Positions 1 to 64,000 of a stretch of DNA of 64,000 nt are shown piece after piece. Both the position numbers and the translations under genes were made by a program. The notes beneath the pieces were generated by a model that was given only the letters and a program-made list of their open reading frames with translations, made no database searches and was not told the origin of the DNA. Position 1 is the stretch's first letter. Each line of letters begins with the position of its first letter. This stretch comes from Hericium rajendrae. Its lineage: Eukaryota; Basidiomycota; Agaricomycetes; Russulales; Hericiaceae. The stretch is from positions 1,116,001 to 1,180,000 of the forward strand of contig CM065886.1 of the NCBI GenBank assembly GCA_033439255.1, in the 5' to 3' direction.

Positions 1-305
1 TGGATCGCCCGCCGTGCTCGGGCGGCCGCAAAAAGCCCCAACCGCCTCTAGAAGGGGTACCACTTATGCCTGAAAGGACGGACTGGCGAGCGGCCCGTTC
101 TGGTGACTCCTCCGCAATCTGAGTCTGACAAAATACTCCGTGTTGCTCAGCTGTGCGTAGCTCTGGATGGGCGTCTTGTGACGTGCGACCAAACCGCCCG
201 TCGCCACCATCTGGCAGGAGGGACTGATAAATTGTGGGCTCTGTTCTTTGGTCACCGTCCGTCACCTTCAAGCGATCCTACAGTTGGCACTCGCTCTTTT
301 GATGC

Positions 306-2344
306 ATGCCGTCTGCCGGACTCCCGACTTTTCCGCTGGATAGGCCGACGCCTGTCCCGGATTCGGTGTTTCGGGAAACATTCGGTGAGCTGCTCTTGCC
401 CGAATACGTGCCAGACACATGCTGATTTTTTGGTGGTGAGGCGGGGCACTGATCGCCACCATGATCGCGCTCTGTCTGTATGGTATCTCAATCCTGCAGG
501 CCAGTGCGTCTTCCTCGAATTCAGGCACGAGGAGACTGACGTTACAGAAGGTATGCATGTATTACCTTCGTTATCCGGATGACCGCATGAAGATCAAAGT
601 TCTGGTAAGATCCGTGCTGAATCTCCTATACGTCGGAAGGCTGACGATCGGTGAGCAGGTCGCTGCGACGTTGTCAGTGTTTCTGTCGCTGATGTTGTCT
701 GGCCGAGCCGATGACATGTTGCGTAGCTGTATATCCACGGTCCAGGCAGCATTTAGTATGTATGTGTTTGTCTGTTTCGGTATCTGTTACTTACGGCTTT
801 CGTCCGACAGTGTGTCAGGCTCTATATATGTGGACCTTACGTATTGTTCGAGTCATGAGCCAGTCGGATGTCGCTTAAAATTATCTCTCAATAGATCATT
901 TCTTATCACGACCCGATGCTATTAGTTGGTCCGACATGGTAAGTCCTTCTTCAATCCCACTCTCTACGCATTATCTGACCATCGATTTTCAGGACGCTCT
1001 ATGTAACCAGCCATGATAGGTATCTTCTCCCTTTGCTAACTCGTCCCTTATCATATAGGTTACCACTGCAGCTTCAGTACGTTTCCATCAGTGCCTACCT
1101 TCTTGTGCTCTTCTGAGATATCTCTTCAAGGTCGTTACCTGTTTTGTGATTCAGTTGTCGGTGCTAGTCATATCGTCGTATAGTTTACTTCCGAACTGAA
1201 CTAATGCTCTACAGATTCTACACGAGGACAATTTATCATCGTAGGTGTGCGATGGTGTGTATAGCTTAGTGGATCTGAACTTTCCATTATTGTAGTGACG
1301 AATGAAAGACGCACATGGAGATGGATATTAACTATTATCCTCGTATGTCGGGAGTTCTTCTAAAATGCTAACTGATGATTCGCACATTGACCTCGTTTGC
1401 AAGATTGTGTTGAACATGACGCAGCTTGGTGCGAGTGACTATTTTATCAGACATGATCAATAACGAAACGACCTTGCAGCCGTTGGAATCGGTATGTCAG
1501 CGATGCGATCCTTCTTATTGGGTGGTTTTTCACTCCCGGACTCACCGCCGTAGTGACCGTAACCAAAGAGTCAGGTTCATTCTCCAAAGCTGCATCGATA
1601 TGCTAATCTTGCTGTCAGGTTTCAAATGCGCTCTCTTTTCGAGCTCAGGAACATTTCTGTAGGTTATCGACCTTCTTCACGGCGCTCTCATGCTTGATGT
1701 GCCTTTCAGACCAACTCAGTGTTGCCACTGATCGTTGCACGAGTAGCATCCGACCTCGTCACTACAGTTTCATTGATGATTCTGTTACACGGAGCCCGCC
1801 CTCCCTTCGGCACGTGCGTGTCTGCGATTCTATTTAAATCCGTACTGTATCTGATCTCCATGACAGCTCTAGCAAACTTGTGCATACCCTCATCGTCTAC
1901 GCCATCAATAGATTCTTGCTCACAACGTGCGTGCGCCCTTATCAGACGGAACAACTACAATTGACTGCATGCCCTCGCAGTGCGGTTGTCAGTGTGGCAG
2001 TGATAGTTGTACGTCTCCCCGATTCTCCGACTACGCCACTGCTCAACCGCACACAATGCAGATCCTATCCAACCCAAACGCTGTCTGGGCTTTTTCAATT
2101 GACCTCGTCATTCAGCATTGTGAGTGGAGGATCAGCAGCACCTGTATTTGTCTGTGCTCTTACCTTCGCAAAAGTGTACATCAACAGCTGCTTGGCCACT
2201 CTGAATTCTCGTCACCACCTACGCGGTCTCGGCGACGGCGCGGGATATGGGGACGGCACACTACCTGCAATCGAACTTGCGATCAGTCCAGAGCTTGCGT
2301 CGACACGATCTGTGTTGGTTATCCCAGCTTTTGGAAATAGCTGA
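306..2344 (+). CDS. DUF6534-type multi-pass membrane protein, copy 1
   Basis: Intron-rich gene for a basidiomycete membrane protein of the DUF6534 family; no biochemical role is established for the family. The start is chosen at the ATG of MPSAGLPTFPLDRPTPVPD, which matches the starts of copies at 3934 and 25090. Visible exons in order encode a first membrane segment ending LYGISILQ, the block YYLRYPDDRMKIKVL (461-606 region), the block SYHDPMLLVGPTW near 900-950, FYTRTIYH near 1215, the helix around ARVASDLVTTVSLMILLHGARPPF (1740-1805), KLVHTLIVYAINRFLLTT (1870-1925) and the C-terminal YINSCLATLNSRHHLRGL (2170-2230). Donors and acceptors are short-intron GT/AG. Exons between 620 and 900 were not resolved cleanly, so the copy could be either a working gene or a mildly decayed one. 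Confidence 0.6.
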
Positions 2345-2779
2345 CATTCGTGTGCTGGTTATCGAAAGTATTGTCCACTGTGAGGACGCAGGAGAAGATG
2401 CAAGGGACGGCTTACTTATCTTATCTTATCAGCACCTTCAGCGTCAATCTTCGGGCACCTAGCGAGTATTACTTTTCATTCCATTGCTCGCAGTTCCACG
2501 CATGCCGCAAGGTCGACCGTCGCTGGCAGCGCAGATCCTAATTGATATCAATCAGATTTTTCTGTCTCTTCAACCCGATTTCTTTCATGAAATGGTGCGA
2601 TTTCCCCATGGAGAACCTGCCCATATTTTTCGAGCGCGTGTCCTCGGAACACCAGCGGAACTTGCACAACTGCCTGCTTGTAGATGGCGATACAGTGTTG
2701 ATTTCTTCATCAAGGTGAAGTACAACCGCATCTTTCGGAGAATGCTGACGATGGGCTTATTCACTATTGATCGGGAAGC

Positions 2780-3170
2780 ACTTGCCTCAAGCTACAGGAC
2801 ACGTTTCTGTTGATCACACGCGTCAATGTAATGCTGCTCACAAGTTTTTTGATTCAAGGGTCATCATGATTGCGTTCACGGTAGCTGTAAGTCCCATGGC
2901 TCTTCGCAATTTGCTTCAATTCTTTGAACATAGACCCATAATAGCTCATGTGTAATCCAACCTTCATCTGGCCGCTTGCATTAGACCTGATCTTCCCTCA
3001 CTGTAAGTCGCCACTGACATCCGTGCATGTCCGCGCTCTGACCTGCCGTACGAGTGTACGTTAACAGTTGCCTGCTGAACTTGCGTAGCCACCTCCGGGG
3101 CCCATCAGCGATGGAACGAGGTACATATCTGGCTGATACCGTGACTGATATCCACTTCGCGAGCGAATAA
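2780..3170 (+). pseudogene. C-terminal remnant of a DUF6534 gene, copy 2
   Basis: Only the last third of a DUF6534 gene is recognisable: TFLLIT near 2795-2815, an exon reading NPTFIWPLALDLIFPH (2955-3000) with a GT donor, then VNSCLLNLRSHLRG and the end TDIHFASE with TAA at 3168-3170. The end and the bases after the stop, including the phrase ATATTGACTGCATCCCTG, match those after copy 3 (stop at 5938), so copies 2 and 3 arose by local duplication. No N-terminal half was found between 2345 and 2780. An open frame at 2484-2813 overlaps this region and does not resemble the family. Confidence 0.6.
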
Positions 3171-3933
3171 GGGTGGGCCAAGTTCAGTTGTCCTTGTGGT
3201 ACGGTCGATATTGACTGCATCCCTGCAGGTGACTTGCGACATCGGACAGACGTCGGAGATGAAGTGGGTGTTTCTGTGAAGTCGAATCTTATCTGCGCGT
3301 CTGTGCCAACCGGCGCGCTTCACCATCTTGCCCGAATCAATCATCAATTGAACCATCGCGCTGCCCCTTAGCACTTCAACATTGACACCTCCGGCTGACA
3401 ACAGCATGACGTTGACGGTTTGGTTGTGTCATCACAGCGTTGAAGACATGACTGCGGTGGCACCTTGGGAGTCGCGACGCCTGTTATAGACAACTTCTCA
3501 AAAATAGGACATCTGCTTTCGAAGTTCTATCGAAGTTTTCGGAACAGATACTTAGTTTTCATAGACTTGCGCCACATATCCAACGTTCTCCATATCCACC
3601 GGCCTTCAGTCATGACCAGCTAATTGCAGCACTGCCTGGCGCTCGGCATCCGGGATTCGTACTTTCCCTACAGGGAGCACAGCACCTCCGGCTGGTGAAC
3701 AAGCCGTCGTATCGGCGGCTGCATTCTCTGCCGTTCATTTTCGAGAGGACGGGTCGACTGAACCTGTCATCGCGTCACCGCACAAGACTCAAATATATGG
3801 CAGATCTTGTCCCGTCGTTTTTCCGGGAATCCTTCAGGTAAAGTGTATATCGTAGTCTTCCATGTGGTCCGCACATATATCAGCAGGCCGCTATCCGAAC
3901 ACATCCGAGACTATTCCTGACTCCTATTCACCC
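3171..3933. other. intergenic stretch without recognised gene
   Basis: I see no convincing gene here. The first 60 bases are similar to the 3' flank of copy 3. Open frames on the minus strand (3105-3407) have no family-like features. Confidence 0.4.
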
Positions 3934-5938
3934 ATGTCTCCCGTTGCAGCCTCGGCGTTTCCTCTAACCAGGCCAACACCTGTTCCAGACAATATATTTA
4001 GGGAAACATTTAGTGGGTTCTATGACCTGGGGATGAATTCTGCAATACTGACCTCCTCATCGATCGTCAGGTCGAGGCCTAATTTGTATTATAGTAGCGC
4101 TTATGCTATACCCACTTTCGATCGTACAGGCAAGTACCCGTTTTCAAAGACGAGGTTGTGCAGCACTAGACTAAAGGATTCATAAGGCATATATGTACTA
4201 TATCCGGTATCCGAATGATCGGGTATACATCAAGGCTATGGTGAGTACTGTCCTGAGGCTGTCTTGGCATTCAAGATGATAGCTTTAGGAAGATTGGTCT
4301 AGTATCGTCAGTCCCACCTCTTGTCACGTTGCATGGCTAGTTTATTGACGTGTGGCGCAGGTGTTTATCAACTCTACATATCGCATGTCGTACGTGTTCA
4401 GATTTGTTTCATTTTCTGGCATCCCTCACGATGCGGACCGGCAGTATGTCATGTACTGTATCATTACGTGGTACGTATACCTTTGAAGGTCGCCAACAGC
4501 TTATTTTCTCAAATTCCTGCTGCAGATCCTTTCCTACAATGATCCAATGGTCTTTCTCGACGGAACATGGTGGGCTCTGCTTTCTACATGGAGCGCGCCA
4601 TCTGAACTCTTGATTCTAGGACATTATATGTAAATAGCCCTTCAGAATTTCTTCCTCCCGTCGTTGACCATGCTTTTCGTGCGTGATCAGGCTAGCAGTG
4701 CAGTTTCAGTACGTTTGCAGGTGCTCCACTTATTCGAGACCTATTGATGTACCTCCAAAAGACTGTTGTCTGTTTCTTGGTCCAGATGTGAGTACTTCAG
4801 TCGAGTCATCTTACTGAATTCTAATCGATTATCCCCATAGGTTCTACACTCGAGTGATTTATCAGTGTAAGGATCTCGCAGTCCGTGCAAACCATCCGGT
4901 TTGACTTGAAATTCATTTCAGTGACCAAAGACAAGTATCTGTTGCGATGCGTCTTGATTGCTGTCCTTGTACGTCACATCCTAGAGCTATTGCTTTTCAC
5001 TCGGATCGCTAAATATGATTCGGTGATCCCCTTTTTAAGGCCTCGATGAATCTTATGCAAGTCGGTGAGACATGCCTTTATATCATCTATACCACATAAT
5101 GAATCGCGGAGTCTCACCTAGCTATCGGGTTTGGTTCGTCACTCGCATGTTCCCTCGTGGTGTAGCTTATTGGTTTTATTACCTACAGTGACATTTGCCG
5201 CAGAGTGAGACATTCACAAAAAGTTCTGTGACCTGGTGACCAATGCTGGCTGGCAGGTACAAGGAATGGGCCCTTTTCGACTTGGCCAAACTCGCAGTAA
5301 TAGGCCGCTGTGTCCGCGTCACTATCAATTTTCATTTATTTATTTTGTAGATCAAATGGATGGTACCACTGACCGTTACACGGGCGGGTTCCGATACTGT
5401 CACGGCGCTGTCGCTGACCATACTGCTGCACCGAGCTCGCCCTCAATCTGGCGGGTGCGTCTTCACCTTCTACATCTTCATGGCGTCATACTGACAATTG
5501 CAAAAGATCCAGAAAGCTTGTGCATACTCTGATTGGCATGGCTATAAGCAGATTCCTGCTTACAACGTACGTCTTATAACCATTGAAAGCGTTCAGGCAG
5601 CAACGATGACGACTTCCTTAGCGTGATGGTCATTTTCGCAATGATAGCCGTACGTTCTGCCTATTTTCGCAACGTACTGCTATTTCTTACCATTTGGGTC
5701 TTTGATAGCTCATCTGCAATCCGAACGACATCTGGCCTCTGGCATTGGACCTGATTTTTCCACACTGTAAGTGACATTTACAATAGATAGGCCTCTGCAC
5801 ATACCCTAACATTCCGCGCCAGTGTACGTGAACAGCTGCCTGGCCACATTGAATTTGCGCAGCCATCTGCGGAGCCTCAGCGAAGGATCACAATTTCTAA
5901 CCGACACGTTCACGGATATCCATTTTGCGAGCGATTAG
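3934..5938 (+). CDS. DUF6534-type multi-pass membrane protein, copy 3
   Basis: A third DUF6534 copy. It starts at the ATG of MSPVAASAFPLTRPTPVPD and ends TDIHFASD with TAG at 5936-5938. Family blocks seen in order are YYIRYPNDRVYIKAM with a GTGAGT donor near 4200-4250, SYNDPMVFLDGTWW near 4530-4575, FYTRVIYH near 4840, MNLMQV near 5047-5064, the helix VTRAGSDTVTALSLTILLHRARP (5365-5450), NPNDIWPLALDLIFPH (5712-5768) and YVNSCLATLNLRSHLRSL (5825-5875). The role is unknown. The exon near 5330-5370 contains an awkward in-frame stop unless spliced out, so intactness is uncertain. It sits in tandem with copies 1 and 2, all on the same strand. Confidence 0.58.
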
Positions 5939-6934
5939 GGGCGGGACCGTTCGTCTGACAGTGTGGTACAGTAAATATTGACTGCATCCCTGTCAGTGCG
6001 ATCAGCAACAGATGAAAAGTTCGTGGAAATTGGCCGCGGGTGTCAGACTCTGAAGGCCAGTCTAAGAGTCTTCGACTGGTCGACACGCGTCTGCCGCAAG
6101 CGATTCTGAATTGTCAGCAAAGCTGAACATCTTAGACGTCAAATTATTACTTATCCGGACTGGAATACGCAGGTCAGGACATCGTAGCGATCGGCCGGTC
6201 ACTTAGCATTGGCAGACGAGCGGATCTGCTCAACGTGACAATCTTCGGTGAGAGTATGCATTTACTTAGTATCTAAGCGCAGATGGCGTGCTCTAGACTA
6301 TTAATACGAGCGTAGCTAGACTCGGGGAACTGCCAGTGGTGAGTATAGCGACGAACTCCGATGTTGAGCACGTATCGAGGTGAGTCGTGGTCGATTCGAG
6401 CATTTGGCCGGCAGCTGACACGGACGCATAGTAGACACACATCAGGGTGTCGATCCTATAATGTAGCGACGCGATCCGCCCTCGGAAGCTCACAGGAGAA
6501 TGGACCGGCTGTGTCCATGCCCGGCGGGGACCAGGCTTACTCCGAGACCATGCATGATGTCCGCTGTGAAAGCGACCATATTACCCACCAAGATCTCATC
6601 CGAAATTTTCTGTGATGATCCAAGGATATATAGGCTAGCTCCGCATTCCTTTTTCAAGACACTTATTCATAACAAAGGCCGGACATTGCAGGATTTCATC
6701 GAGCTTAATAAATCGTGTTGCCGTGGTTCATCAAAGCAGTGTCAAATATGTTCCGGTATGCCTCATGGATCATCTCCGTCGACAGGCCTCGCTGTATGTC
6801 TTGTCATTGCTTAATGATCGTATTGATAGATAAGGGCTGCCTGCGAGTGTTTCATGTCTGCAGTTTTCCCAGCCCACTTGCCTTCTCACTCTCTCCAGTG
6901 GACTATCTATCTTGTCGACAATCCTCACAGTATC
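5939..6934. other. intergenic stretch between DUF6534 copy 3 and the desaturase
   Basis: No gene was recognised. The first 60 bases are the 3' flank shared with copy 2. The rest should contain the promoter of the desaturase that begins at 6935. Open frames at 6361-6814 have no coherent splicing or recognisable motif. Confidence 0.4.
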
Positions 6935-9024
6935 ATGGGCATTTTTTCGAATGGGTCGGAGTATCAGTTGCGGTGAGCGATCTGCTGTCTCGTCAATTAT
7001 GAAATTGCATCACTTGACAGACGCTGATATGGGTCGTCTATGTCAGCTTAAGGCGCCCATTCAGGCCTCCTGCGGTAACAATTCAGCAGATTCATACGGA
7101 GGTCCCAAAGCACCTCTTGCAACGTTCTCCCTGGCGCGCTGCGCTCTATGTCTTACGAGATATCCTTCTAGCCATCTTGTTTATCGGACTTGCGATGCAG
7201 TTCGATAGCATGGCCTTGCTGGCGCAGGACCTGGCGAAGAATAACTCGTTGGGAACTATTGTTAGGTGGTCTTTATGGATGGTGTACTGGTTTTTCCAGG
7301 GACTTGTGGGCGCGGGTATATTCTGCCTCGGTGCGTACAGTCGAAATTTGATCAAGTGCAATGTTTAGAAATCCTTCGTGTCTACCAGGTCATGACGTTC
7401 GCTCCCTCTTCCTTCTCACAATGACCATCGCACGAACTCTCTTACAGGCAGGCCACGGTTCTCTCTTCGACTCGCACATCGCCAACAATGTCGTTGGGTT
7501 TACCTTCCACTCAGTGGGTTTATTGCTCATGCCTTTAGATCAAAACAGCTCTGAAATAAGACATCTGAGTGTAGATTCTCCTTATCCCATATTTCTCTTG
7601 GCGTGCTACGCACCATGCACACCACGTAGTTGTGTTTTGTTCATTTGACTTGCAACCTACTGACTCGCCCGCCTTGCTACAAGAAAGCAACAGGTTCTGT
7701 AGAACGCGATGAGAACTATGTTCCATATCGGCGCGAAGACTTCAAGCTGCCTCCGCGCAAGGCAGCACGCCGGGCCGACTATGCAGAGGTATTCGAGGAG
7801 ACGCCGATCTGGACGCTTGTGCGGGTCGTGACGATGTGTGCTGTGTATAGTGGTCCTCTTATGTTCTCCGAGTCACTCTCGCTGACGTATATTGCTGGCA
7901 GGGGCTGGTGGATGTATCTCACGTATTCATCTCTGTACTGTTTCTTTTGTGCTGGATCTTAGATGTATTGCTGTCAGGCAAAACGCAATGGGCGCGAAGA
8001 TGTACCCTAAAGGGACGAACCACTTCTCCCCGAGCTCGCCGCTTTTCAAGGCACATCAGCGTGCGTCTGCCTCAGCTACATGCTAATCACAGCCATCTGA
8101 TTTTCAGCATGCAGGCCCGTCAATCGTTCTGTCCGATCTCGGCGTTGGGTGCATGGTTGCACTCCTGTGCGTCGCGGCGAGGTACGCGGGATGGGCGGCG
8201 GTGGGGCGATATTATATTGTGCCATATATTGTACGTGCATCAAATCTTTCGGCGGTGTTGCTATTCGGTTTTGTTGACGTGGGTAACGTACGCTGAATAG
8301 CTGACGAACCACTGGTATGGTTTCTATTTCACTGTTTTATTTGCATTGAAAAAACAGCCCTTGTTACCCCCAGGATCGGTAAGCTCCTTTCAGCCGAAAT
8401 CTGATGTCCTACAAACAGCCTTTCCTGTGACCAGTGATGTTCACGTACCTTCACCACTCCGACCCGACCATCCCACACTATTACGGCTCAGAATGGACAT
8501 TCCTCCGTGGAGCTCTAGCTACAGTTGACCGCCCTCTACTCGGCTGGATGGGCAGGTTCTTCCTGCACAACGTCAGTCGAATGTCATCTTCTTCATCACC
8601 CCCAACTCGACAGATGCGCTGATATGCTGCGGATTCGGTTCGTAGATCTCGCACGACCACATTGCGCACCACTTCTTCGTCGGCGTTCCGTTCTGTGAGT
8701 AGCTCGCCTCCTCTCTATACATGTTCTGAGACGGTGTGGGTGAATAGACAACGGCCCTGAAATCACCAAACACATCAGAGCAGTGTTGGGGGACGATTAT
8801 AACTATGACTCGACCGTGAGTCTCCATGCTTTGAACCAAATCCCCACTAAGCAGCCGCGATACAGAATACTTTCTACGCGTTCTGGCGCTCCTTTACGCA
8901 GTGCCTCTTCATCGAGGAGAGCGAGGACGGCGGGATCGCGTTATACAAGAATGCAGAGGGCAAGGCGGCCAGGGAAGTCGCGGAAGATGTGCCCGGGATG
9001 GCTGCTCAGAAGAACGAAGGCTGA
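6935..9024 (+). CDS. Delta-12 (oleate) fatty acid desaturase, FAD2-like
   Basis: Membrane-bound di-iron desaturase of the ER, expected to convert oleoyl to linoleoyl chains. The start is the ATG of MGIFSNGSEYQL (exon 6935-6972), spliced to 7047 and continuing RRPFRPPAVTIQQIH, as in basidiomycete FAD2 proteins. All three histidine boxes can be read across introns: box 1 HDAGH, whose first half lies on an 8-nt micro-exon at 7389-7396; box 2 HHAHH just before the GTAGTT donor near 7625; box 3 HDHIAHH near 8650-8670. Other family blocks are ATGSVERDENYVP, MYPKGTNHFSPSSPLFK, TYLHHSDPTIPHY, FLRGALATVDRPLLGWMGRFF and the tail KNAEGKAAREVAEDVPG before TGA at 9022-9024. There are about ten short introns. 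It looks functional. A delta-9 enzyme is excluded because the N-terminal and box sequences are of the delta-12/omega-3 type; delta-12 versus delta-15 specificity cannot be told. Confidence 0.9.
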
Positions 9025-9281
9025 TAGCATCAACCCAAAGAATCGAAAACGACTCGTTGATCGGGCCAGGATTATAGGAATCGTCATATGCAATATGTTG
9101 ATATCTAATGCCGAAGAATGCCTGTGTATATAGACAAAAGAAACCAAGGAGATTGGATGCAGAGTATCCATGCTGAGCTTGTAAACGTAGCGATAATGGG
9201 ATCAATGAGGAAAGAATAGACTATTGAAGCAATGCAAAACGGACGAAAGCATGGTACGGCAAACTATCTACAGGGCATGGC

Positions 9282-12059
9282 TTACAATCTCGCACTCGCC
9301 CGCCGCATCGGCGGCATGGACGCCCTCTTCGACCCCAATCTCCCGAACCATGCTCCTTTCGCGCCGTCATCCGACAAGCTACTCTCGCCCTCCTTGTCCC
9401 CGAACCTATCCACGAGGCCTGCAAACGTGCTCCGGCTCCATGGCGCGCTGCGCGCAGTCTCGTAACCCTCCTCGCCCTCCTCAATCGTGACAACTTTCAT
9501 CGTCGTGGGGTCCATGCGGAAGCGGTACTTCGCCAGCGCGCGGCCCATGTCCTCTGCGCGCAGCTGCCCGTCCAGCAGCCCCGCGACGTCGGACTTCGCG
9601 GTGAAGGCCGCGGCCGAGGCGATCGTGCCTGGAGGCTGGAGCAGACGCAAGTCGCGCCGGTCTCTGCGGTGGAGCCATTGCACGATGGAGCCGAAGAGTG
9701 CGAGGAGCAGAAGCACGACGACGAGGAGATGCGCCGCGAGGTCGCTGCGTACGATATGTGAGCAGGTGCCTTGGCCGGGGAGGGAGGACCACTCACTCGA
9801 TCCATAGGCGTTTCTGGATTGCAGATACGCGGACATTGAGCGGCTGGTCGATGTCGACGAAATACACCAATCGGGCGATCATAGCGAGATACGTCGTCTG
9901 CGTCGAGCACATCAGCATGGCTCACCCCAAGATCTACAATCGCCACTCACATACACCTGCGCCGACAACGGCGCAAACGCATTGTTCTGGAACGCCGCCG
10001 TCACGCCTCCCGGATAGTTCTGCACCGCGTTCTGGAACACGGCCGCAGGAAGCTGCAGCTGGATCGCATTCGCGCGCTGAAGCACGAACGGGTCCACGAC
10101 GAGCTGCGACGCCGTCCAGTTCAGGCCGTTGTACGCCTGGCCATTCAGCGGCGGGCCGGTGACGTTGCCCGCGAAGCCCGTGAAGTTGCCTTGGCCGACG
10201 ACGACGTCGCTGAGCTTCGTGACGCTCGTGAGGTTGCCGGAGTGCAGGTCGACCTCGACGGCGACGTTGTGCAGCGCGATGCTAGGGTCGCACATGCTGA
10301 TGGAGGCCATCGCCGTCGGCTGGTATGTGAAGAACCAGAAGATGACGGGCAGGAACGCGACGTCCGTGTTGGCGAAGGCGGGGCAGTCCGGCAGGATCTC
10401 TGTGCCGAAGAGGTTCTTGGACGACTTGTTAACCTCCCAGAAGAACGTGCAGCCGTCGAACGTTGCACTATTGTTCCAGCCAGTCCCGTCGGGATGCTGG
10501 ACCATGTTGATGGGCTATGAGCGCCAGAGGAGGGTGAGTAAGCGTGGGTGAAGATGACGCGAAGAATCAGAGCTTACAGAGTCAGGGCCTCGGCAGCCTG
10601 GGTCGCTCAGAATACCAGTCGTATTCGTGGCAAGCGTTCCATTGTCGGCCAGATACAAGGGAAACTGTATCGTATAAGAACTTCTGGATGAGCATCTGGA
10701 TGAACAGCTGGACCTACGTCAAAAGATCCAACTGAATATCCCCCGTTCACAAAATTCGGGTCACCAAGGTTGTACAAAATTGCAGATGACGCGTAGCCCG
10801 AGGCACCCAGGAAAGCTGTGGCCGCCCGGCATCAGCAAAGCACGCCGAGACGAGATCGCGTTGAAACGCACAGGTAAGATCCTGGAACTGCTGGTTTTGA
10901 TTCAAGCCGATCGCCTGCCTGTTGCTCACCTGAGCATCTATATCCATCCGCAGACGTTAAATTCCATACTGCAAAAGAGATAAGACACGCAGCACGCACC
11001 AGGCAACGTGATGTATGTGTCACGCAGCGTAAACAACGCCGCAGCCAGTGGCTGGAAGGCAAGTGCAACGATGGCCATTAATGTGGTGAGCACGACGATC
11101 CAGTGCTTGTTACGCCCCGCATTCCACCATACGAAGAAATTGCTTTCGGAGTCATCTTAGATAAGAAGATGCAAAAACAAAATAAAACGCTTACTGAGAT
11201 CGAGTGTAGTCAAGCAGCAGACTACGCTCTGCAGGCGAACTTCCGTGCGCCAGATCGACGTAGGGCTGTAAACGATTTTAATCGGACTGTAAGGCATAAG
11301 TGAAGTCCATGTTACCTGCATGCGCTTGACTTCAATATCGGTCCACGCCCAGAGGCCGACAAATATCATAGCCACGCCCACCGGAGGCAGAGTCTGCCGC
11401 ATTCCATGAGTCCCCATGATGCGCGCGATCAGATAGTGACAGGCTACATACATAGACATAATGCATAATGCCTTCCTCGCTGGAGAACTTCCCCGTCGTC
11501 TTCCATCCTGTCATAAAACGACGTAATCAGCAAGCGCATCGAGACTACGCGGCATCAAAAGGACACCGCACCCTGATTGCGACTCGAGAACAGCCGCGCG
11601 ACCTCCAGCGCAATCGCAACCGCCACCAGAAAGAACGCGAATATCCCCCAAAACCACCTGCGAAGCGGCGCCGGCGTCCACGGCTCTATCACGATCGGCA
11701 CTGGCGCCGGGGCCTCCTCCACATGGTTCGCGAAAAACGGCTTTCCCGAGTGCAATCCCGTCAACGGCGCGGCGGGGCTACCGAAGTCGCCGGCGCCGGC
11801 GGGCCGCGTGGGCACCATAAGCGTCTGCGCGCCGGGTGGCGTGCCGGGCTCGTCGGCCTTCAGCGAGGAGCTCGCGTCCATGTGCGGCGAGTCGGAGGGG
11901 ACCTGGCGGGATCCGTGAGGTGCTGCCTGGTGTGGCGCGGAGGAAGGAGGATCGTACGGATTCGTAGGTGACAGACGGCAGTGTCTGCCAGGGGGCCATG
12001 GGAGGCTCAGGTAGGCGCCGCGCGGGGGTTGGCCGGTCTGGCATGGAAGGCGTGGACAT
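9282..12059 (-). CDS. DUF3433-like multi-pass membrane protein
   Basis: Large membrane protein with a Pro/Ser-rich cytosolic N-terminus. Then come a first helix within RRWFWGIFAFFLVAVAIALE (about 11,600-11,670), the conserved block WAWTDIEVKRMQ (11,320-11,365), SLLLDYTRS near 11,200, NFFVWWNAGRNKHWIV near 11,100 and FLGASGYASSAILYNLGDPN near 10,760-10,830. An Asn-glycosylatable outer domain follows (NGTLATNTTGILSDPGC; then 9,912-10,505 with several NxT/S), a last helix HLLVVVLLLLALFGSIVQWL (about 9,680-9,740) and a cytosolic tail ending RASARL with TAA at 9282-9284. The order and motifs fit basidiomycete relatives of DUF3433; the function is unknown. The start is ambiguous: the ATG at 12059 (MSTPSMPDRPTPARR) needs a small intron to join the downstream frame, and another frame opens at 12076. 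At least six introns. Confidence 0.72.
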
Positions 12060-13231
12060 GTCAGAGATACTCGCACGGTCTATCAGGATCTGTCGAGGAC
12101 AACCTTAGATCAATAAGTTCTCTTCGGTGATTTCGATGCAAGAATGAGATAACGAATGGATAGAATGATTGGGAAAGGAATGGCAGAGAGAAATGCGTCC
12201 TTGCAAGGTGACGAACGATCTCCCGCGGGAGGAGAGGTGGAAGGACTGGAACTACAGCGAAAAGATATACACAGGCGCTAAGTAAGGGTCCAAATACATA
12301 GACGGCGACGCCGGTATGTAGCGCAACCCTCGTGTAGATCGAGCCACGCGTAACGCGCGCTGATGACGAGGATTGCACTGGATTGCAGCGAAATGCCGGG
12401 GGATAGACGAGATAATAATAGTACGCACCTGGGAGGTCAGAGCCACTGGGCTTTCGGAGTGCCGGAACTCGATGCGATGGAACTTGATTCCGCTATAAGT
12501 ATTTTCTGAGGAGCCAACACGTTGCAGCAAGCTTCCTTTGTTGCAGTGATGAGATAGCTGGAGGCTGTATGATTCAGAAGAAAGGAAGTTATCTGATCTA
12601 ACCCAGCTTCCGTCGAGATATCAGATGAGCAGTGCCCTATGGCATGGGACGCGACAATTCTGAGCAGCTCCAGCAATTGACAAGATGGGGAAAGAGGAAG
12701 CAAGAGTGCATCCTGCCGATGTTGGCGGACGGCTATTTCTTGTACATATTGGACGGTGACGTCGGGTTTGAACCTGACCTGCGACGCATCATTTTAGGTT
12801 TGTTCGCCCTTCCCGCTGCTTCCGCAGGGCTGTTGTGATCGTGTTGGCGCTGTTATGATGGTAGAGCCGATTGCAATGCGTGCGAGTTCCAAGCGAGTCC
12901 GCACCGGTACCGTCGCCTTGCTTGATCTTGGGGTGAATTGCAGTTAGTACAGACTAGTTCCGATCGATTCAGATACTGGAGGGTGGTTGACACACGAGGT
13001 TTGTTGTCAAAAAGTCGCTCGGCGATGTTGCAGGAAAGGACCAGAGAGCCAGAGAGACAACTTCCACATCTTGTAAGGAACGTTATCGGACCCTGTAGAG
13101 ATTTCACCATACGAACAGCGCCTACGCGACCCTGGTTTGCATCTGCGCCTCCGTCAGAGGCTGCTGACATCGCAATACACAGTTTCCTGTCAACGTAACT
13201 TTCCAGTGTGCTCTGTCGTAGATACAACAGG
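12060..13231. other. intergenic stretch
   Basis: No gene was recognised. The part next to 12060 should be the promoter and leader of the minus-strand membrane protein gene. The last three bases (13229-13231, AGG) are the left target-site copy of the transposon that follows. Confidence 0.4.
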
Positions 13232-13243
13232 CACTGCGTTCCG
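13232..13243 (+). repeat. left terminal inverted repeat of the CACTA element
   Basis: CACTGCGTTCCG, the exact reverse complement of 20592-20603. It is preceded by the AGG target copy. Confidence 0.9.
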
Positions 13244-13412
13244 CATACTGATGGTTAGAGTCGGAGTACGTCTGAGTTGGCGCATGTTCTCACGTACATG
13301 AGCCGGCCCACGCAATGTCGGAAGGCATCGGTACAGCGCCAAAAAGCAAGGCAATAGTAGCTAGGCAGCTCCGGTAGTAGAGTAAACAAGAGAATCTATG
13401 TACTTGTCCTTG

Positions 13413-13440
13413 GAGTAGCTCGGATTAGATCGGAGTAGCT
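13413..13440 (+). repeat. left subterminal repeats of the CACTA element
   Basis: GAGTAGCT occurs twice here (13413 and 13433), and the first copy extends to the 18-base motif repeated in inverse orientation at 20554-20571. Subterminal repeats in CACTA elements usually bind the element's accessory protein; that role here is inferred. Confidence 0.75.
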
Positions 13441-13646
13441 CGGACCAGATCCTGCCTGTTCACGCACGTCCGCGCTGCCGCTTTTGGACATGGTCGCACC
13501 CGTTATGGAACACCAATCAAAGGTCGGATTGACAGTGAATAGATTAGAAGAGTGTATGCTACCTGATAATAAGACGAGAAAGCAAGCTTGAGGGCAACAC
13601 ATCCCCCTGACCCCCTCCCCATATCATCAAGCCTTCATTCTGAGCC

Positions 13647-15590
13647 ATGTCCGACTCCGAGTATGAACACCCGCCTAGCGATGCCGAGGAGACAGTGCGC
13701 GAGATGTGGGATGGGCTGGACTTAGCGCATCGTAAGCGGTATGTCGCAAAGAAGCTTCGCAACACGTACGGAGATGGAGCGCCTGCGGGGGATCCTTTTC
13801 GACGCAAGAAAGGGAGGGACGAGGATGGGGGCAGAGGCAGGGCTAGTAGCCGCCATGGTCGCAGGGAGCGGTCGCGTTCGGACGCTTCACGTGAGAGGCC
13901 CCGCAAGCGCATGCATACAAACGCACCTGTGGCATCCACACATCGCGGTCGTGGTCGCATGCGAGAGCGCTATGGTTCATCACGATCCCCTAGTCGTTCA
14001 GCATCGCATTCAGGTCGAGATCATGTAGGTGGGCGCACATATCGACACCGCGACGATTCCTATATCCATCCAAACCTGCGTGGAGATGAGCGCCACCATT
14101 CCGTCTCGAGTGGACAAGGCAACCGCAGGGGGCATGATGGGCAAGATGGCAATGGGCGACAGCAACAGCATGAGGAGGAGCGTGATGGCGCTGTCTTTGT
14201 ACAGGACGGGGGTACCTTGCGCCGAACCAATACTGCACGCGAGCGTGTTCGTCGCGAGAAGGTGAATAGGACGCGACAGAGGCGAAGGGCACAGGAGGAT
14301 GATGAAGATGAGGTGGAGGAAGGAGCTGGGCGCCAGCACCTGGTTGAGGCATCAGCGCGTCCCCTCGTCTGCATATCAGGCAGCAGAACGAACCATCTTA
14401 CCGAAATGCAACTGAAAGCGCGTAAGCGTATTCTGGTGAGCCAGCATAAGCCATCATCCATGGGAGTTGAGTGTGCAGATAAATTGATGGACGTACCATG
14501 TCTAGGAAGCGACGCGTGACACCATTCGTACCCTGACTGGTGTTACTGCTAAGGACGCGTGGCCCACTTGGAAGCAGGATATGGAAGCACGAGTCAATCC
14601 GGATACGGGCGAGGAGTATCTCACTCCAGACTTCTCGAAGGGTGTTACTGCAGCTGTCAACAAACGCCTCTTCTCGCAGACCGCCGACTGTATCATTCAA
14701 GATCTCAACGTTAGTCCCTTCTTCAGCGATACGAACTCATGTACAGTGACTTACCAAAGTGACAGATCACCGTGTCTGAGGCTGCTAATCGGCCAGACTG
14801 GACCAAGGACCCATCCTTCAGGGTGACGAAGCGCGACATCGTGGATCTAGCAAAGATCTCGTTTAATGGATATAAGAGACAGTGGGCTGATGAGCAGGAT
14901 GAGGAACGTGCGCGCAAGGCCCGACGGAATGAACAAAAATCACGCCGATCACTTCGCCGTGAGACAGTAAGCCATCGTCCCATATATCAGAGTCTCTAGT
15001 ACTTACCTCGAACCCTTTCCCCTGCAGAAATTGAAGCATCTCCAGATGGCTGTTCCCGCGTACATCAAGAAGCATAAGAAAGACCCGACGCCACTCTTGC
15101 ATGCCGACCATATGTCGGATGAAGCGTCAGGACCGGAGGACTACCAGAACGAGGAGGAAGTCAATGAGTGGAAGAAGGACATGGCAAATCGACTGGGCCT
15201 CACAAACCTGACGCCCAAGGGTCTCGAACAGCTTGCTGTGTTTGAGGTCATCATACCTGACTGGCGATCGGAATATGTGAGTAAGTGAGAAGATCATGGA
15301 GCAGAGTTTGATATCACGTACCGCAGACATCCGACATCTTCCATGAGCTCAACGATACTCATTGGAAGAGCCTGAAGCCGAAGGATAAGCAGCGCTTCCA
15401 TCAGCGCGTTCTCGACTCGTCTCGATCAAGTGGCATAAACGACCTTCCCATGATGACCCCGTACAATTGCATGATCAATGTTGAATGGTACGAGCGCCAT
15501 GTCAACGATGTCGAGCTCCAAGAGATGCTGGAAGACTGGTTTGACCACCCAGATCCTGAGGGATGGGGTCAGCCTGTGGTGGAGGAATGA
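13647..15590 (+). CDS. Second protein of the CACTA element (RS/acidic-rich, TnpA-like in position)
   Basis: Five exons, each intron falling between codons: 13647-14435, 14506-14709, 14766-14966, 15028-15276 and 15327-15590, giving 568 residues. The protein starts MSDSEYEHPPSDAEETVREMW. It has a basic/serine-arginine region (about residues 45-130), an acidic stretch EDDEDEVEE near 215-225, then a helical C-terminal half with LTPDFSKGVTAAVNKRLFSQ, SEYTSDIFHELND and a tail SSGINDLPMMTPYNCMINVE. I recognise no named domain. Its place inside the terminal repeats, convergent with the transposase, suggests an element-encoded accessory DNA-binding or regulatory protein, as TnpA is for En/Spm. This is inference from position and composition, not homology. 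The coherent phase-0 splicing argues it is intact. Confidence 0.75.
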
Positions 15591-15899
15591 GCTTACATAG
15601 CAACGACGTGTTTCAATTTTCTTTCCTTCTCGCTTCCATTCCTTCTGTGCATGCCCCGGCTGCATCTTCATCCGCATACCCAACCAACGTGATTCTCTTT
15701 CCCAGCTTGCGTCGTTCAACCGACATGCTTTCTCTAGTTGCATCGTTCAACTGGTGCATATCAAATGGATCCTAACATCACTCACCTGATGTACTTCTCT
15801 TTCTCTCGCACCATTCAACTGGTGTGCGTATCATATTCATCAGACTGTAGATTAGTACTCCCCTTCGCCCATGGTGATAGAATGCTATAATAAATGTAG

Positions 15900-18800
15900 T
15901 TAGTGATTATTAAATATCATGGAGTGACTTACACGATCGAGAGAGCATGTCAACCATATAGGTGGGTCAGACGTGTGGTCTGTCATGCGAGCAAGCTGGC
16001 AACGGATAGCAGAGACTGGGATGACCATGGGAGGAAGGCCCTGTGTGTTCTCGGCGTGAAACTCATTCAAAGTCCAGCACTCAAATTCGATCTCCGGGCT
16101 GCAGAGCATGGCGGGGAATGAGAATTTGCTTCGTCAAGATAGTCCAGAGAAACTCACAATTCTTTCCATGGATCACCTTCAACGGGGGTGACCATCTCGC
16201 GCTTCATCCATCGCATCTCGGCAAAGAGCATGGAGCCTTCAGGGACACCCTGCTGCTGGTGATGAAAGATGCTGAAGACCTCTCCAGCGAAGAGCTTCCC
16301 GTCAACGAGAACCTTGACTACCGAAGATGCAGCAGAGCGCTCCTTCGTCTCTCTAAGTGGTATCACACGACGACCGTCAATGAGAACATGTTTCAAGAAC
16401 TGCGCATGTGAATTGAGGAACGGGGCTTTGGATGGCCTGCGCCTCTCCGTTGGATAATAGACGCACTTGCTGATCGCGTTGTAGCGCTTATACAACGCTG
16501 CTCGCACGCAATCCGGCAGTTTCTCATGAGTGCGTGCGACAGGACCTGAGACGATGGGTAAAACCATCTCCGATAGCGCTGAGTCATACTAGTCAGGATG
16601 TGTGGTTACTATAGAGACAACACGCACCATCGTCAGACACATTTGGCTCATGTGCTGATAGTTCTACCGTACCCCGAGGTGGAGCAGAATCTGCTAGCAT
16701 GCGCGTGGCGATTTTCTGAGAATCTAAGTCTTCAGACTGGGTGCTGAGGTATGTGATCTATGGAGATTCGCATCAGTAAATAATCAGCCAGAAGAATTCG
16801 GTTAAGAGCTTCACAAGATCGTGTAGGTGGACATCGCGGCCAAATGCACGCATCATTATGATCTCGAGCTGGCCGCCATGCTGGTTATTCAGGTTTGTAC
16901 CTTTGAGGACTTTGTTGAGCCGCTCTCCGAGGAAGGCCCAGAACCCAGGAACGGGTCCATAGTCTCGAATTTGAGGAACCGTGTGCGTTGCAAAATGGAA
17001 GTTTGGCTTCATAGCCGTGACACCATAGACCTATCCAATAAGATTGAGCAAGGGGTATCACAGCATGAAAATAGAACTGACCTTCTTGAAAAGTGCGAGA
17101 TACTCTAATAGTAGACGTTCACCTCGCTGCAGAGCTGCCTCATCGAGCGATGATCCTAAAAGAATTTTTAGTGCTGTAGCAAGTAGAAGAGCAAGTCGTG
17201 CATCTTCTTTGTGAATTCGTGGACTCGGCGGAGCATCAGCCTTTGATTTAGAAGCACCTTCAGTAGGTGCCTTAGCTTTGCCTTTGTTGAATTTGTTCTG
17301 AGCCTTTCGGTACTCCTCATTTGCCGCGGGAAGGGCAATATCAAAGACGATCGGAAGCTACAGGATGTGAGGTTCAGCTGATGTTGAACGCATGGGTATC
17401 TACTCACCATCATCGCACCGGATGTTGTGATGAGGGACTTGTACTCATCCGCAGATAATGAGCCACCAGCGGGCTCACCAACACGATTCGGTAACCTTCC
17501 TATCCAACCAGGTGCTTCCAGCTGTTGCCGCCGGTAAGTGTTCATATTATCGCGAGATCATGATGACTTACCGAATCTAAGAAGCGATGAACGGAAGCGA
17601 GTTCGCGCTCCGTGCCAGCCTGGGTTGTTGCGCGAAGAGCACCCGACAGAATCCAGTGAATATACCACTGGGTCTTGACAACACCGAGTAGAAGATTGTG
17701 CATGGGGTCGACTACAGTCATTCGAACCAAATCGAAGTAAGGTAAGCGGGCAAATTCTGACCAGCGTATACCATGTTCTGTAAAGTACTCATCGCGATCT
17801 GCTTTATTTCGTAGATTTTTCCACTCAGAAGCATGCTGCTTGTGCTCGCTCCCGCTCCGCAAGTTGTGGTCTAATCTAGTTATCAGTTACCTCGACTCTG
17901 TGAGAAGAGAAGGACATACTGCCGGTCATGAACTCATCATCATACATGTTCTCTGATGTCGCATGGCATTTCGTACAAGGCGCTTCGTTGTGTGACTTGT
18001 CCGCAAAGCCACACATCTTACACATTGCCGGGTGGTCACATACAATGCCCAATAGCGCAACGCGCACCAAACGCCCTGTGGTATCGTGAATAGATGTCAC
18101 AATCCAAAACTGATGCGCGCGCTCATGCTCGAGCGCTTTGCGCATTCCTATGATGATGGCTAGATTACGCACCTTCAGGATGCAGGGGCGTGTGGACAAT
18201 GATCCCATGTTCGTACAGTCGAATGAGATCATTGACAAGAAGCGCGTTGAAGTGCTGGAGCTGTTCCGTGGTCGGCTCTGTCGGCCCTGGTGTCATCATG
18301 GAAAGAAGCAAATTTTTTGGGCGATACCTAACTCCACACGTTAGTAATTCCACAATCAGAAGCCAGTAAACTTACCGAAGGGCTGGAGGGAGATTGGAAA
18401 CACAGAAAGAGAATACCCCACTTGCATGAGAGGCCGCATAAGGGCCACGCGCGCATGAGAACCTGTATCAAGTTCATAGTTAATGTCTAGCGAGGTGGAG
18501 AATACCGGACAGAAACGATTACCAGTCAAGACCTAGAGTGACGCCAATTCGAAGCTCAGAATCATCCTGTGAGTCAAAAAAGAGCTTCTTGTCGGCACCC
18601 TTGATCGTCTTCCAGATCGCACCGTCCATGATCTCCTTATACTCGCCATCTTCGCGACCTCGAGAACGCCATGCATCGACTTCTTCTTCCATGCCTGGGC
18701 GCGCCAGCATATCCGTAAGAAGTGAGCTGAGCGGCTGGAAAGGCACTGATAATTTAGGCTTCGGTGTGGGCGGCGCCTTGTGAGTGATGCTGCGAAATAA

Positions 18801-20243
18801 ATTTGAAACAGTGTTCGATTTTGGTGCATCGAACAAAGGGATCTCGCAAGCCGTGCACTTGGCAGTTGAGGGTGTCGTCGGCTCATACATCCGAAAGCAA
18901 GATGGGCAAGCGACAAGGATGTGGAAGCGGTCCTCAAGCTCAAGATGCTTGAACGTGGTCTTCAATGTCTCGGGCATGGTGTCATGAGGCGTGATGAGAC
19001 CCAAGGTCACGAAGATATGGCGTAACGCAAATAATATAAGTGCGCACGCTCTGAACGTTACGTGGAATTTTGTGTTGAGGAAGGCGACAAGAATGAGCAC
19101 AACTCGCACAAACCAGAGGTCGTGCGAGCTGGCAAGCACCTCGTCAGGAGGGCGAAGAGCTGACGGCAAGGGAAGGCTGAAGGCAGACTCCGTGGGCACG
19201 TCGAGACTGTCAGCATTGGTGCTGCCTGGGCAAGCAGACCTGATTGCGTTCCGCAGAATGCGGCCGCGGTCTAAGGTCTCATCAGTCGCGTCAGAAGCCT
19301 CGTCGATGTCCCGCGGCTCGTTGACGTCCCGCAGCTCGTCTCGCGGCTCGTCGGTGTCCCGCGGCTCGTCGGCATCCCGCACCTCGTCGATGTCCCGCCG
19401 CTCGTCGATGTCCTGCCGCTCGTCGATGTCCTGCCGCTCGTCGATGTCCCGCTCGTCGATGTCCCGCTCGTCGATGTCCCGCTCGTCGATGTCCCGCGGC
19501 TCGTCGATGTCCCGCGGCTCGTCGATGTCCCGCGGCTCGTCGATGTCCCGCGGCTCGTCGATGTCCCGCGGCTCGTCGATGTCCCGCGGCTCGTCGATGT
19601 CCCGCGGCTCGTCGATGTCCCGCGGCTCATCAGCGCCCGGATGGGGCTCCTCGACATATGGTTGTGGGTGAGGTCCTTCAGCCTCCAACAAGGCTTGGAG
19701 GAGCTCGTCGTCTGCATCGTCGGGATCTTCATACAAGCCCTGTAGGGTGTCAGGTGCATCATCGACATTCGGCGTGGCGGCATCGCCCTGCAGCAGGTTC
19801 GCCTGTTCGAATTGCACGGGCGGATCCAGGTACTCGAGCTCGAGCTCTTCATCGTCCTGCGTCAGTCGCGTGCGCTTGGACGGCCCTTCGCCTCGCACCG
19901 AGCCATCATCATCTGTCAGTCGTGCACGTTTGGACGACCCTTCGCCTGACGCTTCGCAATCGTCGTCCTGAGTGCGACGTGGAAAAGCACGAGCGCTGCC
20001 TGATGCATGCTGAGATGGCACCATGCCGACGTGAGGCTTACCGCGCTGGTACATTGGCATGTTGCGAAGTTGATCGTCAAGGCGGTGCTTCTCGACCTCC
20101 CATCTGGCGATGTAGCAGCCCTCGTTGCCAGGAAGAGCGCCCGCTTTGCACTTCGAGCATTTGCATAGCTCGATATTGTTGCGTCCTCGGTGCTTGCTGG
20201 TCTTGTCTTGAAAGCGAAGGGGTGCGCCGCGTCGGGAGGACAT
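15900..20243 (-). CDS. Tnp2-family transposase of the CACTA element
   Basis: Multi-exon transposase starting at MSSRRGAPLRFQDKTSKHRG (20241-20243). The N-terminal third has a CxC-type cluster (CKCSKCKAG), then a long acidic region that includes the DEPRDI repeat. The core begins with a zinc-ribbon-like CPSCFRMYEP...CTACEIP (about 18,830-18,920) and continues GVTLGLDWF, SFCVSNLPPALRYRPKN (18,330-18,400), PGPTEPTTEQLQ, LLGIVCDHPAMCKMCGF...CTKCH (17,960-18,060) and VVDPMHNLLLGVVKTQW (17,670-17,730). These are the conserved blocks of Tnp2 transposases, and the Asp residues in GLDWF, CDHPA and VVDPMHN are plausible DDE-type acids. The C-terminal part includes KPNFHFATHTVPQIRDYGP (16,950-17,010), LRETKERSAASSVVKVLVDG and a last exon near 15,900-16,109. 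Exact exon borders at the 3' end are uncertain. It appears largely open. Confidence 0.85.
19290..19635 (-). repeat. in-frame minisatellite in the transposase (DEPRDI units)
   Basis: An 18-base unit encodes DEPRDI on the minus strand. Eight units are perfect in protein, then come three 15-base DERDI units, two DERQDI and several diverged ones (DERRDI, DEVRDA, DEPRDT). All length changes keep the frame. The array lengthens the acidic linker between the N-terminal cysteine cluster and the catalytic core. Confidence 0.95.
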
Positions 20244-20553
20244 GGTGGTGGGAGTAGATAGACACGGCGGACGGGCGAAGGCGGGAAGGGGCGAAAGACG
20301 ATGACTTGGGAGAAAATCGTCGAAGTCGACGATTTTTCGGCAAGCCCTTGACCCAGCTCCCACCCACCTTCACCTCGACCAGCGCACCTGGTCAAAATCC
20401 TATACAGGTCAGTGTATTACAAGGCGGAGTGGCCTCGAGTGGCCAGCTACTCAGGTTCTCGAATGGCTGATCTACTTACCTTTCGAGTAAATCGTCTTGA
20501 CTTAGTTAGTTCGATGACGCGCTGTTTGTATACTCAAGTTTGGTGACTAGCTT

Positions 20554-20603
20554 ATCTAATCCAAGCTACTCGACAAAATACTAGCAGTGCCCGGAACGCA
20601 GTG
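20554..20603 (-). repeat. right terminal and subterminal repeats of the CACTA element
   Basis: 20592-20603 is the exact inverse of the left terminus. 20554-20571 is the inverse of the left 18-base subterminal motif with one mismatch. AGG follows at 20604-20606. Confidence 0.88.
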
Positions 20604-20849
20604 AGGGATGTGTCGAAGAGGAGAACATGAGCATCGACACTACGGAGACTTGCCGCAGAGTATGAACGTGGGAGACTTGCGTACCTTGTTACGGCAGCTC
20701 GGCTCAGCTTGGCTTGGCATCACGGTACCGCACTGAACAGCATGTGATCGGCAACGCGCTCAGCTTCGCGCAAGGCCTGCGTAAAACTTAAAGACTACTT
20801 CCAGACATTTTATTTGCATAACAAGATATGCTATACGAGCTATGTAGAT

Positions 20850-22004
20850 TTAAAGGAAACAGCTATTCACTTCATCGCCGGTCAACTTCAGGAGACGAAC
20901 AGTATCGTCCCAAACCTTCTTCCTCAGCTCCAAATCCCCCGACTTTGCCACGAAATACTCCGTATCCATCTCCTGCATATTGGTGAGGAATGGAACACGA
21001 CGCGTCCCCGCCTTCCACACCGCTTCGACGGGGTACGTCGCCGCAAGCACGATCGTCCTCGCCCCCTCCTCGGGCGTCCTCGGGCGGATGGTGACAAGCG
21101 ACTCAAGGTCTATGGGCTGCAAGTTATTTCCGCTCGCGTCCTTCTGTCCAAGCTCCGTCGCCACCAACCCAGGGGCCGCCGCCGCGACTGCAATGTTGGC
21201 GGACGCCGGGATGCGCCGCGCGTACTCGTGGCACGCCAAAATACAGACGAGCTTCGCCGCGAAGTACTGCAGGCGGCTGTCGTCCGGCTCGCGGTTGTCG
21301 TCCAGTTCGTAGGACTTCCTGTTCAAGGCCTCGATCGGGTGGGCGTCGAGCGACTCGTCGAAAGGGATGACGGCGGAGCCCTCGCTCATGACCCAGAGGA
21401 AGCGGGCGGGTTGCGCTTTGTTCAGAGCGCCTGTTCGCGCGAGAACGGGGTACAGCAGCATGGACAGAAGTGCCGGCGCAAGATAATTGACCTGCAGCCT
21501 GTACCGGTACCCATCAACATGACATGTTAAACAAAGGAAGATGGCCAGCACTCACATCATGTCAAACCCGTCCTCGCTGATGATCTTGCCTATTCCATTC
21601 ATAGCCGCGTTGTGGATGAAGATGTGAAGGGGAAGGCCGCTCTCGTTGTACCGCTGAGCGAAGCGCCGCACCGAGCTCAGCGACGCGAAATCGAGGTGCC
21701 AGTACTCGAAAGCGCCGCTGTCTCTGCCGGTCTCCTTCGCTATTCTCGCGATCGCATCTCGGCCCTTGGCTTCGTTGCGACACGCCGCAATGACCTTCGA
21801 CGCGCCGAACTTCGCCATGTACTTCGCAATCTCGTAGCCGATGCCTGTCAGGTCAAGTCAGCTCGGCACAAGGAGACGGGATCGTATGAACGAACCTGTA
21901 TTCGCCCCGGTCACGACCACCGTTCGACCGGAGATGTCATGGTCTTCGAGCGGAGGCAAGGGCCGCTTGTTGTTCTCGAGGAATTCTGGCCAGGTGAGAC
22001 CCAT
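20850..22004 (-). CDS. Short-chain dehydrogenase/reductase (SDR), retinol dehydrogenase-like
   Basis: Classical SDR with an NAD(P)-binding Rossmann fold. Three exons read from MGLTWPEFLENNKRPLPP at 22004. The cofactor motif TGANTGIG is split by the first intron after the codons for GANT; LDFASLSSVRRFA follows, then HNAA (the NNAG-equivalent), and the catalytic YFAAK (YxxxK) near 21,260. A PGLVATELG segment follows and the end EVNSCFL is closed by TAA at 20850-20852. A second intron joins DGFDMM to LQVNYLAPALLSM. The length (about 330 residues) and extended C-terminus fit the WWOX/retinol-dehydrogenase-like group; the substrate cannot be told. The neighbour on one side is a transposon and on the other a gene-poor stretch, so there is no pathway context. 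Confidence 0.88.
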
Positions 22005-25000
22005 ATTGCTTCAGGATGATGCTAACACACGCTTCTGCCTTTTATACGTACCAGCGGTGCCGAGCGAAAGGCACGTCGACTCACCGAGTTGTCAACGATG
22101 CTGAGTTGCAGAGGAAGTTGGAGATCGCGTAGTGTTGGAGACGATATTGAGACATCGCTGTGCCCAACCCACATCCTCCGCTTCGCCCATTATGATCGTC
22201 TGGCACGATGACGACTTGATGACGAACTGGAGGGCCTCTGTCAACGTTCTGGATCTGCAGCAACTCAGGGTGTTTAAAAATATTCTGCATCTCTATCCGC
22301 TCAGAAGTCCCAACATTAAGATAGGGGGTGAGAATGGACGTGAATGGGCCAATGGGATTGTGGAAGTGAGGCACATTGCCTCCACCGATGTCGCTGCGAT
22401 TTCACAGCAGCAGTCTTCTCGACACGGGAGAGCATACCTTGGCACTGACTCAGGCAGCGGGCTCCGCATCATCTCTGCGTGTCATGCGTGGCCCATTCTC
22501 AGAATGAAAAACTGACTCAACGTAGCTGCGTAGTTTCGAAGGGCGAAAGGTTCTTACTCCTAGTAACGCCGATGGATGTGCGCTGCACATTGGAACTTTG
22601 AGAGGAGAAGGCGGCGGCGACGGGCGTCTAAAACTGTAAGTGCAAGCTTGTGAATTTGATCGATGATCGGGCGTGCCCGAGGCTTACGTGGCGCTGACTT
22701 GGCGCTGACAGGCCCCGACTGAACAAGCCTTCGAAAACGCAAGCTTCATGCAGTCGACTTGCGGTCGACCTCCCGTTCTCGAACTTTTCGGATTCGCACA
22801 ACGTTCTGCATGCTTTACTCTCAAAAAGTTTCCGAATCACTGACCGTCTATGCTTATACCACTCCAGTAGCAGATCAAAAGCGACTCATCTGTGCTATTG
22901 TCTGCCGTCTTTGCGGCCGGTAATGTATCTCAAGGGATTGAAGTATATCAGCAGCTTGCAACTTCAAGTGTGCAGCATTCTATACGTTTCATAGCGGCAT
23001 GGAATGATCTTGGGATTTTGGAGGTCGGTGCACGCGGAACGTTGAGCTTGACAGAACATTCAGATCTTCAGATGGTGGCAGCTGTCGCTATTCTGATGTT
23101 GCGGCATGTAGCGGCTTCGCTGCATGATGTTGATTCGGGGCGCGGAACAGCAGTGCGATGCATCAGTCTGTTTATAACCTGTATCTCGCTTTGGCTATTC
23201 GCTAACCGTCAATGTGTCCAGGGCTCTCGCATGCTAATTGAAACAGGGTCTGTCCTCCGCGATGACGCATTTCATTCGAGAATCCTAGGTATTCCTCGCT
23301 TCTCAAACTCGTGAACATGCCCCCTCACGAACTTAACATATCATACTAGTTTGGCTTGAGTTTGGCTGTCATAGCTAAATTAGTCTGCGACTCACCGTGC
23401 GGCTCGGTCTCTTGACTGAAAGGCGTAGGCGCAGCAATCGCCTTCAGGCGACAGAATCTGCGTCACACTCAGCTAATTGTCGGAGTACTGCGATATTTTG
23501 CAGGATGTAATCCAGGACATCTAGGCGAAACGCGCGAGGGCAGTGAGCATGCCTGCGGGTATCAGTCAGAAGGACCAGGCGAAACTGATGGACGACACTG
23601 CTATCAAGCTGCTCGGGTAGCTGGATGTTGTAGTGATATTGTGAGCGTCATCTATAAATACAGGCCCGTATCATTGGCGAAAGTGCTCATATCTCATGAT
23701 GGTCGGACTGATTGATTTTACGTCATTTATTTCAGCATAGATGCGTCCTCAGTCATGTGAACCATATCGAGTCGAAAAGTAAGTACCTTCGGCCGGGAGG
23801 CTGAATTTTGGAGATTAGGTCAAACAGTTATATTTTCTCTATCTTATGCCGCGCTTATATTTTTCCACGTCGGTGAGGGTTGCTCGAAGCGTACCCACCA
23901 GCTTTTCCTCGTAACTCCGCCATTGTGTTCGCCATTTCTATAGCGACTTCCTACTGCAACATATGTCCAGACTCAAGCATGGCCAACTTCACGTCCGTCG
24001 CATTTTTGTCTGACTTTTCGCTCTGCCTCGGGCTCGGGTCCATATTGCGTTTCCCGTCCCATCCAACATGCTGGAAAGCTGTTCACAGCCGTACAAGGTC
24101 CTGCCTCCAATGGAGCTCCGTGAGGCCTCGGGCTGCTTCAGTGTGTGGTACTAGGTAACTTAAGGTATCGTCAAGCTTGAAAGGAATCGATCAACGCCTA
24201 GCATGTAGGATGCTGCTGGTAACGCGCGTGAAGCGGCAGACCGCGCAGTTGAGGCTGCTGGCGGAGACTGTGTTCGAATTGTCTGCGCCCAGGTATGTAA
24301 ACTTTTTCTTGCACTTGAATTCACGTAAGCATATGTAGCGCACGAATTTTTTTTTGGGCTAAACTGTCAGAATGTGCACTGACCAGCGCTTCCCAACGTT
24401 TTTTCTAGATGAGACGCCGCCGACACGACACTCTGCCCAGGCCCTGCGCCTTTTGTTGCGAGCGTGACGAGCACACGGGTTCCTCCCGAAGTCGCATTGG
24501 AAGGAGTAGAGACATGCCTCGCAATCAGATTGAGGAAGCGGCCGACGGACGTCTAAAGAGGTGTGTCACGGAACATATCTGACCGATCATGACCTCACGC
24601 TCAGATGAAGGGAATCAGAATGCGTCTGGTTGTCTCTAGCTGAATGCCGCATTGCGTCAACGCTCAATAGTGACGTTTTCGTGTTTACTATCCTCAACCA
24701 TGTTTGGATCACCGGCGTCTCTATGGTTTGAATGTGGCAATTCTGAGTTCCTAAATGATCGGACTCGCTCCCTAACGTCAACGTTAACGCCTACATTCCG
24801 AGCACTGCATAGCAAGTCGACAGATCATCAAGCCACCGCATTTCGAAAGTGGTTTGAATAAAGGCCACAAGCTCCCGGTAAGCGGCTTTCGATTAATGTA
24901 GGCTACTCGTACGGAAATGATGGCGCAGGCGCTTCCACCACTTAAATGTGATCCTCGGCACATGCTACTCATATGAGAATCCAAGCACTCGCGATAGTTA

Positions 25001-25089
25001 TGGCCAGGGTAATAGAGCGCCGTCTACTTTGTTTATATAAATGCCGGGCCTTCTCTAGCTTCTTGGCGCCTTCCTGTGCGTTTGAAAAG
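22005..25089. other. gene-poor stretch
   Basis: No gene was recognised in these 3.1 kb. Several frames of 60-140 codons (22132-22515, 22892-23314, 23880-24158) lack motifs and coherent splice sites. The phrase REAADRAVEAAG near 24,220-24,270 followed by a GTATGT donor looks like a short coding relic, but I cannot name it. Decayed genes are the likeliest content. Confidence 0.4.
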
Positions 25090-27263
25090 ATGCCTTCGCC
25101 TGACCCATCATCCTTTCCTCTCGACAGACCTACGCCCATCCCGGATGGACAATTTCGCGAAATTTACGGTGCGTACGATGACAGATGAAGGCAATACTTA
25201 GATTCATGTCAACTTTGTTGGTTATCAGGTGGTTCAACCATATGCTGCATGCTCATGCTCGTCCTCTACGGAGTATCGATCTTGCAGGCAGGTCATCTTC
25301 CTTCCATGGATACATTGTCACGCTGAATCCACGTCAAAGACATACCTTTATTACATGAACTATCCGGACGATCGGAGGGCGATGAAAGTCCTGGTGCGTA
25401 CTGAAAGCGCTGAAGCGATATGTCAGTTCTAACACCTCATTAGGTCGCATTGTTATTGTGCGTATCTCCGCTGATGTCTTTTTGTCTGGCCTGACCTCGC
25501 GCAAAACAGCTGCGTGGCGACGCTACATGCAATATTCTGTATGCGCCTCACCCGTTCCGATCACAATCTATGACATTGACCTCAGAACGGACAGTATGTC
25601 ACGCACAGTATCACTACGTTGTGCGCCTTGTTTCTCGGCTCGATGTTGGGAAAGACAACCTTATCATGCATTTATACATCTTCAGGTACTCACCTATCAC
25701 GATCCCTTGTTGTTGATTGGCGGCGAATGGTGCGTGAATTTCTTGTTGTTTTGCCATACGAGCAGTCATTGAACGCCCGTTATCCTGTCCAGGCGCTTTA
25801 TGCACGTGCCTGATTTATCTCCCATCCTTCATACTACTGACGTCTCTGTGCATAGATGGTCACCGGAACTGGGGTGAATCCAGCATTAACAAAGTTAGAA
25901 TATCACTGATGTTTATTGGCAGGTTATTATCTCTACTCTTGTCCAGCTGTAAGTATTGCCGTTCCATCGTCCTTCATCACTGTATCTGGAACTCTCGTGA
26001 CGGCTAAATCCCAACGTCCCTCAGGTTCTACACGCGGATGATCTACTACCGTCAGTGTACCGATTTTCTATGGGCGCTCCAAATTTGACGCGGGCCTGCA
26101 GTGACGAAAAATAAGTTACGCTGGACCCTGACGATTGTTCTTGTATGCCATCGGAAAATCCTCATACAAATTCAAACTGATTCATCGACGATATAGGTAC
26201 TCTTGATTCTAATGCAATTCGGTAAGACCATGGCCGTCAATCATGTTCGTAATCTGATATGAGAACTCGTCAATATTAGCTTTCGGAATCCGTACGTGAA
26301 TTGCCCGACTGCTTTGTCTGCGCATTAGCTGAATCATTCATTGTAGGCACTGTCGTCGGAGAGTGAGTACCTGGCATTAAATCCATCCGATTTGCTCAGC
26401 CTGATTCTCGAAATGACAGATACCGAGAATGGGATATTGCGAAGCTCGCCAACATTTCTGTAGGTACTCTTGTCGTGACCTCGGGGGTCATCTCACTTAT
26501 TTACCAGCTCAACTCAATGGTTCCGATGTGGGCTGCAAGAGTCGCGTCGGACTCGGTCACTGCGGTGTCACTTTGTATCCTATTGCACGGCGCGCGGCCA
26601 AATTTCTCTGGGTGGGTTCAGATTCCGCAGCGTTTCGCATCTGACACTCATACTGCGCCTCTGACTCCTTCACACAGATCGGGAAAACTGGTGCATACCC
26701 TCATTATCTTCGCCATTAACAGATTTCTTCTGACGACGTGCGTGCTTCGAATTCTGTAACGTCGCTCCTGCATACTAATCTTGACACTGACACCCCAGGG
26801 TCACCGTCATTGTGCAAGTCATAGCGGTGCGCTGCCTCGCATTGCAAGGAAGGCCAGCCTTACTGAGACGTGACATCTAGCTCATCTGTTCGCCCGGTAG
26901 TATTTGGGCTATGATTATAGACTTCGTCAGCGTCCACCGTTGAGTCCCTCTGTAATTGGAGACTTGGCGATATGCTGATTTTCCTTGCCAGTGTACGTCA
27001 ACAGCTGTCTGGCTACGCTCAATTCGCGACACCACCTGCGTGATATGAGTAAGAAGGGTACGCAGGACACCTCCGGACCGTCGGACACAGGCATGATCCG
27101 GTTCGATAACGGCACGAGGGCTAGCAGGGCTGCGGTCACTGTCGAGCTGAATGCTACGAGATCATCAGATACAGCGGGGGTTGAGATAAATGGGTACATC
27201 ATTGATAACAAGCCTGTCGATCACAATGTGGTATGGTGCCCACTGCTATCAGGAATTCACTAG
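25090..27263 (+). CDS. DUF6534-type multi-pass membrane protein, copy 4
   Basis: The best-preserved DUF6534 copy. It starts MPSPDPSSFPLDRPTPIPDG at 25090, then spliced exons give STICCMLMLVLYGVSILQ, TYLYYMNYPDDRRAMKVLV (25,340-25,392), CHAQYHYVV near 25,600, TYHDPLLLIGGEW near 25,690-25,730, VIISTLVQL plus FYTRMIYY (25,925-26,055) and LTKNKLRWTLTIVLVLLILMQF. The helix ISLIYQLNSMVPMWAARVAS and VTAVSLCILLHGARPNFS (to 26,610) follow, then SGKLVHTLIIFAINRFLLTT, YVNSCLATLNSRHHLRD and a soluble tail ending at TAG 27261-27263. The block between 25,440 and 25,560 was not resolved. Multi-pass plasma or inner membrane protein of unknown role. It lies about 19 kb from the array at 0.3-5.9 kb, same strand. 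Confidence 0.7.
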
Positions 27264-27799
27264 CTCACTGAAGAAGTGTCTGCTTTAGCCGTCAGCCGTG
27301 TAACCCATATCAGAGAGCCAAACAAGATATACTTTCGGCTTAGCTTGCCGTATGCCGTCTGGCACGCGTTCCGTACTAATTATTGGCTCTGAAGGCACGA
27401 GAAAACATTCATAAGGAATACACTAGCTGTAACGAAAGCATCAATGTAAAACTGTTCAGGTTATAAATTACGTTGCGATAACGCTGGTGGGGTTACGCTG
27501 CGCAGCTTGCAGACCGCGCGTTTTCTCAGAAAATCCAGAAAATGACGGGACTGTGAACGTACTGAAGCTGTAAAATTTCTGCCCAAGACCATATGGGGGT
27601 CATGGGATTGCAAATGACGGTAAGTAAGACTGTGTTCCTAGAATATTCATGTCGATGGCCCAGGAAACGATTCACCTCCCCGACCGTCTCTGCATGAGTC
27701 TGAACTTACAGGTGGTTAGCCTAGTCCATCAGTTCCATTTCACTTAGACGGGCTGTTCTGCGGTTATCGCAAGAATGTGGAGATGTACCCTGCGTTCTA
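27264..27799. other. intergenic stretch
   Basis: No gene was seen between the DUF6534 copy and the hydrolase remnant. There are scattered short frames only. Confidence 0.35.
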
Positions 27800-28010
27800 G
27801 ACATGGTTGCGGACGAGCGGCGTGCCGGTGCTGGCAATGTGGGGGAGGAACGATGTGATCTTAGTGCCGGAGGGCCCGGAGGCGTATGGGTGCGATGCGA
27901 GGGTGGTGGGAGGTGCGGTTTGTGGATAGTGGGTATCATGCGCTGGAAATGCATAATGAAGGATACGCGGAGGTGATTGCTGCACTTTCGCAGAAGCATG
28001 CTATTGAGAA
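27800..28010 (+). pseudogene. C-terminal fragment of an epoxide-hydrolase-like alpha/beta hydrolase
   Basis: One plus-strand frame reads PVLAMWGRNDVILVPEGPEA, the usual strand and acid-loop segment of epoxide-hydrolase-like alpha/beta hydrolases. After a frame change it reads FVDSGYHALEMHNEGYAEVI, which carries the catalytic-His segment (GYHALE). No N-terminal half precedes it. A matching N-terminal type piece lies at about 31,150-31,450, so the two may come from one scrambled gene. Frame breaks and the isolated position indicate a relic. Confidence 0.65.
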
Positions 28011-28196
28011 ACAGGTCGGGGATCTCAGTTATGTCTACTTCGGAAGATTGCAGTGCTCAGCCATGTTCTCTCAGATCACTACCTATACAGCATGTTTCCA
28101 GATGATACATGGACGTGAATGCATGACGTCTACAATATGATAGAGACAGTTTTTTGGAGACTATTGTGTCACTAGAGGTTCGTGTCGTTCAGTTCT

Positions 28197-29443
28197 TCAT
28201 ATCATTCCTCTGCAGACAACATCATCGCCGAATACATAAGTAGATCCGTTCATAACACTCACCTTCCACACCCTCCTCGCAAACCCAACGAGCAGCCTCG
28301 CCGTCTCCTCTGGCACCTTCCAAAACGGCGCATGTCCACAATTCTGCAAACAGCACACCTCCACGTCCACCGCATGCTTCCGCACCTCCTTCTCCACCGC
28401 CTGCCCATCGACCAGCACATCATGTGTGCCATACAGCACGAACATCGGCAGGCCCGCCTCGGCCGCCGCCCACAGCCGCGCCGTGTCCTGGCTGCGCGCC
28501 AGCCAGCACATGCGCGTCGCGCGGCTCTGGAGCGCGCCCATGCCCGCGTACATACTGCGCAGCTGCAACGCGGCGCGCTTCTCACCCGGCGTCGCGAAGC
28601 ACGCGTCGACGACGCCGAGCATCCCGGAATTTTGGGTCGCAATGTCACCGCATTGCGTGATAAGACCCAGTAGATGCGGGGTCCCGCCGCCGGCGAACAG
28701 CTGCGGAACGCTGAGGAGCGCACAGATGTAGAAGACGCCGGAGAGCGGTGGCTGGTCGAGGTTGTGACAGATGTCGGCGCAGATGACGCCTGTTTGGGCA
28801 TGCGTCAGGAACTATTCACATTCGATAGTCTGGATATGATGAAATCGTACCTCCTATGCTCCTTTTATAATATCGGCGAGTTAACACTTCGACTGCTGCA
28901 TGGCTATGCTGCAGATCAAGCTCACCATCCTGCAAGAATTGGATCTTTCAGATCAAAGGCGCGCACGACGGCCATAAAATCGTCGGCGTGTAGCTGCGAT
29001 ACATGACCCTCTGGCGCTTGTGGCTGCCCACTCCGCCCATGACCGCGCATGTCGTATCGCACCTGAAGTTATACGCCCATGTTGTTACTGGACAATGGGC
29101 GAACAACGATTATACGCACGATGTACAGCGCGTCCAGAATGTTGGGCAGGCAGCAGAAGTCGTCGAAGACGGCCGCGCTCAGCGTCATCCCATGGAGGAG
29201 GACGACATGGGGATTGCGCGGGTCGCCTGTTGCCTCTGCGTAGATGTCGCATCCGTCGGAGGACTGGAGCAGTTTGACAACGGCTTCGCCCATCAGGTCG
29301 GTCTCGGCGGGCAAGGGTATGGGTACCTCACTGGGTGTCGACGACTCGCTCGATATAAGCGCGTCCTGCCTGTCTGAGGTAGGGTTGATGAGCCTGCGGC
29401 GTGAGGAACACCTTCTCTCCGTGATATGCCGACGAGTCAGCAA
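28197..29443 (-). CDS. Alpha/beta hydrolase-fold protein
   Basis: Apparently intact alpha/beta hydrolase of the AB-hydrolase-1 type. In order it has GEAVVKLLQSSDGCDIYAEA, the oxyanion segment VVLLHGMTLSAAVFDD, then RYDMRGHGRSGQPQAPEGH after the first intron. The nucleophile elbow GWSIGG is assembled over an 11-nt micro-exon at 28851-28861. A lid region is followed by LPMFVLYGTHDVLVDG with the acid and CGHAPFW with the catalytic His. The stop lies at 28197 if the last frame is read through after RRVWK; a further intron there is possible. The start may be the ATG at 29443 or the more conservative one at 29293 (MGEAVVKLL). The substrate is unknown; esterase, lactonase or peroxidase-like activities are all known in this fold. 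Confidence 0.78.
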
Positions 29444-29934
29444 AGGTCAGCAGGTCCAAGCAGATCCCCACGCTCCACGGAGAAGTGATGCAGGACCCTG
29501 ATCTTTCACTGACCTTCTTCTCGGATTTAGCACGAGGCTAATCGGGGTGACGTTGGCAACCTATTCTGCTGAACCAAGTGCTGCATTGGACTGGCGCATT
29601 AATGCCCCGGAGGAGAAAGGCGTGCGGGCCTTTGGCAGACCAGCGACTGAATTGCGATCGTTCGTATGCAATAGGGCGCCGCAGACTGAATTGTTTATCT
29701 CTGTGAATTCGTGTTAGAAGGAAGAAGGAAGGAAGACATAGACATATCTCGCGAAGAAGAAACAATGAACATTCACGCTGACTTGATCACCGGACAGCAC
29801 ACGAAAAATTCCAAAATTAAACATAGAATTCTTATCGTTCACTTCGACCTTGAACTCGAACGGCAAGAACGAAGATGCGGATTGAGTTCATCGGGTCTAT
29901 TCTGTTCTGTACATCAAGCAGTAGTGGTGGCATA
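29444..29934. other. spacer between the hydrolase and the MSH2 relic
   Basis: No gene was recognised. This should carry the promoter of the minus-strand hydrolase and then the decayed upstream border of the MSH2 fragment. Confidence 0.35.
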
Positions 29935-31070
29935 TTCGAAGGAGGCGCCGAGTCTGGCCAAGTCGGCGCACTGTCGGCGCGTCCCCTCGCGTTTCTCATG
30001 CAGCAACGCGCGTCTTTCCAACACAATCCCAACATCTCCCAGGCGGGCTCGCCTGTGCGCTGCGCCGAAGCATAAATCCCCATCTTCGATTCCATCCCGT
30101 GTCGTGTCGGTGCAGGTGACAGCCAGCTCAAAGGCATTCATGACGGAGACGCTGGAGACGGCGACCATTCTGAAGATACGCTGAATGTGTATGACTCATG
30201 GCGAGAAGACGGGCTGAGTAAACCATCAGTCTGCTTCGAAGGACTCGCTCAGCACCATCGACAAGCTTGGAAGAGGTGTGTCTTCTCACATTTATGACGG
30301 GCTATCCAGGAACGTCGACCTCACTTGGGCCATTTGTGAGTGATTTGCTCGCGATGACTTGTTCCACAGAGAAGCTTATCCTCGTCGCAGACATATCGCT
30401 TCTCCCATCCACGCGTCCTGTCTGTTTATCGCATATGAAGAACCTCCGTATCGTCGCGCGCGTTTTCAACGCCGAGAGGCATCGCAGGGCGCGACATCAC
30501 TCTATTGTACAAGGTCGAGTCCGGTGAGTAGCTAAATTATAGTAGACTCGGAAAGTAGGGGCGCTCACCATGCTGCTTGGCTGTTTGCGAACAGAGCGTC
30601 GGTATCCATGTCGCCGAACTAGTGAACGTCTCAGAATCTATACTGAAGGTAAGCTGCGCAGAATTCTTTTCTGTTTAATCATAGTCCGATCACCTTCTCT
30701 TAGCTGGCGAGATGTTAGGCTGATGAACTTGGGGATTTCAACATGAGTTAGTCAATTCACTCACTATGCTGATCACGCCTTTATGCCGAGCACGAAACTC
30801 AAGGGCCTGAGCTTCTACCCGAAATCACAGATAAAGGCGTCCGGCTTATCGAAGAGTTTTAGTTTTTCAGGGCATCGACTGCCCAAACGCCAGTGAGCCA
30901 AGCTGTGAACAACGATGGAGATGTCCTCGTGTCCTATGACACACCTTCTCAGACGAGCGGCGGCCTCTCAGCAGAGGCACAGCTTGCGCAGCTCAAAACT
31001 TGCTTTGCTGAGTTCCAGCCGCATCTGGAGAAGAGTAACTGTGCCTCAGATCTGCATCATGACTATCTAG
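29935..31070 (+). pseudogene. Decayed 3' fragment of MSH2
   Basis: Segments match the C-terminal part of the intact MSH2 at 47,389-51,466 in order. These are [24 protein letters not shown] (30,060-30,140), DSLSTIDKLGRG (30,240-30,276, Walker B region, altered from IIIDELGRG), TWAI near 30,330, GIHVAELVNVSESILK (30,600-30,650), ELLPEITDKGVRLIEEF near 30,808-30,860 and [20 protein letters not shown] (30,960-31,018). The interval between the first two blocks resembles intron sequence of the intact gene, so this is a DNA-level copy and not a retrocopy. It has in-frame stops and shifts and lacks the mismatch-binding domains. Confidence 0.85.
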
Positions 31071-31129
31071 GATGTAAAAAATGAGGTGGTCTCTCATGAG
31101 AGCTTCTCATACAAGAAGAAAGTCCGTAG

Positions 31130-31730
31130 CAGTCTCGCAACCGAGTTGCATAACGTCTTCTGCTGTTATTCACAATACCATTGAAGCCGATGGCCTGAAT
31201 GTCTTTTATCGCATTGCCGGATCCGTATTTGTGCCCATCGACCTCCTGCCTGGCTTTCCGTCTTCGTCGTTCCAGTTCCGTGGTCTGATCCCGCTGCTCA
31301 CGATCGAGTATCGCGTCATCCCTCCGATTATTTCAGGTTCGGGTTTACCAAGGGCACGAGTACAATTTTGCGAATAATGCGTACCCTTCGCGTACTTCGT
31401 TGACGCCATCGGACTCGATCAGTTTGCTATCTACACCTTTGACTATAGCGTAAGTCCACCACCTCTTACCTGTTTGCATCTTTAACCCTTGTTGGCTATA
31501 AGCAGTTCTGTTTTCGGCTTGCACTGCTCCAGCCAACATTGCAGGTATCAAATTCTCGCGACCATCGTCGGTATCGCTCGCTGGATGCGAAAGCAGGCGG
31601 GCTCACCACATGTACCCTGAGAACTTGTACAGCAGCAGATCTTGCTCGAATGGATGCTGCCCTGTCCACACTGACTTGTCATGTTCCTCCCGACGCGGTA
31701 AAGATGCTGAGCGCCATAATGTTTTGATCA
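31130..31730 (+). pseudogene. N-terminal fragment of an epoxide-hydrolase-like alpha/beta hydrolase
   Basis: The plus strand reads NTIEADGLNVFYRIAGS, then LLPGFPSSSFQFRGLIPLL, which is the HG-type oxyanion region of epoxide-hydrolase-like enzymes. YRVIPP follows, then broken pieces equivalent to GHEYNFAN and FVDAIGLDQFAIY (31,395-31,435). The nucleophile part is not recognisable. The frame changes repeatedly. Together with the C-terminal piece at 27,800-28,010 it may be the other end of a once single gene, now in the wrong order. Confidence 0.65.
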
Positions 31731-32200
31731 GGACTCCGCCTCATCACTGCCTCACTGTCTCTGTTCCGGACGACAACAATATCCTCTTCAGGATGGTGCG
31801 AGAATGCACTGATCATGATGCCAGTGCTGTCGACTGTCTGCCCGGGCTGCATCCAACATGGCCTTGGCTGTGGTCTGTGCCTCCGACCCCTCTCGCAGAA
31901 ATGATACAGTGCGACATTCATCGCCTGCTCTGCATGATCTCCGACTGTGGCAGTACTTCCCACTATGAGCAGGCACATTAATGAGATGGTGCAGCATTTC
32001 ATAACTTAGTAGTGAAGACTATATACATAAGAAATTGTATATGTACATTTGAATGTATAGGAATGACAGAATATATGATACAATGGTGCAACTCGAAGAC
32101 AAACAAATCTGTCACAATAGGTATATGCTTTACAAATAATATAGTTAGCAGAAATGATGATGATATATATTGCAAACAATACCTGATAAGTATTGTGCCT
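31731..32200. other. 3' flank of NLR-like gene 1
   Basis: The AT-rich part (about 31,990-32,200) is similar, inverted, to the sequence after the stop of NLR-like gene 2 (around 57,000-57,060, sharing TCATTCCTAT and a run rich in ATAT). This shows the duplication included the 3' flank. Confidence 0.5.
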
Positions 32201-35200
32201 CTAGGATTGTGAGCTTTGAAGCCTCAGCTTGGCTTCAATTTCCTGTAATAATTTCTCATCTCTGACTTCACCTGTGGAATCAAAGACTTGTTTATGCAAT
32301 TGTTGAGCCCTGCTTAAGGAATCATGGGCTTCATGAAGCTGGTTCAGTTTGATTTCCAATTTTCCCAGACATTGTAAGCTATCTGCTTGGCCTGAGACAT
32401 CTTGAGCTTTGATGTGCAGCTTTAGTGCCTCTGCAAGATGCTGTCTTGCAATATCATACTTATTCAGTTTTATGTCCAATTCTCCCAAACTTTTAAGATC
32501 ATATGCCTGGCCTACAGCATCCTGAGCTTGGGTGTGCAGCTTTAATGCCTGCTCAAAATGCTCTCTTGCAGTATCAAACTTATTTAGTCTTATCTCCAAC
32601 TGTCCCAAGTTATTAAGATCATAACCCTGGCCTAAAATATCCTGAGCTTGAATGTGCAGGTTCAGTGCTTTCTCAAGATGTTCTCTTGTTATGTCATGAT
32701 CATCTAATCTCAGATCTAATTCTCCTAAAAGTTGCAGATCATTAGCTTGGCCTAAGATACTTTGAGCTTGAATATGTAGCTTCAATGCCTCCTCAAGATG
32801 CTTTCTTGCTGCATTCAGTTCATTAAGTCTTATATTCAATTGTCCCAAATCTTTAAGATCATATGCTTGGCCTAAAACATCCTGAGCTTGGATGTGCAAC
32901 CTCAGTGCTTCCTCAAGATACTTTTCTGCTATATTAAGCTCATCCAATCTCATATTCAATTCTCCCAAAAGTTGGAGATCATTAGCTTGACCTAAGATAT
33001 CCTGAGCTTGATTGTGCAGTTTAAGTGCCTTTTCAAGATGCTGTCTTGCTGCATTCAGTTCATTAAGTCTCATATTTAATTCACCCAAAAGTTGCAGATC
33101 ATTGGCCTGACCTAAAATATACTGAGCTTGGATGTGCAGCTTTAGTGCCTTTTCAAAATGCTTTCTTGCTATATCAAGCTCATCTAGCCTCATGTCCAAT
33201 TCTCCCAAATATCTGAGATCATCAGCTTGACCTAAAATATCCTGAGCTTGGATGTGCATCTTTAGTGCTTCTTCAAAATGCTGCCTTGCTGCATCAAATT
33301 CATTAAGTCTTAAGTACAATTGTCCTAAACTTTGCAGATCATTTGCCTGACCAGAGATATCCTGAAGTTGGATGTGCAATGATAGTGCCTTGTCAAGATG
33401 CTCTTTTGCTATATCAAGCTCATCCAGTTTATTTTGATAAACTCCCATTGTATAATGTATATCTCCTTGAAGCTGAATATCATTGATCTGAACTGCCAAG
33501 GCTATTGCTTTGAATAGCTGATCCTGAATACCACCAATATTATCAAACCTTATACACAATTTAGCATAAAGATGAAAATAATGGCTTTGAGTAAAGAAAG
33601 TGATCATCTCAATGTAAGATTCACAGCTAGACAATATAACCATCTCATTTATCCCTTCAGACATTGATGTCTGAATAAACATTAAGATCATATTTATTAT
33701 TTGATTTTTATTGTTACTAAATAGAAGATAATGCTGTAATAGTGATCTCAAATTATTGCCATCAATCCTTATATTTCTATTGTTTCTCATTTCATCACAG
33801 TCTTCAAGCCACTGAGTAGTATAAGTTATTAACTTGTTATAACTATGTGGATTAATTTCTTGGAAAGGATGATGCTTTTTTATATAAAGTAAGATTGGTG
33901 ATAGTAGTTTCATTCTTTTATGCTCAATATCTTTTGAGATCAATGCACAATTTTGTAATTGTTGTAAAGGATCAGAAATAAAATTTTTAAAATCAAGAAC
34001 TTCTTGAATATTCTCCTCTTGAGATTCATCTATGCCATCTGGAAGCATAGACAAGACACTCATAATTTGCAGACATTGAGAATCATTCAATCTGGGACTC
34101 TTCAAAGAGAGTTCAATAGAACATTCTACACTAGACAACCTGTTATTCTGTACTTGCTTTCGAGTTAGAAGTTCCAATTGCTCAGTAGACCACTGCTTCC
34201 AGACTCTCTTAGATGTACTGGTTCTAGTATAATGTGCAAGCAAAGTTACTGCCAATGGAACACAGTCTACAGCTTTCATCAGATTTTGAGCATATTCATC
34301 ATTATAATGAGAAATGTCATAAAAGACTTTCATAGCAGCATCTAGATCCAAAGGCTTGATTGGTGGTAACTGAGCTGTCCATGATATATTCCAAGGATAC
34401 TCTTCACCCCTCATTGTGATCAAAAGATGAATAGAATTGATTGCTGCCAGTTTAGACAGAAATTCTTCTACTTCATTGCTCTGAGATTCCCAGACTGTCT
34501 CAAGATTGTCTAAACATAAGATAGCTTTGCCTAAATTCATCACAGCATTGAGAACCCTAGCTTCATCCAGATTCTGCTTTGCATCTGCAGAAATGCCTAG
34601 CATTTGGCCAATAGAAATAATCAGAGCATCTCTAGATTCAATGGCATCACAGGCCAGAAAATAACATGCATCTTTATAGCTCTTTTGGATATCATCATGA
34701 TGCAAAACTGATAGAGCAATAGAGGTCTTTCCAATGCCCCCAGGACCCAAGAGAGCAAGTCTAGCAGCAGAGCCATGCAGAATAGCAGTCACAAGTTCAG
34801 CAATGATATCATCACGGCCACGCATGATTTGTGGTTTCGCAGGAAGAGTGTACTTGATTCTGTCGACAATGTTTAGTGTTACTACGATCTCGACAAAGAA
34901 AATGTTACACATACTTGATAGGCTGCGATGGAACCTTGAGATCACAATTATCAATGCTGGCACACGAAATGATAGCTCGAAGGCAAACCTTTATTAGTGA
35001 GGCCTCGTGCGGTATCCTTTGCAGCATACGGTTGTTCGAGAGATTGATTCTGGTCTGATGGACAGCTCAGAATTCATTGCTGACGATAGAATACCGGGCT
35101 TACATTGAAGAAGGCAAGTTCCATCTGAAGTTTCATTTTGCAGCTGTCAACAAGCGACTGCAACTCACGGCGTTGCAAGACGATCCGGATGTGGTCTCTC

Positions 35201-35778
35201 TTGCGCTTTGCACAACACTGAGAGATAGCTCGAACAATGTCTGCTAACAACCTAGTACACCTCATAACATTAGATGGCACACATGCGAGGAGGGAAGTAT
35301 CACGTACTGTTCGAGATTGCGAAGATGGCTTTGCACGTCGTCGGAAAGCACCAGGCTCGCAGCTTCCGATTGCGCTGATGGCCGTGCATATTCTTCGACA
35401 ATATTCCTAATCTGGTTGATATCGTTCATAACCTCTTTCCACTTATCTTTGCAAGCGGTCACCTCCTGCAAAGCCATCAACGCACGTTCCGCAGACTCGA
35501 AGAACACTCACATCCTTGATCTTCAAGATCTCCAACATGATATCGGCAACGAAGCCGATGTACGGAGCGTTTTGTATCATCCCTCCCGCGAGCTTGACAG
35601 AATTGAGGATCGTGTCGAAGTTGGATATGACGGCCGTTCCGACTGAGGTCGAGACCAACGGAGGGGATGGTTCGTCGGGTCCCTCGCGTGCACCAGGCTG
35701 GGGGGCGCTCGCAGAGGCCGACGGCGAAAGAGACGTGGTAACAGCAGTTGCGAGGACGTTGTCATTCATTTCTGACAT
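32201..35778 (-). CDS. NLR-like STAND protein 1: MLKL/HeLo-like helical domain, NB-ARC-type NTPase, TPRs
   Basis: Six exons, about 1,100 residues. The start is at MSEMNDNVLATAVTTSL (35778). The N-terminal part (FDTILNSVKLAGGMIQNAPY...EVTACKDKWKEVMNDINQIR...LRNLE...LLADIVRAISQ) is all-helical and resembles the four-helix MLKL/HeLo-like domains at the front of basidiomycete NLRs, a membrane-acting cell-death module in relatives. Small exons link to one long exon, 32201-34859. It carries Walker A GPGGIGKTS, Walker B AILCLDNLE, a sensor segment LLITMRGEE and the GLPL-like DCVPLAVTLLAH. Ten 40-residue TPR units follow (about 32,250-33,450) with consensus LGEL-RL-ELD-AR-HLEKAL. The stop is at 32201. 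The long exon is strikingly AT-rich compared with the first exons and neighbours. Probable role: ligand-gated oligomerisation triggering defence or incompatibility; inferred from architecture. Confidence 0.85.
32250..33460 (-). repeat. ten 40-residue TPR units of NLR-like protein 1
   Basis: A 120-base period is visible in DNA and protein; units 2-9 nearly all contain LHIQAQDILGQANDL-like sequence. Adjacent units are very similar to one another, more so than in NLR-like protein 2, suggesting recent unit exchange or amplification. Confidence 0.92.
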
Positions 35779-36526
35779 GTCCTCAACAAGTGTTGGGAAT
35801 GACGGGATGTTGGAGGAATATGGATCCGAGTTATACGATGAGCTAGCTGCCAGACGTGGTGAGACTCAGAGAAAGACGACGAATCTGATGGCAGCCTCGA
35901 GGCTGGATTATCGCCATGTTTGGTTGTCGGACGACCCTGGGCGAATCAAATTAGAGCGTCTGCCTAAGTTCTTACTCTGCAGAGCGCCTCTATGCGCGAC
36001 GCAGAGACTTCAGGACTGTCCTGCTCAAGTCCTGTTAAGTACATTGCTGTTACCCGTGCCAGATGACTGGTTCTCACCTTTCTTGCCCTTAAGCCCATCT
36101 GGAAGATCCGTATTGCTTTGCGACGCAGCCACAAATCCATAGAGTAAGTGGTACATACCCTATGCCATCACATGCGTAAGGGTGAGGGTCAGCACCCGCT
36201 ATGAGTGCAGGGTTTACGCACCTACGGAGATAAGCTCGTAAGTGATCGTCTCCGATTGCAAAAGCTATCCGTAGGCTACGGCGAGCACCGGCCTTCCGAT
36301 TTTGACATCAGTTTTTTTCACGAACAATCATGGCAATATAATTCGATTACTTTACAACATGACCTATGAACTTCTTGGCCACGAATGCCCACTAAACGCA
36401 GATACGATGGCCCTCGATGACCCTCGAAGCTAAATGAGTTTAATATTACATACCTCTCTAGGTTACCCTACAATAATATAACAAAGCCTCTGCAAAGAAT
36501 CCGCATCCCAAGATCCTCAAGCTACT
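35779..36526. promoter_or_regulatory. upstream region of NLR-like gene 1
   Basis: No gene is seen. On the minus strand, about 35,800-35,920 resembles the 110 bases ahead of NLR-like gene 2 (about 53,210-53,320), sharing ATGGCGA, CCTCGAGGCTG and a TCTTTCTCT tract. This likely marks a duplicated promoter or leader. Confidence 0.5.
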
Positions 36527-38557
36527 CTAATCAGTAGACAAGGGCTCGCCCCACCTCACCTTCGGCGCGGTAGGGTACACAGGGTACAGATACATGTCGG
36601 TCCGCGCATCAGCGTACTCCATCACGACCTCGCGCTCGACGCGCACCGACACGGTGAGCTCGCCGAGGTCCTGTTCCGCGTGCGCCGACTCCTCGCCGTA
36701 CCGCGCGCCCTTGCGCGTCGCGGCGAACTGCGCGCGCATCGCATTGCTGACGTCGCGCGACGACTGCAGGTATTCGCTGAGCAACTCGCGGGGCGGGCTA
36801 GGGCTAGTTCCGGCGTCTGTGGGCACGGCTATCAGAGCGGAGTAGGGTGGATGTGCGGGGGAGACTGACCGCGGATGTGGATCAGGATGCGCTGGCTCAT
36901 GATCCATGTTACGGCATAACCTAGCGATGCACTTAGAGCCGGTGTGAGATGCTGTAAGCAAAACTGGTTGCCAAAAGCATATGGCACTTACCCGGATGAC
37001 TATAAGAAACAGTCAGATATAAAAGGATCATTCATGCATTCACGGGGAAAACTGACCTGCAAAGACTCATCGCTGCCACGGTACAGAATTACATTGAGAA
37101 CGTTCGAGCCTAGCGAATAGGTCATCAGAGTCTAGTCGTTGCAGAATTCTGGAAGCATCGGAGTTACCAGTCAGTACCACGAAATAGCCAATGCCGTCGT
37201 ACAGCATTCTACGTGGATGTCAGCTCCTTTCCAATTAAGCATGAAACCTTCTCACACTCTGATGAGGTGCGACATCCTGCAGGGGGCAGGTCAGTGCCAA
37301 TAACATAATCATAGCACGGGAAAACACGCACGCAGATGATCGCGGCCTGTATCGGATCAAGTAAAGAGTGGAAATTCCTAGGGTCGCCAGGTCGAATATC
37401 ATCGACATAAGGTAGAATAACCAGACAGCTAAGTCGTTTTCGGGATTTGAGTTTGCGGGCGAGCAGCTGGAAGAACACCGTAAACAAGCAAGACTACAAG
37501 CGAGCAGTGTCATACTTACTTTCCCTGATAACCGGATGAAGATACGTGTAGTCAGACGTAGGAGTGGTCAAAGCATGGAAAGCTATACGTACATTCACGC
37601 TAACGGCTAGATCGCCGGTGTTGTCAGCTCTCTAGCAATAGAAGAGCCAACATCCGCACTCACGGATTCGATGATACATATTTGTGAACCATTCTAACTG
37701 TCGAACGAAGACGCCGTCAGCACGCATCGGCGAGACACCATAAAGATATTCGGCTCACAACTGTGATAACTACTCCAACAACAACAAGGCCAATCCCTAT
37801 CCACCGACTTCGCCGCGCGATATTCCACGCCCTTGCGCCGAGAATGATTTGCGAGACCATCGTCTGCATGACTTAGACACGGCAATGTCAGATCGGATAG
37901 AACAGGTGCAGGAGAAGTGCAATCACCTTTGAGCACAGGCGCTGCCATGTAATAATGCCGACACGATTCCTGCGTGAAATGGCGACCGAAGAAGCCGACA
38001 TTGCTGACTATGAGTACAGCTATGCTGATGTATCTGCAGAACATAAACATTTCATTCGGCGATAATGAGAGCATAGGCAAAGGCCGCTCGCACCTGATCA
38101 AGACGAAAAGAACGACGCCAGCACTGAGGACATAACGCGAAGATAGTCGAATTGAGGATGACTCTGATTAAGAACACTTCAACGCGCACCTAGGACGAAT
38201 TGGCTTAGGCTGACTTCGGTAGAACCGCCATTCCGCAGGAAGGGTGTGGATGTAACTGTAAGTCAAGGTAGCAGCAACTCAGTAAGGTTTCCGCAAGAAG
38301 TCTGAGGACAAACCACTCCTACTCACTCGTACAAAGCAATAGAGAGCGACGCAATGCGCAAATTATTCGCCGTCGTCTGCGACTGGAGAGAATCAGCGCG
38401 GATCCATAAGTCAAGCATATTGCCTAGGAAATACGTGGGGACCAGCAGCAGCAGGAGCACGGGAAGGTCATAAATATGGATCCTGATTATACTCACATGA
38501 TGTTATAAGAGCATTACTTACCCGATCGTTGGCGGCGCCTGTCCTTTGGAGTTTCAT
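36527..38557 (-). CDS. DUF6533 domain multi-pass membrane protein
   Basis: Intron-dense gene starting MKLQRTGAANDR at 38557. Spliced blocks are IHIYDLPVLLLLLVPTYFLG (38,420-38,490) and RIASLSIALYDYIHTLPAEW joined across an intron, the DUF6533 signature with WRFYRSQ. LSAGVVLFVLIR, YISIAVLIVSNVGFF, NDLAVWLFYLMSMIFDLATL (about 37,390-37,450) and MLYDGIGYFVVLTG (about 37,160-37,210) follow, then TWIMSQRILIHIR (36,868-36,910) and a soluble tail ending PLSTD with the stop at 36527. About seven helices are predicted, resembling a receptor-like topology, but no signalling role is established for the family. It belongs to a large basidiomycete-expanded group. Confidence 0.75.
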
Positions 38558-39807
38558 ATTCGACCCTTTCGGAATGATCCCGGCTAGCGATCGACAGGCG
38601 ACAGGTCGCCGGAGGAGCGGCGGTTATGCGGAAAGTGGACGGTAGCGGGCGGTGACTGGAACGTCATTGACGGGGCCCTCACAATTTTTCGAAGGCGCCA
38701 GTGTGACAGAAAGTGCACATCAGCCCGAAACCATGAAACATGTTCTGTAAGCTCGAACACCGCAGCTAGCCATCTTCGCGAAGCATTTTGCCAAATTCTT
38801 GGCTGTGCATACTAACTGGTTGGGTTTCATCTGAGACGTTGAAATAACAGATACACACCGACATGGACAGTAATTTAAGGTCAGGCGGCATCATAATATC
38901 AGCATATCCGCCTGTTCAGGAACAAGTGGCGTTTTCCTGTGTATGCACGATGCATACCAAATGGCGGGCTGATTCTTGACGTCTTTCATCCATTAATTGA
39001 TGCTGGGCATGATGCCGCGGCCGAGGTCGAATGTAATAGTGCGAGCGCCGAGTAGCATCATCACAGGCCAAAATTACCCAGCTTCCCCGCTCTCCTCGGG
39101 ATCTAAAAGTAGTGCGGTCGGTATGCGAGCGGCATGGAAACTGAGTATCCACTCACATGCATATGGGGATGCCTTGTTCCATTCTGAGGTCGCAATGATG
39201 TCGTCAGTTCACCTGGAAACATTCGCAAGGTGTTCTGTCCAGTAATTCGGTCGAGATGAGAACCAGTAATTAACCATCCAGCGCGGTATAATGACAGAGA
39301 TAATCATGTACAACATGTCATGATAGGAACTTGGCTTCACAGATGCCCTGGGCTAGGCTAGACTGGATTGCAGAGGAGGAGCATCAGATTCAGAGCTTGA
39401 GGAAGACCGGAACTGGATTTGTAGAATGAGACCCAATTTGTGCTCTCGAAGAATATCGCATAGTTGGATATCGAAACAAAGGGCAATTTGTAGCTGGTGA
39501 TTTCAAAGTAAGTCAGATCCGTTGTCTGCATAGTGTCCGCGTCGTTCAAGACGACGTCTGACGACGAGGAGCGCAGACGTTGCGCAGACGGTTTGATATT
39601 GACCGGGCCGACCGGGCCGGTGCTAAAAATCAGTCGGCGAACCTTCAACTTCGACAAGATACTTGTGCAAGCAATTGTATCTCCAACGACACTGTATCTC
39701 TAGTCCGACCTTTCACTTTCCAACTGTATCAAACAGCAGTCTTGTTCTGTACCGTCCTTGTTCAACTCGACTAATCTCGGGAACCAGCAATCCAGTAATA
39801 TTCAAAG
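38558..39807. other. intergenic region between two divergent genes
   Basis: No gene was recognised. It should hold the divergent promoters of the DUF6533 gene and the tRNA methyltransferase. C/T-rich tracts at 39,690-39,780 just ahead of the ATG at 39808 are typical of fungal leaders. Confidence 0.4.
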
Positions 39808-43234
<3,427 letters not shown>

Positions 43235-43289
43235 CTGAGCTCGTTGTCAGATTGCGCACACTTACATATGTAACACATGATATTCGTCT

Positions 43290-44030
43290 TGTCTTCGTCT
43301 GTTATCCCGCGACAAGCTGCGACTCGAAACATTTGGGTTGCGGCTAACAGAAAGTATCCACCTTCGCGTCCACGCCATCGAGCCCGTTTGGCCATATTCG
43401 TACTGGAACTGGCACCCTTGACAAGCCGTATGTAGTGCGTGCATGCAGTCAACAAAGCGGCATAATATATGTCCGTCACATAACCTTAAAAACACTCCCT
43501 TAGGTGCGACCTAGAACGGAAGGAAGTCATCCATATTCGTATCTCCAGTTGCTGGTATGCGACCATGGGTGAGCTGAAAACGGTAAGAAGTCGTCCGCAT
43601 CCAGGTCCTTGCCTTGGATCGTTCCCTTGCGACAACCTGAGACCCACAAACGGTAGGATGTCCTCCATATTTGTATCTTCAGCATCCGCCCTGCAGCCGG
43701 AGCAACAACACGCAACCTGAAAAGGGTAGGAATACAAGTGCTGTCAATGCCTCAAGTTCTTGCCCGATCAATGCCCTTGCGACAAACCGCAACTTGAAAA
43801 CGATCCGATGTCTTTCACATTCCTGCCTTACATTATTTCCTTGCGACAGCCCGTGACCTGGAAATAGTAGGAAATTGTTCTCTTGCGACAACCTGCAAAT
43901 TTGCGATGCACGGGGGATTCCTGTTGCATATTGTCACCATGCGACAACCTACGACCCATGAAAGGATGTGGAACACGTCTGCATCTTCGGCTGTTATCCT
44001 GCGACAAGCTGCGTCTCGAGAAACCGTATA
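43290..44030. repeat. degenerate tandem repeat built on GCGACAAsCTGCGAC
   Basis: At least eight spaced copies of a loose unit: GCGACAAGCTGCGAC near 43,308, GCGACCTAGAAC near 43,505, GCGACCATGGGTGAGCTGAAAACGGTA near 43,558, TTGCGACAACCTGAGACC near 43,627, CAACCTGAAAAGGGTAGGA near 43,713, TTGCGACAAACCGCAACTTGAAAAC near 43,785, TTGCGACAGCCCGTGACCTGGAAA near 43,842 and 43,880, ATGCGACAACCTACGACC near 43,938 and GCGACAAGCTGCGTCTCG near 43,999. Spacing is irregular (about 50-100 bases) and the copies are diverged. It lies just after the methyltransferase stop. Not a CRISPR; possibly an old minisatellite. Confidence 0.65.
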
Positions 44031-44303
44031 GCCATACTCAGCACTGGAATTCCTCGAGAAGCCATGTGCAGCACGCGGATACATTCAACGAGACAGCACA
44101 ATATGTGTCCCGTCACTTACCCTTATAAACAGTCAAAGATCACATCACTTACCCTTATGAATAGTCAACGATCACATTTAGGTAGCCCTACAGAGCCACT
44201 ATCTAGAGGTAGCGGGAGATATGGCCGGCATTCTGAATTATTCTGTCGCTTCGCTAAGGGCAGGACAGAATCGCTCGGGAGAACCGGTCCCAACTGAATT
44301 CCG

Positions 44304-44706
44304 CTAAATGCATGAGAAAAATTCGGCGACTCGAATGAGAGCTGCGGCACTCACGACGTTCGCATTCCAGAACGGATCCTTCTGCACGATCTCCTTGGCC
44401 TCTTCCAAGGAACTTGCCTCGATGACTAGGTACGTTCCGACCATCTTCGGATCCTGGACGCCCTCTTCCAGCGACTCAGGCGCGACCATGATGCCCACGT
44501 CAACTACCGGTCGCAGGATGATCAGCAGCACGTGAACGCAGGGAAAACGAGTTCATCGACGTACTGAGGATACCGCTCTCCTTCATCGCTACTATGCGCG
44601 CGGCGTGCGTCGCTCCAGCAGACCGTTGCTGGCTGCCTGCATCGGCGTCATTATGATCGGGTGCATAGACGAGGAAGTGAGGCTTCGGAGTGTTCTTAGA
44701 CAACAT
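44304..44706 (-). CDS. YCII-domain protein
   Basis: Small two-exon gene. Start MLSKNTPKPHFLVYAPDHND at 44706. The exon ends at KESGIL and an intron with a GTACGT donor joins to IDVGIMVAPESLEEGVQDPK, then MVGTYLVIEASSLEEAKEIV, KDPFWNANVVSAA and the end AEFFSCI before the stop at 44304. The pattern (FxVYAxD start, HxxxxxxxKESG, gxxMVGxxxVxEAxSxEEAxxxVxxDPF) is the YCII-like dimeric alpha/beta-barrel fold. The enzymatic role is not established for fungal members. About 110 residues, the usual size. Compact and apparently intact. Confidence 0.85.
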
Positions 44707-45265
44707 GGTGAATGATGGGCAACGGAAGAATGTGATTGGTTCCAGTGCGCATGGATGAGTCTTTTTATACTCGAACATGAGCAAGATAGAGAGCCTGTTT
44801 TCCAAGCCCGATAATTAATAGCGTACGATCGAGTATGTTGAGGACACCATGGCCCGTTCCTCACCCAGGCTCGAGTTCCGTCGAGCATCGAATGGGCGAA
44901 TACTGTGCGAGCCGATCGCAGACCCACTTCATGACCGGCGTGTGTTGAGAGCAGTATGGAGTAGTATGGTTCTTCGGCGGGGTTAAGTATATCATTCTCA
45001 GACTGGCGTCACAAAGGAATCGACGATGAGTTCAATCGGCTGCGCTACGTCAGCTTCTTCTCCCAGTCGATCATCCTTTCTCGCCTGAGAGCGCGGTGTT
45101 ACGGTTAAAGGAGATAACATGGAGAACATCAGACGGACATCTCGAAACAACTCATCTCGGTCATGGATCTCGTTTGTCTGGTTTTTAGTCAGCGGTCTGT
45201 TAACACGCACCTCATGAAACAAATAACGGAATAATCTAGACATGGGGAAAGGGATGATATAGAGC

Positions 45266-45768
45266 TTAAAGATCGACAGGGAGCTGTGTTTGCGCCTGAG
45301 CACCTGGGGTTTTCAACATCATGGGTAGGTAGGATGCCACCAGCGCAAACAAAGAAAGCCTGAACGACGTGGCAGTCAACAACAGCTCAGCGCGATATTC
45401 GAAATAACGCACATCAGATTCGCGATAGGCGGGCTACCGCCCTCCTTCGTCCGCAGGGGGTGCTGGTTGATCCACGCATTGAATCCCAGTATGAACGCAG
45501 GCCACGCCAGGTACCTGCCGACGCGATCAGTCATTCTTCGCATTTTGAGATAGCTCATGACGCACCTATTCCGCGTCACCATGATCAACCCAGACAGAAA
45601 CATACCTGACGTTGCGAGCGCGTCTGCACGCATCCAGTAATGATGTGAGCCGACCTGGCATATGTTCATGAAGGCACAGAAGTACGCACCGACACTCTCC
45701 GTACGCCATACCGACGGCGGGCAGTACTTGACTTCGAGAGACGCGTCGCGTGGGTCGTTCTGCGACAT
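45266..45768 (-). CDS. Asterix-like PAT-complex subunit (UPF0139)
   Basis: Small ER membrane protein gene starting MSQNDPRDASLEVKYCPPS at 45768; DPR plus KYxPP is the Asterix N-terminal signature. Splicing joins a TRN-R-YLAWPAFILGFNAWIN segment to KEGGSPPIANL and, through a last intron, to MLSLFALVASYLPMML, which aligns with the conserved final helix (human SFMLSISAVVMSYL). The stop is at 45266-45268. In animals Asterix with CCDC47 forms the PAT chaperone that shields polar membrane helices during insertion at the ER translocon. The middle exon limits (around 45,520-45,610) are less sure. The fungal protein is slightly longer than the human one. Confidence 0.7.
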
Positions 45769-46050
45769 GGTATGAGCTATACTTTGAGGGATTTGAATGG
45801 CCGAGCAGCTACAGGAGGGAGCCTGTAACGCGGGGAACGAGCGTCATTATAATTACCTTATCAGTTTCCTTAACAGTATTTAAATATTTAATGTAATGTT
45901 CCAAAAATAATTTGTCAAAGCTCGATCTCATTGGGATCTCATCCAACAACTTGGCACGCTTGTCAAATGCTTGTGCTATAGTATATACATTGCTGGTCGG
46001 ATTTCATGAACCTCTCCTCACCATCTTGATGCACGGTGGTATTCTGCAAA

Positions 46051-47124
46051 CTATTTCCGAAAACGTCCTGCCAATTCGTACCCAGCCGCGATATGGTCCA
46101 GTCGAGCATCTACCATGCAGCCCCTCTTCACAAACCCTGCAAAAGATCGGGGTTATTCCATGCAAGTGTAAGGAGTTGCAATCACACTTACCTTTGAGTT
46201 CTTGGTAGAGCTTGGCGAGCTCTACGACATGCACAGTGATGGCCTCGCCTTCGTCTAGCTTCTGTTTCGGAGTTTCGAGCTTGTCCTCCAGATCGACGTT
46301 GACGATGACGAGCTGCATATTCGCCGTCGACATACCTGTATCCCAAATAAGCAGAAATCCTATGGCCAAATGCTGAAAAACTAGCCTGGATCACTGACAA
46401 CAACGTCGCCCGTCTCTTCGATCCCCGTTCCGACATAGCCCGTCTCTTCTTCGAGCTCTCTGAGAGCGGCCTGCTCGGTCGTCTCTCCTTCGTCGATGAG
46501 ACCGGCCGGCAGCTCTACAATCAATTGTTATTTGAAAAGATTCTTATCATGTTAATGTATAACCCTGCCGATCATGAACTTGTCGATTGGCGGCCGATAC
46601 TGCTCAACGACCACCGTTGAGGTCTCAAACGCCTTGGTCTTCGAGCGGATGATGGCAAGGATGGCTACAGCTGAGCAACTCTCGGATCAGATGTATTCTG
46701 GATTCCGTAAACAATGAAACCTACCATCTACGCCAGTCGATCCTCTTGTCTTCCGCTCAGCTGATTCCCAGACTCTCTACAAAGAACGAATGAACGAAGC
46801 GTCAGCGTCAAATGTCAAAGAATACCTTTCGCCCCTGAGCATCCTGCCAGTTTATTTTCTTCAACGCGATCCACCTAATCCACCGCAAAAATATCGCGGT
46901 TCAATCAGATCACATCTTTGGCGAGAAGTCCGCAAAGAAAATCATTACTTGGCCTGGCTGCTGTCAAGCGGCTCCGTGGACAGAATGCATGGTTTCTGTG
47001 CCATGTTGTGTACTGTAGATGCGTGTCGTCTGCGTGTCCCCGTCAGGGTGCTTTGAGGTAGTCTTCGAGGGTTCAACGAAGGAGTGTTGAGCCGGTGAAG
47101 CGATCTGCAGGACGATTTGAACAT
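46051..47124 (-). CDS. Nudix ADP-sugar pyrophosphatase, YSA1/NUDT5-like
   Basis: Hydrolyses ADP-ribose-type nucleotide sugars to AMP and sugar phosphate. Exons read [19 protein letters not shown] then [49 protein letters not shown] and the Nudix box [20 protein letters not shown] with TGY following (46,430-46,505). [17 protein letters not shown] follows, and the last exon [15 protein letters not shown] ends with TAG at 46051-46053. The Nudix residues G, E, R, EE and the G after them are all present. There are two possible starts: the inner ATG at 47004, which gives the core YSA1-like start, or an upstream in-frame ATG at 47124. The latter adds about 40 residues rich in Arg and Ser and poor in acids ([15 protein letters not shown]...[10 protein letters not shown]), resembling a mitochondrial presequence. 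Confidence 0.87.
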
Positions 47125-47388
47125 ACAGTACAGCCTGAGTCCACGGGGAAAGTTCAGAGGTCTGACGTCACCGACCGCACAACCACCGCAGTCCTGCGCC
47201 AACGGCCCGGTACGGAGCAGACATCGTGTCCTCGAGAAAGAAGAGCAACAACAATATTAACGATAGCATGAAAGCAGGTACAATATTTTACATCCTAAAT
47301 GTGGGGGTATACTAAGACATCCAGCTTGTCGAGAAACGGCGCAATAGAGAGCAAAAACAATTGACGAAGATAGACACGACACAACTAC

Positions 47389-50300
47389 TCAGAGAGAAGC
47401 GAGAACCGACTGGACCCATGCGTTCTTCACGAGACGTGGTTGGAACTCGGCAAAACAAGCCTTGAGCTGCGCGAGCTGTGCCTCCGCCGAGAGGCCACCC
47501 GCCTGAGAAGGCGCGTCATCAGACATGAGGACGTCGCCGTCGTCGTCCACAGCTTGGCCCGCCGGTGCTTGGGCACTCCATGTCTTGAGGAACTCTTCGA
47601 TCAGCTGGACGCCTTCCTCTGTCACTTCGGGTGGAAGCTCAGGCTCTTGCGACGCCCCGTCTGTAGACAGGGGTGATCAGCACAGTAAGCACCAATGAGT
47701 AGATTGACCAACCCGTATTGAAGTCCTCGAGTTCATCGGCCTTACGCCTCGCGAGCTAAAAGAAGGGTGATCAAACTGTGACCAGACCAAAAAGAGCGCC
47801 GCTCAGCTTACCTTCACTACAGATTCTGGGAAGTTCGCTAGCTCGGCGACATGGATACCGAAGCTCTGGTCGCAAACGCCTAAGCAGCACTGTGAGCGCC
47901 CCTACTTTTCGAGTCTAACTGAGCCACTCACCGGGCTCGACCTTGTACAACAAAGTGATGTCGCGCTCTTGCGATGCTTCCCCGGCATTGGAAACGTGCG
48001 CGACAACGTGAAGGTTCTTCACATGCGACAGTTCTTGATCCAGTGCGGTCAATTCATGGAAGTGCGTCGCAAATAGACAGAAAGCATGAATTTGAGAAGC
48101 GATATGCCTGCAGAGGCGGTAAGTCTGGTTGTGGAACGAGTCGTCACGGGCAACTCACTCCGAGATAGCCCAAGCTAGGCCGAAGCCATCGTAGGTCGAT
48201 GTTCCTAGATAGCCCATCAGTGGGTCGTAGATAGACTTCGATTCGAGAAGACGCACCTCTTCCAAGCTCGTCAATGATGATGAGCGAATCCTTCGATGCA
48301 GACTAATGATCTACTCAGCATATCTTCCCACCGTATGTCATACATATCCGACGTACCTTGAGAATGGTCGCGGTCTCCAGCATCTCCGCCATGAACGTCG
48401 ATATACCCTTGAGCTGGCTGTCACCTGCACCGACACGACACAGGATAGAATCGAAGATGGGGATCTGCGCTTCAGCACAGGGCACAAACGAGCCGGCCTG
48501 CGCCATAAGTGCGATGACGCCCACTTGTCGGATGTACGTGCTCTTGCCGCCCATGTTGGGTCCAGCTACAGGAGTAGGCTTTAAGTGACGATAACGGCAC
48601 GGAATAAGGGTGAAACTCACTGATGATCTGGAACTCGCTTTCATCTGTGACGAAGTTAATTTGCATGTGTGTTTCGTCATCTAGCGAAAGTACTCACTTT
48701 TTATCATCTGGACGTCGTTGGGAATGAAGCTCATGTCGTCCTGGACCTCTAGGCAAGGATGGCGGGCTTCCTTCAAAATGAGATCGCCAGTACCTTGGGT
48801 ATTTCATCAGCATGGCACGTAAGGAATTGAGAAATTCGCAACCTTTCTCCATGACCGTTGGCTTGACGTAGGCTTCAGGAGCATTGACCGCGACATGGGC
48901 GAAGCTACAGCACGTGTCATTATTAGATCCTTCACTCATCAGATATAGAACTTTTACCTTAAACTGACATCCAAATGGGCCAGAACGCCATTGAGGTTCT
49001 CGAGCACAGGGGCGTAAGTCGCTGATAGTCATAGCATCAATGATCTCTCCAGCAGAAGCCGTTTCATTCGAAAGAAAGACTCACAAGCAATCCTAACGAC
49101 TTCCTTGACCAGTCCGCTCTGCGTGCGCGAGTATTGCGTCGTTGCATCCTGATATTCGACTGCCAGCTCCTTCAACGTCGTAGTCGTGAAGAAAACGCCA
49201 GACTTGGTCGTCCCCAGCTCAATATACTTCCTCTTATTCTGTATCGCCCGCGCATCCTACACCCATGCAGCGTCAGGCAGACCGCACACATCAGGAAGCC
49301 AAGCAACGCACGTTCTTCGTCAAGCGCATGCAATACCCATACGTCGCGGAGTTCTCCAAGTGCAGCTTCTTGTCGAGCTCCAAGCCGAGATCCAATCCGA
49401 CGTCGTGGTGCTCCTGGTCCAGCCCGTCGCGGACCTCGCGCAGCTTCTCGGCCAGAGCCTTCAGCCGCGCGTCGTAGTCGGGTTTGATCACGTAGTTATG
49501 CCGGTCGAGCTCTGCCAGGTCGAGCGTCTCCTCCGTCATCTCGGCGTACTTGTCCAGACTGGTCGCATACTCCTCGAAACGCGCGAGGTAGGTCTCTTGG
49601 ATGAGCTCCTTGCTGCGCTCGGTCAGCGTATTGACGTGTTTCAGGGTCTCGATGAGGCCTGCGAGCTATCGATACTGTCAGATTCCTGTCGAAGCGTTGA
49701 ACGTAAGGACAGACCTTGAGCACGGCCTGATACACTCGGACGACGTCCTCTAGCGAGGCCACGGACTTCTGGAAACGCTTGCAGATGCGGTTCATGTCGG
49801 GCATGTACTTCATGTAGTCGTCCTGCCATCATACCCGATGAGAATATGAATTTAAGTGGAGGCGACGCGGAGACGGACCTGGAGCGTCCGACGGGCATTG
49901 GCATCCTCGACGAAGATCTCAACGAGATCCTGCCTCTTCACTATAAAGAAGTTACCTCAATGCCATCAGGACAATGTGGGCAAGACGTACGGATCTCGTG
50001 TCGGTTGACGAGAGGCTGTTTGAGCCAGCTGCCAAGCAGCCGTGTTCCTTGTGCAGTCTTGCACTTGTTCAGCAGACCGGACAGCGTCGCGTTCTTGTTG
50101 ACAGAGCCCTAGTGTGGTAACATTCTAGTCAAAAAGGCCGGTAGTATCTACGAGAAACTCACAGCGCCAATTTCAACCAGGTTTAAGGCGCGCAATGCGC
50201 TGGCGTCCAGGCGCATATATTGACCGAGTTCATGCGTCCTAATAGTCCACGCCCCATGGTTTGCTGAGTCGCCTAGGAGACCAAGATACGCGAGCAGCGC

Positions 50301-51466
50301 GGCAAGGGCGCCTGGGGCCGTTGGCAAGCTGAGCTGGGCTGTTCGAAATAATGGTCGGAGTCAGTAGATAGAAACATAGCAAAGGCGGGCTTACGAAGGG
50401 CGCTGGATGCGTCTGCACTGGATGGGCCGGCTTCAGACTGTGGTATCAGTCGCGTGAGATCTTCTTCGAGGTGCTTTGCTGTGAACTCGCCTGGGTGAAA
50501 TTTTATCAGGTGAGTGATGCTGCGCATGAAACGAGGGAAGTATTACGAACTTGGTTTTCGCTCAGTGATCACGACACCACAGCGCTCCAGGACATCTCTG
50601 AGTTTTTTCAGATCAAAATCACGGTCAGTTGTACCTGTCGCAGTCCCAGTCGTAACCAAAGCCTCCTTGATTCCGAGCTGGATGACCAGTGTCTATTCAA
50701 CGATCATTAACGACTCTTGAAGTAGTCTGAAACAAGAACCCAAACCTCCGTATTTGAGAATAGGTCATTGTCCACAAAGTCCGAAACGCCGAGCTCGCGC
50801 GTGCTCGAATCCGCAAAAGCAATGCCGATAGTTTTGTTCTTGCTTTTAGACGGCGCGCCTGGGACAGTAGGCGTCGACGCAATTTTGATTGCCATGACCA
50901 TCGGGGCCGTCATGACATCCGTATCAGCGAATAGCATATCCTCGACTGCATGCAAGTTTCCTGGAGATGCCTGTGAAACGTGCACCGAGATATAGTCATC
51001 CAGGTCATACGTGCCATGCGAGCGCTTACCTCTTTGTCCAGCTTGAACTTCGTAACCTTCTTGCCCTGTCCACCTTCTGGCACCCATATCTCCACCTTCA
51101 GCTGCTTAATCGTGAGCGCCTCTCTCAGGAATGTCTTCGCGATCATTGGCCTGAGTGTCACGCTCGGCAGGCCTTTGTCTCGCGAGGCAGACCCGAGGTA
51201 CTTAAGCACCGAGTTGGTGTGGAACACATGCTGTGCGACATAGACAGCATCATCTCCATGTGCTGTATAGTATTCCTCGTTGCTCCGCACAAAGAGGCGT
51301 ATAGTACCTGTAGTTTCAGGCGACTTCGCAGGAAGCTTTTTGAAGAAAGTGCAGAATCCGGGGTCGATGCTCGTGTCTAATGCGGATAAGACTGAGTATA
51401 CCGAGAAGAAGAGGGCGACGTACCTATGTCCTGGTCGTCCTTTTCTTTGCCGTACATAAGAGCCAT
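47389..51466 (-). CDS. MSH2: DNA mismatch repair protein MSH2
   Basis: MutS homologue that pairs with MSH3 or MSH6 to bind mismatches. The start exon [14 protein letters not shown] (51466) is spliced to [16 protein letters not shown], followed by [17 protein letters not shown], the classical MSH2 N-terminus. The clamp/lever region includes [20 protein letters not shown] (49,480-49,520). The ATPase carries Walker [10 protein letters not shown] (48,545-48,565), [20 protein letters not shown] and [10 protein letters not shown], Walker [13 protein letters not shown] (48,256-48,290) and FATHFHEL (about 48,050-48,075). The C-terminal dimer helices end VQSVLASL at 47389. More than twelve short introns. 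All key ATPase motifs are present. A decayed piece of the same gene lies at 29,935-31,070. Confidence 0.93.
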
Positions 51467-53334
51467 GGTGGTTGCAGAAAGGAATGCTCCTGTCCTGTGC
51501 ACGACGCGTCGCGTCGCGTCCATAAGCGCCGAACGGAGCGCTGAACCGGGTGCAGCCGAGCCAGCCCAGGCTGCAAAGCCCGAAAGGAGTCGTCGTCTCA
51601 CCCTTCATGCAGTCTGTCTTACTCACAAGAATTGGAAGAATTGGATGGTAGTTGTTTCTCGGAAGTGATGCTCACGAATGACCCACGACTTATCTTCCTA
51701 CAGACTCTGTTTCCCGGCTGGTCTGCTAGTAACTTGCACCGATGTGTACAGAAGCCGCGTTGTCCCCACCGCAGCATCTGAAGTTTACGGTGCTAAAGAA
51801 ACTAACTTCACTCAACTGTTTCTTAATTTACAGTGCTTCATACCTATATCTCAGGGTATCAAAGCAAGGGTAGAAGCTGATATGGTATCGTTCTCTCTTA
51901 ACTTCGAATATGATTCCATTCTGCCCCACTTCTCCTTTCAGTAGTCCAGTGCGCCGGGGACCATGGATATGCACACAGGCGCAGATGCTGGTAACATACA
52001 TGTCCCCTCGTTGTATTAGTCCGAGCCAACAACGTGGACGAGCTGTCCATCCATCATGAAACTATGGAAGCCGCTACGGACCCCTAGCCATGTTTGATGA
52101 CAGCCAGGATATCTAAGAACTGACTGTCTTGGACATTCTCTTGGTGGTCAACGAAGGAGGTACGTCTCGCTACTGCTGGGGAAATCGTGGACAATGTTCT
52201 AACCCTTTCTGTCCCTTCCACTAGATGACTGTCGTACGACAATGAATCTGGTCCGTGTTGAGGCGCTGGTATTTGGTCAAGCTAGTCAGCATGCGCGCCT
52301 AATCAGAGCTATGTAACAAGGTGAGGTTGGTTTGATCACTGTCTCACATTGTCCGACTCAGAATCACGTCTGCCGGTACACCCAGGCTTCATCCCTTCAT
52401 CTTCGTCAACTGAACGGGACCACAACGACTTTGGAAAGTCCTTGATCAACGTACCACGAAAGAAAGGACAACTTTCATCACTGAGCGCGTGCTGGCGTAG
52501 CGTTTGCCGGCCAGAGTTGCTCATTCTTCTCGCCCGTGTGGAGCCGAACATGGAAGTGGCAGAGAAGACACGATGAACTACGTTCTGAAGGCCGGCCACT
52601 GCTTCTTGAATGTTCAGTATTTCAGTGCGGAGATCTAGAGGACATGGGCACTGCAAATAGGATTTTTTTCCTCTTTCCTCACATACGAAGAGGCTAATTG
52701 CTACTGCACAGCTTGAAGTTGGCCCGATGCAGATCCTAGAGATGAGAAGACTTTTCTCAGCCAGCTTGGAGTAAGAGATAGGAATACATGTTCGCCAGCT
52801 ACTACAATCGGACGCAATAAAATCGGACGCGAATTAGGCCCTGCGGCGTTGAGACTCATGCAGGTTATTCCATGTACGTTGTCTCATATATTCATTGCAC
52901 CCCCTTTCGCAGCGGACACTAGCATTTTCTACAGGCACTAGTTGACCGTCCGCGTTCAGATGCATATGGATTAAGCATTTATCTCTACAGTACATAGCGC
53001 TTGACCGATCTGTCATCGCCTGTCACTGGACATATTATGCTTCAGCTTCGTAGCGAACGACTACCGGGAAGTCACGTTGCTTTGAGAGACACAACGTCCA
53101 CATCCCAGCAAAACAATCTTGAAGTCCTTGCGTCGTAACTCGAGGCGCTTACCACGATAAGAAGTTAAACTGATGCTCATGTTTTGATTCGCTCGGACCT
53201 CGTGCAGCGAACAAATATGGCGACACTTGTGCCTCGAGGCTGTCAGACTCTCTGTCTTTCTCTCGACCCATCTCGCAGCTCGCCGTCTAACTCTCGAATC
53301 ATCTTGCTGAACATCCATCGTGCTCATCGAAGCC
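51467..53334. other. intergenic region between divergent MSH2 and NLR-like gene 2
   Basis: No gene was recognised in 1.9 kb. The end near 53,210-53,320 is a promoter/leader block shared with NLR-like gene 1. The end near 51,467 should be the MSH2 promoter. Frames such as 52,336-52,656 lack motifs. Confidence 0.45.
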
Positions 53335-56300
53335 ATGTCAAAGAAAGATCCCAAGGTCGTGGTATCTGCTGATCCCGCATCGTCCGCGCCCGCGCCCGTT
53401 GCGGGCGGTGGTCGCGAGGAACCCAGTCAATCATCCTCCCCGCTGGCTTCAGCATCAACCGGAGCCACTGTCACATCGAACTTCGAGACAATCCTCAACT
53501 GTATCAAGCTTGCGGGCGATATGACGCAGAATGTCCCGTACGTCGGTTTTATCGCCGACATCTTGCTGCAGATCTTGAAGATCAAGGATGTGAGTGTTCT
53601 TCGAGTCTGCAGAACATGCGCTGATGGCTTTCTAGGAGGTGACCGCTTGCAAAGATAAGTGGAAAGAGGTTATGAACGATATCAACCAAATCAGGAACAT
53701 CGTCGAGGAATATGCACGGCCGTCGGCGCAGCCGGAGGGAGCTGCGAATCTGGTGCTTTCCGATGACGTGCAAGCCCATCTTCGCAATCTCGAAAAGTAC
53801 GTGATTGTTTCCTCCTCGCATGTGTGCTGCCTAATGTTATGATGTATAATAGGTTGTTAGCAGACATCGTTCGAGCTCTGTCTCGGTGTTCTGCAAAACG
53901 CAAAAGGGACCACGTTCGAATCGCCTTGCAGCGCCGTGAGTTGCAGTCGCTTGTCGACGGCTGCAAAGTGAAACTTCAGATGGAACTCGTCTTCTTCAAT
54001 GTAAGCCTGTCTTTCTTATTGTCAGCAGTAATTTCTGAGCTGTCCGTCAGACCAGGATCAATCTCTCGAACAATCGTATGCTGCACGATGTGTCACAAAT
54101 AAAGGTTTGCCTTTGAGTTATCATTCGGTGTACAACTGATAATCACTATCATGTCAAGGTCTCGTCTACAACTATCAAGTATGTACACCAAGTCGCTTCG
54201 TCATGGAATGCACTTCATACTGAATGATATTGACAGGATCAAGTACACTCTTCCTGCGAAACCACGCATCATGCATGGCCGTGATGATATTATTGCTGAA
54301 CTTGTGACTGCTATTCTGCATGGCTCTGCTGCTAGACTTGCTCTCTTGGGCCCTGGGGGCATTGGAAAGACCTCTATTGCTCTATCAGTGCTGCATCATG
54401 ATGATATTCAAAAGAGCTATAAAGATGCACGTTATTTTCTGGCCTGTGATGCTATTGAATCCAGAGATGCTCTGATTATTTCTATTGGCCAAATGCTAGG
54501 CATTTCTGCAGATGCAAAGCAGAATCTGGATGAAGCTAGGGTTCTTGATGCTGTGACAAATCTAGGCAGAGCCATCTTGTGTTTGGACAATTTTGAGACA
54601 GTCTGGGAATCTCAAAGCAATGAAGTGGAGGAATTTCTGTCTAAGCTAGCTACAATCAATTCTGTTCATCTTTTGATTACAATGAGAGGTGAAGAGTATC
54701 CTTGGAATATATCATGGACAGAATTGCCACCAATCAAACCCTTGGATTTAGATGCTGCTATGAAAGTCTTTTATGACATTTCTCATTACAATGATGAATA
54801 TGCTCAAAATTTGATAAAAGCAGTAGATTGTGTTCCATTGGCAGTAACTTTGCTTGCACATTATACTAGAACTAGTACATCTAAGAAAGTCTGGAAGCAG
54901 TGGTCTACTGAGCATTTTAAAATCTTGTCTCGCAAGCAAGTAGAACATAATAGATTGTCTAGTGTAGAATATTCCATTGAACTTTCTTTGAAGAGTCCCA
55001 GATTGAATGATTCTCAGTGCCTGCAAATTATGAGTATCTTGTCTATGCTTCCAGATGGTATAGATAAATCTCAAGAGGAGGTTATTCAAGTGATCCTTGG
55101 ATTCAAAGATTCACTTTCTGATTCTTTGCAAACTTTAAAGAATTGTGCATTGATCTCTGAAGCTGTTGAGCATGGAAGGCTAAAATTACTATCACCAATT
55201 TTACTTTACATGCAAAAGCATCATCCTTTTCAAGAAATAAATCCAGATGGATATTATAATCTAAAAAATTATGCTCATTATTGGCTTAAAGATTGTGGTG
55301 AAAGAATAAACAATAGAAATATAAGGACTGATGGCAACAATCTAAGAACACTGTTGTACCATTATCTTCTTTTCAGTAATGAAAAACATCAAACAATAAT
55401 AATGATTGTAACATTTTGTCAATTCTCAATGTTAGAAGGAATAAATGAGATGGCTATGTTGTCCAAATGTAAATATTATATTCAAGAGATTGATTCATCT
55501 ATCCAAAGCTATTTTTATCTTATATATGCTAAAATATGTATAAGATTTGATGATTTTCATAATGCTCAAAGTTACTTACTCAAAGCAATGATCTTGGCAG
55601 AGCAGATAAATGATACTCAATCTCAAGGAGATATACACTATACAATGGGAGACTATTATTATAGGCTAGATCAGCTTGATAAAGCAAGAGAGCATCTTGA
55701 AAATGCAATGACACTACATATTCAAGCTCAGAATAGCTTACATCAAGCATATGATTTACAACTTTTGGGAGAATTAGACCTAAAATTGCATAGGTATACT
55801 TTAGCAAAAGAGCATCTTGAAGAGGCACTAAAGTTACATACTCAAAATCAAAGTATTTTGGGCCAAGCTAATGATCTCAAAGAATTAGGAGAATTAGCTA
55901 TGAGACTAAATGAGCTTGTTATAGCAAGAGAGCATATTGAAAAGGCACTAAAGCTGCATATTCAAATCCAAGATATCTGTGGTCAAGCTGATGTTTTGAG
56001 AAAGCTTGGACAATTAAATATGAGACTAGATAAATATGATACAGCAAAAAGACATCTTACAGAAGCACTGAAGTTGCATATCCAATGTCAGAGTATTTTA
56101 GATCAGGCACATGATCTTACAGAGTTAGGAAGATTGGATTTAGAACTTAACAATCTTGATGCAGCAAAAAAATATCTTAATGATGCATTCAAACTACACA
56201 TTCAAGCTCAAGATATCTTAGGCCAAGCAGATGATCTCACAAGTTTGGGACAAGTAGAAATGAGGGTAAATAGACTTGATGCTGCAAGACATTGCCTTGA

Positions 56301-56892
56301 GAAAGCACTAAAGCTAAATGTTCAAACTCAAAATATCTCAGGCCAGGCTAATAACCTGCTACTTTTAGGAGCATTGGATATGAAACTAAATGAGCTTGAT
56401 ACAGCAAGACATCATGGTAGAGAGGCACTGGAGCTGTATATTCAAGCTCAGGATATCTTAGGCCAAGCTAATACCTTGCAGCTTTTTGGACTGTTAGATA
56501 TAAGACTCAATAAACTTGATACAGCAATGGTGCATCTGGAAAAGGCACTAAAACTGCACACTCAAGCTCAGAGTATCTCAAGCAAAGCTAATGATCTCAA
56601 ACATTTGGGAAACTTGCATATGAGACTGTGTAAACCTGATGCTACAAGAGAATGCTTTGAGAGAGCACTAAAGCTACACACCCAAGCTCAGGATATCTTA
56701 GGTCAAGCAGATGACTTGTACTATTTGGAACTTTGGTATTTTGCATTTAATCATCTTTATGAAGCCCATGAACTCCTAAGTGTGGCTCTTCAATTGCATA
56801 AACAAACTTCTAATTCTGTTGCAGAAGCCAGAGATGTACAATTATTACAGAAAGTTGAAGCCAAGCTAAGACTTGTAAACTCCCAGTCTTAG
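53335..56892 (+). CDS. NLR-like STAND protein 2: MLKL/HeLo-like helical domain, NB-ARC-type NTPase, TPRs
   Basis: Six exons whose lengths keep the frame: 53335-53589, 53636-53796, 53853-54000, 54051-54104, 54159-54178 (20 nt) and 54237-56892, giving 1,097 residues. The N-terminal helices (FETILNCIKLAGDMTQNVPY, EVTACKDKWKEVMNDINQI, LLADIVRALSRCSAKRKRD) match the MLKL/HeLo-like four-helix type. The long AT-rich exon carries GPGGIGKTS (Walker A, about 54,350), AILCLDNFE (Walker B), LLITMRGEE and DCVPLAVTLLAH, then ten 40-residue TPR units (about 55,630-56,840). The NTPase is almost the same as in NLR-like protein 1; the TPRs differ much more. It is oriented divergently from gene 1, 17.6 kb away. 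Expected to act as a cytosolic sensor coupled to a membrane-disrupting N-terminus; inferred from architecture. Confidence 0.87.
55630..56845 (+). repeat. ten 40-residue TPR units of NLR-like protein 2
   Basis: The period is 120 bases. Units begin LGEL/LGQL and contain LHIQ-Q---GQA-DL. They are more diverged from each other (for example LGRLDLELNNLDAAKKYLND, FGLLDIRLNKLDTAMVHLEK) than those of protein 1. Confidence 0.92.
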
Positions 56893-57658
56893 AGCCACAA
56901 TATTCATCAGGTATTGTCTAAAATACATAATATCATTATCTATGCTAACCATATTATTTACAGCATGTCTATCTCATCTTCCATGTTTCTCCTCTTGTAG
57001 CATATATATGTACTATCATTCCTATGTATATTAGTGCATATACTAGGACAATTTTTGATATATCAATGAGACTAGTATATAGTAAGTTGGACAAAATGAT
57101 ACATCATCAGTCAGAGAACACCAGTAAACTTCATATCAAGCACTGCGAGACATTCTTAATGTCCAGACAGATCAGATAAAACAACCGCAGACCAGTGTCA
57201 CAGAAAGCAAGTCAGTCAACTGAAGGACAGACATGTACATGGCACCGCAGCATTTGACACTGTTCACTGGTATCCAAATTCCATGTTCACACAGGCAATC
57301 AGCCTTCGAACAATACTGGGTGAATGCTTCACAGCTTGAAAAGATGGACACAGGTGAGAGAAAGATGCACTGAGTCCGTTGGATATCAGATAATTACATT
57401 TGCTTCCATTGAAAAGTAGCAAAGATCATGCAAGCAGGCAAAGAACGTAGCATTGAGTCCCTTCTGTGGATGAGCCAGAGGCATAGACTGCAGCTGAGAT
57501 CGTGTTCGATGCAGCTCAGGCAGACAGCTGGCGGCACTGACATCACTCACCATGTGCGCTGAGCTTCAGCATAGTAGCACAATTGGAGAGGATGTCATCG
57601 TGATCTGGAGCCGAGAGATGGCAAGACAGCCATGAGGCAAAACCCCGACCTGAACATT
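56893..57658. other. 3' flank of NLR-like gene 2
   Basis: The first 170 bases are AT-rich and partly match the 3' flank of NLR-like gene 1. The remainder shows no recognised gene. Confidence 0.45.
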
Positions 57659-58139
57659 CATCAGGAAAATGTAGAGATGCTACATAGCTCTATCAGAGTT
57701 ATATAGAGTTCCTAGGGCCATAGCATTGCCCTTTACTCCATAGCCTATATAGCCAAGGAGAGATGCTATATAGTGCTATAGAGCTTAAGGGGAATACTAT
57801 AAAGTGCTATCATATCCATCATAGCTGACTATGCAGCTATCATAGGACATATAGCTATGGAAGCTATGGAAGCTATACTATTAATATAAGCTATATCCAT
57901 AAAGTAGACTTGACACATCTATAAAAGCAATAAAAGCTATTCATACTATCTAATCTACAATCAGACTACAAACAATTTTTCACACAAATTTCAGATCAAC
58001 AAAACATCAATAAAAGACATTATAATTCATTTGAAATACTAATACACAAATGAGTACTACTACATTATACTACAAAATTAATAAGCCTATACATATTTAC
58101 AAGTAGAAGTCAAACTATATCAGATAAAAGACATAACAT

Positions 58140-58450
58140 AAGACTTACATCAAAGACAGTAAAAAGCGAAAATAAAATCTAAAATGTCAACAACAACTTA
58201 TTTTAAGTAAACAATAAATAGAAAGAACATAATAGATAAAACTTACCAAAGAGAAGAAAAAGCGAAAATATTCAAAGTCTATAAAGATAATACATAAGCA
58301 TAGTATAAGTTAACAATATAACAACATAAGAACTTACCGAACAAAGAAAGTTGAAGAGAGGGAGAGAAGCGAACGACGAAAGACGGAGGATGGTAGTGGT
58401 AGAGAAGAGAGAGAGGATGCGCGTCGCGCATGCCTTATATATGTGAGCGC
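58140..58450 (-). promoter_or_regulatory. possible minus-strand promoter with TATA box and repeated leader modules
   Basis: On the minus strand a TATA-like CATATATAAGG (58433-58445) is followed by a C/T-rich stretch of about 90 bases and a consensus donor GGTAAGTT (at 58333-58338). Two more donor-like sites lie about 91 and 98 bases further on (58242-58247 and near 58144). Each of these two is preceded by the same TTTTCGCTTTTT phrase, as if a small exon-intron module had been duplicated. No protein start is evident downstream. Confidence 0.4.
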
Positions 58451-58869
58451 GTCGGAGCCCAAATTGTGGCTGGCCGGCGGTTGCCGGATGCCGCGGCAGA
58501 GGCTACTGAGTTAGATTTCAGTAAGTTAGGTTGATTGCTGAAGGACGTACAGTATAGTAGATACCTATCTAGCTCATTTATCGTGTAGAACTAATGAATT
58601 TATGCGTGCTCTGTTTTTCTCGTATTTTGAAAGATTTTATTTGATTTGTTGGACTCGAAACTGCCAGCCGCGTGCTACACTCGACGCGCAACTTCGTGAG
58701 TTTCTTCGTCCAGTTCATTCTCATTCCGCCCAACCTCCACCTCTCCCTCCCTTCTCTCTCTCCACGCGCGAAGTACGACATCTATCGACGGTTTAGGAGG
58801 GCTCGCAGGGCATTCAGGGGGCTCAAGTAAGTAATTATACGCCTTTTTTTGTCTTTTCGTGCTAATCAA

Positions 58870-60000
58870 ACGAGTATCACTCGTTGCCAACGAGCGATAC
58901 TCGTGTGTCGTCTCGCGGACCCCCGCTCGCCCTCGACAACCCTCATCCACACCCACGAGCCCACCGCATCCCCTCCCCTCGACAACGCCGTCGTCGAGTT
59001 TCGTTGCTACGGCAACGAGACTCGACCAAACGTTGTACGATGCGCGCTCGCCCCTGCTCGCCCTCCAGCACATCACCACGCCTGCGCCTGCGCCCCGCCT
59101 CCGCTTCAAGCCCAAGCCACGCCCATACCCACATCCCCATGTGCAGTCCGGCGGGCGACCCTGCCTACGCGTGCCAGCGGTTGTGTGCGCACGGCCCTGC
59201 TTGCACGAGCGGGGCCACGCACGCTGGCGACTGCATGCACATGGCCGCGGACGACCGCGCCAGCACGCACATGCAGACACCCACAGCGTGGGCAGCCGCG
59301 CACGGTCCTGCCAGTACGCGGGCGGCCATGCATGACCCTGCCTGTGCACTCGGGGCTACGCCCGCCGGCGATTGCGACCTCCCGGCGTCCACGCCCAGGA
59401 GCCACCCCATCCCATCGACAATGCCGTCGGCGACGCTGACGTCGTGCAGTCCGCACACGGCCCCAGAGCACCGCGCTGCCAAGAGTGCGTCAGTGCACAG
59501 CGTACGCAAGCCCCCGACTCCGCCTTCGCATGCCCGGGCACCGGGCATGACAGTGCCTCCGCCCTGCGCGTACGCGGCCTCCAACAGTGTGCTCGCGCTC
59601 GCTCTCGTGTGCCCCCATCCGCTATCGACTGCGCGCCCGTGCCCGACTGCCTGTGGGTATGCCTGAATGCCCGCGCCCGCTTCCGACTGCGCGCACGGCC
59701 CCGCACGGCCCCCGACTCACGTACTCACGTCCACGCACACACGACAGCCCAGAGTCACGCGTGCATGTCCCCAGTCGCGCGCGTGTCCCCGCAGTCGCGT
59801 GTGTGTCCCCGCAGTCGCACGTGTGGTCTGACCGTCTCACGCACGGCCCTGGTGCTTCGCGCACTGCCTCTGTGCATCGCACTTGGCAGCCATTGCACAC
59901 GCAACCCCGCCTTTTCGCACGCACCCTATCATCTCGAGCGTGCGTGCACCATTCCGCGCATGGCCCTTGTCACTTGCAAACAGCCTCTTCAGCTGTGCAG
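58870..60000. repeat. C-rich low-complexity core with diverged internal repeats
   Basis: Strongly C-rich on the plus strand, open in several frames on both strands. Two diverged copies about 140 bases apart (near 59,190 and 59,328) share a GGCCCTGC/GACCCTGC start followed by GCAC..., a GGGGC run, an ACGC run and GGCGA. In one frame they read HGPACTSGATHAGDC and HDPACALGATPAGDC. Composition alone keeps these frames open, so I do not call a gene. Confidence 0.5.
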
Positions 60001-60363
60001 GCGCATTGGTCACATGTATTTAGTCTTATGTCCCTGCAATAGTATAGCAATTAAATAAACAAGATTTTGCTAAATTCTTGAGTGAGAGAGACAAGATATG
60101 TGATATGTGACTGGATGACTCTGCAGTCTAGCAGACTTGCTGTAGATGCCATAATGACCATAGCAAGCCTATGAGATTATATAGCAGTCATAGCTGTCCC
60201 TCAGACATATATAGCACTGTATAGCATCTGACTACTGCTATGAAAGCTATGATAGGCCTCATAGCCCTACATAGTTGAGAAGGATAGTTACATAGACCTC
60301 ATAGCACTCTGATAGGACATATAACTTAACACTGGGCTATGTAGAATTTCAATTTCCCTGATG

Positions 60364-62569
60364 TTGCAGCTGGCAGTCTGTACACTTTTACATGTCACTA
60401 GGAACACGACAAGTTGGAGTCGACAGGGCGGCTTCCACTCGATCCACTGCTGGACATATTCTCAACATACATATGGCGAGTCCGCCAGCTTTCGCAGTTC
60501 AGCGAGCGACAGAGACGATAGTCACCAGAATTCCGACGCCTTCAAGGCTGACTAGAGCAGGGCGAGTCGAGCACAGATCTCTTTGTATGAGATGGGCGGG
60601 CAAGTTGTCGTACTCTAGTTCAGAGACCCGTACAGGTAGTGTGGCCCTACATGGTGTTTGCGATGACGGCCAGATCTCACCCCCGCTGAGCGCTTCGCAG
60701 TAGCATGTCGGAGCTGTGTGTTGGATTCCAGCAGTATATGCTATGAGAAGCTGTCTTCGTGTAGCTTTAGAGAGCTGGGTTGAATGTGCAGTGTTCGCCA
60801 TCAATTTCTAAGTGAGGGCAACACATCAGGATAGCAGCCATGACAAGGAGGCAGGTACGTCAATACCAGGCTGCCACACATTCGACATACAACCTGTCCA
60901 GGCAATTAGGCACACAACGAAGGAGAGGAATGGCATACGCACCTCTGGACATCGGCTGCTCCACAGCACAGACGGTGAGTGCGTGTACAAGGTGACAGCG
61001 ATGGAAACATTGTCCACACGGACAAAGAGCTCGCTGTCATCCACTCCCGACATTACCACTCGATTCTCAATTCAAAACGGCACTCACTGTCCAATGGCCC
61101 GACGTTCGACGCAAGGCCTGTCGTGTCAAGGTGACATTCAGGTTCCGAACTTTGATATAACCCGATCACGGGTATGATATAACATTCAATATAGGAATCA
61201 CGATAGTCTGTTGCTTTTCAGCATTGAGATCAGCAGTCAGAGTCATGGTGATCCGTCCAGTGAGAGCTGGGATATGTTGACGCAGAGACAATGGGTCTGT
61301 TGATGAGCATAGACATGGATTGTCAGTATCTTGTCAGATTGGGCATCGGATCTCGAATCTTGACGTCGAGCCAGAAATCATAGTACTCCGTCGCACGCCG
61401 TTCTCGTTTTGATCTGTGAACCACACCCTGAAATTCAGTCGGCGAAATATAAATCTAGGAAAGATGACCACTTTCTATAGGTCATTGTAGGTGCTACAGC
61501 TGTTAGCTTCGTGGACTCACCGCTGCGTAGCCTTGTTCGCAGATTTGGGGCATAAATTGTGCCGTAGGTGACCTCTGAAATTTGAAAGCCAAATGAACCT
61601 TCCATGCGACGATATGGAAGATTGAAACACACACCTCCATGTACATTTTGCGGGAATTCTCAAGTGACAGCAGATTGCCGTGGACTGCGATGAATGCCAA
61701 CGACAGAATAGTACAGGATGATACAGAGTCATCGATCGTCCGGGGAGTAAGCACAGGGAAGGCATAAATCATGAAACCTTTTCAGAATATTCAGCTCCGC
61801 GTGTGTCACCGCAGATAGCGAATCCAACTGAGTTGAACACAGTCCAGCGAGAGTTCCCATTATGCCAACCTCAGCCGAAGAGTCCATCAATGAGACTGGA
61901 GAAGATGATGAAGACGTCCTCAGGACCACAAGCATAGAACCCCTGGTAAGTAGATTTGATGCATCAAAGTCCACTGGTAGAAAATTAGCCAGAGACTGAT
62001 GACAGCGATAGAAGGATCCGCAGTGAAGGAAAAGCATGGCAACCGGACGTGCAAGCGCGGGTTTGGGGAGGTCGTTCGTGTATACGATCAGCAATCTGAA
62101 TCGTAGGATACTGGCATGTTCAGACGAAGAGACACACCTTCTGAGCACTACATTCTGAAATCCATCAGGCCCTACAAGAGACTGCTTTGTATATAAGCTA
62201 AGATAATTCTGAATAGCTGTTTTTTGAAGGGACAAACCCCGAAAACGCTTGAATGAATTGCAACCCTGAAGAAAGCCAGTGACATCAGCTAAAACATGCT
62301 GAAGCGGTATTTCCTGGTGAGGAATGTCACGTGTGACTGAGCTTGTGCGACTGCAGAAGGACTTGGAAGGTATTAGCAGGGAGGAGCGTAGCCCACGGAA
62401 ACCCGGTCGACCCTTGCCATACTCATGCCAACCTTGCGCGACCTTGGATTTGCCTTGGATGTCCATCGCAAGGATTTACCACGCATTGATGGCGGCTGGT
62501 AAGTGTCAAGAGTCTTTATCTCGCACTGCCAAGTTGTCTATGAAGAAACACGACTTAGAGAGACGTTAG
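60364..62569. other. unrecognised region
   Basis: I could not assign a gene with confidence. The longest frame is 61729-62466 on the minus strand (245 codons, starting MDIQGKSKVAQGWHEYG), with no motif I recognise. Other minus-strand fragments such as VDDSELFVRVDNVSIAVTLY (about 60,980-61,050) and LTADLNAEKQQTIVIPILN (about 61,180-61,240) look protein-like and might be exons of one minus-strand gene with unknown product. Confidence 0.3.
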
Positions 62570-63003
62570 TCTATACTCAGTCTGTGATGTGAAAGACTAT
62601 ATTGCAGTACCTTAGAGAGACGTTAGTCTATACTACAAGTAGAGTCAGTAAAGATGAAACTCATAAGTAATGCAAGATATGCTCACCTCAGTCTGTGATG
62701 TGAAGGACTGAGGTATCTGAGCGAACGAGGGAGCCCTTATATAGTACTGAGGGCTCTGCATATCTACCAATCAGAAATTGTACAGTAATCGTACAGCATA
62801 GCATAATGGATTGCTCATCGCATGGGAACAGCATCAGTCAGCTCACTAAGGTATCAGTAAGCGTATGTCAGAGCGTATTACTAACCTGTACAGTAAGGCT
62901 ATGTAAATGTTCCATGTGATTCTGCAATCACCTAAGTCCAGATCGTTCCAGATCTTTCCATAATTGTTGTCATCGAGACTAGTGTCATCAACCGATTTCA
63001 ACA
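62570..63003 (-). repeat. 3' LTR of a Ty1/copia element (left border approximate)
   Basis: On the minus strand a purine-rich run (AAGTGGGAG) precedes TGTTGAAATCGG, a typical polypurine tract and LTR start, placing the inner border at 63003. A TATA-like ATATAAGGG lies near 62,738. Within the outer part the phrase AGAGAGACGTTAGTCTATACT occurs twice (near 62,557 and 62,612), in part, and CAGTCTGTGATGTGAA occurs near 62,580 and 62,692. The outer end was not fixed because the 5' LTR is outside the window. Confidence 0.6.
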
Positions 63004-63009
63004 CTCCCA

Positions 63010-64000
63010 CTTGATGGGCTAGTCGAACCATGACTCCCACTAATCCCTACGACGGATCAGACCCATACTCCCACTGAACCGAGTAAGCAAATCATGCGGC
63101 AAAGACTTAGTCAATGCGTCAGAGATGTTCTCAGCCGATGGGGTTGGTACTATGTGAACAAGCCCCTTCTCTACAGCTTCCCGGATGAAGTGGTATTTGA
63201 CCTCCACATGTTTCATGTTTCTCCCGACCATTGGATTGCCTGCAGTAAGAATTGCGGCATGGTTGTCACAACACATGTCGATGGGAGTGGGGTCCGGTAG
63301 TCCGAGCTCTAGGTGCAAGTTATAGTACCACTGCAACTGCTTGGTGGCCTCCGCCATTGCTATGTACTCTGCCTCTGCTGTGGATTGTGCAGAGCTAGTC
63401 TGCTTCCTAGACATCCAGGAGATAGCGCCACCACTCAGGTTGAAAACAAACGCTGAGATAGAGTGACGGTCATCCCGATTCTCAGCAAAGTCAGAGTCCG
63501 TGTAGCATAACAGTTGAGCTTCCTCTGCAAAGCCATCATAAACTATGGAGTAGTCGAGGGTTCCCCTAATGTACCTCAAGACGTACTTGCCCATATTCAG
63601 ATGCTTCTCAGTGGGATTTGCACTGTACTGTGCCAAGCGAGTGACGGCATATGCAACATCCGGACGAGTGCCAATGGCAAAGTACATCATACTGCCAATG
63701 AGTGACTGGTAATAAGTCCGGAGTGCATTATCCACTTCCTCAGTGGACGCTATCAACATGCAGCCAGCAGGCAAAGGGGTGCGGGCAGGGTTCACCTCAT
63801 CCATTCCAAACCGTTCAAGGACCTCTTCCAGATATGTCTTCTGGTCGATTGATAATGTCCTCTTGTGCCTATCTCTCGTGATACGCATGCCAAGGAAGTC
63901 TTTCAACTCTCCCAAATCTGACATCTCGTACCGAGTCTTGAGCAAGGTCTTAATACGGTTGATTTCTGGAAGCAAATTGCCCATGATCGCCATGTCGTCG
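63010..64000 (-). mobile_element. Ty1/copia retrotransposon, 3' part of pol, runs off the right edge
   Basis: Fossil-type entry: an LTR retrotransposon of the Ty1/copia group. The visible part is the C-terminal region of reverse transcriptase (LKDFLGMRITRD, YQSLIGSMMYFAIGTRPDV) followed by RNase H (CYTDSDFA, AEAEYIAMAEATKQ, HVEVKYHFIRE). It is on the minus strand with its 3' LTR at 62,570-63,003. The visible portion reads open, which suggests a fairly young insertion; the rest lies beyond the window, so wholeness cannot be judged. Confidence 0.92.

Follow-up and report, generated by a model that had tools for sequence, protein, structure and literature searches.

The closest described counterparts of the two genes reported here, A and B, are the BaMLKL NLRs, which likewise join a helical N-terminus of MLKL type scoring below threshold to a STAND NTPase and C-terminal repeats, and in which a helix precedes the bundle, a likeness that only a poor model suggests for A and B; CpG loss limited to the receptor exon, as in A and B, was not found in the available part of that account (PMC9815663). 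The HNWD/NWD genes of Podospora resemble A and B in their long-period coding repeats and in modules that evolve apart, and the accessible part of the report proposes repeat-directed C-to-T mutation as a diversifier of receptors in this one ascomycete family; it places CpA-biased RIP in pseudogenes and not, at a high level, in the WD repeats, whereas A and B combine near-total CpG loss, strongest in the repeats, with intact genes (PMC1805685). Rhizoctonia solani AG8, also an agaricomycete, shows CpG to TpG change in genes and repeats; as far as the text at hand extends, these are genome-wide SNPs between nuclei, whereas the changes in A and B are fixed and confined to receptor modules (PMC4014442).

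Here we describe A and B within a 64,000-nucleotide stretch of the Hericium rajendrae genome (GenBank assembly GCA_033439255.1, contig CM065886.1, positions 1,116,001 to 1,180,000, forward strand), referred to as the window, to which all coordinates apply. As NLRs the two genes are ordinary; as a module-limited mutational footprint they are unusual, and among open-access literature records (records rather than full texts) none was found that describes fungal NLR exons depleted in CpG.

Gene structure and domain architecture

A reading made earlier from the sequence only had proposed a head-to-head pair of NLR-like genes at 32201-56892. Both genes are indeed intact, with their 5' ends facing across 17,557 bp, and those limits are the outer ends of two 929-aa stop-to-stop frames, 32201-34990 (-) and 54103-56892 (+), which contain some intron sequence. 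With exon joins predicted by homology, gene A spans 35778-32201 (-; 1105 aa) and gene B 53335-56892 (+; 1097 aa); each has six exons of identical phase, including a 20-nt micro-exon, so that the proposed conservation of exon structure holds, and all introns (10/10) are GT-AG and 46-58 nt long (Table 1). L046 and L047 follow the same exon plan, the micro-exon of L050 measures 26 nt and L048 has no separate micro-exon. Seven further relatives, some of them broken, were modelled elsewhere in the genome, giving nine members; by these gene models, the NLR family to which A and B belong is small and multicopy, and both genes are intact.

Table 1. Positions of predicted features of genes A and B in the window
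Feature	Position	Strand	Remark
Gene A exon 1: ATG start, low-complexity leader, first N-terminal-domain helices	35512..35778	-	
Gene A exon 2: N-terminal helical domain	35308..35465	-	
Gene A exon 3: N-terminal helical domain	35104..35251	-	
Gene A exon 4: linker	34989..35054	-	
Gene A exon 5: 20-nt micro-exon	34915..34934	-	Same size in B, L046, L047
Gene A exon 6: NB-ARC NTPase, winged-helix-like segment, TPR array	32201..34859	-	
Gene A NTPase, aa 228-500, P-loop GPGGIGKTS	34019..34837	-	Limits computed from gene model
Gene A TPR array, 40-aa units	32204..33523	-	
Gene A 120-bp tandem repeat inside TPR array, 8.9 copies	32355-33423		
Gene A CpG desert	32096..34815		Between CpGs 34816 and 32095; one CpG inside (34162)
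Gene B exon 1	53335..53589	+	
Gene B exon 2	53636..53796	+	
Gene B exon 3	53853..54000	+	
Gene B exon 4	54051..54104	+	
Gene B exon 5: 20-nt micro-exon	54159..54178	+	
Gene B exon 6: NB-ARC NTPase, winged-helix-like segment, TPR array	54237..56892	+	
Gene B TPR array, 40-aa units	55594..56889	+	Start computed from gene model
Gene B CpG desert	54281..57145		Between CpGs 54280 and 57146; two CpGs inside (54430, 54931)

The NB-ARC profile scores 35.2 bits in A and 32.4 bits in B (cut-off 23.5), the TPR_12 profile scores 106.3 and 86.2 bits, and each gene carries about 11 TPR units. The P-loop and Walker B-type motifs of the NTPase are kept, as had been claimed: GPGGIGK, CLDN and PLA are invariant in all seven exon-6 frames aligned, the broken C46 and H53 being left out. 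The predicted structure of the receptor forms a TPR superhelix, with block pLDDT mostly above 85, and TPR proteins dominate its fold matches; PDB 6mfv, a STAND protein with TPRs that resembles A and B in coupling an NTPase to a TPR sensor, ranks 28; it is an archaeal protein and is not known to carry an MLKL-type N-terminus. A fungal NLR architecture comprising a helical N-terminus, NB-ARC, a winged-helix-like segment and a TPR superhelix is thereby supported for both genes.

The N-terminal domain

The MLKL/HeLo type proposed for the N-terminus survived in part: weak MLKL_N (PF22215) matches in five of nine N-termini make it plausible, and with none of the nine at the Pfam cut-off it is unproven. 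The matches have E values of 0.01 or weaker, the best reaching 15.8 bits against a cut-off of 27, and the four that can be placed lie nearly in one register (start offsets 87, 87, 90 and 87; end offset 94), the fifth matching member being B or H53. MLKL_N gave no match at E 10 in A, C46 and F50 and none at E 1 in B. A genome search with MLKL_N found two weak exons elsewhere and none from the A/B family, and PDB sequence searches with the N-terminus alone and with a nine-row profile returned nothing credible. The N-terminal fold model is all-helical but poor (pLDDT 66.8, pTM 0.43), contains intron-coded inserts and was built on an alignment (A5) without separate exon-2 rows and with the L047 row partly misplaced; it yielded no PDB fold match at E 0.001 or better.

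The helices might instead form an adaptor or coiled coil rather than an MLKL/HeLo killer bundle. The lack of any match at the cut-off, the negative PDB searches, a forward family consensus without an MLKL_N match, and best matches of A and B that belong to other helical families (ATG17_like, syntaxin) all point that way. On the other hand, MLKL_N is the family that most members match, nearly in one register where placed, none of five reversed control sequences matches it, and MLKL-like NLR domains of basidiomycetes are, in the available part of the source, reported to fall partly just under Pfam thresholds (PMC9815663). We regard the adaptor or coiled coil as rather unlikely, and membership of the A/B helices in the MLKL/HeLo superfamily as likely, although unproven.

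Module exchange and the relationship of A and B

A and B are sisters in all three module trees. The N-terminal and NTPase data of the family reject each other's tree (AU test, p 3.7e-5 and 1.2e-5), and F50 and G51 share 24% identity in the N-terminal part and 84% in the NTPase. At the level of the predicted genes, these comparisons demonstrate that exon 6, the receptor module, has had a history separate from that of the N-terminal exons, N-terminal partners having been swapped among paralogues; the near-total CpG loss described below is a second respect in which the two modules parted.

A near-constant NTPase beside diverging TPRs, another feature of the sequence-only reading, is borne out by A-B protein identities of 91% and 58%, and separate ligands for the diverged TPRs are a reasonable supposition. 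The suggested dN/dS comparison lent no weight to positive selection, as no computable pairwise estimate exceeded 1: NG86 puts no region above 1 and YN00 gives 0.86 for the TPRs, on whose selection we make no claim because their repeats have reached saturation and align poorly. The NTPase similarity could reflect recent gene conversion of that segment, since silent differences between A and B are fewer there (38/239) than just after it (27/100; Fisher p 0.023) or in the N-terminal part (31/130; p 0.07); these p-values are, however, uncorrected, with 28 pairs tested, and a run-length permutation is not significant (4171/5000 shuffles equally long). Gene conversion is rather unlikely, and the similarity, as read from these sites, is chiefly the product of purifying selection, the dip at silent sites being modest.

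Some plant NLR pairs consist of a head-to-head sensor and helper. That A and B work as such a pair, as had also been suggested, is not favoured: they are divergent neighbours, both intact and sisters in the module trees, but the 17.6 kb between them hold unrelated genes, namely MutS-like and NSUN-like (RsmB/F-type) exons, so that they are not an adjacent divergent pair free of intervening genes that could share a promoter. Their domains are identical in kind, seven modelled relatives lie elsewhere, and a duplicated segment accounts for the arrangement, because A-B similarity comprises the gene bodies and, downstream of them, two short matching segments (125 and 191 columns). A functional sensor/helper pair is highly unlikely.

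CpG depletion of exon 6

Exon 6 contains four CpGs in A and five in B where about 125 are expected, a desert that the sequence-only reading had not mentioned. Among 1000 synonymous recodings the minimum was 95 CpGs with reference codon usage, and GC3-matched recodings gave minima of 62 and 54. The observed/expected ratio is 0.04 (A) and 0.06 (B) in exon 6, 1.10 and 1.16 in the N-terminal part and 1.01 in the window. In A the desert takes in exon 6 from codon 235 on and about 0.1-0.25 kb past the stop; in B it runs about 250 bp beyond the stop. CpG-free runs reach 2067 and 2215 bp in the two genes, the longest elsewhere in the window being 521 and 405 bp, and at L054-L058, L067 and L068 none exceeds 161 bp. 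The N-terminal exons and most flanks have normal CpG, and none of 377 background windows falls below 0.3, the background excluding the interval 53.3-58.5 kb, which contains one low stretch next to B. A low-CpG stretch at 57751-58250, beside B, holds no recognised repeat gene.

Within exon 6, TpG and CpA are both raised (CpA o/e 1.43 in A, 1.32 in B) and GpC is not depleted. Third-position C precedes G in 3/609 cases and NCG makes up 1/335 of NCR codons; cytosine loss in non-CpG contexts is milder than at CpG. GC3 is 0.27-0.31 in exon 6 and 0.50-0.67 in exons 1-5, and since about half of the shortfall in GC is left over once CpG loss is counted, C-to-T loss of another kind, or drift, acts as well.

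The paralogues of A and B share the desert, J52 and E48 partly: counts per 150 nt along exon 6 are 19, 20, 17, 19, 19, 15, 6, 4, 2, 1, eight empty bins, then 1, 1 in J52, and 9, 4, 2, 0, 1, then almost none in E48. Within aa 220-500, eight columns contain CGN in at least one of A-H; at four (230, 233, 235, 285) CGN stands against CAN or TGN, at columns 222, 296 and 321 CGA stands against AGA, AAA or AAG and others, and the eighth, Arg453, is CGN in 7/7. At Arg235 CGN is kept in 7/8. Deserts also occur in three NACHT genes that contain 129-bp repeats (L069-L071), where they continue past the 5' end of the NACHT frame into what may be N-terminal exons; as these genes are known as frames and their desert reaches upstream, sparing of the N-terminus is shown for the NB-ARC family only.

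Origin of the CpG loss

We hold it probable (about 0.7) that A and B are intact NLRs whose exon-6 module lost CpG through methylation-driven decay together with partner exchange. Judging from the NLR class, the TPRs would recognise a ligand that is non-self or modified self, nucleotide exchange and oligomerisation would fall to the NTPase, and the N-terminal helices would attack a membrane, leading to cell death. Long-period coding repeats, or duplicated copies, may draw germ-line CpG methylation in a MIP- or RIP-like manner; deamination of 5mC would then turn CpG into TpG/CpA, beginning in the repeats and later extending upstream to the NTPase. Selection would preserve the reading frame of exon 6 and those few CGN arginines that are essential. 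The CGN versus CAN/TGN columns, the kept CGN arginines and the gradients towards the repeats fit such C-to-T decay of the receptor module, and exon 6 shows the pattern expected of decay driven by CpG methylation, in which CpG is lost and TpG/CpA gained on either strand. Pezizomycotina-type RIP, with its CpA-preferred C-to-T change, does not fit, exon 6 being enriched in CpA and stripped of CpG.

Duplication alone is not the trigger, because the N-terminal exons were duplicated too (84% identical DNA between A and B) and keep their CpG. Tandem repetition alone fails, an 18-bp array at 19299-19628 being CpG-rich, as does multicopy status alone: both P450 pieces (2/2) and most reverse-transcriptase loci are normal, with 2/37 windows below 0.3 at five of the latter despite many similarly scoring copies. 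C46, D47, E48 and J52 have deserts and no array still detected by TRF. Four loci of this genome hold five exons with a predicted cytosine methyltransferase domain (PF00145) over the cut-off, of which one has an inner stop; basidiomycetes are reported, in the accessible part of the source, to have no RID and Masc1 homologues (PMC5073141).

Selection could also have removed CpG through codon- or RNA-level avoidance, for example as an escape from RNA decay or silencing, and near-complete depletion in intact reading frames would agree with this. Yet depletion runs about 0.1-0.25 kb beyond the stop codons, exons 1-5 of the same mRNA are spared, the TpG/CpA excess is symmetric, CGN versus CAN/TGN changes alter amino acids, and CGN stays at Arg453 and Arg235, where AGA/AGG would be free; avoidance is decidedly unlikely. 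Origin of exon 6 in a donor genome poor in CpG and rich in AT, followed by fusion to local N-terminal exons, which the single 2.66-kb exon, the abrupt CpG shift at codon 235 and the GC3 difference might suggest, is, on comparisons within this genome, very unlikely given the GC- and CpG-rich J52 NTPase that fades into a CpG-free stretch, the partial gradient of E48, the deserts of the unrelated NACHT family and the equally depleted sequence beyond the stop.

Significance

Going beyond methylation-driven decay of A and B themselves, we tentatively put forward that the long-period coding repeats of basidiomycete immune receptors may be their own mutator: CpG methylation would mutate the sensor and spread to the switch, promoter and killer domain would be protected and, with N-terminal partner swapping, module-targeted diversification would have arisen independently in NB-ARC-TPR and NACHT families. 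This is possible rather than probable. Such methylation would be an exception to the view, taken from the available part of one report, that fungi largely lost gene-body methylation (PMC13297926). CpG deserts are perhaps a cheap marker for receptor modules, and the footprint of A and B lends itself to direct test. The sharp borders inside single intact genes record where a mutational process seems to have acted and where it seems to have been absent, and A and B bear on how fungal receptors diversify.

Gene structure and domain architecture

Genes A and B, the two divergent NLR-like paralogues of the window, lie on contig C9 of a genome of 46.8 Mb in 19 contigs, whose introns and gene content point to a filamentous fungus, probably an agaricomycete. 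The sequence-only reading described them as full-length with a kept exon structure, and this holds: both frames are intact, the introns are all GT-AG and 46-58 nt long, the exon phases match between the genes and a 20-nt exon lies between the fourth and fifth introns of each. Homology-guided models of L046 and L047 share this exon plan, a conservation that argues for the exon joins of A and B. In L050 the micro-exon is 26 nt, L048 is without a separate micro-exon, and L051, L052 and L053 have variant models.

Exon 6, the receptor module, carries an NB-ARC domain above the Pfam cut-off and TPRs in both genes, and the proposed NB-ARC-TPR architecture is borne out by profile search. In a structure model of gene A exon 6 (seven aligned frames, mean pLDDT 78) the NTPase is of low-to-medium confidence, a beta-hairpin-containing segment is present and the TPR superhelix is confident; most fold matches are to TPR proteins, and 6mfv, a STAND-TPR protein, comes 28th. 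Each TPR unit has 40 residues (120 bp), and across 38 units from A, B, F50 and G51 the most variable positions are 32, 8, 5, 35 and 2. PMC4986451 reports a Podospora NLR with TPR positions that are variable and under positive selection.

Positions and features of the genes and loci (window coordinates unless a contig is named)
Feature	Position	Strand	Description
Gene A	35778-32201	minus	six exons, 1105 residues, no premature stop
Gene B	53335-56892	plus	six exons, 1097 residues, no premature stop
MutS-type (MutS homologue) exons	48318-51671	minus	between A and B
RsmB/F-type (NSUN-like) methyltransferase exon	40958-41812	plus	between A and B
C46	L046		stops inside TPRs
H53			NTPase deletion
J52	near contig C8 end
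L049, L059, L061			degenerate pieces of the family
L069, L070, L071	contig C8, 1.80-2.04 Mb		NPHP3_N/NACHT-type NLRs, a second family, with 129-bp repeats

Relationship of A and B

DNA similarity between A and B spans 35694/53407 to 32134/56959, and two further downstream matches of 74% cover 125 columns (31940-31816 with 57423-57545) and 191 columns (31688-31500 with 60400-60583). The suggestion of a working pair is not favoured: MutS-type and RsmB/F-type exons intervene, and the layout resembles an inverted duplication more than a pair with a common promoter. Silent differences number 31/130 in the N-terminus, 38/239 in the NTPase and 27/100 after it. Because this NTPase dip is modest, a run-length test for conversion of the NTPase was negative and NG86 dN/dS, for which the sequence-only reading proposed comparing TPRs with NTPase, is lowest there (NTPase 0.14, N-terminal part 0.26, post-NTPase 0.41, TPRs 0.38), its near constancy is most readily attributed chiefly to purifying selection.

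N-terminal domain

The proposed MLKL/HeLo-like N-terminus is plausible. None of nine aligned family N-termini exceeds the Pfam cut-off, and five give sub-threshold MLKL_N matches (best E 0.01). In single scans of six members D47, E48, G51 and J52 match, and C46 and F50 do not; the fifth matching member is B or H53, with no match for A at E 10 and none for B at E 1. The four placed matches keep a near-common register (start offsets 87, 87, 90 and 87; end offset 94 in all). SesA matches, also below cut-off, occur in two of the nine, and neither family matched five reversed controls. MLKL_N was likewise not hit by the forward consensus, whose 12 sub-threshold matches include a single one from the MLKL/HeLo superfamily, RPW8 (E 1.3). 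A fold model from the in-frame read-through of L046, which carries two intron-coded inserts, is all helical (pLDDT 66.8) and found no useful match in a PDB search. Introns 1 and 2 of C46 (L046:1176-1838), 48 nt each, are open in frame, so that unspliced mRNA would still be read through both. PMC9815663 describes 600 basidiomycete MLKL-like NLR N-termini, some just below Pfam thresholds, with an extra first helix; the present N-termini fit that description as putative members.

A CpG desert confined to the receptor module

The CpG observed/expected ratio (o/e) of exon 6 is 0.04 in A and 0.06 in B, against 1.10 and 1.16 in their N-terminal parts and 1.01 in the window. In both genes the last CpG ahead of the desert sits 43 nt into exon 6, in the Arg235 CGT of A and the homologous codon of B, and CpG recovers 0.1-0.25 kb past the stop codons. 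Exon 6 contains four CpGs in A and five in B; 1000 synonymous recodings, with codon usage from three CpG-normal NB-ARC-type genes, gave a minimum of 95, and GC3-matched recodings minima of 62 (A) and 54 (B). In a pool of A, B, C46, D47, F50 and G51 (E48, H53 and J52 left out), a third-position C before G occurs in 3/609 cases and NCG makes up 1/335 NCR codons. C and G are also reduced in other contexts, but more mildly, CpG loss amounting to about half of the GC deficit.

Among 377 background windows, each 500 bp long, none had a CpG o/e below 0.3 (minimum 0.36); at five reverse-transcriptase loci 2/37 did. The background excluded two intervals of the window, 31.5-36.5 kb and 53.3-58.5 kb, the second of which contains one low-CpG stretch outside B (57751-58250). 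Outside A and B, the CpG-free runs of the window are longest at the 57751-58250 stretch (521 bp) and at 60002-60406 (405 bp); those of L054-L058, L067 and L068 reach at most 161 bp. Low-CpG stretches occur in all nine family members and fragments L059 and L061, and also in the NB-ARC fragment L060, reverse-transcriptase locus L066 and positions 57751-58250 of the window. The NTPase loci L054-L058, degenerate L049, NACHT gene L072 (minimum 0.38), TPR-matching loci L073 and L074 and two P450 pieces are CpG-normal. The 57751-58250 stretch adjoining B is AT-rich, with ATAGC/TATAG-like words directly before it.

A second family also has CpG deserts. L069-L071, mutually 82-92% identical, are CpG-normal in the upstream 0.5 kb of the stretch examined, then desert across the NACHT frame and 129-bp repeat; the desert also spans frames upstream of NACHT, possibly N-terminal exons. 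The 43-residue period suggests that the repeats are candidate WD40 units. Nine TRF arrays of at least 250 bp (overlapping rows merged) occur in the sequence examined: the eight with repeat units of 120 or 129 bp, all in NLR loci, show a CpG o/e of 0.00-0.07, and the one with 18-bp units 1.67. The last, a CpG-rich minisatellite of 19 copies at 19299-19628, lies inside opposing long open frames.

Family and module exchange

Genome protein searches with NTPase and N-terminus, followed by gene modelling, yielded A, B, C46, D47, E48, F50, G51, H53 and J52. The NTPase search with A gave seven matches of at least 72% identity, A included, and one more partial match of 67%. Related NLR genes, whole and fragmentary, cluster at 2.15-2.29 Mb of contig C9, about 1 Mb from A/B; among them are one whose TPRs contain stops and another with a deletion in the NTPase. 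All three trees, built from the N-terminal, NTPase and post-NTPase segments, make A and B sisters (support 93, 96 and 83, respectively). In AU tests the N-terminal and NTPase data each reject the other's tree (p 3.7e-5 and 1.2e-5). F50 is a clear exchange case: its N-terminus groups with A-C (87) and its NTPase with G51 and H53 (95), and it is 84% identical to G51 across the NTPase and 77% thereafter, against 24% across the N-terminus.

Direction of change and proposed mechanism

Between residues 220 and 500, eight columns have CGN in at least one of A-H. At four of them (230, 233, 235 and 285) CGN stands opposite CAN or TGN, as CpG decay would produce; at three (222, 296 and 321) CGA stands opposite AGA, AAA or AAG and others. 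Arg453 is CGN in all seven A-H members having the site, and Arg235 in 7/8, the exception being H53, whose NTPase is damaged. In J52 the NTPase is CpG-rich and CpG falls stepwise towards the TPRs (start placed from A), and E48 is intermediate; these gradients are read as decay that began in the repeats and then moved upstream. Methyltransferase-domain exons are present in the genome. Of its 150 scored reverse-transcriptase matches, many score equally or nearly so and have open frames longer than 1000 aa, suggesting that retroelements expanded in a recent burst.

CpG-biased RIP-like hypermutation is reported to affect genes and repeats of Rhizoctonia solani AG8 (PMC4014442), RIP is reported in pseudogenes of the Podospora NWD family with no high level seen in WD repeats (PMC1805685), and fungi are reported to have lost gene-body methylation for the most part, some exceptions aside (PMC13297926). 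A search of open-access listings found no report of CpG loss confined to NLR receptor exons; the present evidence comes from one fungal genome. The best reading of these sequences is a STAND receptor in which the TPRs would sense, the NTPase would switch and the N-terminal helices would kill, and whose receptor module has probably long undergone CpG methylation and deamination.
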